From Deuterostichococcus epilithicus (Eukaryota; Chlorophyta; Trebouxiophyceae; Prasiolales; Stichococcaceae): a stretch of 64,000 bases of DNA. The number at the start of each line of letters is the position of its first letter. Position 1 is the stretch's first letter. The position numbers were made by a program, and so were the translations under genes. Below are positions 1 through 64,000 of the stretch, piece after piece. Under the pieces are notes generated by a model. That model searched no databases and was not told where the DNA came from. It worked only from the letters and a program-made list of their open reading frames with translations. The stretch covers positions 3,770,501 through 3,834,500 of the forward strand of contig JAVTLE010000005.1 of NCBI GenBank assembly GCA_033439295.1. Direction: 5' to 3'.

Positions 1-3000
1 GATCAAACAGTCTCCACCTGCGGCAGAGTTGCAAGCTGGTGGGATTGGCAATTTGCCAAAGCCCGTCAACAGCCGCAGCGCAGCAGGGCAGCAGCAGAGC
101 AATGCGTCAGTGGGCCAGCCAGGATAAGCCTGGCCGCCTGTCTGTGACCTGGCTGTGCACGCTCAGTGGCATTTTCTCCCGTCCCCCGTGCAACGTCCTG
201 CCAGCTCTTGCCCCACACATGATGCATGCATAAATGCATGTATGTGTGGCGCGCCAACTGGCAGGTTCGCGGCAATGCAACGGTTGTTATCAGGGGAGCC
301 TGCCCCCTTTGCGGCAGAGTGATACGATCGACAAGGCACCTCACGTCACCCCCTTCTGCCAGTTCTGAGGACTGACACCATTTTCATGCGGTGAAAGACA
401 CCAGGCCCGCACCCAAGCAGCACGCCAGCCAGGTCCAGTCCCACCATGCCCTTGAAGCCGGCGCCGATGGAGAAGGGATAGTCCGGCGCGAAGATCAGCG
501 CTACCTAGGACGTTCATTCAAGACAAGTTTTTTGATGGTTGCATGGACTACACCTGTCCCAAGCGCCGCTGGTATTGCACCAAGGTCGGTGATGCAAGCT
601 GGTCAGACTTTCGCCCGCTGCTGCTGGCGCCAGCACAGCCTGCTCCCTCCAAACGTGACGGCGTGGCGTTTCAGCGGCCCGTCACTCTGGAGGAGCTGTT
701 GATTTAGCTATCGCCCAGGCAGGACTGCATTCTGCTGTACGTTCACCCATGTTGAACACAGAGAGCGAATCAAGAAAAGCAGACAAGCACCTGGCGCTCC
801 GGCTGGCGGGCGGCCACCATGGCGAACAGCGCAATGACGGCGCCCGATGCGCCGAGTGATGGCCGGATGGCCTGCACCCGCTGCAGCAGCGTCGCTGCCG
901 GGATGTTGGCGCCCACCAGCGGCCACACCTGCGGCGGCAGAGCGTGAAGTGGATACTTACTTGTATTATATATGCACCAGTGGCTGGGGTGTCGGCGCGG
1001 TTGTCGGAGCTCTGGTCGATGCCGGAATGGCCACAAGTGCAAGCTATGGCAGCTGCAGATTGATCAGTTGCACCGCCCAGTGCCTGTAGCAGCTGGGGTG
1101 GCAGGGAGACCATCCCGCCCAGCATGAGTGCGTATCAAATGAGCTACAACAGGCAGGCAGCAACAGACTTTGGCCGCAAGTGCGGCAAGGTGAGTGGCCT
1201 TGGCCGCTCCATCTGCAGGCATCCGAAGCTACATGAGTGCAGGCGAGCCGCACCGCGGCCGGGGCGACTGGCTGTGGCGCCTCCCCCGGAAGTTGTAAAA
1301 GAACTGAACCACACCGAAACCCACACCACAGGCCAGGTAACGGGTCATGGCGGCTCCAACTGAGCCTGACATACATGGCGAGAGGGGCGGCACCGTGGCT
1401 AGATGGCTGGCAAGCGAGGCCAGCACCGCGGACGAGACATAAAAGGCCAGAAACTGTTCCCGGCCCAGCTCCTGGAACGCGACGTGCCCAAAGCTCCACA
1501 GCGCCAGCATGTTGCACTGCGGCAGCAGGGCGAGAAGGGGTCAGGGAGTGACCATGCCAGCCTTTTGCGGAGCTGCTTCCCCCGGGGCGCCATGCGGTCA
1601 AAGCGCCATAGCGGCAGCATGTCACGCTGCGACGGCAGAGTGGACCAGTCATCATTGGAACCACATTTTCTCGGCAACCGTTTTCACGGTCGTGGGGAAG
1701 CAGTTGAGCTCCTGGCGCGCCATGTGGCCGAGGCTCCACAGCACCAGGATAATATAATGAAGCCATTGAGGCGATGGTTTACAGCAGTTATCTCATGATG
1801 GCGTGCAGGGGGTTGCAAGAGCAGCCTGCTTCAGCATGCAAGCGGCACTTGCACAGAGCTCCACTGCGGACTACACTGCGGCAGGTATGGTATGCGTCCA
1901 TTCTCTTGACCATCTCTGCATCGTTGCTCACACGCCGCGTGCGCAGCATAGTGCAGCACCGCATCCGCACAGCTATATGGCTATCGAGACGTGATGATAA
2001 TGGGTGCCCACACAGAGAGTCTGCAGCACAAAGCTGATGCCGCGGGACATTGCTGCGGCTGCGGCGCGGCAACGCTGGCCATGAAGGCACGAAGTCAAAC
2101 CCCGAATGCGCAAGTTGGCAAGTTGGCAATGCACAGGGGCTCACCGCAAGGTGCAGGGCACCGCGGTGGCTGAACGCGCTGGCCAGCAGCGTGCGTACAC
2201 GGCCGCTCCCAGGGGTGTGAGCGAAGTTGCGTGCCATGATCGGCCGCAGTGGCGGCAGCCGCCACGCCATCGAGACGGCTGCGTTCACGGCCACCTGCGC
2301 GCATTCATGCAGCAGCGGGTGAACCTTGGATCGCCATTGTGCGACTGGCCCCTGGCTCGCGGGCTGCAAAGCATGCGGGAAGTCCTCCGGCTCTTGCATC
2401 TGACCATTTTCGGAGCCGCAATAGGATGGAGGGGTATTGGTTGGAAGACAAGGGGGTTGCCCAAATTCCGGTAAGAGGTGGGCGATGGGAAAGTGCGCAC
2501 GATGGCGGCAAGGGTGCGGGCAGGGTCTGGCATGGAGGCCCAGTAATGCGCCACCGGCCGCAGCAGCAGTGGCAGGCTGTCTGCCCTGCACCCCCATCGG
2601 GCCAAGAGTCAGCAACCGCTGCACAACTCCAGATCCTGCCCTTGTTCGTGGCCCCTGCACTAGTATTGCAGGACTCGAGCAGAGCCATTCTGACCATTGA
2701 CCAGCAGTGCAAGTGCACAGTGGCCAGGAATGCCTGCATGAGCGTATAGTCTCATGATACAATGAACGCATCAAGGCGGCTGATGTCTTGTGAGATTGTG
2801 CGTGGCGACGCAAGGCTCTGCGGTAAAATTCTGCCGCTTCGTTGCACAGGACCGCCTGTGGCGATGCGTGGGCCGCCCTCTGACGACTGAGCCCTCAGCA
2901 GCGCCGATGCAACCAGGCAGCTGTCCACCCATTCTCAAGCCTCGTAACACTGCCTCAGGCCCAATTGCAGCATGACGAGCACACCAGTCGTGGGCGGTGA

Positions 3001-4519
3001 GCTGGTGTGGCGGCGGCAGCGACCGGTCGTGTTGCCCCTCCCGCGTCTCGCCATCCCCGCCGCCGCCCAGCCACGGCAGCTGCCGCCAATCGGGCAGCAG
3101 GCCGTGCCGCTCGTCGGCGCCGGCGCCGCGCTGGTCGTATAGCCACACGCCATACTCCCTGCACAGGGTGTGCAGGTCTGAACGTCAGCGCTGCAGACCT
3201 TGCTAACAAGCAGAAGTATACGCCGAAACACCTCAAGAAAGGGCAACTGGCATTCGAGAACAGCTGGCAGCCTGGACTGGCCTGGATACATGCTGTACAG
3301 CCTGTCACAGGAGCCAGGAGGGCCTTTCCGAGAGCCGACTTCGGACACAGACACTCGCATTGCGATGATCTGACACAGTAAGAGAAATCTGCAGGCCCGG
3401 TACGGCGGGCCTCGCCCACGGGTTCGTCCCTCGTCTGCAATCTTGTATTCCATGTCTGTACGTCTGCGTCTGTCCGTCTGGACACACGGACAATGCAGTC
3501 ATGTAAAAAGCAGTGACGTAGTTTGAGGATTGGATCAAGATACATTTGTACCGACCTGCTGCGGCGGTCCTCGTCCACAAGCAGCGCCCACAGGAAGGCG
3601 CCGCCGGCCACCGCCGCGCTGAACACGATGGGCAGCACGATATGCTTGCCATACCCAAAGTGTGGCACACCTGCACCCAGATGCACGCAGGGAAATTTTG
3701 TGATGGTGTAGATGCTATTTGTCAGGTGACATCCTACAACACACGAGGAACGCTTGCAACACGCCTTGATGCAATCCCTGTGACATTGCATGAGTGGCAC
3801 AACTGCTCATTTGCAACATGCATGTGAGCTGCCGCTCTCAGTACGCAGTGCATGCACCGGCCGCGAGATTTGCACGCACCTGCGGAGCCGCTGCTGGCGC
3901 CAACTCCGGCAGCCTGCTTCAGTGCGGCTGGGTCCGATACCCACACTGACTGCTGCGGCACCGTCTGAGGTGCCAGCTTGGTGGAAAAGGACGCCCTGCT
4001 GGCCACCAGGCTCATGCCGACGCTTGCGCGGGAGCTGCCGGCTGATTGCTTTGCTGCCTGCGCGGCCGCCTCAGAGCGGGCTGCAGCACCATGCGCCGCC
4101 ACCGCCGCCGCTGCGCCACCGGCTGCCGCGCCGGTGGCTGATCGGCTGGCTGAGGTGCCGTAGAATGCTGCGTTGCTGCTTACGACGGCCCGCAACTCGC
4201 GTGTGACCGGCGCGCTTATGCGCGATGCCAGGCTGAGCAGCTGCCGCCAGGCAGCAGCCGAGGTCGGCGATGCCGCGGCTGCAACAGCTGCTGCCATTGT
4301 GGCTGCAGGTGGCGCAGCCCTCGTGCCGGACTGTGCGACAACGAACGCACTGCGGCAGCTCGCGGCGGCTGCTGCAGCCAGGCCCTGGATGCTGCGCTCT
4401 CCGGCTGCAATCGTAAGGGCGGGTGCGGCATTGCGGTCGCGCCTGGCGACCTCAGCACTCCTGACGTGCAGCATGCATCGGCTGCCTGCTCGACGCCACG
4501 CGGACGCCAAGCCCCTCAT
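1..4519 (-). CDS. Mitochondrial-type rhomboid protease (PARL/RBL12-like), 3' end outside window
   Basis: Intramembrane serine protease, probably of the inner mitochondrial membrane. Exons on the minus strand: 4519-3880, 3670-3556, 3158-2985, 2294-2145, 1516-1475 and on to about 1391, 928-791, 504-413, 17-1. The first exon has a true ATG and encodes an Arg/Ala/Ser-rich, presequence-like leader (MRGLASAWRRAG...) of about 213 residues. The second holds a likely membrane segment (KHIVLPIVFSAAVAGGAFLW). The exon at 2294-2145 carries the loop and helix ending FSHRGALHLA, the next begins CNMLALWSFGH, and 928-791 carries the catalytic-serine motif GASGAVIALF. The last exon in view reads WRLFD; the catalytic histidine should follow outside the window. 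Phases agree at every junction except between 2985 and 2294, where a small exon of length 1 mod 3 is probably missing. The end of the 1516 exon is approximate. Confidence 0.85.
1500..1765 (-). repeat. Three degenerate copies of a rhomboid exon start
   Basis: On the minus strand the start of the functional exon (ATG complement at 1508-1510) encodes LALWSFGHVAFQEL. The intron upstream holds two decayed copies, at about 1570-1625 (reads LPLWRFDRMA) and about 1690-1755 (reads LVLWSLGHMARQEL). Spacings are about 110 and 130 bp. Only the first copy continues into a full rhomboid helix, so the other two look like duplicated and decayed exon heads. Confidence 0.75.
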
Positions 4520-5316
4520 TGAAGAAGCGAGTCACCAGATGTGGCAATGCGTTTGACTGCCTTATCGCTCAAGCCAGTAGGCTGGCGTATGCTGAGTGCG
4601 GTAAAATATGTGTACTGAGTGCGCCAAAGAATTGTAAAGCAAGCGTCTGGATCATTAATTCGCCTTCAGATCTTGCAGCACGCTCTCGAATTGGATGCTG
4701 CAGCATACGCTAGATTGACCACCCACGGGTTGAGCAGCCGTACAGATTCAAACTCACGACGGACCAAAGCAAATGAATTGTAAAACCCTCACCACGCCCC
4801 GCACAAGCTGTTGCACGCTTTCGCAGGCTGGTTGCTGTGCTCAGGCGCAGTGCCAATGAGGCAGTGCGAGGGTTTCGGCGGGCTCCCCACGTGCGCGAAG
4901 CTGCGCAGGGTGGGTTTTGTTCGCGCGCGAAAACGGGGCCACAAAGCATCTGAGATCTCGCCCTTTGAAAGCATATTGTTTTCCGTTGACCTGCAGCCCC
5001 TCATTTCGCCTGCGCAGCATCGCAGATCGACATATTTGGATTCGGGCAGCAATTTGCTCGCCCGTCCTGGCATAGTGAAGCTTTGGTGGGGAGAGCCGTC
5101 GTGGTCGCACGCGAGACGAGTCTGCAATCCGCTGGGCAGCACCGCGCGTTGGACTTTGAGCACCTGTCCACTCAGTCGAAAAGGACTTTAGATAGCTGTT
5201 AATCGAGCGCCGGCTGGTGGGGTGTACGTGCACGTGCTCGGTTTGGCGCACTTTATTCGTGGCTCCTGCTTGAGCTGCCGCGGCTTCAGCCGCACAGGCT
5301 GTGCGGGCTTGGCGCG
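4520..5316. promoter_or_regulatory. Divergent intergenic region, rhomboid / acid phosphatase
   Basis: About 0.8 kb lies between the rhomboid start codon (minus) and the phosphatase start codon (plus). It must hold both promoters and 5' UTRs. I see no convincing extra gene, and open frames here have no recognisable motif. Confidence 0.5.
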
Positions 5317-7792
5317 ATGGTGCCTCCTGCGAGGCATAGGGTAGTCCTGGCGACGGCATACGTTGCGATGGCGCTGGTCAGCTGCCAAAGTGCAGCCGCA
5401 CTGGGCTTAGGGCCGACGCTGGGCGCTTTGGTCGCCCCCTTCACGGCAGCGGTGGCGCCTGCATCAGCGAAGAACCACGCGCATGGGTGCAAGCCCTCGC
5501 AGGTGATTCCGAGGACGCTGATTCGGCCGGTTGCATGAGATGTTGTCCTGGCATGCAGAGTAGTCCGTTGCGGCAATGCAAGCCTCGGCGCCATAGCCCT
5601 AGCACCTAGCTGCCCTCACTCCAAAAGCCGAGTGGTGTCTCGCCCTGCCCCTCGTATATCAATGCCTGCTGGATGGCTTGATGGTGGCGCTGATGCGCCA
5701 CAGCGGCGCAGCCCGCTTGCGGCCTGCCAATGCAGTCAACTGGTGTCCATCAGCGATCCTGATTGCTAATGGAGCACGTTGCTGTGTACCCTGCAAAAGC
5801 TGCAGGTTGTCCTTGACGTGCCTGCGCCTGTGACACCTGGAGCACTGCAATTACCAGCATGCTGTAGTCCCGAAGGGTGTGGCCGGCCTTGTCACTTTCG
5901 GGGAGCACTGCAGTGTGTGCATGGCCTCCCCTCCCCCGCTCGCCCTCGTGTAGCTTCTCTTTTGACAACCGCCGTCGCATGCAATTCGGCAGATGCACCT
6001 GGCGGTGACGAGCCAGCCGGGCTGATCAGAGCCCCTCCACCAACCCTGCCAACCCGCTTCTGGGACCTCTGCTCGACGCTTCAAAATTCCAATCGGGCAG
6101 GTGCATCTGGCGGTCACGGGCCGGCCGGACGAGATGCGCGTCATGTGGAAAACGCGCAGCCGCTCTTGTCCCACTAAGGTCCACTATGGGGAAGGCATTG
6201 TGGACGATGGCGCCGAGGACGCCGCCTTCCTGCAGAACAGCCTGGTGGGTATCCGCCACCTGCTGCACCAAGGCAGGCCACCTGCCTAGCCATCGCACGC
6301 CACAATATGACGCTGCAGCTGCCAGCATATAGCGGTATATATGCTGCACTCTGTAGTGCCTCCTTTCAGCAGGGCACGGCCATGTGTGCTCTGATGAGCT
6401 GGACGGAGGGCATCTTGTTGGCACCGCCTGGCCTGCGATGGCTTGAATCCTGCCCAGCATGGCCGTCACCGACGCGGCCAGCGCGCATGGGCAAAACGCG
6501 CGTGCGCCGAGCCGGCAACTGCTCGGCATCAGCCGTACGACTCTCCTGGGCAAGCGGCACCCTCAGACCCTGGCCGCTCCTCGCTGTTCTGCAGGGCTCC
6601 GTCAAGTCGTACTCGGCGTCAGACATGTGCGCCAGCCCGGCGCGAGACTACAAGTACGAGGCGCCCATCCTGCACGACGTCGTGCTCACCGGCCTGGTGG
6701 GCCCCCTCTTGCGGTTGGAAACTGTAATTGCGACAGATTCGCTCATGTGCGGTTCGCTGCTTTGGCCCTTGCGTAAGCCTGCACCCTTCTTGCTGCGCCA
6801 GAGCCAACTGACACAGTACCAAATCCACGCATGAGCAATTGGTGCGTTGCCAGGCTGCCCAATCGCGGGCGGTGCTTCACTAGGCGCTTGTCAGTTGCAC
6901 ACAATGGCCCAGCACCCTGGCGCCGGGAGCCGCTGCATGCGCCTGTGGCTGGCCCAGTCGCAACAGGCTGCATACGCCGCCACACCCCGGTCTGCCGTTA
7001 CCTGTTTGCCCAAAACTCTCAAACCTCGTGCGCCTGCACCGACAGACGCCGCGGCGGTGGTACAGCTACAAGGTCGCGCACGGGGACCGCATCCTGCGCT
7101 TCCAGGCGCCGCCGCCAGCCGGCCGCAAGGAGGGCTTCCAGTTCCTGGTGTACGGCGACATGGGCGACCCGCACCACCGCAAGGCCAAGGCCCCCGGGTA
7201 AAACCTAGACACCTCTATTGTTGTGACACGTCAAGGTGCCACTCCGTTCTGGACCTCAAGCAAGGACACTGTGAAGCCTGTCAAGGGATATCACTTCTAG
7301 CAATTCGGGCGCTAGCATTACTTTCTGTCCGGCTTCTCGCGGAACGAAACGACAGGAGGTTCAGTACGATTGCTCAGCCACAGCGATCCGGCAGGCTGAC
7401 GAGTGTTGTGATTACACCCATACCGCTGCCTGGGCCCTCATCCTCACAGCCATTGCCCTGCTGTGACCGCCGGCTGCATCTGCTGAAGACGCGGCACTCG
7501 AGGTGACGGCCGGCGGGGACGCAGTACCGCTCGCGGCCTTGAGACGTTGGCACCTTGCTGCCAAGCTTGTCGCTGAATAAACCGTGCGGGGGCTGCCTGT
7601 GGTGCAGGGCGGGCGGCACGGCGGAGTATGTGGCACGAGATGTCGCAGCGGGAGCGGACATGGTGCTCCACGTGGGTGACATCGCATACGCCAACGGGCG
7701 CGCCGATGTGTGGGACTCCTTCATGGACGCAATTGAGCCCGCCGCCAGCCGAGTGCCCTACATGGTCGCCGTCGGTGGGCCCTTATGTGAAA

Positions 7793-7828
<36 letters not shown>

Positions 7829-10570
7829 ATGTGTGTGTGTGTGTGTGTCATTAAACTCATTCAGGACTGCTGTGGTCGGTCAGCTGGCTCCGTACAGTCA
7901 CCGGAGAGCCGTTGAGGCGGCTGCCTCTTGCATGGCCTATGACTGCCGCCTGTGAGTTGCCGCTCGACTGCGAGAAAGGCAAGCAGCTGTGCGGGCGACC
8001 CCCTGTCGAAGGGATGCTTTATCGTTTGCAGCGCCCAGCAGCTTCTGGCAGGTCTGAACGTCGCTGCCGCAGCCACTCATGCGCTGCCCTGTCTCACTTG
8101 CACATAGGCAACCACGAGTACACCTTCAAGCGCAAGGGCGGTGACCGGTCCATCGACCCCTCCGGCAGCAGCGGCTACGACCCTGACTGGGCAAACTTTG
8201 GCAACGGTGCGCGCCCCTCTCTCCAATCCTGCAGCCTCTCATGTCACTCTTCCGATATATTTGTTTCTGCACACGGCGCTTACACTGTGCTGCGCACACA
8301 CGCGTTCCAGCCTCCAGCTTCAGCCTGCGTCTCCACACACTCTGGACCCAGCAGCCTTGTGGTCTGAGCATCCTGAGCTGGGAGGCACACTGCTCGGTTG
8401 ATGCATGGCAGAAACGCATCCGGGCACTGACGTCCATGTGGCTAGCCGCTGTGACATGCCGGCTGTGACTTGCCGGCTCCTCTGTGCAACCACAGACAGT
8501 GGCGGCGAGTGCGGCGTCACGGTGGCAGCCCGCTTCAGCATGCCCGGGACAGAGTTTTTTGCTTCGCCGCCATGCAACGGCAGCGGCGCTGCAGGCGGCG
8601 CAGCAGCAGCTGACAGCAGCAGCAGCAGCAGCAGCAGCAGCGGCAGCAACAGCAACGGCGAGGACCGCATGAAACAGGCAGCCGGCGCCGGGCAGACAGC
8701 ACTTGGGGCAGACGCAGCAGCGGCAGAGGCCGCCGCAGCCGCAACCATGAAGCCAGCGAACAGCACGGCGGGCGGCGTGGCAACGAGGCGGCGGCGGGCT
8801 TCGAACCCGCCATTCTGGTACTCCTATGATTACGGCGCGGTACATTTTGTGGTCGTCTCCTCAGAGCACGACCTGCACAAGCACTCGAGGCAGTACAAGG
8901 TGGGTGCATGCAGCATTAGGTCCCACGCACAGCAGCTTGTCCGTTTCGGAACCCTGCGCCGACATGGTGCAGTCCATGGCTGGTGTGTACCATCTGCCTC
9001 CAGCCAGCAGTCACCCCTTCAGTCGTCACTTGCTCTGTGACTCTGCTGTGAGCCGGTACTCTGTGCGTCTGGCCACTGCATGGTTTCTGGTGCCATGTCG
9101 CAAATTCTAAACCCTGTGTTCTGGCCCCTCTGCAGTGGCTGAAGCGGGACCTGCAGCTGGTGGATCGGTGCGCAACACCGTGGGTGGTGCTGGCTATGCA
9201 CCGCCCCATGTACGTGGTGTACCCTCACAAGTCCAACCGCCGAGTCGGCGGTGCGCCCCCACTAAAGCTTCCAGAACCTTCTCCAGGCGAACGTGAAAGG
9301 TTCTTAAGCTTGCCGTCCGACTGCTGTGCGCTTCTGGGCACAGTAATGTTGGAAGCACAGTAGTTTGCTGCCTGGCACAGTGCGCCATTACCGAGGCTGT
9401 ATTGGCGGCATCCGGTCGGAGACCCTGTCCTGTTGTGACTTGCGCATCCTGCAGCAAACGCCTTTCGTAGCAGGGGCACTTGTGAAAGCGTGCACAGCTC
9501 GCCTTCTTCTCAACCTGATTCAATCGACTCTTCTGCTGCCTGCAGCGCACCTGCAGCGCCAGATCGAGCACCTGCTCAGCAAGCACGAGGTGCGTGCCTG
9601 TCTGGAATCCATGCCCGCTCGTGCTGCGCGCCGAACTCTGCACATCAGTTGGGCATTGTTCCCAACCCCTTGCCATCACTTGAGCGCGCTGCCGGGAGGA
9701 CACAGAGCGCGCTGACATTGCTAGGTGAACACAAGACGCTGCACAAAGTACCAGCCGCCCCAAAGCTCGTCTGATATGTGTTTACCTGGGTGTAGGTGGA
9801 CCTGGTTTTCTCTGGCCACGTGCACAGCTACGCGCGCACTTGCAATGTGCTGGCGGGCAAGTGCGTCAACATGGAGCTCGGCGGGTGAGGCGTCTATCGA
9901 GTGTTGCGGTGCCATTGTCGCCCTTGAAAGATCGCCCTGCGTGCAGCACCTGGCCTGCGGCCCTGCCTCCCGGCTGCCCTGCCTCCCAATGGAGGCATTG
10001 CAACTGCGAGCCCAGAAGCCACAACCACATGTGAAACCCCTCTGTCGCGCAGAACGACGCACATAACGCTGGGCTGCGGCGGACACCGCCTGAGCGATGT
10101 GAACCACGACCAGCCGGACTGGCTGGTGGCCACCGCGGCAAAGTTCGGCTACGGCCGGGTCACCGTCGACGACGGCTACTCGCTCACCTTCGAGTACATC
10201 CGCACAGACGTGAGGATGCGATGGACTAGCCTCCTGATGCGCATCTGTGCTGCCTGATGCGTTGAGGTCGTCGAGCGCGGCAGCGTGGTAGCCATGGCAC
10301 TGCCGGCGGCGCCGGCGGCGCGGCGGGCGGGCCGGCGGCCTCGGGGAAACAGCACGCTGGGCCGCCGCCCTGCTGAGCACCATGCTGTGCATGCTCACAG
10401 AGGCTCCTTTGCGCTCAGCGGCATGCTTTTTTTGCATCGCTTCTGCTTCCTTCGCACAGGACGGCAAGATGCACGACCGGTACGTGCTGAACAACAGCCG
10501 TGCGGACCGCCGGGAGTGCTTCCGGGGGACGCGCGCTGCCAGCGCGGGGGCCACTGCCGCGAGCCGGTGA
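5317..10570 (+). CDS. Secreted purple acid phosphatase (metallophosphoesterase)
   Basis: Dinuclear metal phosphatase of the plant PAP family, hydrolysing phosphate esters outside the cell or in the vacuole. Exons: 5317-5502, 6101-6199, 6595-6696, 7046-7197, 7608-7774, 8108-8206, 8496-8899, 9136-9250, 9546-9589, 9796-9884, 10053-10209, 10460-10570; about 574 aa, all phases consistent. Residues 1-30 are a signal peptide. The Fn-like domain begins VHLAVTGRPDEM. Metal-binding motifs are complete: GDMGD (166-170), GDIAY (203-207), GNHE (236-239), His425 in AMHRPMY and GHVH (463-466). Residues about 290-371 are an inserted Ser/Ala-rich, low-complexity stretch between GGECG and FWYSYDYG that plant PAPs lack. 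The end of exon 2 (6199) is the least certain border. A PAP27-type assignment is plausible, not proven. Confidence 0.93.
5985..6027 (+). repeat. Exon echo in phosphatase intron 1
   Basis: Forty-odd bases reading MHLAVTSQPG after a CAG match the head of exon 2 at 6093-6135 (VHLAVTGRP) about 108 bp downstream, by eye roughly four bases in five. A stop follows at once, so this is not an alternative exon. Confidence 0.7.
7793..7848. repeat. (AT)n(GT)n microsatellite
   Basis: An AT run of about 26 bases passes directly into a GT run of about 30 bases with one interruption. It lies at the start of the phosphatase intron 7775-8107. Confidence 0.98.
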
Positions 10571-11501
10571 CACGCTGCCGGTCTCGGCGCCGAAGCTGGG
10601 GCGCTGGCGCCCGGCGCCTGAGATTCACATGCACCGCCGCATGAGCCAGGACTGGAGAACCCAGGCTGGAAGTAGTTATGTGGCAGGTGCAGCACTCTAC
10701 CAGGGGCAGCTTCAACTGACATCTGTTCTGTCAGAAGCTTAGCATTCGGAACTGGCACGCGTCAGACTCATATTCTATTGTGGCAGTCAGCGCCGCATGT
10801 ACCTGTCAGGATATCAGAGACCGTGGTTTGGGTGGGGATGGGACGGGTTGTTGTGGGGGAATTGAGCGCAGAGACGAGGGCCCATGTCAATTGTGGCGCC
10901 TTTGCTGCAAAACCGCAATTGGTTTGTTCGTAGCCAGCGATCTGAGACGAGAGCCTCGTGGGAGAGCAAGGTCTTCTGGCAGGATATGTTCGTTCCAACT
11001 ACCGTAGACACCTAACGAGATTGCACAGCTGAACCATCGGGGAACAGTGCTTGTGAGCCCATCGGTCTGCGGCACGGACGGTGGTTGTTAGGGCTTGGTT
11101 GGTGTCAAGTCTTGCACCGTTATCTGGCTCATTACCATATTTTTCTCCGTTAACCCTTCTCTCGCCGCCTTTCATTCCAGCGCTTGCAAGGTGCTGACGG
11201 ATGTGGTGGTCGACCCGCGTTTGGGATTTGGGACACTCAAGTCTGCGGCACGTGAGGTCGTCACGCAAACGTGCAGCAATCTTTTGTCCCTTCTCCTCTT
11301 CTCCTACATTCTCTGCACAGCAGGCAGAAAACGGCACAGAAAATTGCCGACGAAGCTCGTCCTTGCAGACATCTGACCTGCCGCCCTACGGCAGCAGCGC
11401 TGGAGGATCCGACGTTAAAGCAGCGAAACGTGGAGGGCACAACTCCGGCAACAACGCCGTCCGCGGCCTCGTCAGAACAGTCGTTGCAGACCTTTTTCCA
11501 G
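10571..11501. other. Intergenic: phosphatase 3' region, bHLH promoter and possible 5' exon
   Basis: No conserved coding motif seen. The upstream exon or exons of the bHLH gene should lie in its right half (about 11200-11500), where two frames stay open, but I could not choose between them. Confidence 0.4.
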
Positions 11502-13797
11502 GTAGCTCAGCTGCTCCCGATGTTCGCTGACCAGGGGCTCCATGCGGGCTCCGGCGGGCCGGACACCCAGCAGCCTGATGTCACCGGCGGCCCGCAGCAG
11601 AAGGCGTCCAGCAGCGGCGGCGAGGCGAGTGCCAGGACCAAGGGACGCAGTGGCATTCATCAGTCGCGGCACCTGGTGCGCCACCCCAATCGCGCGGACC
11701 GGCACTCGCCTTGTAGGATCACGTGGTTTGGCACACGTGTGCCCCACGCCTCACAATGATAAGCTAATAGCCTGTGTAATCCCGGTCTGGGCAAAGCATC
11801 CAGCCTTGCTCAGCCCATTGCAAGGAGGAACCGGCACCACAACTGTCTGCTGATCGCCTCGTTCTGCCTCTGCTGCTTGCCGCACGGACCGCCAATGCTT
11901 CTTGGCTACCCTTCTTACGCAGGCCGCAGAGAAGCGGCGGCGCGGCAGGATCAACGAGAGGTGCGGCAGCAGCCCTCCCCTGGCCGATGACTCCGTCTCT
12001 GCTCTTGCCGAAAGCTCGCAGGGTCCCTGCATGGCTGCGGTCTCTTTCAGCCTGCATCCGCCGCGCCTCTGTGTTGGCCGCCTCCTCTTTGTTGCCACTG
12101 CAACCAAGCGGCTCCTCAGAGTTTATTCACTCTAATGCCGCCAGGCTGGACAGGCTGCGGGAGCTGGTGCCGCACGAGGAGCGCGCCAGCACCAGCGTGA
12201 TTTTGGACAATGTGTACGATTATATCAAAGCCCTGCAGGCGCGCTGGAAACCCTTCTCTGGCGCTTCCCTTCCCACCCGCCTTGTTTCTTGACCAGCTAG
12301 CCAGCACCAGCACTGGAATCAGAGCCGGACATTAGCGCTCCGTGCAGCTGCTGTACATTGCGCACACTACTTGCAGCGGTGCTGGTGGCATTCTGCATGT
12401 GAAGACCTTCGCATTCTATCGATGGTCTAGACCCTAGCGGCCCATCTGCGGCCGCCCATTGACTGTCAGTCTGTGCTGTGCAGGACCGTTTGACAACCCT
12501 CGACCCCACCGCCGCAGACTCCTTCACCAAGCCGTCCGCCGTCCACGTGGTGCGGCCCTGCCGTGGTGCTCACCACCTGACAGTGGCCACCAAAGGCTCT
12601 GCCTGTTCACATTCACCAGCCGTCACAGCGGACCTGCACCTGCTGAAACGTTGGCGAACTGTAACCCCCGTCTTATGCACAGTCGATTGAAAGCAGTCAG
12701 TCCGAACGCTTTTGCGACTTGTAACTGACTCTCGGTCTCAACTCGAACTGTTACTGGTCGCAAAATTCACCGCTGCAGAAGTCCACCCACCCGGACAAGG
12801 CACTGGCATCCCAACAGGCGTTGGATGAACAGCCGCCAGTGCCACCACCGGAGGCGCCGCAGGCTGCCATGGCTGCGCAGCCAGCTAGCACCGCGGCTCT
12901 GCAGGTGTTTCCGTTTAGGTTTTGAAGCACACAGCGTCTTTCCCTGCTTTCTTGCTCCGAACTTGGCATCACAGTCTGTCGCAGGCAATTTGCAGTCACT
13001 GCGCTCGCATGCCAAACAGCTGTGGCTATGCCAATACTGCTTGTCGTTGAACCTGGCGCCGCATGATCAACCTGTCGCAAAGTGAGTGCAGCATGTATCT
13101 GGCTGTGCTCATAACAGGACCTTGCCAGCCAGCCGACCCTCGCCGCCCAACGTCCACAATCTCTGACCCCTGCCGCGCCTCCCCCTGACCTTTGTTGCTT
13201 GCCCTGCAGAATGCGCAGGCGGCCGCACTGATGCACATGTTCGCCCAGCTGGCAAGCGCTGTGCCCGGCAGCCTGCCACCGCCGTCAGGCCTGCAGCTGC
13301 AACCGCCAGCCGTCTCGGGGCTGCCGGCCGCCTCACTGCCGCAGATCCCGCAGGCCTTTGCTCCGCCGCCTCCATCACAGGGTGGCCGCCTCCAAGGGCT
13401 TGGCAGCGGTAACAATGGCTCTGGCGGCGGCGGCAACAGCAACGGCTTCGGCGGCATGGAAGTTGCTGCCGGCTTCGACTTTGTGGCAGCGCTCGCGGCG
13501 GCATCCGCGCCACTAATGCTGCTGCAGCGTCAGCACACGCTGCAGCCGCAGGGCTTTGTGCCGCCGCAGCAGCCCGCTGGGCAGCAGCAGCGGCCGCTGG
13601 CTGGCGCGCAGGCCAAGTCGCTGCCGCAGGCGCCGCCGGCGCACCCGCTGTGGTCGATTGCGCCCGAGACGCCAGCGGCGGGCTGCGACGCCGCCCCGGG
13701 CTTCCGCCCTTTCAAGCGCGGCAGCGGCAGCCCGGGCGGCTCCGGCGGCAGCAGCGCCGACAGCGTGCACCTTAAGAAGCGGCGCATGCTTGCATGA
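11502..13797 (+). CDS. bHLH transcription factor (5' end unresolved)
   Basis: Nuclear DNA-binding regulator. Exons: 11502-11675, 11923-11960, 12145-12238, 12484-12546, 12779-12904, 13210-13797, all in phase. The basic region reads HLAAEKRRRGRINER, with the Glu-Arg contact pair expected of E-box binders. The helices follow as LDRLRELVPHEER and SVILDNVYDYIKALQ. The long last exon (195 aa) is rich in Pro, Gln, Ala and Gly and ends in a basic patch (KKRRMLA), perhaps a nuclear signal. The intron at 12239 appears to use a GC donor (CAG then GCGCGC). The initiation codon is not fixed; an ATG at 11520 inside the first listed exon is possible. The domain is certain, the subfamily is not. Confidence 0.85.
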
Positions 13798-14765
13798 TAG
13801 CAATGCGTCATATTCCATTTCGAAGTCTGGAAAGGAGCGCCAAGACTCGAGATAGGTACCTGGTCAACGATTCACTCTTGTATTCTATTAGTCGTCAGCT
13901 ATCTTGTTTACAGCTGCATCGGTGCCGGCATCTGCTAGTATCTCAGATTCAGACCAGCGTGCTGGGGACGTCGCAGTAGTGTACCGTGGTGGACAATTGA
14001 AAAACGAGCTGCAATCGCGCTGGTCTTTTGCTGTGGCATCTGCATGTTCAAAGTCTGGAACGTTGCTGGCATGTGGCAGGCTTCGCCCACAAAGGAGGCC
14101 TGTCACGGCAGAACTCGAGTTCTTGAAGGGTCTGCAAGTTGCCAATCGATGGGAGGAGTGTGAAATGAAGGTCAATGAATGGTAAACCTGAGCCGCCGCT
14201 GCGCTCGGCGTCGTGGGGGATGTGGACGTATGGAGGAGATCCGGAGGAGATGTTGTAGGGACTGTGTTTGTTACATGGCGCCTTCAACAGCCCGCTTCCC
14301 GTGTCAACCAGCGATTGCTGCGGGCTGCTTCAGACAGGACCAACGAGCGGCAAATGCCACGTGCGTCACACAAAAACCTCCCCGTTCCATTGCAGCCGTT
14401 GTCCCTGCTTCGCGCTATTCCCTGATCCCCCTGCTGCAAGCATTGTGCAGCCTCGTGCTTGCTCGTCGGGCTGCCCCAACTGGGGAAACCCCACATGTGC
14501 ATCCCCCACACGTCGTGTCTCAATTGAATATGACCAACGCCCCCATGTTCGGCTCGAGACCGCAAGTGCCGTCCCCTCCAACCCCTGAAATTACCAATCC
14601 TGCCAGCATACTGCAGTGCTGCCTGTCTGTTCGCAAACGCTGTGCTGCCGGCGCGAGCGCGGCCAGCCCCTGGGAGCGCGGCGCCAGTCCGCTGCTGGCT
14701 CAGGGGCTTTGGGCGCCGCCGAGGCGGCGGCGGCCGCTCGCCAAGTCCTGGCACGCTGAAGCCGC
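13798..14765. other. Convergent intergenic region, bHLH / CHL27
   Basis: Two gene 3' ends face each other across about 1 kb. I see nothing here beyond presumed 3' UTRs. Confidence 0.5.
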
Positions 14766-17700
14766 TCAGAAGGCGAGCTGTGCATTCTCAGCCTCCAGAT
14801 CGACGGAGCCCTGCTGGATGGACTTTGCGAAGAACAGCTGCGCGGGTAACAACGATATGTGGGTCAGCCGCCATGGTCAGCAGCATGCGCGAGGTGAGCG
14901 TCCGCCAGCACGAGGTTTTCAGAGGTTCAAGAACATGGCTGCCCTGCATGAGAGCACCGGATCCCCAGGCAACGAGGCAGAGCCAAGGTGGCAGCCGGTT
15001 GACATGCACCGCAGGAAGCCGAAGGCGTGGTTCAGGTTTCCAAAGCCAGACCAGGACTGCACCTGCAGCAGGTTTTTGGCAAAGCGCTCGTAGACGGGCA
15101 GCCGCTGCAGCTGCTTCACAAAGTCGGGCGCGTCCGAGCTGGCGATCTCCGCCAGTTTGGTATTCTGCACGATCAGCGCCTCCATCCGGTCCCTGCACCA
15201 AAGGTGTGAGCCGCATGTCAGCGCGCGTGAGCAGTGGTTGCACGCTCGCAGGTGTGACTTTTTGAGTCACAGCACATCATTGCGGTGTTTGCGCATCGCA
15301 GCTTGAGAAACCAGCACAGCTTTGCATTGCCTTGCAACGCAAATGCACGGACCTGCATTGGGCAGCTGCACAGCACTGACGAGGCTTTCCACAGGCTGCA
15401 TTGCGTAGGCCCGAACCCTAAACCCTAAGCGATTCCGCCGGCGTTGCATGTCGCAATGTGACCCGGGGACAGGCTGTGCAGATCCTGTACCCGGGCCTCC
15501 AAAAGTGCCTCCTTCAGCAGCGGGGGCCCACCAGAACTGGGGCGTCTCGACGTCCGGCACCGACGGGAAGATGCGCGCGGTGGTGTTGTTCGTCTCGATG
15601 ATGACATGCCTGTGTTGACAGGGAGGCAGCCGCCGTGAGACTAGATCTTCACATTGCAGGGGCTTGTGCCGGAGCAAGTAGGTTTCACGACGACCGACGG
15701 TCGTACCGCTGCACTATGTGCGGGTAGTTTCAGCGCACAGCGCCACAGAACTTGCCGTTTCCGGGCAGAACAGAAAAGAAAAGGCGCCCTCCAGGCACAC
15801 ACCAAGCCACCAAAGGGCAGGCTGATGCAGGGACTGTCGGTGCCACAGCCCTGGGAAAAGGGGGGCACCTGTTGAACTGGGTGGTGTTCAGGCCCAGGGA
15901 CTCGTAGAAGGCGGACCGCGAGTGGTCGTTCAGGTACATGGTCACGTAAACTGACAGGCAGAAGAAGCGCGACCACGCCTTTGCCTGTGTGCACGTGGAC
16001 CAGCAAACTGTTCTCAAGACATGTTGTTGACATGATGATGTTTGACGTGCGCTGGATGACTGTTCGAACTACACAAGTCAACACGTTGGCGGGCGTCAAA
16101 ATGAGGATGGATGAGGACGCGACCGATGCCACCAGATGAGCAATCTTGTGCAACGCTCTGACAGCATGTGTTTGCACAAGTGGCATTGGCGTCTGGCTGT
16201 TTGTGTTTTCTTCAAGTGCAATGGCGGAGCCCACCTGCCAGTCGTTGCTGTCGACGAACTCGCTGCGCGCCTTCAGCACTGCTGTGAAGAAGTCCCCGTG
16301 GCGGTTCTCGTCCTGTGACATGCAGCACGTCACGCTCTACCATGCAATATGCTCAATTCAGACAAGAACGTGTCCAGACCTTGGAGAAACGCATGGCTGG
16401 CCTGCTGCCAGCTGCATTAAAGCCCGAACCAGGCAGCTGCCGATGGGAGGCACGCTGGGAGGGTGCAGATGATGCAGTGCCAGAAGAGAAGAGGGTTGAG
16501 CGGCATCCGCCGTCGGGCAAATGGTTAGGTGGCACAGCCGGGCAATTCGATCCCGCTTCAAGGCTAGATCAGCGGCCAGTATGGTTTCTGCGCACCTGGC
16601 ACCAGTTCTCAAAGTACTCGAATAGCGGGTACAGCTGGCTGTCTGGGTTGCGCTGCAGATGCCTGCGTGTCAGCAGCAGGAGGGATGCGCCGTCAGGCAC
16701 TGCACGCTTGGGTTGCAGCAGGACCGCCTCAGCGATTGTGCACCCCAAAGGGGGCGACATTGGGCTTAGCAGGACTACCAGATGCCATCCACACAGCTAC
16801 CAGATGACTTCATTTGGGGATGCTCTGCACGACCATCTGTGGTGGTGGGGGGTAGTAATCGGCCACAGTGCCCGGCGTCCACACATGTCGGCACAAGCGC
16901 AATCACAGGTTGCACCCCCGTCACCTGTAGATGGAGATGTAGCGCCAGTAGCCGATCTTCTCTGACAGGTAGGTCGCGTAGAAGATGAACTTGGGCTTGA
17001 AGAAGGTGTACTGCCGGTTCTTCGTCAGGAAGCCCAGGTCCAGCGCCAAATTGAAGTCGGACATGGCCTTGTTCAGGAAGCCAGCGTGGCGCGCCTCATC
17101 CCGCGACATCAGCGTAAAGATCTGTAGGCAGTTTCAAAACAAAGCTTGGAATAAGGTAATCACAATGGTGCTGAAAGGCATGGAGCGGACGAGCCTGAAT
17201 TGGCGCATGAGCGATTTGACCTGATTGTGCTGCTGCAGCCGCGACATCACATCCGATCGACCAGTCTGATCATCTGCTAGCTTACGAAAGTCCGTGCCAT
17301 CAGCAGCTAGAATCGATGCATCGCCAGCGATACATGTCTACAAGAATCGCCAACCATGGTGGTAGGAGCAGATCTGATCTGAAAGCAGATCTAAAATGAC
17401 CAGCAGTAGAATCTTTCTCTGGTCGACCCAAAACAAAACCCACCAGGCAAATGGGCTGTAAGGCCACTGGCCCAACCGGCCCTTGTACACAGCAGGAGGC
17501 AGGCGGCTGCCGGAGCCCCTTTCAGTTTGAACGAGCTGTGAGAAAGCTATGCACAGCCTTAGAGCCTTGGTGTCGAGCTCTGCCGCTCACCTCGGCCACC
17601 ACCGGGTTGGTGGTCTTGAGCCGCCTACCCAGCTCCTTGTACAGCAGGAAGCCGGAAAACTCGGCTGTGCAGGACCGCTCCAGGAACTCGACGAAGATCT

Positions 17701-19151
17701 TGCGCGCCGGGCCCTGTACGTGAGCGCGCCCTTCCGTCAGGACGAGATGGCGGCGGCGTTCCTCCCTGCGCACACTCTTGATGCAGGACCGCCAGCAGCT
17801 GCATGCGGCACTGCTCTACTTGCGAAGGCACCGCCCATAGCTCCTCCTCTGCGTGCCGTGGCGGGCGCATATGGCACGGACGGCCCCGTATGCCATCGCG
17901 GAGAACACACATGGTGCACACTTTTCTACTTCAAAGCGCGGCCAGCAGCCAACCCTGGCCCAGATTCTGTGCTTCCTCAAGACCCGCAGTCAAAAAGCCA
18001 CGTCCACTCACCGTGATGCCCTCAGCGGCCTTCTTGAAGGTCTCATTGCGTACAAAGTGCCGCTGGTTGTAGTCCAGCTTGAACTCCGCCAGCATGGCCT
18101 GCAAACACAGTGCCGGCGTCGTATTTGGCGTCACAGATGATGACGGCATGGAAGACGAGAACAGCGAAGCGGGCAGCTGCAGCGTCGTGCCACGCAGGCT
18201 GCCTGTGCCGCCGCCCCGCCATGTCAGGTCTCCGCTTTCATTCCAGCGCCTCGGCGGCAAGCGCGGACGCTGCCGTCTTTGCGCAGACGCGCTGCCGCGC
18301 TGCAGGCCGTAACGCATTGCGTGCCATCCGGAATGCGCTGGCGCCCGTGGAGGATGGACCATCCAGCATGGCTCAGCATGCGAATGCCGTTACAAAGATT
18401 CCCGCAGCCGCACCTCCAGCTCCGCCATGTCAAGGTTGGGGTTCAGCTTCTGGCTGAACAGCTGCTCCATCTCGTCGAAGTCGGTGGTGTAGAAGCGCGG
18501 CGTCAGCACGCTCTCGCTGGAGGCCTGCGGGGCAGCAGAGGGTGGCAGCTCATGTGCAGCCCGCCACCAGTGAAAGGTGCCATGCTTTTTCTTGATTTGA
18601 AGCCCAGCGCGCCCTGCGGCTGCCACTTTCTACTGCGTGTGGCTCAAAAGGGGATCGCGTTCGCCCTGCGGCCAAGTCAGAGCAAACGGCGGAGGACGTG
18701 CCACGTGATGCACAACCATTGCAGGACAAAACCCGACGCTGCACGCCCAGACAACGGGTTTGTGTGCCGGCACTTCCAAGCCTCAACTACCATCGACTGC
18801 CGACACCCCGCGGATCCGGCAGCCTCGAGGCACTCGGTGCCAGCCAACACAACATCTTTCGGAAGGATTGGCGCAACTGCTGCCCCGCTTGCGAGTTGCT
18901 GCAGCTGGTTTGCTGCCGTGCACTAGTCCTCCTGAGCAACAAGACAGCCTCAAATGACTGAGGCCACTCCTGCCGCACTGATTGCTCACCTCCTTCACGC
19001 CCTTCCGCATGGTCTTTAGGCCAGTCTCAGTGTCGGCGGACGCCGCTGCCCGGACCATGGTGTTGTGACGTGCATTCTGGCGCTGGCATGGCGTCCGCTG
19101 TGCGGCCACCCGCGGGCAGAAGCCGGTGCGACCCAGCAGTGCAGTCTGCAT
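14766..19151 (-). CDS. CHL27: Mg-protoporphyrin IX monomethyl ester oxidative cyclase (AcsF/CHL27 type)
   Basis: Plastid di-iron enzyme that forms the isocyclic ring of protochlorophyllide; known as CRD1/CTH1 in Chlamydomonas. Exons on the minus strand: 19151-18990, 18524-18414, 18098-18012, 17713-17591, 17121-16925, 16662-16596, 16312-16235, 15984-15869, 15609-15532, 15192-15063, 14837-14766; 406 aa, every junction in phase. Residues 1 to about 40 are a transit peptide. Conserved blocks in order: [34 protein letters not shown], iron motif DEARH (169-173), [19 protein letters not shown], iron motif DENRH (250-254), [14 protein letters not shown] and the C-terminal [16 protein letters not shown]. 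Whether it corresponds to the CRD1 or the CTH1 paralogue of Chlamydomonas cannot be told. Confidence 0.98.
15416..15428. repeat. Interstitial plant-type telomere repeat
   Basis: Two units of CCCTAAA lie inside the CHL27 intron 15193-15531. A looser relative (CCCTATACCCTAA) occurs at about 51349-51361 inside a DGS1 intron. Confidence 0.8.
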
Positions 19152-19842
19152 GGTTGCTACTCTGCGTCACGCCGCTGCAAGTCCAGCCCTCGTCCACTGC
19201 AGACGCACTGCCTTATCTGTCAGCCTGATTGCAACGCAAAGACGCAAAGACTGTAGGACTGCTGAGGTGAGTGATGATCTCTTGGTGGTTGCGCGTTTGA
19301 TGGTGCGGCGTGCAGCGGATTGGCTTCAAAGGGGATCCTGATCTATATCTTGCGTTCGCGCGCTTTCAGGGGCATAACAGCACGCACTTTATGGTCTTAA
19401 ACCCTGCGGGGGCGCAAGCATGACGTCGGCAACTGTTGACAGAAGCACTGAACCTCTTCCATTCCCCTTGCCATGGAAGCGGGGGAGTTCAGGCCTCACT
19501 GTCTCGCCTCTGCTGACCTGACCTTGGGTTTGAGCTTGCAAGTTGGAACAGCAGCAAGTGATGATACACGAAGAATTGCTGGTCCAGCACCGTTTGTGCA
19601 TGGATCATGCAGACGGAAATGCCGCTGCTTCGGAGTATCAGCGGTAGGCGGTTGCGGCAGCCGGGCCTGGCAGGTGACAGCCAGCGGCTTCCATGCACCT
19701 GCACCTGCACCCGTAATGTGCGGTTCTGGGCGTTCTGGCTTCTAGTCTACTGATGTGCCAGCCCTGCACTGATTGTAGCGGATGCCCTAGTATGCGGCAT
19801 TGCTCGCCCACCATGACGTAGGACGATCACAGCCTTGACGCC
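19152..19842. other. Intergenic: CHL27 promoter side
   Basis: It lies between the CHL27 start codon and the stop codon of the upstream minus-strand gene, and should contain that gene's 3' UTR and the CHL27 promoter. No gene recognised. Confidence 0.5.
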
Positions 19843-22800
19843 CTAGTCGGAGGGCGGCACAAAGACGCCCGTGCCCTGTGCCGCCGCCGCAGTGTTCTTG
19901 CGGGCCTGCAGCAAAGTGACACACGATCAGGCGCTGCTCAGTTCGACACCCAGCCCCTTTGCCCCGCAACAGCAGGCGCCTGGGAACCACAGGATCGGCA
20001 GCCGCCTTCCGGTGGCCGAGGTCTGACGTGCCGGCATCTCAACATGTTGAAGACGCGGCACACCCAAAGTTCACGGCCGGTCGGGACTCGTCTCTGCGTT
20101 GCTTGTAAAATGCCTTTGCAGAATCAAGTTGGCCTCACATCCCCCGATACATGCACACGGTTCCGTCGGGCCTGGCGGCGCGGCCAGCCGGCACAGAGGT
20201 GCGTCCTGGCCTGTGCTTCTTCGTCCGGGAAGAACCATGCAGCGTCGCAAAGCCTTACCTGGTTGCCCGGCTTCCGGTGGTAGGTGCGCCCGGCGTGGGC
20301 GCGCGCCGTTGCGTACATGGAGCGCGGCCCGTAGCGGTACCAAGGCGCCCGCATCGGCTGGCCGCGCTGCGTGCACATATACACGTTTCCGTTTGCCTCG
20401 GTCCCATTCGCTTTCAGGGCTTTTTTTGCCTGCTCCGTCGTGGGTTTGGCTTCTTTCATGCGAACCATGCTCAGGCGAGCCATGCATGGCGGCACATAAG
20501 CCTGCCGTGGGATTCGGAACCACGGTAAAGTCCGAAAGTCCGTGGAGATGCTGGACCCACAACATCAGCCCCAAATCCAGGCACTTGGGCGCACCTCCAG
20601 TTGGTGCTCTACGAGGGTTTTGACATCGGCGCGCCCCAGCTCCATGCGCGCCCTGCCCTGTAGCTAATCACAAGCTCCAGAGTCAATGGCAGATGAGAGC
20701 AGCCCGCTCACGGAGGGCTGTTGTCGTAATGCAATGAAGCTGCATAACACTCGGAAGAAAGATGCCACTTTCGTCAGCGGCTGTGCTGGCTGAAAAGCCG
20801 GCGTCCCAGCAAACATGACAGGTCGAGGCTTCATTACGAGGGGTACCGATTGTGCGTCCCCTGGCTCGCCCTCGTGCCACTGAACGATCAGGAACCAGTG
20901 AGGTTGCAGCAGGAACTGCACCTGTGAGCTGGCCACGTGCAGGCGGTAGCACCACTCGGACGCGTCTTCCGGGGCGATCTGCTGGCCGCCGCCGTCGCCA
21001 GCGTGGCCGCCACCGTCAGAACTGCTGCCTTTGAGACCGGCGCCGCCAAAGCCGCCGCTGGAACAGCCCTGCAAGGCAGCGCTGTGTGCGGCGGCGCTGC
21101 CTCTGCTGCCCTGGCCGGCCGTGTTGTGTCCGCCGCCGGCTGCTCTCGGGCCTGCTGGCTGAGACAGGCCAGCCTGCCACGGCGGCGGCAGCGGCACCAG
21201 CAGGCCCCTGCCGCTTCCTGCTGCCTGCTGTGGCCCACGCCCACCGTCCAGTTGCGAGTGACGCGGCTGGCGCGGCAGCGGAGTCGAGTGAGCGGGCTTA
21301 GCCACGACCTTGTTGCTGCTGCCGCTGGCAGCGGCAGAGGCGGGGCGGGTGCGCAGCGCATTGGTGAGATCGCCGAGAGGGGCGCGCTGAGTCAGCGGCG
21401 GGCCGCCCGCAGCGACAAAGCTCGCCCTAGACTGCGTGAAGACCTGTGCACGGCCGCCGGCTGCAACATCTGACACCGACTGGTCTGCCGGCTGCCTCAG
21501 GCTGCCGGCCAGAGGGATGCAGCGCGATGGCGGCAGCAGGCCAGACTTGGGCGCCGCAGCCAGGCCGCCGCCCGCGGCTGCGGGTGGCAGCGGCTCCGCA
21601 CTGGCTAGCAGCGCTGTGCGGTAGGGCGCGGGCGACAGCGGCTCTAGCTCTCTTGGTTCCTCGAAGCAGAAGCCTGCACAGGAAACACCATCCGCGGCCC
21701 TGTGTATGTGCGAGCCGTTCGACCATGACCGGGGTCGCCAACCCGGCCCCTGCTGACGCAGAAGAAGGCAGGAGGGCAATGGAGCCCGACTCGCAGCAGC
21801 TACCCAAAAAGCGCAAAGAGGCTTCACTGGGCAGTACCTGTAGCAGCGGTGCTGTCAGCGGGTGAAAGTGGGTGCAGCGGCGGCGGGCGCCGGATAATGG
21901 AGGCGCGGGGGCCAGCGGCGACGCTCTCTGTTTCGTGGACGCATCTCGAAGTCTGTTCGTGCGCGGCCCTGACGCCTGAAGGGTATTTCCCTCCTCGTCA
22001 GTTTGGCGTCATAAGAAATGAAGAGCACACTTGCCGCAACGTGGCATGCATGCATGCATGCACTCATCACATGCCTGGCAGCACATCAGCTCAAAAAGCC
22101 GCTTGGGGCCTGCAAGCCTGGATGGAACTGCATGCAAACATTTTACTGGCGTGCAGCAGAAAGAATTCTGCCTTGTGTCGGAAAGCTGGTATGCTGCTGC
22201 ACCGCTGCGCAACATCAGCCTGATGAGCTGTAGGATGTTGGTGATGTGCATCATCACCTGCTGGCATCCGCATGTGCATGCGTGCATTCACTGAACGCAA
22301 GAGCGCAAATTTACGACCAAGGCAGGCGTGAAGACGCACCACATGCCTCTGGCTCGAAGTGCATCAGCGACCCTGCCATCATCCCCGCAGCTGCGCCGCC
22401 AACTGTTACATCCGCAAGCCCCGCCTGCGCATCCGACACCGTGATCTTTGCTGCCTGCCGGGACAGCTTGTGGCAGGCATCCAACGCACAGCTGTATCTG
22501 TTGTCATTCTATGCATGCAGTGGTTCTATTCTCAGACTTTCACTGGGACAATGGACATGCATCATCAAGTGGCTTGGGCACCCCGCGGCATCCGAAGGCT
22601 GCAGACTGCCAGCTGACCCACTTCCTTCAGCGTCTACTGCGACAACGAGTTTGTAGCTGACAGAAATTCTGCTGTGTGAATGAGACGCTCGTCTGTTCCG
22701 TGAGACACACCTTGACGCCGCCAGAGGTGCCCTGCCGCCCGCGGGAGTCGCGGCGGAAGTTGAGCGGGTTGAGATGCAGCTCCTTGAACGGGCTGTCAAT

Positions 22801-23816
22801 GCCGAATGGGTTATAGTAGAAGGCCGTCGGAGGCGAACAGATGCTGCCGCCGCTGCCGCCACTGCGCAGTGGCTGGGATGGAGTAGCCTGCACTTGCCAC
22901 GGCACGAAGGGCGTCAGAGGCTGCAGCTTCTCGCGATATGGGTGCATGCGCCAGATTTTCTGGCGGCGGCACGAACTGGATGGCCTGCGGCACTGCCACA
23001 CGTGCGGGGATCTCTGCCCGAGGGCGGTGTCACAGTCCCGCCTTGCGCAACTGCTGCTGGAAAGCCCTCGGGTCGTAAAGCGTCATTGCCCAGACAGGAG
23101 TTTTGCAATCAGGCGCGCACTTTGTTCGGCAGAAAACCTCCCAATTACTGCATATCACGTACCGGTGTGGCCTCAGAAGATGCAGTGGATTGCAGGTCCC
23201 ACAGCTTGAGCGAGCCATCAGGCGCGGCCGATGCAGGCGCGACACCCAGAGACGCCCGAGCGGCAGGATGCTGCCGAGGCAGGCGCGGCGGCAGAGCTGC
23301 ACCGGCAAAGGCTGATATCGCTGGCGGCGGCGGCTCAAAGCGGGTCTGATACAAGTCGCCGGTGAAGGAGGGCAGGTCCTGGTGCCATGTGGCAGCCGCC
23401 GCGTCTGTAGAGGCTTCCGGCACCGCCGGTGCCGCCGGAGCGTGCAGCCAGTTGCCATACAGCTGCTGCAGCTGGGCGTGGGCGCCGATTGCTGCTCTCG
23501 AGAATGCCAGAGGCTCCGCTGCAAGCCCTGGTACACTGTGCTCATCGCGTATGCAGGCGTAGGCGCAGGTAGTTGCGACAGGCTCATCGAAGAAGCCGCC
23601 CTGCATCAGCTGCTGGCCGTAAACCTGCGGGCCAACTAGCTGCTGCTGGTAGCTGCACTGGTGGTTCTCGCACTGGCCGTAGCGCTGCTCGGTCTGAAAG
23701 GGTGCCGGATCTGCTGCGCTGCTGAGAAGGCTGACGCTCCCCAGCTGCAGCATCAGGTCACCGATGCCGCTGTCGCAGTTTGGGCGGTCGGCAGCCATCG
23801 CAGGGCCTGGAGGCAT
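19843..23816 (-). CDS. Unrecognised low-complexity protein with conserved-looking C-terminus
   Basis: I do not recognise the family. Supported exons on the minus strand: 23816-23163 (ATG at 23816), 22959-22711 (start uncertain), 21673-20922, 20657-20595, 20429-20259, 19905-19843 (stop). At least one exon, of length 1 mod 3, is missing between 22711 and 21673. The N-terminus is Gln/Ala/Pro-rich and includes DRPNCDSGIGDLMLQL. The central exon is Gly/Ser/Ala/Pro-rich and contains APLGDLTN. The last three exons read as a compact domain: ARMELGRADVKTLVEHQLE, NVYMCTQRGQPMRAPWYRYG, AHAGRTYHRKPGN and a terminal GTGVFVPP. Only 18 bp separate a stop in the 20922 exon's frame (20664) from the ATG at 20645, so I treat the two parts as one gene spliced 20922 to 20657, which keeps phase. 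A GTGVF(L/V)P ending recalls some uncharacterised plant proteins; that is memory, not a search. Confidence 0.6.
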
Positions 23817-24587
23817 CGTGGTGTGCGCATACAGCATTGTGATCGACATTTGCATGTTCGCACAGACCAACTGCACACGCAACGGATGTTCAGGCAACGA
23901 AGCTGCCTTCAGGCCGCCTCAGGGCTGCAGCCCTCAGGCTGAGCTCAAGCTTGCAGGTGGTGTAGGTGCCGAAAGAGTTGAATATCTGCAGACCGTTTGA
24001 AGGCCAAAAGCTTATACCTGATGACAGCAGCCTCTGTCGATTGCAAGCTTCGAGCACTTGTAGGATATGAGCGCAGGCTGCACGGTGGCGAGGGCTGCGT
24101 CGGCGGTTTATTGTCTTTTGGGCCCTGCTGCAGCTCGGCGTCCGTCGGTGCGAGCTGCCTCTGCGCAAGTACGATGCTGGCCCTCAGAGGCCAAGCGGTC
24201 GGCAGCAGCGTCCCATGCTACCTGTGCCAGGCGTGCGAGCCAGCGCGCTTGGGCAGAAACAGCACCGTGCTCCACGCAGGAGCACGACCTACTCGACTTG
24301 CGTGTGTAAACCCTATCTTTGTGTTGGTGAAGTTGTGCCCACTGAGATGGATCAGTCGGATGAGACGCGCGTGCAGCCTGCGTCGAGTTCATAAGAAGAA
24401 CTGATGTCAAATGCTTGGGTCTCTTCGCTCCCTGAATAACGAAAATGGATCACAGGAACGCTGGAGCCATGCCGCGCCACCGTACGGGGCGGAGCCCCGG
24501 GGGCAAGGTCTCGAGAGCACGCCATGCTTAGGGCCACCAGCAAGCGTTCGATAGCAGGCCTTGTAACAGACCTGAAAGCCCCGCCGC
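23817..24587. other. Intergenic between CCDC47-like gene and unrecognised gene
   Basis: Presumed 3' UTR of the CCDC47-like gene plus the promoter, and perhaps a 5' exon, of the gene downstream. One minus-strand stretch near 23950-24020 (reads IFNSFGTYTTCKLEL) could be coding but has no confirmed borders. Confidence 0.35.
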
Positions 24588-27500
24588 CTACTTGACCATC
24601 TTAACCTTCATCTGCCGCTTCTGCATGACCGCCTTCCGCTTCTCCTCATATTTTTGTCGCTGCTGCGGCGTCATACGCCGCATCTTCTCCTGCAGCAGGC
24701 ACGCAGGGAGGCATCATCGATGTGACCGCGAGTCTGACACCATTGCGATGTGGTTGCAAAGCATGCTGTTCCCTTGATGCTCTGCATGCAGCAAGGGGTG
24801 TGGCACATGGCATCCGACCCAATTGCAGGAGCAGGGTCCCTGTCATTCTGTGGCTGCGCTCAGAGCACAGCAGCCCTTTGGGCACTCCTTGCAGCTGGCA
24901 CCCTGTGCCGCATGCGACTGCCGCAGCCTCGCCGGCGGCTGCGCAGCATGCACGTGCCCGTGCCCGCCGCGGCAGCCCCAGACCCTTCATGTGTCGGCAC
25001 ACCCCTCGACTGTGAATGAGAACCCTTTCACACCTGCTCCTCCAGGAACTTCTTCTCCCGCCGCTGGGCCACAAGGTCCACCTGTACAGACACGGAATGT
25101 TGTTCCTGCTAATTCTCAGATTGTCTGTGTTTAAGGAATGCTTTTCACGAGGAATGCTTTGCATTTCTCACCTGCTCTGTCTCCCTCGCCTTGGCCTTGG
25201 CCTCGGCCGCCAGCACCTGCACGCAGCAGACGGCAAAACCCTTGGCAGTCATCGGAGCTCAGCTCGATGATCAACTGGATGGAACGCTGCTGATGCACCT
25301 CCTCGGCTCAGCCTTGGCCTCGGCCGCCAGCACCTGCGATCCGGCCTGCGCAATGGGCACACAGCCTTTGGCTCCTTCTGACAGGAGGGTCGATGCACTG
25401 CTGCCGCAAAGTGCGGTCCACCCCCGGCCCCCTGGGAGATGCCGCACATGCTGGAGGATTGGTGCATGACACAGGAGCAAGGATGGAGGAGCAACACAGC
25501 ACAGGTCGTTTGGGCGGAGCTCGACACGTAAGGCCAAGCCTGCAGAGTCATTCGCGGTGTGCGCAGGCTCGCAGCCCTTGGCGCTGCAGCGAGTCAATGC
25601 TGCGCCAGTGCATGGACATGCAGAGGCCAGCATCGACAGAGGCACCAGCACATGCGACGTCTCAGAAGGAACATCGTCGGCATGGACCTTTTCACGGCTC
25701 CTGCACGCACCTCCTGACGTTTGGTCTCTGCGCGCTTGCGTGCCTCAGGCGTCGGCTTATAGGACCCTACCACGTCGATGCACTCGCACACCGCTGCCAT
25801 CAACTTCATCAGCTCCCCCATCTGCGCGGCAGCGGCAGCCGACCTGGTAAGTGAAAGCCTGTGCGACAGGTGGCCAACTGCAGCTGTTTCGTAGGTGCCT
25901 CTGGCCGCACCGCCGCAGGGCATGCAAGTCGGTACTTTGAGGAGCGGCAGACCTATACAACTACGCTTGTCAGAGATGAGCATGCAGCTGCCTATGGCAG
26001 CGACTCGCACATTGAGAACTTTAGATGCATGTTCGAATGCTGGTTCCTGTCTGAAGAACTACATGTCAAGTACAGCTTCTCTGGCGGCAGCAGGGTGAAG
26101 GAGACGCGCAGCACGCCTTCTCTTTCCAGGAGCCCCCTCTCTTGCAGCGACATGTTAGGAACTTGTTGCACGAATACACCTTTTCTGGCGGCGGCAGGTT
26201 GAAGGAGAACCGCAGCACCCGCAGGCTGGCCGCCCTCTCGTCCTCGGTGGTGAAGTGCAGGAAGCGGAAGTACTTCCGCGAGGCCTCCCACGCGCCCTTG
26301 CCAAACACCTGCGCCGGTTTCGCAAATGTCGTCAAAAGATTCAGCAAAGATTTCGAGTGCAAGCGGAGCAGCTGAAGCGCCTTCGCACGGCCTTTCATGC
26401 GTTTCTGCCAAACACCTGTGCAGCCGGTCCGAGACGCTCATTACAAGAAGCTCAGGAGGGCATCAAAGTGCAGAAAGAGGATGAATGCGCGCGACGCTTC
26501 GCACGCCGTCGTCCCTGACGTCTATGCAGCCGACAGAGCGCGGAGATTGCCAAGACGCACGCGTAATGGTGGCGGTGTGCGCCGTGCACAGCACAAACGC
26601 CCGATTGGACCCATCGCAAGAGGACTACTGCAAGAGCCTTTGTTCCTGAAGGTGCAGGAAGCTGCTGCAGACAAGTTTCGTTCTGCCAGGCTGGCTGAGC
26701 GAGGCGGTCGAGCAGCTTGGCGGCAGCCAGGTCGCCAGCAGGACTGCACACTCTTGACAGCAGCTGACAGCAGGTTCTGAGATGCAGCGTGATGCTCCGT
26801 GATGACCGGCACATCTGGCATGAGGGGTCGTGCAGCAGCGACGAGTGTCCACGAGCACCGCCAGCTCTCGGGCATGGGCAACCTGGGCCCGGAACCATTC
26901 AAATTTGAGCCTGGCAACTTTGCAGAACCCAGGCAGGAGACTCACCTGGCTCAGCAGCGCGTCGGTCATGAGGTCGTACAGCAGCGACGAGTGCTCCGCC
27001 AGCACCGTCAGCTGCTTCGGTCCCGGCCAGCCGGCCACGCGGTCCCGCGGCACCTCCAGCCGCTTGGTGAACGCCTGCAGGTCCGCCTCCTCTGCGAGGC
27101 GCTCCTTCGCGAAGCGCGGCTGCCCGATGAACAGCACCTGCAGCGAGTGCATACCAGACGCGATCAGTAAAATTGTCTGAAGTCGGCACCTGGGGCTCCC
27201 CATCGCTTCATGCCCGCCTGTGCGCTGATGTGTGCCGCCAGGTCAACATCTGCATGAGGCTGTTTTGTGGGCTTTGCCGGCGCACCGCGCTGCTGTGTGC
27301 TGCTCGGCTTCTGGCGAGCGGCAACACGATACACGGCTGCGCAGGCTGTCTCAACCCCCAGCGTGTGAACTCCACACTCCGCGCCAGGGCTGGAGCCGCG
27401 CTGCTGGCAGAGGAAATCCTGTTCTCAATGCTGGTCCGAGATGCGAAAAACGGGTGACTCACCATTGGGGCCATAGCGCCCTCGTTCATGGCGATCTCAA

Positions 27501-28944
27501 TGTCCACGAAGTCAGAGCGCGGCTGCACCAGGTACCAGCCCAGGGACAGCAGGTCCTGCCGGCGTTTGAGCTCCAGGCGCGCGACGGCCGACTGGCAGAA
27601 GCGGCGGCCGCTGGCGTGGAAGGTGAACGAGTGGTTGGACTCCCGGATGAGCACCTGCGATGGGCGGCGGTGCGGTTTATGGTGTGCGCCAGGCTGCGCC
27701 GGCAGTCTGCGCCTGGCTGTCGATGTGGTGCCGTGCGCCGCAGTTGACGACTGCAAATAGTGGCTGCAAGAGCCCCCCCCGGGTCAACTTGTGCCGCATG
27801 CAGGATGTGTCGCGCTGCTACGATTGCTCGCCCAATGTGCCCGTCCTGTGCTGCTCATCCCTGGTGGTTCCATATCCAGGCACCTCTGCTTCCCTGTCTG
27901 CCATGGCAGGCTGTACCCAAGGCTGGCAGCACCGGGGTGTGCGTCCTGGCAGCGCATTTCACAGCAGAGCTGCCAGCACTGGCCTGGAAGCCCACGACGC
28001 ACCAGGTGGAGAGGCACCAGGACCGTGGCACTGGAGTTTGCCAGCAAGCAATTTGGTGCCCTCTGTAACACACAAACCGAGCCCCACCTCGCCGCCGGCG
28101 GAGTCGCCGGGCCCGATGAGCGCAAAGTTGCGGTCCAGCACGGCGCCATCTTGACAGAACTCCTGGGCCCACGCCAACGCCAGCGCATCGTTCTCTTTGC
28201 GCCCGAAGAACACGTTGATGGAGTATGCCACCTGGCGGAGCACACACCGAAGGATGTCGAGGTGGTTCCATCTCGCTGGCTGCGGGCATTCGGCTGCAGG
28301 CATCGGTTGCGGGTTGCCTCAGTGAGTGTAAACTTTGCTGCTGGCGCCAAGATGCGCGACCTCTCGCGTCCGCTTTATTGCACTAAGGAAGTACCTTGCA
28401 GCTCGTGCAGAGGGCATGGCGCCAGTGTGCACATGCTGCGATGCATGTGCTACCGGACAGGCGTCAGCGATCCACACGAGGAGACAGGACCTAGCCAAGC
28501 TGGTCCTTGCTTGCGCACCAGGACCAGGGCGCCCAGGATCTCCGGGAGGAAGTCCTTTAGGCTCTTGCGACTGCCGACGTTGAACCACCGTCGGGGCTCA
28601 AGTTTCGCCGCGGCGGCGCTTGGTTTTGATGCTGCTGGCTGCGCCGCTGCATGGTCTAGCGCCTCCTTGCCGGCAGCTATGGTCTCGCCCACAACTGGCT
28701 GCTGCGCGGCGGCCTGGTTGAGTTGCAGCAGAGGCTCAGATGCTGTTTGCAGTGTGGGGCCGTTGCCAGTTGCCGCAAGTTGCGTGCGCATTGCCTAGGA
28801 TGTCCTCACCTTCACGACCGGCTCCGGTATCGTGGCCGTTTCCTCCTCGAACTCGTCAAATCCTTCGAGCTCCGTGGCCCTGCTGACGCTTGCCCCCAGC
28901 ACAAAGCACAGCAGGATCAAGCCAAGCCAGGAGGGCTGCCCCAT
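24588..28944 (-). CDS. CCDC47 / DUF1682 family ER membrane protein
   Basis: Homologue of CCDC47 (PAT complex; chaperones multipass membrane proteins at the ER translocon) and of plant DUF1682 proteins. Exons on the minus strand: 28944-28810, 28698-28519 (start could be 28701), 28231-28088, 27654-27463, 27137-26946, 26308-26180, 25821-25711, 25216-25172, 25081-25034, 24689-24588; about 425 aa, all in phase. A signal peptide (MGQPSWLGLILLCFVLGAS) is followed by an acidic segment (FDEFEEETATIPE). Family blocks are clear: YSINVFFGRKEND, LDRNFALIGPGD, FTFHASGRRFC, LLYDLMTDALLS, KYFRFLHFTTEDE, DVVGSYKPTPEARKRAE. It ends in a Lys/Arg/Glu coiled tail (RRMTPQQRQKYEEKRKA ... MKVKMVK), as in plant members. 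Six of its nine acceptor sites are followed directly by GT (CAG|GT). Confidence 0.95.
25311..25337 (-). repeat. Exact 27-bp echo of a CCDC47-like exon
   Basis: These 27 bases are identical to 25194-25220, which is the CAG acceptor plus the head of the exon 25216-25172 (VLAAEAKA). The copy sits 117 bp upstream, inside the preceding intron. Confidence 0.9.
26071..26117 (-). repeat. Echo of the 3' end and donor of exon 26308-26180
   Basis: By-eye alignment with 26175-26221 gives 39 matches in 47 positions. On the minus strand it reads VLRVSFTLLPPEK against the exon's VLRFSFNLPPPEK. It lies 104 bp downstream in the next intron. Confidence 0.85.
26391..26517 (-). repeat. Two echoes of the head of exon 26308-26180
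   Basis: Bases 26391-26421 match the acceptor and first codons (VFGKG) at 26284-26314. Bases about 26458-26517 read EASRAFILFLHF against the exon's EASRKYFRFLHF. Both are in the preceding intron and neither is open throughout. Confidence 0.7.
26817..26873 (-). repeat. Echo of the tail of exon 27137-26946
   Basis: It matches 26967-27020 (coding for TVLAEHSSLLYDLM) almost base for base through the core CACTCGTCGCTGCTG, with small indels, about 150 bp downstream in the intron. Confidence 0.85.
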
Positions 28945-29579
28945 TACAGCCTCCGCTGATGCGAGCGGATCGGGCTAGATTTTCGTTTGTGAATGCCAGC
29001 GTGAGATGCGATCAGCGATCACACGTGTGGCGTAAGTCGCTCAAGCTGGGTCTGGATTCTCTGGAACACCCTCCCAACAGAAAGAAGACAGCGCTGGAGG
29101 GGCACCTATCGTACGGACTGGCTAGACGTCTCTTCTGCAAGCTCGTGCCAACGTCGAGACTGCGACAATGCTGCAGATGCTCGTCGATCTCGTGTGGGCT
29201 GCAAACTTGCATGTAGTACGTGACGATGACACACCTTGCATCGCCAAATGGTCTCAGCGGTTTCGTCCGCACTTTGCCACAATACCTAAAGCTCAGCAAT
29301 TCAAGCCCAAACCATCACCTGGAACTGCAGCAGCCCTCGCGGTCGCCTGAGCGCAGAAATCGATCCGCCGTGCACCCACATCCTCTGTGATTTTGCCGCT
29401 TACAGAAACATTGAGGCAGCAGTGATCTGCGTGCACGCAATCGCTGACGAACATTCTCCAAGCAGCGTCTTGAAGGCGGCATACGAACTGTTCATCCGTG
29501 CAAGTGGCGCGGCCTCGGCCGCATCAGCAGCCACAGCTTTCAGCCCACAGATTCCAGCCCGCAGCTGCGTCAGCGGGCC
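28945..29579. promoter_or_regulatory. Divergent promoter region, CCDC47-like / TMEM256-like
   Basis: About 0.63 kb separates two start codons on opposite strands. No gene seen. Confidence 0.5.
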
Positions 29580-30189
29580 ATGAACGCCACTCCCACGTCA
29601 GTATGGCTGCGGCTGGCGGCGCTGTCAGGTGCCAGCGCAGTGGCACTTGGCGCTTATGGCGCACACGGACTGAAGCCGGCGGACCCCAAATTCCTGGATA
29701 CATTTGACCGCGGCAACAAGTACCACTTGATCCATTCGCTTCTGCTGGCTGCGGCGCCGCTTGCCAGGCGATCTCCAAAGCCCCTATCGCTGCCGCCACC
29801 TCTGTCAGCTTCAAAACCATGCACAGTCGTTCACCACACAAACCTGTGCAAGTCTGATGACAGCAGGCCTGCATGCAGGCGGCCAAACGTCGTAGGCGGG
29901 CTTACAGCGGCGGGCATCGTGCTGTTTTCTGGCTCCTGCTACGCTGCAGCACTGACAGAGGACAAGGCCCGAGGCATGCTTGCGCCATACGGGTATGGCG
30001 TCTCAGCTCAGTCTGACTGCCTTTCGATGCTCTGCAGCAATCTTCTGGTTTTCGTTGCAGCCTGCGTTTGATGTTGCGACTCTGTGCGATTGGAGCTGGC
30101 AGCGAGCGAAACTGCAACACTGAAGTGTCGACGTGCTGCCGTGCAGTGGCATGAGCCTCATTGCCGCCTGGCTGGCCCTGGCGCTCTGA
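29580..30189 (+). CDS. TMEM256 / DUF423 family small membrane protein
   Basis: Small membrane protein of unknown function, conserved from bacteria (YgdD) to animals (TMEM256). Exons: 29580-29767, 29879-29992, 30147-30189; 114 aa, the usual family length. It has the hallmark ALGAYGAHGL, then NKYHLIHSLLLAAAPLA, VLFSGSCYAAALT, and a last helix MSLIAAWLALAL. The first intron starts AG|GCGATC and so seems to use a GC donor; no GT donor nearby keeps the frame and family alignment. Confidence 0.93.
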
Positions 30190-30688
30190 GAGGCTGGCGG
30201 GCTCGACAGCCTCGGGGCTCTGGTACATGACCAGAGGGTGTGGACAGGCTATCAGGGCAGGGCACAGTATCCAGTGCTGTGCGATGGTCCAATGAGGATG
30301 CCCCTATGGCGAATGACCCGGCTTGCAGGTGCTAGACTGCGGACCAGAACATCAGGAGTTGTTCCAGTCAGATGTCACAGGCTTGGGAACGGCCTGGTCG
30401 TGGGCGTCCTCCGGGCTCCGCCTGTGCCAGTCAGTTGCAGCCTCTGGCTAGGTGCTTGGCACCTGCCGCAGTACGATATTCGAACCGGAGGGGATCAAGA
30501 TAGTGTTCAAGATGCACCGACGGGCCCGAACCAGACCGAGGTTGCACAGCAGGGTTCGAGCAGCCATTGCCTGTTACTGCACCATTGAAAACGAGGCTGC
30601 GAACGTGCCGCGCACGGCGCCTAGTGTCGCAGCAAGACACCTGGCCACGACGGCGGCCAAGCACCGCGGAGCACAGGTCAGGTGCAGC
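30190..30688. other. Intergenic, TMEM256-like to fasciclin gene
   Basis: Five hundred bases between co-directional genes. Nothing recognised. Confidence 0.5.
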
Positions 30689-33600
30689 ATGTCCCGGAAT
30701 CTCGTCATTGCCGCGCTGGCGTCGCTGCTGGTCGTGGGTGGTGCGTCGGCGCAGTCGGTACGCACTTCTCTGGCACTTGCAAGCTGGGTTGCTGACCGAC
30801 CGACCGGCCCGCGCAGCCGGTCTAATCCTCTGGAGGCACACTAGACGCTGCGGTAGGCCATCAACTGAGGGTGCAGCTCCTTCAATTTGACGCCTTGGTG
30901 ATGAAAGTGGCGGCTTGGGGTTGAGGAGATCTGATGCGCGGCATCGTCCGGTGCGTCATGTTGCAGTCGTCACAACCGAAAACGCAAACGCGACGCTGCT
31001 GGCACGAGCCCTCCACGCAGGCGCTCACAGGAAGCTTTCCTACTGCATAGACCTGTTGAATGTCTCCATGCCTGCGTACGGTGCAGCTGGGCATGCCGAC
31101 CCGCCACTGTGCGTCACATCGGAACGGGATCTGGCCGCCTGTGTCGTCAGATATCCTCGTGACCTGCATGCGACGTACAGACTTGCAACGTGTCGCTAGC
31201 AACTGGGGATTTATTGGCGCAGGTCGCGGCCTTTGTCAGTCGCAGCTGCCCCTCCACTGCACCGCCTTTAGGTACTTTTGGACTGCCGCCCCGATAACTG
31301 TTCCGCTTTGGGGTGCGTAGGCCAGCAACTGCACGCGGGCGACCATATTGGCGGCAATTACGAGCAACCCGCGTTGGTCTACAGCGGCGGCCGCAATCAC
31401 GGCGCTGAACGCAACTTACTTGCTTCCGGACCAGAGCGGTCCTGGCACCCTGTTCCTTCCTGTGAACACCGCCTTCGAGGCGCTCGGTGCGTCCATCTTG
31501 ATCTTGCTGTCTGAAACTATCAGCGCTTAGGGGATTGCGCGTTGACACGCACATCATTATGGACTTCGCCAGGGGAGGCTCGAGGTGTAACACGCATCAT
31601 CTGCACGACACTTGGTGGTTTCAAGCACTGCTGCACTAGTGCTGTGCCTCAGACGTTTGCCTGCAACTACAGTAACACCGCCTCCATGTTGCAAATTTTG
31701 CATCAACGGGCTCTACGCGTACGGGAGCCAACGCGGTTCTGAGTGGTGCAGCTGCTTCCTGCGCAGGAGTCAGCACGGACATGCTGCTGTCGAACTACAG
31801 CGGCCAGCTGCTGTCCATCCTGGCCTATCACTCCCTCCTCAACCAGGTACCGCACACAGCGACTTGCCGCAGAATGTGTGCCATGCCCGCTGAACCAGCT
31901 CCAGCCGCGGCTCATGTGACCCTGCCCGCTCATGCAACCCCAGCCTGCATACTGGCCATCGTTGTGTGCAGGCTCGTCCATGCCATCGCTCATCCGCACC
32001 TTGCGGCAGCTTCGACGCCTGCCAGCAATGTGTTTGTTTCAGAAACTTGGCATGGCACTGGAAAACAGGTCCTGCTGTGCGCCATGCAGAACAAGACATT
32101 CAACCGCGCCGCGCTGGTGGCGGCATCGCCCATCCAGACAGACCTGGGCGTGGTATCTACTGCCGTTATTGGGCAGAACATCTCCCTGCCGGTCACTGTT
32201 CAAGAGTCCGTGCGCCGGCGGCAGGGCGTGTTTGGTCGGGTGCGTTCAGAATCCTGATATTTGGCACATCAATTTGGACTAATCTGCCTGGTGCCTGTGT
32301 ATGATGTCGGCGACACTCGTGAGCAAGTGTTGGCAGGACTCGCTCGGTGCAGTCTGTTCTCAAAGGTCCGCACCTGCGCGCCTGCAGGAGGTTGCAAGTG
32401 GCCTTGCACCCAACAACACCGGTCTCCTGCGCAGCGCAGTCAGGACCTGCGGCCTCTACATATATGGTGAGGAGATCACACATCACAACCTCGCCAGGCT
32501 GTGTAGCTCTGGGCGGGCGGTGTCTATCATTTGCAGATTGCCGGGATTCTCAACATTCCAGCTAGCATGCACCTGAACTTGAAACGGCAGCAAGAAGACA
32601 CAGTATTTGGAGATGTGGCAACATCAACATTGAATCGATCTTGTCACTTGACACAGAGGTGGAGGTCGTGCTCCTGCCCGCGCCGCTGGCACAGATCCCA
32701 GATGCCAGACAATGTGAGTGCTCCATCCAGTCGGGCGAGGGCTTCGTTGTTTGCTGCACCATGCTGCGCGTCTGGATTGCTGCTGCTGCATTGACACTCA
32801 GCGTCTCTGTCCAGCGGTCAGCAGCCTCTGCATCGTGACACCTGCAGCCGCTGTGCGAGGCACGAGCAGCGGTTGCCCTGCACCATCGTGTCGTTTCCGA
32901 CTGTTGTGTCGCATCACCACCGCGCAGACCTGGGCAACCTTCCATCAAACATCTCTCAACTCACGCCCGCTGGCCTCGCCGCCGCGGTGGCGTCTGGCGC
33001 GATCATGCTCAGTGCTGGTAATGCGACTGCTGGCAATGTCACCTCCATGGGCATGGGAGCCCCCCCGCCGGCAGGCGCCATGGCTGCGTGAGTCCTGTAA
33101 GCTGCTTGTGTACAAGCTCGTAGCTCTTGGCGAGGACAGGCTCACTGCCTGATTACATTGGGCCTTGCACCGCAAGGCGACCGTGTTTCGCCAACTCTGC
33201 ATCCAGCAAGCTGCTGTACATTCACATCGTGTTTCTGCTGCTGGAATCACGCCTGCTGCTGCATATGCCTCTGCTGTCTTGACACATGGAACATGCACGA
33301 CTGATTGCATTGCATTGGACCTGCCGTCAGGTCAGAATGATTCTGCTGTCGGCACTCACGAAAACGTCTGACCTCCTGCCCGTCATGCTCATTCCTGCTG
33401 CTGTGCCTCTTGCAGGATCGCCGGCATGGCGCTGTCATTGAATGGCACCGGCGGCACACTGTCGTCGACGGCGCCGGTCCTGCTCGCCGGGACAGTGACT
33501 CCGGCCATGTCCGCCAACTCCAGTGCCGCCGCCAATGGCACCGCCGCCGGCATGGGCGCTGCTGCTGGCAACGGCACTGCCGGAAACAGCACCGCCACCG

Positions 33601-36164
33601 CCCTGCCCCTGGGTCCCGGCTTCATCTACATCAATGGGAGTGTCGTGGACGGCATGGGTGTCAACGGCACAGCGACGCTGTTGCGGTCGCTCGACGCTAA
33701 CGGCGCCCGCCTTACGATGGCGACCATCCCTCTGGCAGGTGGGGAAGCTCTCTAGTCTCTGCCTTCTGCCCATCTTGGTTCACCATCGTATTTCAGATGC
33801 CCGACGAGCTAGAGGGCTTAGGCATATGTCATGGCGTCCTGGCTGCTGTTCTGAGGCTGGCATATGGCATGCGCGACTTCAGCTGCATCATCCAATCGTG
33901 TGTCTCGACCTCAGAATATCCAGTGCCCTTCTGAGCTTCGAATGCCTTGCTGACGTGTCAGCGGGCGCAGCCTGGCCAGGCTCGGCAGTCGACGTGATCA
34001 GCCTGCAAAATGGAACCAGTCCTGCAGGTGCAATTGCAGATGGTCGAGCCTGTCTCTTCTGCGTGCTACAGGCGCGACCATCAACGGCACTGCTTTTGCC
34101 GCAACTGGCGTGGCCATCCGTGCAGCATCCGGCATGAACGATACCACCACGGCCACCACTGCCTCGGGCACCAACTCGACGGTGTCATCTGTCACTGGCT
34201 TCGGCGCCGCACTGCCGACGAATGCAGACGGCACATTCAACACCACCACCGCCGGCGGCCTGGTGGGCACGCAGCTCAACTGCGGCTACTTGCAGCTGGG
34301 AGTCGAGCACCGTTGTCGTTCTGGCACTGAGAAGTTGACAGTTCAAGACACTGGGCGTAGCTGGAAATGGCTCTGGCAGAAACGTTGGATCTGGCACATG
34401 GCTCATCGTTCACTGTGTGTCAAGTCGCCTTGCCAGGTTTTGACCACCACCTCTCAGCACGGTTCAGAAGCGAGGCAGCATGCGTGCGGCCTCATGCGAA
34501 GCGCCCGTCCACAATGCAGGTGCTGCTGAACGGGAACTTGACCGGGGGCACGGCGGTCAATGCCACTGCGGCTACTGGTGGTGCCGCCACTGGCAGCCTG
34601 GGCCCGGGCGCCATCCTCATCGCCAATGCAACTGTCACCAATGGCATGGGTGAGGCTCCGAGCCGACTCACAGCACCACTGATCCAGAACACCATCAATC
34701 GTCGACCTGTGCGGCTTCTCCTCACCGAATTCCACGAACTTTCAAATGGTGGCGGCATGATGCACCTAATGTCAGCTGCAGTGGCTGGCCCTTTTTGCGA
34801 CACCTGACAGCACCTGTCTCTGCCTGATCTCCGCTGCATCGCTTGCAACCTGTGCACGTTCGTCCCAGACAGCTGCTGCCCAGGCTCCGACGTCCGCTCC
34901 CTTCCGGAGGGTGCAGCTGGCCATAAATTCTGGCATGACTGTCGCCAAGTGTGCAGCAGCGTGGCTCCGTGGCAGTGCAGGCGTGACGCACAACGCTGGT
35001 CTGTGACTATGCGCCGCCCCGTCGGACGCAGGTGTCAGCGGCATCGCATACCCAGTCGTCAGCGTAGGCCCGAACCGCATCCGCGTCAACAGCGACAACG
35101 CTGTCAACATCACTGGTGCGCGAACACTCGACCAAAAAGAAACATGTCGAGTAATCTCCGCACATGATTGCATGCTGCCCGCCGTGCTGCGTGGTGGCTG
35201 GGGGTGGCTGCAATTTCACCGAGCGCCAGCCATGTTCAAGCACCACGGCGAGCCGACTCGCCGATGCTGCAGCATGGGGACAATGCTGACGCCTTCATGT
35301 TTGCGGCTTATTCATTGTGGCTCTGTGGCTCGGCGGCTCGAGCTGCTTGCCTGTCTACTGGCCGTCAGGCAACTGCTCTGGCTGCGCAGTAAGCAGCTCG
35401 GAGCCTGCGGCGCTGCTTTCAGAGGACAGCAAGGCACAGCTGCTATGTTGCTAGGCACAGTCACAGTCACTCCCTGGTGACCTAAGCATGCCATGGTGCC
35501 ACACCTTAACGCAGCCCTAGCATGGAATCAACCTGTCGGCGGTCCACTGTGTGCAGGCGCCATGCTGACGGGCACCGCGCTGAACGCCACGGGCCCAGCG
35601 GTCGTGCTGCAGGCCGCGTCCGCTGCCGGGGGCCCNGGCGCCGCCTCTGCCGGCTCGCCCGGCGTGCCACCGTCCGATGGTGCGCAACATTCTTCCACCT
35701 CCTCTGTTTCGTCTGGCTGATTTGTGCTTGTCTATGCGTTTTCCACTCAGAGACGGGCCATCGTAGAGGTGGCACGCAAGCTGCCTGCGTCAGGCGCTTT
35801 CAAAGGCAGCATCGTGCTTTGCGGTGGCATGAGAGCCGTGCTGATGTTGCGGCAATCCATGTACTCTCCACCAGTGCCAGTTGTCGCAGCCAGGCATGTG
35901 CCAACCTGACCAAGAATCCAGGCGATTCAGTCGAATGTGGTCTGCGCTTTGCTGAGCGATATGTGCTCTGCGCTCCGACACGCAGGCAGCAGCGCGCCGA
36001 GCAGCGGCTCGGGCAGCGGCACGGGCAGCGGCTCAAGCAGCGGCTCAGGCGCCAACAGCCCGTCATCCGCCCCGGCGCCCGCGCCGCAGTCTGCCGCTGC
36101 CAACTCTGCTGGCGCCGCTGTGGTGCTCGCCGCACTGGCGGCATCTGTCGCCGTGCTGATTTGA
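30689..36164 (+). CDS. Fasciclin (FAS1) domain protein, secreted and probably GPI-anchored
   Basis: Cell-surface adhesion-type or arabinogalactan-like protein. Exons: 30689-30757, 31321-31486, 31767-31846, 32069-32197, 32388-32466, 32657-32713, 32928-33087, 33416-33738, 34072-34301, 34520-34649, 35032-35115, 35557-35679, 35986-36164; 602 aa, all in phase. Residues 1-22 are a signal peptide. One FAS1 domain spans about 24-190: TLFLPVNTAFEAL, LLSILAYHSLLNQ, SAVRTCGLYIYEVEVVLLPAP. The rest is a long Ala/Gly/Thr/Ser stalk with many N-glycosylation sequons (NGT, NAT, NST). It ends in a Ser/Gly repeat (SGSGSGTGSGSS) and a hydrophobic tail (AAVVLAALAASVAVLI) typical of a GPI signal. Base 35636 is an N, in the third position of a proline codon, so harmless. 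Confidence 0.88.
31650..31700 (+). repeat. Weak exon echo in the fasciclin gene
   Basis: Reads CNYSNTASMLQILHQ, resembling SNYSGQLLSILAYHS of the exon 31767-31846 about 120 bp downstream. DNA similarity is modest. Confidence 0.4.
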
Positions 36165-38300
36165 GGACGCTGGCTCATGTACGCCATGCTGTGCTGCGCT
36201 TTGCCGCATGCACTTTTGCCCAGACAGGCCGCCCAGCCATCAGCGGCGCAAGGGAGCAACAGTCTCGGTTATGTGTTTTCCGCTTGTCGCTGGGAGAAGC
36301 GTGCAGCGCCGCCAGCGCCTCGGCCTGGGAAAGAACAGGCACAGCCGCGGGGCAGCGGTCGTTGGACACTGGTGCGGCAGCAGCTGTCCGGCACCGGTTG
36401 CCCTGAAGCACTGCGACCCTGTCTGCCGCCGTCGTGGGCGGCGGGGTTATGGGAATGTGGCGGCAGTAAATCGGAGAATTCGGGCAGAACTCATAGTCGA
36501 CATGCTAGCAGCTGGGATGATGGACAAGCGAAGCAAGACTGAGATGCGAGTAGACGAGCGAGCATCGAGATTGACATTTTTGGACCGGCTGCTTGCTTCA
36601 GCGTTTGCGCCAGGCACTGAGGAGCCTTGCTGTATGTCGAACAGCGCGAGGTGTGCATTGCCTGATGGCTGCTGGCCATTTTGCAGCGCTATCCGAGAGC
36701 CTGGCATAGGTCATCCTGATTTTTGGGTGTTTGCACTCCTTTCCTCGGTGGACAGCGTCATGACCCGTCATCACTCTCTTGCAACCGCCGCAAGATGGTC
36801 TTGCACTAGGCCGTTGTTGCGTCGCAATATTCACAGCATCAAAGCATTAGAATCAACGCACACATCACTGCACGGCACAGCTGCAGCGGCGGAGGCGCTG
36901 TCCTGCAAGCGCAAAGACAGCAGAGATCAGGTGTGGACCAACTCAACAGTTTCTGGCAAGACAAATTCTGACATTGGCTTGGCGAAGATTCAACTTGGTC
37001 GAACCGCCGTTGATGCTATTGCTCTCGGCTGAGACCCGGCCAGCCTGGAACTGTAGCGACTAATTGACAGGCAAGCAGAGCTTGTACTGATTGCACCTGC
37101 TCCGCCATTCACTGCCTCCGTTGACAAAGGAAGGAAGGCACCGCCGGGATGGCACCTCCGAAGTGCTCCGCCAGCAGCGCGGCGTGCGCTGGCGCCATGC
37201 GCGAACGGCCATGTTTCGACTACAACGCGCCAGCAGCCGCCGCTGAGGCTGCAGCTGCGACGGAACCTGACGCAGCGTCCGTAACGCGTTCATCGCAGGC
37301 GCCCATGTTAATGCCGCTGCCGTCGCCGCCCCCCTGCCGCCGGTACTGTCGCTGCCGCGAGGCTAAGCACTGGCAATGATCGGGGCGCTCAGCGCTGCGG
37401 CTTCTCCGCTGCATGTGCCGGCTGCAACAGTGGCGTCTATGCCGGCATGTTCCGTGCATGAGATGCTGCTGGCACTGCCGACGCAGGAGCTTGCAGGGCG
37501 GCCATCATGGCCGTCAGCTGATGGGCTGGCCCTGCCGGCAGCTGCACCAGAGCAGGCAGCAGCGGCGGTACATGTCGCAGCGGTTTCTGCGGCCAGCCTG
37601 CGTCATGTTGCCTGGGCGGCATCATCAACTGGCGTGGGAGCGGCGGACGCAGAAACGGCGGCGGCGGCGGCGGCGACAATGTTTGTTCCATGCGGCGTGG
37701 GCTGCTGCATCATCGTAGGGCGCCCCATGCTGGTCTGGGCGCCCGGCTACGTGCGCCAGCCACAGCAGCGCCTGTCCAACAGGCTATTCATTGAAGTGAG
37801 AAGCTGAACAGCTGATGGACTCTGAACCAAATACCATCCATGCCATGACTGGGCGTAGCTGAGTGTGGTTGTGTCGCCGTGGTGGATCTGGACGAGATGA
37901 TGTTCTGCAGGCAGCAGTCAACGGTCGCACCTGCCGAACTGCAGGCCGCTTGCTGCTGAGGGCGATCGGGGCGCTCACTGCCAGCCCCGGGCGCGGCACG
38001 TGCAGCAGCAGCGTCTGGAAGCAGCTGCATCACGGGTACACACAGCGGTGCTCAACCGTCCTCGATTTCAGCCTTGCGTACGAGCGTTAGGCACACCCAT
38101 GCAGACGTTCGGATTCTGATGCTGGTTGTTGTGAGATGGCACTCCCGGCTGTTGCTGCTGCATGCGTGTGCCAGGGTGCAGCACAGGCAGCCGGGTGGTG
38201 CCTGTATGCGCTGATAACTCGCTACCAAGCATCCGACGCAGGCCTCCAGACGCCGCCTGCTGGCATTCCTGACAAAACTGGCACGATGCTCAGAAGCGGT
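36165..38300. other. Unresolved region after the fasciclin gene
   Basis: The first part should be fasciclin 3' UTR. Open frames exist on both strands, e.g. plus 37376-37807 with an ATG, Ala-rich. None has a domain, a clear splice context or a consistent extension. A GGC run near 37663-37677 is a simple repeat. I make no gene call. Confidence 0.4.
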
Positions 38301-38306
38301 TCACCA

Positions 38307-39800
38307 TCAAAGAGCCAGTGACCTGGTGACGGCGCCGTGCGTGTGGCCGGCTGCCGCCATGGTGGCATAGACGCCGTTCAGCGCCGTCAGCAGCGTTTGC
38401 AGGTCGTCCCACTCGTCAGGTCGCAGGCCGGTGGCGGCATCAGGCACACGGCCGCGGCTAGAGGGGCTGCTGCCCGCCCTTTTGCTGCCAGCGGTGCTGT
38501 TGCTGCCAGCGGTGTCCTGTTTCTGCAGCGGCAGGCGGCCCCTGGCGAGCAGGGCCTTTAGGCCTCCCGCGATGCCACTGGTGTCCCTGCTGTCGTCGCC
38601 GGCGTCACCGCGACTGCTGCCCGCGATGTGATCGTGCGAGCCGCGCTCCTGCAGCGTTGCGAGAGCCGAGGCCAGCACGTGCGGCCGCATGACGTGGATG
38701 TGCGGGAGGCTCGGCAGCGGCGCGTCTTCTGCCGGCGGGCGCCGCTGCTGCGCTGACGCCGCCACCGTCTCGCTCAGGCCTGGAGCTCGGCCGCCAGCAT
38801 CGCTGCAGACGCTGCCGCTGCTGGCGCTACGGGATGGGCTAAGGCTTGCGCTGTCCACGTGGCGGCGGCCCAGCAGCGGGCGATCGCCATCGTCATCAGA
38901 GGGAAAGCACTCCGAATATTCGGGGCTGCTGCCTCGGCGGCAGAAGCCGCCGCAGCCGCCGCCACCGCTGCTGGCGGGGCGGCTGAGGGTCGCCATTCGC
39001 CTTGAAACAACTGTGCACGCTCTGCGAGCTGCCGGCGGCACTGCCGCCATTACCGGTGCCGACCGGTGGGCTCTGCGGCGTCGAGGTGTCCGCTGTAGGC
39101 AGCAGCTGCAGCTGCAGCTGGATGCTGATTGCTGCAACTTGGTCGTCAGCGCAGTCCCAGCTCTTGTCACTGCCGCGAGTGATGTCGCCGCTGACAAAGC
39201 AGACGGGCGCGCCCTCGAAACGCAGCACCTGGTTCAATGGGTCACACGCCGCAAGGCCGAATGCCTCCGCCAGGCCATGTGTTATGCCATCAGCAAGCAT
39301 GGTCAATCCACAAAAGGCGGAAGCGAGATTTGTCCATCATCCTCTTGTCCATTGGAATCCTGCTGCAAGACCACAGTGCCCCTCCCAGCGCCAAACACTC
39401 CGCAGATGCAGTGGCAGGCAAGCGGGCGAGACGGTGCTGCCCAGCTTCAGCTTGCAGTGCGCCGTTAGGAAGCGTACCATGCACGCTGCGCCCTGCCAGC
39501 AGTGCTGGCTCCCATTCCAGCACAGACGAGGGTCAGCGGCAAGCGTTTTCCTTATCCAACTGTCGAACCGCTGCATGGCATAATCTGGAGACTGACACCG
39601 CACCGCCCGGGCGTGGAAGGTGCCGTGCTCGGCCAGCAAATCTGCTGCCGAGTCGTCTTGGAACACCGTAGGGCCGCCGTTGCTCTGCTGTTACCCCGGC
39701 GCAGCACAGAACTCCAGCACCTGCTGCTGCGCCTCTGGATAGTCCAGGAAGGCCACCGGCTCAGCAGCTGGCAGTCGGCGACCCGACATCACGGACTGCA
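38307..39800 (-). CDS. Doubtful Ser/Ala-rich coding block (gene not resolved)
   Basis: A minus-strand frame from about 39000 to 38307 has coding-like content: SPEYSECFPSDDDGDRP, SLSPSRSASSGSV, PSLPHIHVMRPHVLASA, TGLRPDEWDDLQTLLTAL. Possible earlier exons lie at about 39795-39690 (PVAFLDYPEAQQQVLEF) and near 39240-39130 (NQVLRFEGAPVCFVSGD). I could not join these with sound splice borders, and recognise no family. It may be one gene, two, or partly noise. Confidence 0.35.
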
Positions 39801-40881
39801 GCCTGCAGTAGTAAAAGAGATACGCAGCTGCTGGTCAACAGGTTGCATTCGCTTCCTGCAGGACACCATGAATGCGCCACCACAGCAGGTCGTACGTAGT
39901 TAAATATGCATCGAGCTGGGCTGCAACGAGCTGCGCTTGTCGTCCATCATCCTGTGTCCCTTGCGGCTGCTCTCAGCAGGCTGCAGCAGGACGAAGCGGT
40001 CATTTTGTCCTAATCTGACAAAGCATAGCACTCACCTGCGAGCGAGCGAGCATTTGCAGTATTCAGGCAACAAAAGTCCTGCCGGCTATTCCAGTAAAGT
40101 CTGGTGCAAACACGACCTTGACGTCAGCAGAAGGTGCCCAAGAACTGGCGAAAAGGTTTCGCAATGATCTTCTGCTCTGGATATGTCAGGTTGGCGAAGG
40201 GCGCGGAGGTTGCTTTCGGGCTGAAGCCAACGAACATCAGTCCATGTAGCTTGTCTAAGCAGCTTGTTCGTTCATGCTTCATCTCGCTGGTGGGTGGTGG
40301 CCAGTCTGTACCGACTGGGCATGATGCAAGTGGACGTTGTGCCGTCGGTTACCTACGTCTCGAACAACTTGAAGAATTTGATGATGTTTTTCATGCCGTC
40401 CACGAGCTTGCTGCAGTCTTAACGTCAAGGAAGCGTGTCCTCTGAGCTGCCGCTGGCGGAACGCCGTTTGGTGCTTACCGCCGTCTCTTCCGCGGCTGAA
40501 GACCAGCACAGGGCGGGCACAAGAAAATGCACTCAACATGCTGACTCTGACCCCTCCACCCCCCCTCCACCTCTGACCCCGCCACCATGACGCGTTCGCA
40601 CGTCCATCCGCAGTGTGGCTGACCTCACGCCGTTTGCATCTGCTCAACCCTCGAGATGCATGCTGGCCAGATGGCACTGCCCCCTTGGAACTCATCACGT
40701 TCTTGAACTTGGCGTGAAGAGCTGCATAAGGCTCTCTTGCGTAGCAAAGAGCTCTTGACCCTGTTTTCGGTTGCGTGTGCGAGCCTCAATGCCCTGATAT
40801 TTATTTCGTGGCTGCACTGTATGGCGGAGTTGCGCACCGCCCCTTAGCGAGCATGCTGGGTCGATCCTGTTAGGCGTGAGC
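39801..40881. other. Intergenic or unresolved, upstream of histone deacetylase
   Basis: No recognisable coding motif on either strand. It should include the deacetylase promoter. Confidence 0.4.
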
Positions 40882-43800
40882 ATGACTCCAACCTCGTCCA
40901 CCCTTTGTCGTGCCTGTGCATGCCGTGGCGGCGCACGAAGCATCGGCGCTGCTGCTCGGGCGCTCCTTGCTGACCCCGTGATAGTCTGGACCAGTGAAGT
41001 CACAAGCCCAGCCTTGCAGCACGGCAGCAGCGCAGCTGCGACATTGGCACAGGTCCCGAACCGCCGCAGTTCTCATCAAGGCAGATGTGGCAGCATTCGG
41101 GGGACCGCAGCGGCAGCCCAGCAACCCGCAGACGCCGCCTTTCTGGCTTGGCGGTTGCCGTCGCGTGCAGGCCTCACAACAAAGGCAGCAGGCCGTTCGG
41201 CAGCAGGCCATACAGCGCCACTGGCGCCTTCAGAGCCGCCGCAATCGGCGAGCTCCGCAGAGTTTTCTGATTTCGCGGCAGCGGATCCGACAGCAGCAGA
41301 GCCGGCGGCCGGGACGCCAGCAGAGGGTGAACCTGCCTGGCGCCGGCCATCAGAGCACAGCCGGCCCTGGAACAGGCCGCAGGACCGCCGACGACTGCTG
41401 GTGTACTACTCGGACCACTTCCACGTGGTGCGTCTGCTTCCCATTCGGGAATGCATTGCGACTCCAATCCCAGAGGCGATCATTCAGGCAGCATCTAGTG
41501 TGGGCTGTGGGCCACGTTTGATTGGGTCCATTGCCAAGACGTGATGTCTGGCTGGGGTTTCACCGGTCTCTGGCTGCATCATCTGCAGCTTTCCGGCAAT
41601 GTCATTGCAGGAGCTGCCAGAGGGGCATCGTTACCCAATGGCCAAGTATGCGCGTGCCCACCAGCAGCTGCGGGAAGACGCATCCCTGCACGACCGCATC
41701 AACTTCCAACCGGTGAAATTCACTCTCACCCTCGATCCTGCAGGACTGGAAGTTGACAAATATCGTAAGGAGCCCGTTCAGGGCTCGTCAGGACTCTGCT
41801 GGCCGGAGCCTGCTGATTGACTGGCCGGACAGCGCCAACCTGCTGCAGTGATCGAACACTGCCATTCCACCTTCTAGCCTTGCACCGAATCGACTGGCCA
41901 TGCCCGCATTTTGCAGGCGCCGCGGGCGTCGCAGGCGGAGCTCGGCGCGGCACACGACCTGGCCTACGTGCGGCGCTGCCTCGCAGGCGAGTTGGACGAG
42001 CGGGAGCAGCGTGCCATCGGGCTGCCCTGGACGCCCAGCCTGGCAGCGTATGCACAGTGAGCCCGCAGAGTCGAGGGTGTCGGGCCGCATGTCGGTTTGA
42101 GTGCACAGTGACGGCTTATGGCAGCCAGCGGCCAGCAACGGCACCTTCCTGTGACGCGGAACAGCACACGCGCGCACAGCTAGCCATGTGAAGAAACGGA
42201 CTTGCTGTGTCTATCGAAGGCCTCGAAGTCCACCAAGTGAGCCCCCTCTTCGGTGCAACAGCCATGACCACCACTGCGTGCCTTGCCACAGCTCGAGCGC
42301 AGCCGGCTGCTCTTCCCCTCAGGGCCTCGGCTGGCGGCGGGCTGGCGGCGACGCGGGCGGTGCTGCGGCACGGGCTGCCCGCCGCCGCCAGCCTCGCAGG
42401 TCCGCTTGTCTGATCCCGTTGACCCTGCTCGCTGCCCATTCATCACCGACTCGGAGCAGCCTGAAACTGAAATCAACTGCAAACATCAAAAGGCCAGCTG
42501 CGGCAGACAGAGCTGCAGCTGGGGTGCACACCGGCAAGGGCGTCGGCAACTGCCTCACACCTGTCTGTCGTCTGCGCGTCTTGCATCCCGGGTGATCGCC
42601 CCCAGTGCCACCCACATGTGCAACCGACACAATGTGTTTCTGAGAGGTGTCTCATGGTATTGCAGGTGGCACGCACCACGCTTTTGCTGACCACGGCGAG
42701 GGCTTCTGCATCTTCAACGACATCGCCGTTGCCGCGGCGGCCGCAATGGCAGACTTTGGCCTGGAACGTATCCTCGTCATCGACCTAGACGTGCACCAGG
42801 TGCTTCAACAACAACAAAAGAATGACGATGCCCTGCTGCTGTCGCCCGCTCGACGCTGCCAGCTGCATTCTCCCAAAGAACCTCCTCCCACCAATGCTGC
42901 AATGTAGTGGGATTCCTTTCTCAAGTATTGGAACGATGAACTTTTGGAAACAAGGTGCATAAGTACATCTAAAGAGCCACTCTGCTGGCCGCAGGGCAAT
43001 GGAACGGCGTCTGTCTTCCAGGAAGATCCTCGCGTCACCACCTTCGACCTGCACGGTGCGCTGTTGATGACGAGGCCACTCAAACGCTACACTTCCAGCA
43101 CGTTTGAATTGTCGGCACGGCTGTTGTGTGGCAGCGGAGGGGGCGAGGTCACGAGGGTTCAGAGTCCAGGCATGCTGGTCCTTTTACTCGACCAGTTTCA
43201 TGACATGCTCAACTACCATCGTATGGTGCGTCAACCAGCTTGTTGATGTGCTCGGTCACCTTCTGGAAGCCTCCACCGCAGGCGACAACAATTATCCGTG
43301 GAGGACGCGCCAGAAGTGCACATACGATATCGGGCTGCCCGACAACACGGATGACGCCGCATACATGCAGGTGCGTGACTATTAAGTATTGGCTACTGGG
43401 CGGATGCGCCTGCCCCCAGGAGCATCGCCATCGTCTGTTGCAGACGACTCTGTGGCAAATACATATGCGGCAGGCTGCCGGCCGCTACCCGTGCTGTGGA
43501 TGTCAGGAACCATTGGGGTTTGACCGGTCGCCATGGTTGTGGCAGGGTCGTGCGCCGGCTCGCCTGTGTCGAATTCTTTGCGCCGCCGCACCGTCTTGGT
43601 TGGCCGGCAAACGTTGTGGGCCGTGCTGATCTCCCTTTCGTACTAACCTAGTCACTACCATTGCCAACCTAGCAGGTGCTGCAGCAGTGGCTGTCGCACA
43701 CCTGCCGCACCTCTGTTCTGAGTCAGTCAACGCACTGTGCTTGCGCCGCCTCTGATGCCTGATCAAGCGCCGTGACGGCGCAGGTGCTGGAGCGGTGGCT

Positions 43801-44437
43801 GCCACGGCTGTGGCGGGACCACGAGCCGCAGCTGGTCATCTTCCAGGCGGGCGTCGACGCACTGGCTGAAGACAGCTTCGGCAGGCCAGTAGCGTCCCGA
43901 CTGCCGCACCAGTCTGCCTTCCGAGTGCCTGGGGCCCGCCATCCGACATTGCCGCATTGTGCAAGGTCGTGTTGCTCGGGTCACTGCTGCGAGGGGCCTC
44001 AGGGCAGACAGACTGGGGCCTTGAGATGTATGGGATAGGCACGGAATGGCTGCATAAACCAGCTTTCGGCCGATGCCGAAGTACGGAGAAGCTGCAGGTT
44101 GACATGAGGCATGCCTAGACGTTGGCGTTGTGCTTGAGCACTTGCTGGACCGCAGTGGCCGTGTAAATCACGAAGCTGGCAACTGCTTATCACCCTGACG
44201 GTCCGCAGGCTGGCGCTCAGCCGGCAGGGGCTGCTGCGACGAAACAACGCAGTGTACAGTGCCGCTTTTGCCGCTCAGACGCCGCTGGTCATCGTGTTTG
44301 GCGGCGGCTACAGCCGCCCAATGGACGCGTCGGTGGCGGCGCACGCCGACGTGTTTCGGTCGGCGGCGCTCCGGGTGGCGGCGCTGCAGCCGGAGCATGA
44401 CGGAGCATCAGGCTCCAGTATACCAGAATGTTATTGA
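40882..44437 (+). CDS. Histone deacetylase superfamily, class IV/HDA2-like
   Basis: Zinc-dependent amidohydrolase. Exons: 40882-41427, 41611-41712, 41917-42047, 42323-42399, 42666-42799, 42995-43055, 43282-43370, 43784-43884, 44209-44437; 489 aa, all in phase. After a 175-residue Ala/Arg-rich leader the domain starts VYYSDHFHVELPEGHRYPM. Active-site elements are present: GTHHAFADHGEGFCIFND (His pair 289-290), DLDVHQGNGT (zinc ligands Asp327 and His329), GVDAL (zinc ligand Asp405) and GGGYSRP. The pattern is closest to the plant HDA2 / cyanobacterial branch (class IV), from memory. The leader is long for this class and looks like a plastid or mitochondrial targeting peptide, so the substrate may not be histone. 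The last intron begins AG|GCCAGT, a GC donor. Confidence 0.93.
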
Positions 44438-45331
44438 CAAACTGCCATAGACAGAAGCTGAAGATCGACAACATTCCTGGCATTGTGACGGGGCAGCAGA
44501 GCTCGGCTTTGTGCCAGTCGGACCTGCCCCATGTCTCTCAAAGCCTGAAATCCACTGCAATGCATCTCAAGCGGCCGGACAGTCTGACCTTGAAATGTGA
44601 CAAGCTGTGTGTTTAAGAGGGCATGCACTGACGAGGCTTCACGGGAGCCAGAAAGGACAAGGTTCCGAAGGCAAACAGGTGGGTCACCTGAGTTTCGGAA
44701 GCATGCTGTGCAATTATATGCTCCTAAACCCCAGGCCAAAAGCGAAGCTGGGGAGGGGAGCACCGGCAGTCGAGCAAGATGATTGCAATGCAAAAGAAGG
44801 TAATAGAACTGCCACAGTCATATTGGTGCCGTGACGCAGTACTCTCGCACCGCCACGATCAGACGCAAAGGGGTCATACGATCTGCCTGGTTCACATACG
44901 ACGGAGTTTAGCGCTTGGTCTGCTCTGCTGAGATTGCAGCCTCGACAGCTCCCTTGAAGGCATCGCATGTCTTGTTCCTAACGTCAGCATATTGCGAGGT
45001 GGGTGAAAACTATAGTCCTTGTGCCTGACCTCGCTGGCTTCCGACACCTGACGGGCGCTGCCTTACGCATGGCAACCTCCGCTGCATGCCTGGTGCGCTG
45101 GTGAGCCTGCCGCGAGTCTTGAGACGCCCACCATTCGCAGCTTGCCGCTGACACAATGCCGGACGCCAAGACACGCAGCGGTTTCCAGCACCGCATCTAA
45201 CAGCCTGCCTCCATTGCAGGGCTTACAGCAGCCGCTGGAACGTACGCCCAGTCCGCCCCTGCCCCGCTCTGCAGCCCGCACGCGGCGTGCATCCAACCGG
45301 TCCGGGGCGCCACAACCAAGGCGGCAGCGGC
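44438..45331. other. Intergenic, deacetylase to DGS1
   Basis: Nearly 0.9 kb between co-directional genes. Deacetylase 3' UTR and DGS1 promoter presumed. No gene seen. Confidence 0.5.
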
Positions 45332-48300
45332 ATGGCGGCGGTGCTGCGCGGCGTTGGTGGCCTGCCCTTCACCGCGCTGCGGCTGACGCTGCGGCTGCTG
45401 CGGCGGCTGCAGCGGGGCCCCGCGCCGCAGCACCTACTGCCGGTGGCGGGGCTGGACCAGGAGCGAGCGGCGCCGCTGCTCTTTGCCATCCGCGAGGCCG
45501 CCCGGGAGGCTGACGTGAGGTTTCACGCCTGCTTTGTCTGCATCGGACGGCACTTCGAGCTGTGCCCTGAGCTCCTGCGGTGGACCCTGAGCGAGGATCC
45601 AGAGGCTCTTGCACTTCGAGCACTTCTGCCATCTGCCTGCTGCAGCGGAGTGCAGAGGAGTGATGCAACATGAGACAACCCTGACTAACCTCTGGCACTC
45701 TGCTGGCGAGTGCAGCAGCCAAAGGGAATGGCCTGCCGCCATGAATGCTTTCTGCTGCAGACTTTGGCGCGCTGTTGGATCACACTTGTCTGACGCATGC
45801 TGCAGGAGGACAATGCGGAACTCCTTTCGCAGTGCTGCAGAGTCATGGCGCTTGGTGAACCTTTCTTTGACCCGTCCTGCAGGCGGACGATGCGGAGCTG
45901 GTGCAGCAGTGGCTGGCGGCGGCACAGCTGGCACAAATAGGCATGGACCGCCTCGTCGGCACACTGGAGCTGATCGAAGGTGTGGCAGAAGTCGTGTGGC
46001 GTGGCAGGCCTTGTCATTGTCGCACTCCAATGTTGTACGGCGCCTGTCGAACGTCTCGTGGGACCGTAGTGCCCCACTCCCCACGTGCTCTGCCGCTCTG
46101 CAAGGCGTGTCAGCTGAAAAGTCCGATTGGCCATTGGCAGGTGACCTGGCTTTCTGGCGTGATCGGCTGGAGGGCGGCAGCCGCCATGGCCTGTTCCTGC
46201 TGCTCGGCCAGGCAAGCGTTTTTTGCGGCAATTACAATGTATGTGTTCAAGGAAAGCCTGCCGCAGGATGCACATGCGCGATCGTCGACCCCTTCACCCC
46301 CTTTGATGCGGTTTAGGGGAGCAGCTTGACAAGCTGCCTCCCTCAGACTCCTTGGTCCGATTCCACAAGCAGTTCTCTGGGCCAGCGTACACGTGTCGGC
46401 TTGCAAACCTGCAGGGGCCGTCCAAATTCGCCCGCGACGTGCTAGCGCTGGTGCGGCGGGAAGAGCGGCGGCTGAGCGGGCGCCGCTCCCACCGCCGCGA
46501 GCTGACCGCGACCGAGAAGATCGAGGAGCGGGTGAGAGTTTCTGAGCGGCGTAGGCGCCAGGCTGGTCGTGCTCAGGACCTGCAGCCTACCTCTTCGCTC
46601 TCTGTGAGCTGCACCATGCTGCGTGCCGGGGTATCGAATGACAAGGATCTGAAACCGAACACTGAATGCCGGGGACTGCCGGTCACCGAGCACAATTATT
46701 GACAATCCTCCAGCCTCCGCTGGGGTCGGGTTTGCTCATGATACCAAAAAAAGTTAGTGGGCGTGATTGTTGATTCCTGCTGCAGGTCACCATCCTGCGC
46801 AGCCTGCAGTCGCGCCTGGCGGAATCGCTCGCGGGCCTCAATGCCGGCGCGGGCCAGCTGCACTTGCGCGGCCCCAGCCGCGGCGGCGGCGGCGGCGGCG
46901 GCGGCAGCGCCGCCAGCCTGGCGGCGGCGGGCGGCGCGGGGGGCCTCATGGCCATTGCGCGGCGTAGCGTGCAGGCCAGCCTGCTGGCCACAGCAGAGGT
47001 GCGGCTTTCTTAAACCCTTGAAAACCAACCCCTAGCAGGCATTCCTCGTCCACACCTCCGCGTGAATCTGGTTGGTCGCCCTCGCGCAAACAGTCTCACT
47101 GGCATGCCGCCGGCTGCGCCCCCCCACCTGGCCGAGCCGCTGCACGGCGTCGAGGTCGGAATCGTCCAGGCTTGCCCTGGGAGGTTAGGTTGCGGGCTAT
47201 TGAGCGCCTGGAGCCGGTTTGTCAGCAGCTGCAGCGCACCTCAAAAAAACCTCACGGGGGCAATGTCCGACCTCACCGCTGTGTCCCGGCAGCACGTCAC
47301 TGCAGGCGGTCTGTTCCCTGCAGGCTTTCGAGCGCCTGGAGCCGGTGCGGCAGCAGCTGCGGACGCGCCCTGAGGCTCTGGCCCTGCCCGCCCCGCCCCG
47401 CCTGCCAGGTGCCGCTTCCTCACCCGAGCAACCGCCAAATCAGGCAGCCTGTGCACGCCGGCGACGCCTTTGCTGTGCGTCCACACTGTGCCCTGCAGGC
47501 GGTTTGGGCCGAGCGCCTGCAGCGGCAGGCAGAGTGGTCGCTCAGCTGGCTTGATGTGCTTAGTCACCTGCCCGCCAGGCACCATCACATGTTGCCGTGT
47601 GCATGCTTGCACAGCATGACAAGCTTGCCATAGAGGGTGTGGAGGGTAGGCCTGGCCAAGCATATGCCTGACCAGACATTTCGAATCGAAATGCCCGCAT
47701 CAGCTGACGAGCCCTTGTCCAAGTCTCAAGGCGGCAGGCCCTGCGCAAATGTGGGCGTCGTCCGCCTTGATATGCTAGGTCTGGCATACCCTACTGCCAC
47801 TGGTGGCTGAGCCCAAATCGTAAATTTTAGACCTGTGCCCCCGCCGGCAGCAGGACTGAGGCGCAACGCAGGGCGTTGCCCGCGCCAGCAACCACCATGC
47901 TGTGTCGGGTTGCTGCAGGCGGCGCTGCAGCATCGAACTCCGAGGAGACAACGCCATCGGCGGCGCCGGCGGGAGCGGCAGCAGCACCGCGGCCGCAGCA
48001 GCAGCAGCAGCAGGGCGAGGCGGCGGCTGCGTCGGCCGGTAATGGAGGCGGCAACGGCAGAAACGACGGCGGGGACGGCAGCATCGCGACGGCGCTGCAG
48101 CGTGCGCAGCGGGCGCTGGGCACTGATCTCCACGTCGAGCTGGAGATGACGCTTACGGAAGTCATGAAGCTGGCCAACAAGTCCGCGCACAAGTGAGCCC
48201 TTTAACACCCGTATGCTCCTTCCTCTTCGTATGCACACTCTTTGGATCTGTCAGACATGTGTTGTCTGAGACGAGTGCTGCGCTGCAACCTCGGTCCAGA

Positions 48301-51300
48301 TGCGCATCGTCAGGGCAGCTGTGCTGTGCCTCAAGCGCTGCGGGCTGCCCAGTCGCTGGGGCTGGCTGCCGGCTGCACATGCGGCCGCGGGCCGCATTCC
48401 TAGAGCCACAGCAGCGGAGCGTGCTGCCAAACGCAGGCCAGGCGCGGCGCCGGAGCTGCCGCCGCAGCCAGTGCAGTGGCTGCACGGCTACATTCCGGTT
48501 TCAACGACGGGTGCTGCTGCACTCAGTGCAGGCCGGGCCTGGCGAGCAGAGCTGCTGCCGGGCGGGCGCGCAAGCTACCCTAATCGACAAACCCGAGCCG
48601 TGCGCCTGCAAGCATTCTGCACCACGTACTGGCGTGTCCGGCTCCAGCAGCGGCTACTGAATAAGAAGCGCACACTTGTTCAGCAGGCTGGACCTGGAGA
48701 GGGTTGAGTAGAAAAAATAACACAAGTGCAGCCCGGGGCGGCGCGCGCTTTGCTCCTCGAGGCTGTCCACTCGCCATGCACACAGATCCGCGCAGATGGT
48801 GTGTTGTCAACAGGATGCATGCTCCCGCACCCGCAGGCTGGGCCCGGTGCTGGAGCTGCCGCCGGGTGTTCGCGCCCCGTCGGGGTACCAGCAGTACTGG
48901 ATCCGCTACGCCGCGGCGGCGGCCGCTGCCGGCTATGCCACCATCTTCCTGTACAGGTAGGGCATGTGATGACTTCATGCGATGGGATGCAGCGTCTGAC
49001 GCAGCTGCGTCATGATGCAATGCAAACACGGCGGCGGGCCGACGCAATCCTGGTGCCCAGCGGCCGCCGCTGGCTCCATCGTCACCAGCATCCTGCACGG
49101 GTGGTGTCCTAACGAGCTTCGTCTCCGGGTGCAGAGTGTGCTGCACTGCTGACGATGGGATGAAACAGTGGGATGTTTGACAGCAGCTGTGTCCTGCACC
49201 TCGCTTTGCCCTGCGAGGGGCAAGTCAAGCGGTAAGCGGAGGGCAGGGCCGGGCAAAATCCCCGCAAAAGAAAGAGCCGTCGCGCGGAATGTCTCGCAGA
49301 TAATTGAGACCGCTGCCATGGACCCTGCTTGCTGCCGTTCACAGCCAGCATGGCAATCCTGCAGCTCACTCCTTACTTCTCGTTGCATCGACTGCGCGTT
49401 CATGTCTTGGCGGACAGGCACTCGCGGCTGTCGGGCAGCCGTGACATGGAGCGATGGGCGGGGCAGGCGGCCACAGGGCTGCGCAGCACCTATCGTGAGA
49501 ACGTGCTGGCGCCGCTGGCGCAGCTGCGGGACGAGCTGTTCAAGACATTCAGGTGTGTGTGACGTCCCGCCGGGCTGGCGGGGCCCCATCTCGAGCACCT
49601 CGTGTCGTGGCGGTTGACGGCGGCTCGTCCCAAGGCAGGCAGACGCAGTGAGCTGTTCAAAAGCTGCAGCCGTGGCCGCCTCTCAGTGGCCTGTCCGACC
49701 CCTGCCCTGCTGCACCGCCCACAAGCGACTCTCCTTCTGAACGGCCTTTGAAGCGCCGCATCGTGAATGAGACGAGAGAGCCGCGGGATGCCTCTCAAGA
49801 CAGCTGGGTGCTCTGCGTGCGCCTGCAGGCAGCGGCGCAGCATCGTGAGCGTGGCGGAGTATGAGACCGACCGGGAGAGCCTGCGGCGCATGCTGGCCGA
49901 CTTCCAGTCGGACTACCTCGCCAAGCACAAGGTGGGCAGCAGGTCGAGTCTGGTGTGTGCTGCATCCCTGCATCGCACACAGCCAGTGGCAGGCCGGCTG
50001 AGGCACCGTTGGCACCGACTGTCCAGAGTCCGCCAAACCAGCCTCCTGCAGCCCAGTGCATTCGGCTGCCCAGTGGCTTCTCCATCAGCGGCGCCCAATA
50101 CCCAGTTACGACGGTACAAGCTCAGACGCGGGTAATGTTTTGTGCGCGCAGGGCCAGAGCCCGGCGAACCGCGATGCCGCCGCCGCCAGCCCCGCCGACG
50201 GCAACCTCACTGGCGGCGAGAATGTGGCAGCGGCCAAGGCGGCGGCGGCCGCAGGCGACGAAATGATGCCGGGCATGGCCTTCATGATGGACGCCTACGA
50301 GCAGGAGCTGAAGCGGCCCATCCGCAACGTCGTCAACGGGCAGCTGCCACGCACGCTGCTCATCCAGGTGGGTGTCTATGCAGCGCTTTTTTTATTATAT
50401 GTTTTTCAATGAGGCCTCAGCGATTCCGCAGGGTCAGGTTGCTGCAGTAGCGCGGCCATGCTGCCGGCTGCCGTGAGTTACTGCCCTACATGCGTGCACC
50501 ATCTCTGCCGGCCCTTGCCTTGCACGAGTTTCTGTCCACACTTGGGCCGAGCGCGCGCGCATGTTCTCTGCCAGTTGCGGGTGCGCATGCTGGAGCAAGC
50601 TGGACACCGAGCTGGTTGGGAGATGGAAGTTTTCTCACTCTTTTGGGCATGACGAAGGGAGTGCGTGCACCCTGTGCCGGCTGCAGGTGCAGAAGCTGAA
50701 GCTGGACACCGAGTCGGCGATGCTGGAGATGGACCAGGTGATGCCCGCTGGTTGTTGGCCTTGCACCGGCACAGTCCAGGGACTTCGGTGCTGCAGCAGC
50801 GCAGTGTGCCGTCCTGTGCACAATCGTGGGCATGCACACACTCACCCGTGCTGCTGTGCATGAAGATGTGTCACCACCTGCATGTAGGTGGATGACGCTT
50901 TGTGCATGACGGCCATGACCCAGCCAGAGCTGCCCGGCAGCCTGCGCGGCCGTGCATATGTCAGCGTCAACACCAACCAGGTTCCAACCTGCCTCGAAAC
51001 GTGGACCGTTCACTGGCCACCGTCTCTGCCTGCAGCTGCTCAAGGCGAACGAGCTGAACCTGGCGCTGATTGCCGCCATCCCGGCATTCCTGGTGCGCAG
51101 CCATGTCTCCAGAGTCTCCTGCTGGCAACGCATCTCACCTGCACTTGCTTCCCCTCCGTTCTGCCGCATGCCTGCAGCCTTACACATGCAAAGGGTGTTG
51201 CGGCGCACACGCGCAAGGTGCCTTGGACGGCCGGGCATATGAGACAGCAACAAGGGAACATCCTGGTGCTGTGTGCCCTACAAGGACACCGCTGATCGCA

Positions 51301-52309
51301 TGATCGTGCGCTGCTGTGCCCCAGGTCATTGCATGGCTGAAGGCTCAACCCTATACCCTAACACTGCCAGCCAGATTGTGCTTTGCTGTGTGCCTCAGGC
51401 GGCGGGCGGCGCTGTGTTTCTGCTGTTCCGGTGGCTGAGACCGGCGCCGGTGGACGCAAAGTACGAAGCGCTGCCCTGCAGGTGCGGCTGAAGAAACCCC
51501 ATAGTTCGAGTTCTGTGCTATCTGTTTAACAGAGGCTGGGCATCGTCATGCTGGGTCGCATGTAAGCGTGTCTCGTGCCGCGATGGGTGAGCGCGAAGTG
51601 CATTATATACCCACCACATGTGTCAGCTGCGTCAGCGGCGGCACTCGCCTCCTGCACGAAGGCGACGTGGCGCTGCAGGTTGCCGCCACATCTGCAAGTC
51701 CCTCAAAATTGCCTTCGGCTCTGGGTCCCAAGCTGTGCAGTCTGCTATGTCAGTCTGTTGCAGATGTTTTGGCGTTCCACGAACATCCGGCACCACAGCA
51801 CATTTCCACGAATCAAAACGGTGATTGATCCCTCAAACTAGTGCCTCGGTTTCTTCTGCAGGATGGCGATGGTGGCACTGGAACGCGCGCTTCAGGCCGC
51901 TGACGCCGACGGCTCACAGTCCGCCGCCGGCCTGTTTGTCTATGATAACGCAAAGGTGCACACTCGCCTGCCTTCCATTGCATGGAAAGAACCCTGTCCA
52001 CACAGCACCCGCCTGTTGGCATACGCTGTGGATCCGCTTTCAAGTGAATTAATGGTGCTCCGACTCCCTTCGACCACCAAAGCCGCTGCTGCTGTGAACG
52101 AATACTCTTACGTTAGTGTCTCGATTCCGCAAGCGCAGGTCTACAGGGAGGCCTGGCGGCTGTACGAGCGGCACAGCGGCAGCGCGACGAGTGGCGAGTG
52201 GCCCAACCTGCGGCGGGACCTGGTCGACCTGGCGGCGCCGGCATCGCTGCGGCAGAAGATGCGAGTGACGAAGCGCGTCATGAGGGTGTACAGCATATTC
52301 CTCGGCTGA
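45332..52309 (+). CDS. DGS1 / NCA2-like mitochondrial membrane protein
   Basis: Homologue of plant DGD1 SUPPRESSOR 1 and yeast NCA2: a mitochondrial outer-membrane protein linked to lipid traffic and ATP synthase expression. Exons: 45332-45514, 45883-45979, 46141-46211, 46415-46531, 46786-46998, 47324-47408, 47919-48192, 48837-48956, 49418-49552, 49829-49931, 50152-50367, 50687-50737, 51036-51092, 51399-51481, 51862-51955, 52139-52309; 689 aa, all in phase. Diagnostic blocks: YQQYWIRYAAAA...FLYRHSRL, LAQLRDELFKTFR, MMDAYEQELKRPIRNVVNG, QKLKLDTESAMLEMDQLLKA, NELNLALIAAIPAFL (membrane), VFLLFRWLRP, SGEWPNLRRDLVDLAAP. Gly- and Gln-rich linkers (G8; Q6) are insertions relative to land plants. The intron after 46211 has a GC donor (CAG|GCAAGC). 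Confidence 0.95.
45801..45840 (+). repeat. Echo of DGS1 exon 2 head
   Basis: Matches the acceptor and first codons of exon 2 at 45878-45917, with 26 of 34 positions identical by eye, 77 bp upstream in intron 1. It reads EDNAELLSQC against ADDAELVQQW. Confidence 0.8.
47190..47240 (+). repeat. Echo of DGS1 exon 6 head
   Basis: Almost the same 45 bases as at 47321-47370, including GAGCGCCTGGAGCCGGT and CAGCAGCTGC, about 132 bp upstream of the true exon. Confidence 0.9.
47495..47534 (+). repeat. Further echo of DGS1 exon 6
   Basis: Reads VWAERLQRQAEW after a CAG, recalling AFERLEPVRQQ of exon 6. It lies in the following intron (47409-47918). Using it as an exon would break the phase of exon 7. 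Confidence 0.6.
48432..48705 (+). repeat. Array of three echoes of DGS1 exon 8 head
   Basis: The acceptor plus exon head at 48833 (GCAGGCTGGGCCCGGTGCTGG...) recurs at 48432-48466 (about 28 of 33 positions), at 48529-48575, and, shorter, at about 48682-48702. Copies are 97, 153 and 151 bp apart, and all precede the working exon in one 644-bp intron. Confidence 0.85.
49649..49800 (+). repeat. Echoes of DGS1 exon 9 tail and exon 10 head in intron 9
   Basis: About 49652-49672 repeats GAGCTGTTCAA from the end of exon 9. About 49752-49795 resembles the exon 10 head (GCATCGTGA, then a GAGAC..GAGAGCC segment) about 85 bp further on. Confidence 0.6.
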
Positions 52310-52804
52310 GGGGGGCAGCGCGTTGGCAGGGGGCTCAGGGCTTCTGCGCAGCGGGAAGCTATGAGTTCGTGTAGACGAATTTGCAGCAAAGAGTGAGGGC
52401 GCAGGAACGATGGACGGAGGCAATGGTGTCGACAAATAAATAAGAAAGGAGAACGGCATGGAACCTGCCTCTGACGGCAAGTTACCTATGACGTGGTCAA
52501 AATGGCAATGCGGATGCCAAACTAAACCATAACAGAAATAGAAATGATAATTGTGCAGCGCTACCGGACCGCAAGCAAAATGCATGTCCGATAAGATTCT
52601 CTAGCCAGCTTTCCACGTCGCAATAACACCGGCAGCTGCTCTGAACCGTAAGTTGCCTGCGCAGAACGATGAGCCTTGCGGGCATCAAAATTCGATACTG
52701 GCTGCCAAGCGCAAGATGTGTCAAAATTGAGATTGAACAGGCATCGACCCGAAACGTGTCGAAGAATTAGGCAGAGAATACTCGTCTTGGGCTTGCGTCA
52801 CATG
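52310..52804. other. Convergent intergenic region
   Basis: Gene 3' ends of DGS1 (+) and of the longest Gly-rich protein gene (-) meet here. Nothing recognised. Confidence 0.5.
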
Positions 52805-55800
52805 TCAGCGCGTGCCGAACTCGTGCGTCTCTTCCTCCTGGTGGTCGCTCTTGTTGTGTGTCCTCCTCTCGTAGTGCTCGCTGCCACCGCCTGCGGCACA
52901 CATATATGAAAGCTTGCGTCATTTGCGCCAAGACCATGATTGAGCTCGAGCACGGAAAGCATGCGCAGTAGTAGGCATCGCACCGAGGAATGCAAAGGTT
53001 ACAATTCACGGTTCATGTGCAGTATGTGTGAAAGCATTGCGTTGCACACCAGACTGCTGGGCGTCATTGAAGCCCGCGCCGGTGTTGCCACCATCACTGA
53101 AGCCGCCGCTGGTGTTGCCGCCGCCATTGAAGCCGCCGCCCTGCTGGCGGTTGCTGCCGCCAAAGGTATCGGCAGACAGCTGGCCCTCGTTGCCGGAGCC
53201 AATGTTCGTGTTGCCGCCGCCAAAGCCGCTGCCGGCCTTCTGGTCGTCGTCGTAGGAGCCGCCATAGCCACTCGTCTGCTGGCCATCGTTGTGAGAGCAA
53301 ATGCGTCCGCCAGAGCCGAGGCCGCTGCCAGTCTGCTGGCCCTCGTTGTTGCTGCCATAACCCTGTGGACCAGCGCAATTCATATCGAGGACAGCCGTGG
53401 CCAAACTAGCGAGACAAGCTGCAGCACACGCTTCCAAGTTCCAGGAATTTGAGTGTGTAGGGTTTTCTCCTTCCGTTTTCTCTGTCCGCATGGAAAGCAT
53501 GCTTTGACAGTCTCGCACCCTTTCCCTCCCACCCGTCAAAACTCCAGCTACACGTGTGACCTGCAAATACCTTGCTGTGCATTCGCATATACATTTGAAG
53601 AGGCTCACCTGAGTGCCAGAGTCTAAGTCGGTGTTCTTGTTGTGCTGCTCATCCGGTGACGTTCCATATCCGAGTGCGTTCTTCACAGACTGCATGATGC
53701 CGCCGCCCTGCATCACATCACATCATTTCGATCTTCGACTGCTTGTGACCTCGTCATCATGATGACACGGACACAACAGAGGGCTGCCGTTCAGCCTCAA
53801 CTCGCAATTTAAGGTCAAAATTTGCAGAATGACCCAGCATGTGGCACGGTGACAGGCAGACCGTGCTGCTGTTGCAGGAAGGAAGGCACACATGTAAAGT
53901 GGACACGGAACACATTCTTGAAGCACACCTGTTCACCAGAGGCGTTGTAGGAGCTGTCGCCACCGCGGCCCTCGCCGATGCTGGGGTTGGAGCGGCCTCC
54001 GCCAGTGCCCTGAAGGCGAGTCCACCAAATGTCAGACCTCTCAGAGCAGAGCATACACACATGATGGTTGCTTTCAGGGCAGGGAGTCGATTCATCTCCT
54101 GCATCATGCTGCAACACATCAGAGACAAGCCTCTACACGTGCAGATGGGGGATCCAGCCGACTTCACACCCACTGCCCGCAACAAGTGCACCTCATTGCA
54201 GCAGCACCTGCTTGCATCTGCAAGCTGCAGTGGCAGAGTGACAAGCGCAGCTGAGATCAAGATCAGTCGCACCTGGTTGTTGTAGTCGGAGTTCTGACGG
54301 TCGCCGCCATAGGAGTTGGTGTTGCTGCCGCCGCCGCCGCCGCCGTAGCCCTCGCTGGTGCCGAGGTCGGAGCGCTCCTGGCCGCCGGTGCCGGTGCCCT
54401 GAACGAATGTTCCCCGATCCACAGATCAGCTCAGGGTTGGCACCCGGAAATCTCTCAGCGCAGGTGTATGCCTTGCTGTCAGCAGCCAAGGCTGACCTTG
54501 TTGACCGGTAGGCCCCGTACTGCTGGGCACACTTGTTGTCAGTGGAATGGCGCACACCGAAGGGCTTGTCAAGGCAGCATCACAGCGCTGCTGGCGCAAC
54601 GGACGCCGCACCTGGCCGCCAAAGTCGGTGTTGCGTGGGCCTTGGTTGTAGCCGCCGCCGCGGCCGCCGCCTGCATCGTCATTGGAGCGGCCCTGCTGCG
54701 AGTCGGTGCCCTGATAAGGAATCCAAAGTGCGCACATCAGACCACGTGAAATCTATTCCCCCACCGCAACGTTGCGCAAGCGGTGATGCAGGCACCTGGA
54801 TACGATGCGCAGATGCCTCAGGATCTGGCTGCAGCATAGTGAGGGCGGCGCAGTTCACACGGCAGCGTCTGCGTGACCATTTCTGCCGCGAAGAAATGCT
54901 GTGCATTGGCTGCACGAGGTCACGTATTCACACGTTGGGCCTGCCTGGGTGTCGCTGGAAGAGCACAGCCCTCACCTGGCCGAACTGGGAGTTGCGGTTC
55001 TGGCCGTACCCACCGAGCCCGTCGTCGACGCCAGAGCCAGAGTACCTGCACGTCAAGACGCAACGTCAGGAGACGGTCTAGGATGCTGGGCCATGATCCA
55101 GAGTTTCGAGGTGGTCCCAGAGGGGATGCATGGGCAGCAAGCAAACACAACCTGATAGCATGACGAATTTGGTAGCGCCAAGGTCTGGTGCGGAGATGTC
55201 ATCCATGCGAACGCACTCACCCGCCCGCACCGGTGCCGCCGTAGCCGGAAGCGGTGCCGGTGTAGCCGCTAGATTGGCCGGTCTCGACGCCGCCGCCGGG
55301 CGCACGGTTACCATCCTGGGCCTGTCAGGTGACCAAAACTAGGATGAGTGGGCCGAAGCGTGCTGCACATTCAGCAAGCGGAATTCATCTTGATCCAACT
55401 GCTGTTGCAATTGATGCACGACCAGACGCCATTGGCAACAGGTTCGTGCAAGTCGATTTGGATTGCTCTGTGAAGTCGCGCTTTGATGCATGACTTGTAA
55501 TGTGTCGCAGGTATTTGCATCCTCTCCGTCTTAGGCTAATTGATATGTGGTGCAAACTCGTTACGGCAGGAGCCGCTGACCACATCCGCCGCAGTCGCAA
55601 ATGATAGTCGTACAATTTTTCCCCCTTCCTCCGAAGTGCAGGTGCAGCCCCTGATCTACGCAGTGGACATGTCTGACTTTGTCTGCATGATGGAGATAGA
55701 CTCGTCCGCTGCTGCTGATGCAGGGCTCGTACCTGCTGGCGGGCGACCTCCTGCGGCTCGCCGTCGATCTCGCGTTCCACGAATTCGGACGTGTTGCCAA

Positions 55801-55822
55801 CTCGATCTGTCACGCGCACCAT
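52805..55822 (-). CDS. Gly/Asn/Gln-rich disordered protein, cluster member 3 (354 aa)
   Basis: No known family recognised; LEA/hydrophilin-like composition. Exons on the minus strand: 55822-55733, 55321-55221, 55045-54976, 54710-54612, 54398-54273, 54009-53929, 53707-53609, 53362-53050, 52890-52805, all in phase. Residues 1-30 are charged (MVRVTDRVGNTSEFV...). Residues 31-327 are low complexity: Gly, Asn, Ser, Gln, Tyr and Asp modules such as SGYTGTASGYGG, GGYNQGPRNTDFGG, SGFGGGNTNIGSGNEG. Four middle exons begin with a Gly codon pair (GT or GG) and end in Gln, all phase 0, so exons look like repeat units. The end, SEHYERRTHNKSDHQEEE, matches the tails of the two upstream neighbours. No signal peptide or membrane segment. 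Any role in stress or desiccation is inference. Confidence 0.85.
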
Positions 55823-56532
55823 GATGCTCAGAGTTTTTGACTGCCTGCTGGAGACGTTGACGTCCTGTTAACTCCTTCTCAAGAGGAGAGAGAGACGGGA
55901 GGATATAATTGCTCTGACGAGAGCTTCCCGGAGAAGCGGGAAGCTGTGTCATTCTCCTTTGTCATGGTGACGGAACGTGTTCTGTCCCCCAGCTGTTGAG
56001 TTGTTCGCCAGAAGAATATAACCGAGATACGGATCGGCTTGCACCATTATGAATAATGGCCTATTGCCAGCTCCAACTTGTGTAAGGAATGTAACATACA
56101 GTTGCTTATTGGCCCCGACGCCGGCGTACACCAATTGTGTTTGAACATGTGAAACCATCATTATATGCCCTGCTCTGGACCGCTTGTGCTGCTGAGCGGT
56201 AGCAGCACTGACTGATGAAACAAGTGCTCGATGCGATGCTACGATAGCAGTGATGAAGCAATTGAACAATCGACGGCCAGTAGGTGTAAATATGTCTTCT
56301 GATTGGGGGTATATAGATCGGCCTTTCACAGAATGGATGAAGGGCGCACACGCTGCTTGCAGCACGTGGCACAGGGGTCGATATTGTTACGAGCAAGTCC
56401 AAAGCACGCCGCTTGCGAGGCAGAAGCTGCATCGTCGTCATGATTCCGGAGTGTTGCAAGTGGCGAATGTCACACAATTGGGGGCGTCACGCTGTCATCC
56501 ACATCATCTGATCTGAAGCCAGTAGCTCATGC
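55823..56532. promoter_or_regulatory. Intergenic, promoter of cluster member 3
   Basis: Holds the 3' side of member 2 and the promoter of member 3. On the minus strand a TATA-like AATTATAT lies near 55902-55909, and a perfect 8-bp inverted repeat with a 6-base spacer lies at 55923-55944, about 100-120 bp before the ATG. Confidence 0.5.
55923..55944. promoter_or_regulatory. Inverted repeat upstream of cluster member 3
   Basis: Arms GCTTCCCG (55923-55930) and CGGGAAGC (55937-55944). It could be a protein-binding site or a 5' UTR hairpin. GAA/TTC units are present but not in regular heat-shock-element spacing. Confidence 0.5.
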
Positions 56533-58347
56533 TCACAGGCGCTTGGTGGAGGTCTCATATGACTCGTTCTCCTGCAGCATGCACATGAGCTTGAGAGGCG
56601 CATTGCAGTGGAAGTTTGCGCATTGCAATGGAGTGTACAATCCCAACCTTGAAGCCTGAACATGCAACTCGAGTGCACTGTTGAGTACTTACGTCGTGAT
56701 CGTGCGTGTTGTGCGTCTTCTTCTCGAAGTGCTCCTGGGGCGTGTTGACACCTGCGTACACAGCACACTGAGATTACTGCCTCTTCTTGTTCTGGACATT
56801 GAATGCTATGCCACCTCAAGAGGCGAAATTCCGCTTGCCAAGGCCAGGGCCCAATTTCTTCTGAAGCCAATTTGTGTGGCAGCTTGGGGGGCATACCGCC
56901 GCCCATGCCGGAGCCGGCCGCGCCGCTCTGGTTGTAGCCGGTCAGACCCTGCTGGCCCTGGGGAACACCGCCGGTGCCAGTTGTGGCGCCCTGGCAGATG
57001 AGCCGGTGCAGATGTCAGATAGTTATGCAACTGTGCCGCACAAAGAGCAGAACACACGCCAAGGCTGTGTGACAGACCTGTACATGATCACCGGCAGCTA
57101 CCAACCCATCTGGCAGCACATTTACAGTTCATGCGCAGCTGTATCACTTCGTGCAACAGACTGTATCACTTCGTGCAACAGACTGGTCAAAGAGCGACGA
57201 ACCTGGTTGTAGCCGGTGTTGCCGACATTGGAGCCGCCAATACCGGTGCCAGTGTTGCCGGTGGTGGTTGGGTTGGCGCCTGTCAGGCCACCTCCGCCCT
57301 GGCCGCCGGTCGTGGGCGCGTTCAAGCCGCCCTGCATTCACCATCAGACGTAGTTAATGCGGCTGGTTATGGCATGAGATGTAACGAGTCTGACTTGCAC
57401 ATTGAGTGCCCAGCCGCAGCATTGGCATGCTTTCGACAGCTTTGCAGGAGGTTTCAGCGTACTGCAGGGCTGTTCACGCATATAGACTTGGAGATTGGTG
57501 CGGCAAGCTTGATGCGAAAGTGTGCCGCTTACCCGCTCGCCGATGTACTCGCCAGTGTTGTGTGTGCCGGCTGCAGCCAAGTACACGACGAAGAAATGAG
57601 CACATGAGGAAACGAATGAGCATGTGTGGGCGGTCGCCTCCCACACCAACCGGCTGCATGATGTGGCGTGGCACAAGCAAGGCAAACAGAACCGTGTCGC
57701 CACAGCCTCAGCTGGTAGTGGGCTGTGATGCTGCGCAAGCTTTGGTGTGACCAGGAGCAGGGTCTGCGCGGACACGTGAGAACGAGAGCTGCAGAACTGG
57801 CTACGTAGGCTCACGTGTCACAGCGTCCTTGATCTTTGTGCCGATGCCGACGTGCTGGCCCTGGCCGCCGGTGTTGGTGTTCTGCGGCGCACAGTGAGGG
57901 AAGATCAGGTACGGCTGGAGCGCTGAGGAGCTGTGAGCCAGCTGATTGAACGCGTCCAGCAGGCCGCAGCTTTGAGGTGGGTGCCTGCTCTGACGGGCTA
58001 CAGCCCTGAGCAGGGAAGGCCATGATGTGACAGGTCATGGACCAGACCAGCCCACATTGGGCAGCAGCAATCCTGCCACACACTGGGCCATGAGACTCTT
58101 TAACGTAGGCATGCAGCGGCGTAGCGGGGCCGAGCAAGCAAGATTCGACACATGTGGCTGCCACACGTGCTTCAGAAAGCCGATCCGCAGCAACGGACCG
58201 CGGCGTGGAGCCAACGAGCGGCAGAAAACTCTTTTGTCGACGCAGGGAGGTTTCCAAGGCGGCGTCAGGCAGCGTAGCTGGTTTAACGGATGTACGGCAC
58301 GGGTGTAGCATGCAGGGGGCTGCATGGATCACCTGGTAGCCGCTCAT
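56533..58347 (-). CDS. Gly/Thr/Asn-rich disordered protein, cluster member 2 (146 aa)
   Basis: Paralogue of its neighbours; no known family recognised. Exons on the minus strand: 58347-58333 (only MSGYQ), 57881-57815, 57570-57533, 57331-57203, 56990-56897, 56751-56693, 56571-56533, all in phase. Sequence features: GQHVGIGTKIKDAVTPGTHN, whose KIKDAVTPG loosely recalls a dehydrin K-segment; GEYIGER; repeats TGNTGTGIGGSNVGNTGYNQ and QGLTGYNQSG; and the cluster tail VNTPQEHFEKKTHNTHDHD then ENESYETSTKRL. The start is the ATG at 58347; the frame is open upstream but has no other ATG close by. A TATA-like TTATAATT lies near 58420-58428. A stress-protection role is inference from composition. Confidence 0.85.
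57139..57182. repeat. Perfect 22-bp tandem duplication
   Basis: The unit ctgtatcacttcgtgcaaca plus ga occurs twice without a mismatch at 57139-57160 and 57161-57182, inside an intron of cluster member 2. Confidence 0.97.
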
Positions 58348-59060
58348 GGTTGCTTTGAAACTGCTTTGGAGGGCGTTGAAGTAGTTAGACAAAATGCTCC
58401 GAAGCCAGTGTGCTGATAGAAAATTATAACGTGTACTCCTGGCCTCCTTGCTGTTGCCTCAGCAGAATCTGAATCCAGCTGCGCGACAGCTTCGCCCTCG
58501 TTCACGGGGTCACGTGGGGTTGCTGAGATGCTGACTGGACCTGATGGCCTGGACAGCTGGAGACCGCGACAGGATTTCACAGTATCACAGTATCAAATCA
58601 CCATTTTTTCCACCATTGCGCATCTGGACACATTGAGGGTTGACTAGATGCACACATTTTGCACCCAGATGCACATTGTCGTATTTGGCAAGTGAGTCGG
58701 AGAAGGTTTACAAGCTAGGTGCACTAAGACGCACATGCCAGAAGTGTCGTTGCCTCGGCAGCACAGAGAGGGAGGAGAAAGGACAAGGGAAGAGGGAAAG
58801 GGGAGGGAGGGGGGAGGTGGTGGTATATGGGGGCTGGGGTGAGGTAGTGGTATTATGAGGGCTGCCTGCCTGGTGCGGCGATCACATACTGCTCATATGC
58901 GTCGATTGCAATGTTCAGCCTTGCATTGCTTTCACAGCCTTACTCAGAACAATATGTACGAACCGTCAGAAGTCTGAGTCAAACCCGGCATCCGAAATGG
59001 CATTTCCACTGCAAAAAGGCATCGCTGAATTGCTGCCAAAATCAATTTACTGAAAGATCG
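58348..59060. promoter_or_regulatory. Intergenic, promoter of cluster member 2
   Basis: Contains the 3' side of member 1, a purine-rich tract, and the member 2 promoter. Spacing to the next gene (about 0.71 kb) equals that between members 2 and 3. Confidence 0.5.
58787..58814 (+). other. G-quadruplex-capable G tract
   Basis: Five G runs of three or more, separated by 1-4 bases, lie within a longer purine-only stretch (about 58768-58817), some 440 bp before the member 2 start codon. Confidence 0.8.
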
Positions 59061-61641
59061 CTATCCGACGGTGCGCTGCTCATACGAGTCGCTCTCGTTG
59101 TGGTCACTCACGTTGTGGCCCTTCTTCTCATAGTGCTCCTGCGGCGTGTGCCCCGCGCCGCCGCCGAGGCCACCACCAATGCCCTGCCCCTGCTCACGGA
59201 AATGACCAATATGGATCAGCTAGGCTGAGAGCAAGCATTCTGGCTGCATGCTACTATCTCATATGTACTTCACTACAAACTGCAAGGCCGGACTTGCACC
59301 CTCACCTGCTGCTGGCCGGTCAGGCCGCCCTGGTTGCCGTAGCCCTGCTGGCCCTGCTGGCCGGTCAGACCGCCCTGGTTGCCGTAGCCCTGGTTGCCAC
59401 TGTCGTAGCCCTGACCGGTGACACCCTGCCAAGCAAGCATCGCAGTCAGTCCTGGTGGCTGCTTGGCATTCTGTGTGGCCTGACTGGTAATGCCGGTCTG
59501 GCAAGATGAACAGCATGTGCCACCATGGGAGGCCGACTTTGCTGACCTTGTTTGGGGCTGAGGCATATCATCAATCAGACCAGTCACACCTGCTGGCCTC
59601 CGGAGCTGGAGCCGTAGCCAGTCTGCTGGCCGGTGCCGGTGTTGCCATACCCCGACTGCTGGCCGGTGCCCTGGTTGCCGTAGCCCTGCTGGCCAGCGCC
59701 GGTGGTGCCATAGCCCTGCTGGCCAGTGCCCGTGGTGCCATAGCCCTGCTGGCCGGAGCCGATGCCTGCACGATACAGTCCTGTTTTAACAGATGCCTGG
59801 AGACACAGCTGCTGCGCTCAGGCCTCTACTGCGAAACTTGGCACGAAGCGTGTCAATGCACTGTGCTTAAACCATCACGGAGCTGTGTGGGCTGTGCAAT
59901 GCCAGCTGCACGGACGACCACTCAACGCCGGCAATCAGGTCTTCCAGCAAGCTGTCGGAACCTCCATGGCATCTTCCTGGCATCAGAGAAACAGCGTTCT
60001 GCAGACATCTAGGGGGCACACCGCCAGCGCCGCCCACGCCGTCGGTGGTGACCTCGAAGGAGACCTCGCCGGCGGTGCCGCCGGTCTTGGGGTCCCGCAG
60101 CTGCACCGTCTGGCGGCCGCCGCTGCTGATGTCCACCTGCAGGTTTAAAACACGCGCACGAGTCAGCAGAGCCAGATGGCAGCGCAGAAGAGCCTGGAGA
60201 AGCTCAAGTCATAGTGCCATGCAACGCATGGGCTGTCAGTCCACGTTAGCACGGGATGCCACGTCACACGAGGGCTCCTGTGTGGCAGTGAACGGGAACA
60301 GCTGAGGATGCAGGCAGGCGGTGGACTTTGGGAGGCCCTGTTGTCAGGAGGTTCAGCAAAAGCAGCAGACATTGTCCTCACCTGGCCCTCGCCAATGACC
60401 TTGTCCGGCAGCAGGGTCTTGCTGGCTTTGCCCTGGACCCTGCATCACGGCACGGACAGTCATGTTGGCCCAATATACAGACGCATCCTGATTGCCACCG
60501 CTTGTGCGGTGCTCTCACAGTGCAGCCCTTGAGGTGTGGAAACTGCCGTAAGCCGCCGACCATGAGCAGGCTGCATGATATTGACACCTTCCTCGCTGCA
60601 AGAGACCCGGTATGGGGCAGGCAGGGTGCAGCAAATCGATACAGAATCACGGTGGCTGAAAGGCTCTCGAGTGTGTGCCGGATCACAAAGCATACCATCA
60701 GGCCGGACACGGATGCCTGCTCTCGAGTGTGTGCAGGATCACAGAGCATACTCAGGCCGGAGGCCGATGCCTGCTGCATTCGATCACCACCAGGGAGCTC
60801 TTGGATGGAACGCACGTGATGCGGGATCCTTTGATGCGCAGCTCGATGCGGTCGTCCCAGTTGACGACGCCGGCGCCGGCCTTCTTGGCGACATCGGTCT
60901 TGGCGACGTGCACGCCGTGCTTGTCAGCCTGCATGTAGGAGATGCACAGCCATGCCACTCAACTGAAAAGAAAGGCCCTCACACGGATAACGTGGGGGCA
61001 AATCAGGACGTGGTACGAATGCAAGCGGCACGATCTGCTGGATCGGAAATGCATTTGTGCGATAATAATTGCGGTGCAGAGCTGAAAAAGAGTCACCTTG
61101 TCGTCATTGTCACCGTCGAAGTTAATGAATGGACTCATGTCGCCGATCTTGGCCTGGTCTTCATAGAAGTTTGCCTGCGCACCATTCAAGTAAAAACCTT
61201 GAAGCAGGAGAAACAAACCAACCCAAGGCACAGCCATGTCCTAGGAAAATAATGCCACGTTGAGTCATTCTTGATGACTTCGCCACCTGTCTACTTTCGG
61301 AAGCGCAAAGAACAACGATCACGGACAGGGCAGCGAAATCGGACAGGGCAGCGCAAGTATTTGCGGTGTAAGACAATGCCTGCAAGTTTTTCAGTTCCCG
61401 CGCGTGCTTTTAGACGTGTTGCACCCGTACTAAAGAACAACAAGAAGTGTGGATCCGGCGAGAAGACTGCTTTGCGCCCGGCTTGGATCCGGTCGCTGTG
61501 GGACGGCAGTGCTATAATCGAAACTAACAGAGCTCTTGGGAAAGCGCAGATGCACTGCACCACCCCCGTTTCCGCATCCGGTGGTCGCACAGCGATATCG
61601 GACCGACGCACCGTAATGCTGTGGATGACAATTTTCGTCAT
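59061..61641 (-). CDS. C2-domain protein with GQQGYG repeats, cluster member 1 (272 aa)
   Basis: Exons on the minus strand: 61641-61612, 61174-61097, 60928-60816, 60439-60382, 60136-60022, 59765-59590, 59425-59306, 59189-59061, all in phase. Residues 1 to about 130 form a C2-like beta domain: [71 protein letters not shown]. Asp residues in the first loop and around GDNDDK could bind calcium. Residues 133-230 are perfect-looking repeats of the [10 protein letters not shown] and [10 protein letters not shown] type, like prion-like or FUS-type tracts. Residues 231-272 are the cluster tail, [21 protein letters not shown] lipid- or calcium-responsive, self-associating protein is a reasonable guess, no more. 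Confidence 0.9.
60665..60774. repeat. Tandem duplication of about 56 bp
   Basis: Copy one 60665-60720 and copy two 60721-60774 differ at a handful of bases and a 2-base gap. They lie in intron 3 of cluster member 1 and end 41 bp before exon 3. Confidence 0.95.
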
Positions 61642-62586
61642 GGTGTTGTTGTTGGTTGTTGTATACAACTCGAACTTGTGGAGTCGGCTGTGGCGCGGTC
61701 TTGTGTGTGGAAATTCTAAATTGGATTGATCAAGTGGGTACTACACGGATGGCAGCTTCCAGCGCCGGTGGCAGCTGAACCTGATGGAAGCTGTCGGCAG
61801 CTCTGGCGTCATCCTAGAGGGGGTATGACAGATGCTGACTGGGCATAATTCGCTTGCCGTGTCCACGTGCCACACTTGGATGTGCAGGCGACGTGCCGCA
61901 AGCGATGTCAGATGCTGATGGAGAGCTGTAGAGAACTGATAAACTACACGCTCTCTCCTCGACGGGGTTACGAGGCCCATCGCGAGTGGGGCTATTTGCG
62001 TGTACGGTCCCCGCCCTACCAAAACAATCAATAGCCATTCCTGAACAGTATGCAGCTCCAGGTTCTCGCTTGTCAAAGGTAGAGGCCAGGTGCACATGCT
62101 GCCACGCCTGGGGCTGTTGCAGCTGTGCGGAGCACGACAGCACACGCTGCTGGGCCGCTTGCGGAACAGTCTGCAGCTTGCACGGCAAAGTGCTGCTTCT
62201 GTGATGGCGGCCGCGTACTGCGAAGCCTGCGACGACTGCTGCAGTGCCGGCCTCAGCACCGCGACAGCATACATTGTGCGGCTGGAAGCCACAGCACGTT
62301 CTGGCAGTGGTGCAAGCGGCGGACATGCAGCAGACCCGCCACCGCGGACCGGCAGCGTCACTGTCGCAGAGCGGGATGTTGCGGCCTCCGAAGTCGCTGC
62401 GGCTGCGGCACTGGTGGCGGCAGGTGTGCAACTGAATGGCAAGCAGCAGGTGAGGTTGTCAGCAGGTCCCCGCGGTTGACACCGAGTTTGCGACAGGACA
62501 CAACGCCTGAGCACATCCGAGGCCCGTTACCTTGGGAATGATCGTGTGGCAGCATGTGCAAGCTGCAGCGTGCAGCAGCGCCGAAG
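61642..62586. promoter_or_regulatory. Divergent region, C2 protein / phytochelatin synthase
   Basis: It separates two start codons on opposite strands. Plus-strand stretches at 61739-61827 (DGSFQRRWQLNLMEAVG), from 61888 (ATCRKRCQMLMESCREL) and at 62092-62454 (ending VAAGVQLNGKQQ before a GTGAGG donor) have coding flavour and splice-like borders. They could be 5' exons of an unknown gene or chance; I do not call them. Confidence 0.4.
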
Positions 62587-63837
62587 ATGCCGCTACCGGG
62601 CAAAACTTTCTACAAGAGGGTGCTGCCGTCGCCGCCTGCAATCGCCTTCTCGTCGGCTGAAGGTGCAGGCTTCCGTGACTGGTCTGCAATTGTGCTGTGA
62701 CAACACACATGCGAACGCCATCCAGCCTGCACCGTGACACTCCCGAATCCCCACGTAACACAGGAGCAACCTTGTGACTGGAGTGCAGGCAAGCAGCTGT
62801 TTGGCGAGGCGCTCGCGGCTGGCAGCATGCAGAGCTTCTTCTCGCTCATCGAGCAGTTCAGGTGTGCTGTGCTGACTGAGGAATCGAACGGCATTCTTGC
62901 GGACAGGATTTCCTGACAGCGCTGAAGTCTGGCTGGGGCTGCAGCACACTCGCAGCCCAAGCTGCACACCCACACGAGCAATGTATCACTCACACAGGAC
63001 GCAGGACGAGCCCGCATTCTGCGGCCTGGCCTCCCTCGCCATGGTGCTCAATGCGCTGTCCATCGGTGGGTTTCACTGTTCGGACTGCACATCCCCCCTT
63101 GAGCACCTTCGTTGCAATTTGCTTCATTCTTTGCCAGACTGGCATGTGTTCTGTGCGCCGCCGGACTGCACATGCGCTGCTGATGGTGTCTGAGCTGCAA
63201 CGACCTTCGTATCTCTGACAGCATACCTGCTGCCCTGCAGATCCGCGCCGAGCGTGGAAGGGTCCCTGGCGCTGGTTCCACGAGGCTCTTCTGGACTGCT
63301 GCGCACCGCTGCCCAAGGTTGCCCAGGACGGCATCACGCTGACGCAGGTGCCCAAACGGGTCTGTCCGACGAAACTCTGCACAGTTGCAGGTTGCTGCCG
63401 CGGAGTTGAAGGTGGCGTTATTTCTGGACAGCAGCTGTGCCGGTCGGCTGTGCTGCAGTGCGTCACGTTCAAGCACATGGCGTCATGTCCGGCGCTGCAT
63501 TGGGGGCGCCATGCAGCAAGGACACGGGCCTAGCCGGGCCTTTACTGTGCCGCACGCCTTGCAGTGCCTTGCGCCCGCAGTGGGCGCCCACGCATGGATG
63601 CCACAGCGCTGCATCATCGAGGTCGCAGCGCTGCCACAACCCCGAGCCTTGAGCGCGTTCAGCTGTCCCGCCACCGGCAGGCCGCCTGCCTGGCGCGGTG
63701 CAACGGCGCGGCGGTGGAGGTTGTTGCCGCAGGCGGCGCGGACGTTGACACCTTCAGGCGGCATGTGGCCGAGGTCGCGGCGGCGGACCACCGCCACCTC
63801 GTGGTCTCCTACTCCCGCAAACAGTTCCTGCAGACAG
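62587..63837 (+). CDS. Phytochelatin synthase, N-terminal catalytic half (cut by window end)
   Basis: Glutathione gamma-glutamylcysteinyltransferase: builds phytochelatins from glutathione to bind cadmium and other metals, in the cytosol. Exons: 62587-62662, 62789-62861, 62998-63065, 63241-63347, 63681-63837, then the gene runs off the window. All in phase. The start [20 protein letters not shown] matches the usual N-terminus (FYKR(S/T)LPS). Then come [20 protein letters not shown] and [19 protein letters not shown], with the catalytic Cys in [37 protein letters not shown] and [13 protein letters not shown] follow. The catalytic His and Asp and the variable Cys-rich C-terminal domain lie outside. 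Confidence 0.97.
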
Positions 63838-64000
63838 GTGGGAGGTTGTGATACATTTATGCACAACAGAGTGATACACAGTACCTGACAGGCGCTCCCT
63901 CGTCGTCTCCCGTCCCAGCCTGTAGGCGTGTATGGGGCCTGACGCATGAACGTCTGTGTGAATGTGGCGAACCTTCAAGCTCTGCCACGCCACCCATGTC

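Follow-up and report, generated by a model that had tools for sequence, protein, structure and literature searches.

Direct repeats between an intron and the border of its adjacent exon are real in this algal genome and occur far above chance. The most probable reading, to which we give about three chances in four, is that introns grew by tandem duplication of a ~120-bp unit straddling the splice border, mostly the 3' border. This reading builds on what is seen in the repeats (echoes) themselves: their adjacency, orientation and spacing, a lengthening by one unit at acceptors, a neutral-looking decay and an excess over duplications inside introns.

Sample and Scoring

The sample of 314 kb is composed of the window (the whole stretch of 64 kb), the flanking part of the same contig (C5) and 50 kb of a second contig (C1). 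Across it, 587 introns were predicted by our own self-trained gene finder, which merges neighbouring genes and perhaps miscalls tiny exons. The intron size classes vary by test: 80 nt or more for the count of GT after acceptors, 100–1200 nt for the gapped contrasts (cut-off score at least 14) and 230–900 nt for internal duplications. Low-complexity pairs were removed from the all-offset scans. Positions 48,000–58,000 of the joined C5 sample, a coding satellite with some real echoes, were kept in the 264-kb all-offset scan and left out of some later counts.

Echo Excess at Splice Borders

At a score of at least 14, exon starts matched their own upstream intron in 48 of 516 cases (gapped contrast, 314 kb), compared to 8 of 1548 for random introns of other genes (Fisher p = 4e-22 at the acceptor), so that the similarity to adjacent exons announced in the preliminary description indeed exceeds the controls. 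At the same score, the reverse complement of the own intron yielded 7/516, the intron after the exon 4/297 and the intron before 4/473. The donor side shows 22/502 for own against 16/1506 for random introns (p = 1.3e-5), and exon ends matched the preceding intron once in 298. The excess of echoes concerns ~11% of introns on the acceptor side and ~5% on the donor side. Echoes are present on both contigs (36/428 and 12/88 introns), and no clustering in certain genes was detected (p = 0.67). In the all-offset scan of 264 kb, 25 exon–intron pairs, which are not independent events, scored at least 18 at offsets 60–199 (140 offsets), versus three such pairs at offsets 1000–3999 (3000 offsets).

The window alone contains 126 introns, and a score of at least 14 was reached at 8 of 106 testable acceptors and 4 of 106 donors. 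The echoes of individual genes are listed in Table 1. Six genes had been named as carriers: the copies are clear in the rhomboid gene (two copies), the phosphatase, the CCDC47-like gene (three introns) and the NCA2/DGS1-like gene, and weak at best in the other two. CHL27 has a best score of 13.5 over 12 introns. Fasciclin has one weak match (15.0) of odd geometry, with a spacing d of 281 in a 257-nt intron, and its 11 other introns score at most 11.0. The 27 identical bases noticed earlier belong to the CCDC47 pair 25184–25220/25301–25337 (37 nt, 92% identity). One clear echo also lies in an HDAC-like gene before the NCA2/DGS1-like gene, beyond the six named.

Table 1. Echoes of exon borders in the window (d, spacing between the copies in bp).
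Feature	Position	Strand	Basis
Rhomboid exon, start copied into upstream intron 1517–2144	1394..1516	-	gene model; Pfam Rhomboid 1.2e-17
Rhomboid, first echo of exon start, d=110, CAG included	1581..1638	-	
Rhomboid, second echo of start of exon 1394..1516, d=240; three-copy array	1707..1750	-	
Purple acid phosphatase, exon-start echo, exon-side copy 6090–6128, d=108, CAG kept	5982..6020	+	repeat scan; Pfam
CCDC47, exon border copy 2 (CAG|GTGCTGG...)	25184..25220	-	
CCDC47, border copy 1, d=117 = predicted intron length; sole birth-like candidate	25301..25337	-	
CCDC47, donor-side echo of end of exon 26180–26308, d=104; donor GT -> CT	26071..26114	-	
CCDC47, acceptor-side echo of exon 26180–26308 in intron 26309–26945, d=107, CAG|GT kept	26370..26421	-	
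CCDC47, second acceptor-side echo of exon 26180–26308 in intron 26309–26945, d=213	26466..26506	-	
CCDC47, donor-side echo of end of exon 26946–27137 in intron 26309–26945, d=146	26826..26847	-	
HDAC-like gene, exon-start echo, d=108, CAG|GT kept	43672..43693	+	Pfam Hist_deacetyl
NCA2-side gene, echo of start of exon 45883–45979, d=77	45775..45834	+	
NCA2/DGS1-like gene, echo of start of exon 47324–47408, d=128, 86% identical, CAG -> CGG	47191..47232	+	Pfam NCA2
Donor-side echo of end of exon 48837–48956, d=144	49060..49102	+	
Acceptor-side echo of exon 50687–50737, 15-nt identical core, d=102 ungapped, 100 gapped	50597..50611	+	

The Putative Duplicated Unit

The spacing of 29 acceptor echoes (score at least 18, d<200) has a mean of 120.7 bp (sd 19.8, range 77–160), in broad agreement with the 75–150 bp first described. 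No frame preference is evident among them: remainders 0, 1 and 2 occur 12, 8 and 9 times. The 44 ungapped acceptor rows include five with d of at least 200, some of which are second copies. In the 29 pairs, the similar stretch runs from about -15 to +55 relative to the acceptor, and outside it similarity does not rise above background. The unit covers the 3' end of the intron and the 5' end of the exon, as 25 of the 44 row segments cross the acceptor.

Such a unit would consist of the intron end (roughly 40–90 nt), expected to hold the branch point, the pyrimidine tract and the AG, followed by the first 30–75 nt of the exon. It may have arisen by tandem duplication of the DNA, for example through staggered-break fill-in or slippage. 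The real border would then be the downstream copy, which brings a 3' splice site of its own; the upstream copy would be spliced out, leaving an intron one unit longer in which that copy decays neutrally. Repeated duplication would give two or more echoes.

A third copy was found in 6 of 27 introns with room for one, and tail homology is apparent in the printed three-copy cases (C1 25121 and C5 56351). Ungapped echoes end 36–140 nt before the acceptor in 28/28 cases, although gapped ends can be closer; hence, the retained border has an upstream stretch of its own. Donor-side echoes begin at least 46 nt into the intron in 12/12 cases, for which the branch-point argument does not account. A tandem duplication ought to double the spacer between the copies too, yet homology of this spacer at p<0.1 is limited to 8/29 left and 5/29 right flanks, with ~3 expected by chance. 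Decay in both intronic copies may account for this, or else not every event was a simple tandem duplication.

Growth versus Birth of Introns

Introns with an acceptor echo (n=48) have a median length of 375 nt, versus 262.5 for the 468 others. After subtraction of 120, the median becomes 255 and the difference is gone (p = 0.73); restricting the comparison to introns of 170 nt or more leaves the excess in place (381 vs. 281.5). An initial comparison set echoes scoring at least 14 against introns below 11, dropping the 66 in between, and the repeat used all introns below 14. Introns with only a donor echo (n=20) are ~206 nt longer than the others (median 463 vs. 257; p = 0.018 after subtracting 120), an excess of more than one unit that the simple growth account does not explain.

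The preliminary description had proposed tandem duplication as a possible source of intron growth or birth, and growth at acceptors is what the one-unit lengthening indicates. In the Rogers model of birth, a duplicated exonic AG|GT segment would have given rise to new introns with one copy at each end. Intron 25217–25333 has exactly this form, with length and spacing both 117 and CAG|GT at both ends, although another gene model is possible. It is the only one: in 43 of 44 acceptor echoes, the spacing differs from the intron length by more than 3 nt. In 43/44 rows, one predicted intron encloses the copies, without a separate new intron being made, and in the printed cases, what precedes the echo looks like intron sequence. 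Possible exceptions are five of the 539 pairs formed by consecutive predicted acceptors, alike at a score of at least 18 (control 2/1617) and separated by tiny exons of 6–42 nt. Since the spacing is unlike the intron length and acceptor-echo introns equal ordinary introns plus one unit, growth is favoured over birth, and AG|GT birth as a general explanation is rejected; we consider it highly improbable as the main source of the echoes, even with the roughly twofold enrichment of CAG|GT among echo introns.

This enrichment replaces a stronger claim, that many acceptors are followed by GT as the AG|GT model predicts. The six of nine reported for the CCDC47-like gene were reproduced, and the rhomboid gene has four of eight inside the window instead of five of seven. 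Those genes are unrepresentative: overall, GT follows 107 of 587 acceptors (18%), as expected from independent bases (0.177). It is about doubled in echo introns (16/48, 33%, vs. 82/468 in others; p = 0.012), and thus enriched without being required; in the ungapped set, the figures are 13/44 and 94/543 (p = 0.065). A zero-length exon, i.e., recursive splicing through CAG|GT, is out as a requirement, because 32/48 echo introns have no GT after the acceptor. Recursive splicing may help in some introns.

Decay and Age of the Copies

Identity and age were assessed on segments of at least 30 nt, score at least 18 and d<200. Shorter or more distant segments, some at 90–95%, fall outside this set, for example two donor-side pairs of 27–30 nt with d of 255 and 344, and three shorter segments of 20 nt (95%), 22 nt (91%) and 22 nt (95%). 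The mean identity of the copies is 79%. Young copies are scarce, with a single one of the 35 segments reaching 90% identity, which fits a steady process poorly. The spread of identities fits a single age (chi2 40.6, df 34, p = 0.20), a homogeneity weakened by the detection floor near 70%. This suggests that the copies are old and date from a past wave of duplication.

The echoes might instead be alternative or formerly used exons, produced by tandem exon duplication, or decoy acceptors under selection. Of 22 upstream copies, 18 still have the AG, and the five similar pairs of consecutive acceptors look as if a copy were sometimes read as an exon. However, the AG is not retained more often than expected under neutrality (p = 0.16). 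The acceptors of the upstream copies have a somewhat lower median PWM score than the real ones (4.32 vs. 5.38, n=24, p = 0.016), in agreement with the 4.0–4.4 given by a neutral simulation at 20–15% change; by these two measures, no selection against the upstream acceptor is seen. If that acceptor were used, 14/29 copies would bring an in-frame stop and 17/29 a frame-changing length, and mismatches are nearly even over codon positions (0.19, 0.16, 0.24); the echoes are therefore not coding. Unlike mutually exclusive exon duplications, in which the complete copy retains both splice sites and an open frame, only one echo out of 32 extends to the end of the exon, in a test whose alignment kept echo and acceptor 45 nt or more apart. 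An origin as exons or selected decoys is thus very unlikely. Donor-side copies have mostly lost their GT (2/10 kept, or three with a one-base shift; expected 0.69, p = 0.002 or 0.014), on small numbers.

Apparent Preference for Borders over Intron Interiors

Tandem duplication or slippage blind to location, persisting wherever it is spliced out, was the alternative raised in the preliminary description and would leave many copies of this size inside introns. Short intronic duplications (<70 bp) do occur, some nearly identical, and an array of period 77, 91% matched, lies at positions 40570–40719 of the C1 sample, just below the search range of 80–170. Moreover, a size spectrum falling above 200 bp, combined with a lower limit set by splicing, could yield a border peak at 100–150 bp. 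Duplications of the same size inside introns are nevertheless some 9–17 times too rare. Among 266 non-echo introns, five contain one at a score of at least 14 and four at 16 or more, for which 67 are expected, or 35 if any breakpoint position is allowed (the expectation takes positions as uniform, d as 120, the detection ratio as 0.9 and the indel rate from inspection by eye). Counted by windows at a score of at least 14, they number 13/2064, with 11/2868 in the foreign control. In simulations, border and internal duplications are detected alike up to 20% decay per copy; at 25%, detectability is 0.31 for internal and 0.61 for border copies. We therefore regard the location-blind process as unlikely.

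Acceptor borders echo more than donors (38/324 vs. 17/315, p = 0.005) and more than coding-sequence ends without an intron (1/68, p = 0.007). The latter do not differ from donors (p = 0.22), so a bias towards splice borders and one extending over the whole exon are not told apart. The excess of acceptors over donors and internal sites, together with identities compatible with one age, would also suit a past wave in which selection favoured a second 3' splice site, instead of one due to mutational bias. As the upstream acceptor bears no sign of conservation, we find this improbable. Rather than selection for extra splice sites, we favour a mutational bias acting locally at transcribed splice borders, or one that is exon-wide and of which only the border events survived. 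Whether this growth took the form of a past genome-wide wave aimed at splice borders, enlarging about one intron in nine by a ~120-bp module, is doubtful, and we propose it tentatively; transcription- or splicing-coupled breakage at exon starts is perhaps its origin.

Implications and Comparison with Known Systems

Long introns are commonly attributed to transposons and random insertions. If the genome-wide wave is true, it would represent a route distinct from transposons, slippage and intron gain, with, by extrapolation from 314 kb, events of the order of ten thousand in 46.8 Mb. Ordinary introns carry datable fossils of a lengthening event, common enough for the process to be studied statistically within a single genome. 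Should the preference for borders over interiors be genuine, some property of transcription, splicing or the exon DNA would steer the places in which duplications arise or are kept. For gene finders, the intact-looking decoy acceptors ~120 nt upstream of many real ones call for caution.

Duplication across an exon–intron boundary is already known from single cases; its frequency, border preference and outcome in growth are new. Border-centred intron growth at such a frequency was not found in the titles, abstract openings and passages of the open-licence literature, to which the comparisons below are likewise limited. Introners (PMC9860276; Micromonas, PMC3879977) likewise altered the intron content of an alga on a large scale; here, on the contrary, no dispersed intron family was found, with only three similar pairs at E<1e-3 among the 587 introns of the 314 kb.

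The AG|GT model of tandem genomic duplication (Rogers 1989; Hellsten et al. 2011; as presented in PMC3443670 and PMC4974935) has in common with our case a tandem duplication near splice signals and the precise or near-precise removal of one copy, but makes a unit-long intron from exonic DNA, which fits 1 of 44 echoes here. Likewise, novel Drosophila introns derive from duplicated proto-splice sites (PMC2891723): the tandem duplications also include splice-like sites, but they are exonic and create intron positions, whereas here existing introns lengthen.

In the RdRp gene of potato, a boundary-crossing tandem duplication produced a new intron and an inserted exon piece, as established by RNA-seq and phylogeny (Ma, Lan and Niu 2016, PMC4974935). 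Its unit is similarly built of the 3' end of an intron (branch site, pyrimidine tract, CAG) and the 5' part of an exon, and the splicing signals of the retained border derive from the parent border. Here, in contrast, the copy was absorbed into an existing predicted intron, in about one intron in nine, as read from the genome sequence. New introns of Daphnia contain internal repeats and lengthen by staggered double-strand breaks (PMC4202315); this duplicative lengthening after origin, with repeats common to one adjacent exon (4–12 bp), resembles the growth described here. The Daphnia introns are new and their exon-shared repeats short, whereas the units of this alga are ~120 bp long, old and situated at the acceptors of otherwise ordinary introns.

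Gene models and sample

The genome (46.8 Mb in 21 contigs, G+C ~61%) was sampled beyond the window by 200 kb of upstream sequence on the same contig (JAVTLE010000005.1, C5) and 50 kb of a second contig (C1). The gene finder was self-trained on C5 sequence, and the introns are all predicted. Training converged on 38 models with 492 introns (median intron 262.5 nt, median exon 120 nt), with donor consensus AG|GTGCG and acceptor consensus CTGCAG|G. C1 added 99 introns, and the 587 with sufficient flank were taken for analysis. Pfam identified, among the predicted proteins, a rhomboid, a purple acid phosphatase, CCDC47, a rubrerythrin-domain protein (which we take to be CHL27), a fasciclin, a histone deacetylase and an NCA2-domain protein (presumably DGS1). 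By eye, the C-terminal motif EH(F/Y)E(K/R)(K/R)xHNxxDHxE...E is common to three neighbouring low-complexity proteins (see table).

Features located in the window and the sampled sequence (C5 sample: joined upstream and window sequence, own numbering)
Sequence	Position	Feature	Reading
Window	-4515 to 4474	Model spanning the left edge; fuses rhomboid and a protein that, judging by its translation, is presumably cytochrome b561/ferric-reductase-like	Probably two genes
Window	25217-25333	CCDC47 intron, sole birth-like case; hinges on a 12-nt predicted exon	Possibly the growth pattern of the other introns under another gene model
Window	52805-61641, minus strand	Three adjacent predicted genes; low-complexity Gly/Gln/Asn-rich proteins	Possibly a small tandem family
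Window	57139-57185	Perfect 22-bp tandem duplication, predicted intron	Young, short
Window	60663-60775	56-bp tandem duplication (94% over 33 nt), predicted intron	Young, short
C5 sample	~51,700-52,350	Coding minisatellite, TRF periods 72-156; 10-kb piece with 15 N (C5:3620501-3630500)	
C5 sample	56351-56928	Echo with spacer homology	
C1	25121-25670 of the 50-kb sample	Echo with spacer homology	
C1	1,040,570-1,040,719 of the contig	Intronic array, period 77, 91% matched	Fairly young internal duplication

Some introns resemble their own exon borders

Decayed copies of the adjacent exon border (echoes) are found in introns far more often than in the controls. In an all-offset scan, direct repeats between exon and intron cluster at spacings under 200 bp (25 pairs over 140 offsets vs. 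3 over 3000 distant ones). At a score of at least 13, exon beginnings (45 nt) match their own upstream intron in 44/546 cases, and a foreign intron in 4/546. With gaps and a score of at least 14, the acceptor side gives 48/516 for the own upstream intron vs. 8/1548 for random introns, so that the similarity is indeed higher for adjacent exons, as the preliminary description held. The reverse complement (7/516), the following intron (4/297) and the intron before (4/473) remain low, as do exon ends against the preceding intron (1/298). The donor side yields 22/502 vs. 16/1506 in the control. At a score of at least 12, the introns in excess amount to 11.2% for acceptors and 5.2% for donors. Among the six window genes originally named, echoes are clear in the rhomboid, phosphatase, CCDC47 and NCA2/DGS1-like genes, but at best weak in CHL27 and fasciclin.

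Copy spacing is 121 ± 20 bp (range 77-160; n = 29, score at least 18, spacing below 200), in broad agreement with the 75-150 bp first proposed for most cases. Mean similarity over the 29 pairs spans roughly -15 to +55 relative to the acceptor, with background beyond on both sides. Aligned without gaps, the echo ends 36-140 nt upstream of the real acceptor in 28/28 pairs, which leaves the retained border an upstream stretch of its own. Echoes on the donor side start 46-140 nt inside the intron (12/12), an offset not accounted for by a need for a branch point. A third copy is present in 6 of the 27 with room for one. The duplicated unit would consist of ~60 nt of intron and ~55 nt of exon, copied in tandem, the intronic part having since decayed on both sides. 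Spacer homology is seen in cases such as the two in the table, but is mostly undetectable elsewhere (left 8/29, right 5/29 at p < 0.1, ~3 expected); individual cases may reflect a less simple copying event.

Probable growth rather than birth

Tandem duplication had been proposed either to create introns bounded by two AG|GT copies or to lengthen existing ones, and the lengths favor the second. Acceptor-echo introns have a median of 375 nt (n = 48) vs. 262.5 for the remainder (n = 468); with 120 nt taken off, the former median is 255 and the difference is gone (p 0.73). The contrast persists when only introns of 170 nt or more are compared (381 vs. 281.5). Intron length equals copy spacing, as expected at birth, in only 1/44 acceptor cases. 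Introns thus probably grew, with a probability of roughly three in four, by tandem duplication of a splice-border unit. Donor-only echo introns (median 463, n = 20, vs. 257) keep an excess once 120 nt are taken off (p 0.018). Here either more than one unit must have been added or long introns must be favoured, and this weighs slightly against the growth account (0.78 without it, 0.76 with it).

The abundance of GT after acceptors, initially taken as a sign of birth, does not hold overall (107/587, the independent-base expectation), but GT is about doubled in echo introns (16/48 vs. 82/468, p 0.012; in the other echo set, 13/44 vs. 94/543, p 0.065). A CAG|GT border may make duplication easier to tolerate, because two-step removal of the upstream copy would then be possible; most events went without it.

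Why at borders

General slippage or repair duplication, persisting only in introns, would place copies anywhere. In 266 non-echo introns of 230-900 nt, 67 internal duplications of the same size are expected if the unit has to include 45 nt or more of intron tail, or 35 at any position; five were observed at a score of at least 14 and four at a score of at least 16, contrary to this alternative. In simulation, border and internal copies are similarly detectable up to 20% decay per copy, internal ones being disadvantaged beyond. Introns do contain internal tandem duplications shorter than 70 bp, some of them young. In size, place and age, the border class therefore stands apart from the general one. 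The two short duplications in the window are young, unlike the 120-bp border echoes, which are old; the C1 array falls just below the size range of the internal control.

Acceptors carry echoes more often than donors (38/324 vs. 17/315, p 0.005). Coding ends without an intron (1/68) are distinguishable from acceptors (p 0.007) though not donors (p 0.22), so that either splice borders or exons generally may be prone to duplication.

Age and fate of the copies

Mean identity is 78.8% over 35 segments (at least 30 nt, score at least 18, spacing below 200), one reaching at least 90%; this set leaves out a few pairs at 90-95% that are shorter or more widely spaced. One age for all would fit the spread (chi2 40.6, df 34, p 0.20), with the proviso that very old copies are invisible. 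In an annotation-light list of 32 pairs, each 25 nt or longer and spaced 70-199 bp apart, one pair stands at 95%, within an exon, and none at 90-95%. Copying at a steady rate should have left more young copies, which makes a past wave of border duplication the simpler reading.

Mismatches are near-even across codon positions. The upstream acceptor, if used, would add a stop in 14/29 cases and shift the frame in 17/29. Its AG is kept in 18/22, not above neutral (p 0.16), and its score (4.32 vs. 5.38 for the real one, p 0.016) matches the neutral simulation. The spare donor GT is mostly lost (kept in 2/10, or three with a one-base shift); in these small numbers, a second acceptor seems to do no harm, and a second donor seems to be harmful. 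Consecutive predicted acceptors are strongly alike in 5/539 pairs of the C5 sample models, with exons of 6-42 nt between them: either the gene finder took echoes for tiny exons, or the copies were truly exonised.

Comparison with known systems

Searches of the open-licence literature listed no border-centred intron growth at such a frequency. Related papers describe one potato gene in which duplication across an intron-exon border gave a new intron (PMC4974935), Drosophila introns derived from duplicated proto-splice sites (PMC2891723), new Daphnia introns lengthening via repeats ascribed to staggered breaks (PMC4202315) and, in a 2025 survey (PMC11782384), short direct repeats at the borders of introns; PMC3443670 reviews the AG|GT model together with its tally. 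We consider border-crossing duplication already known in kind, and the variant seen here new.
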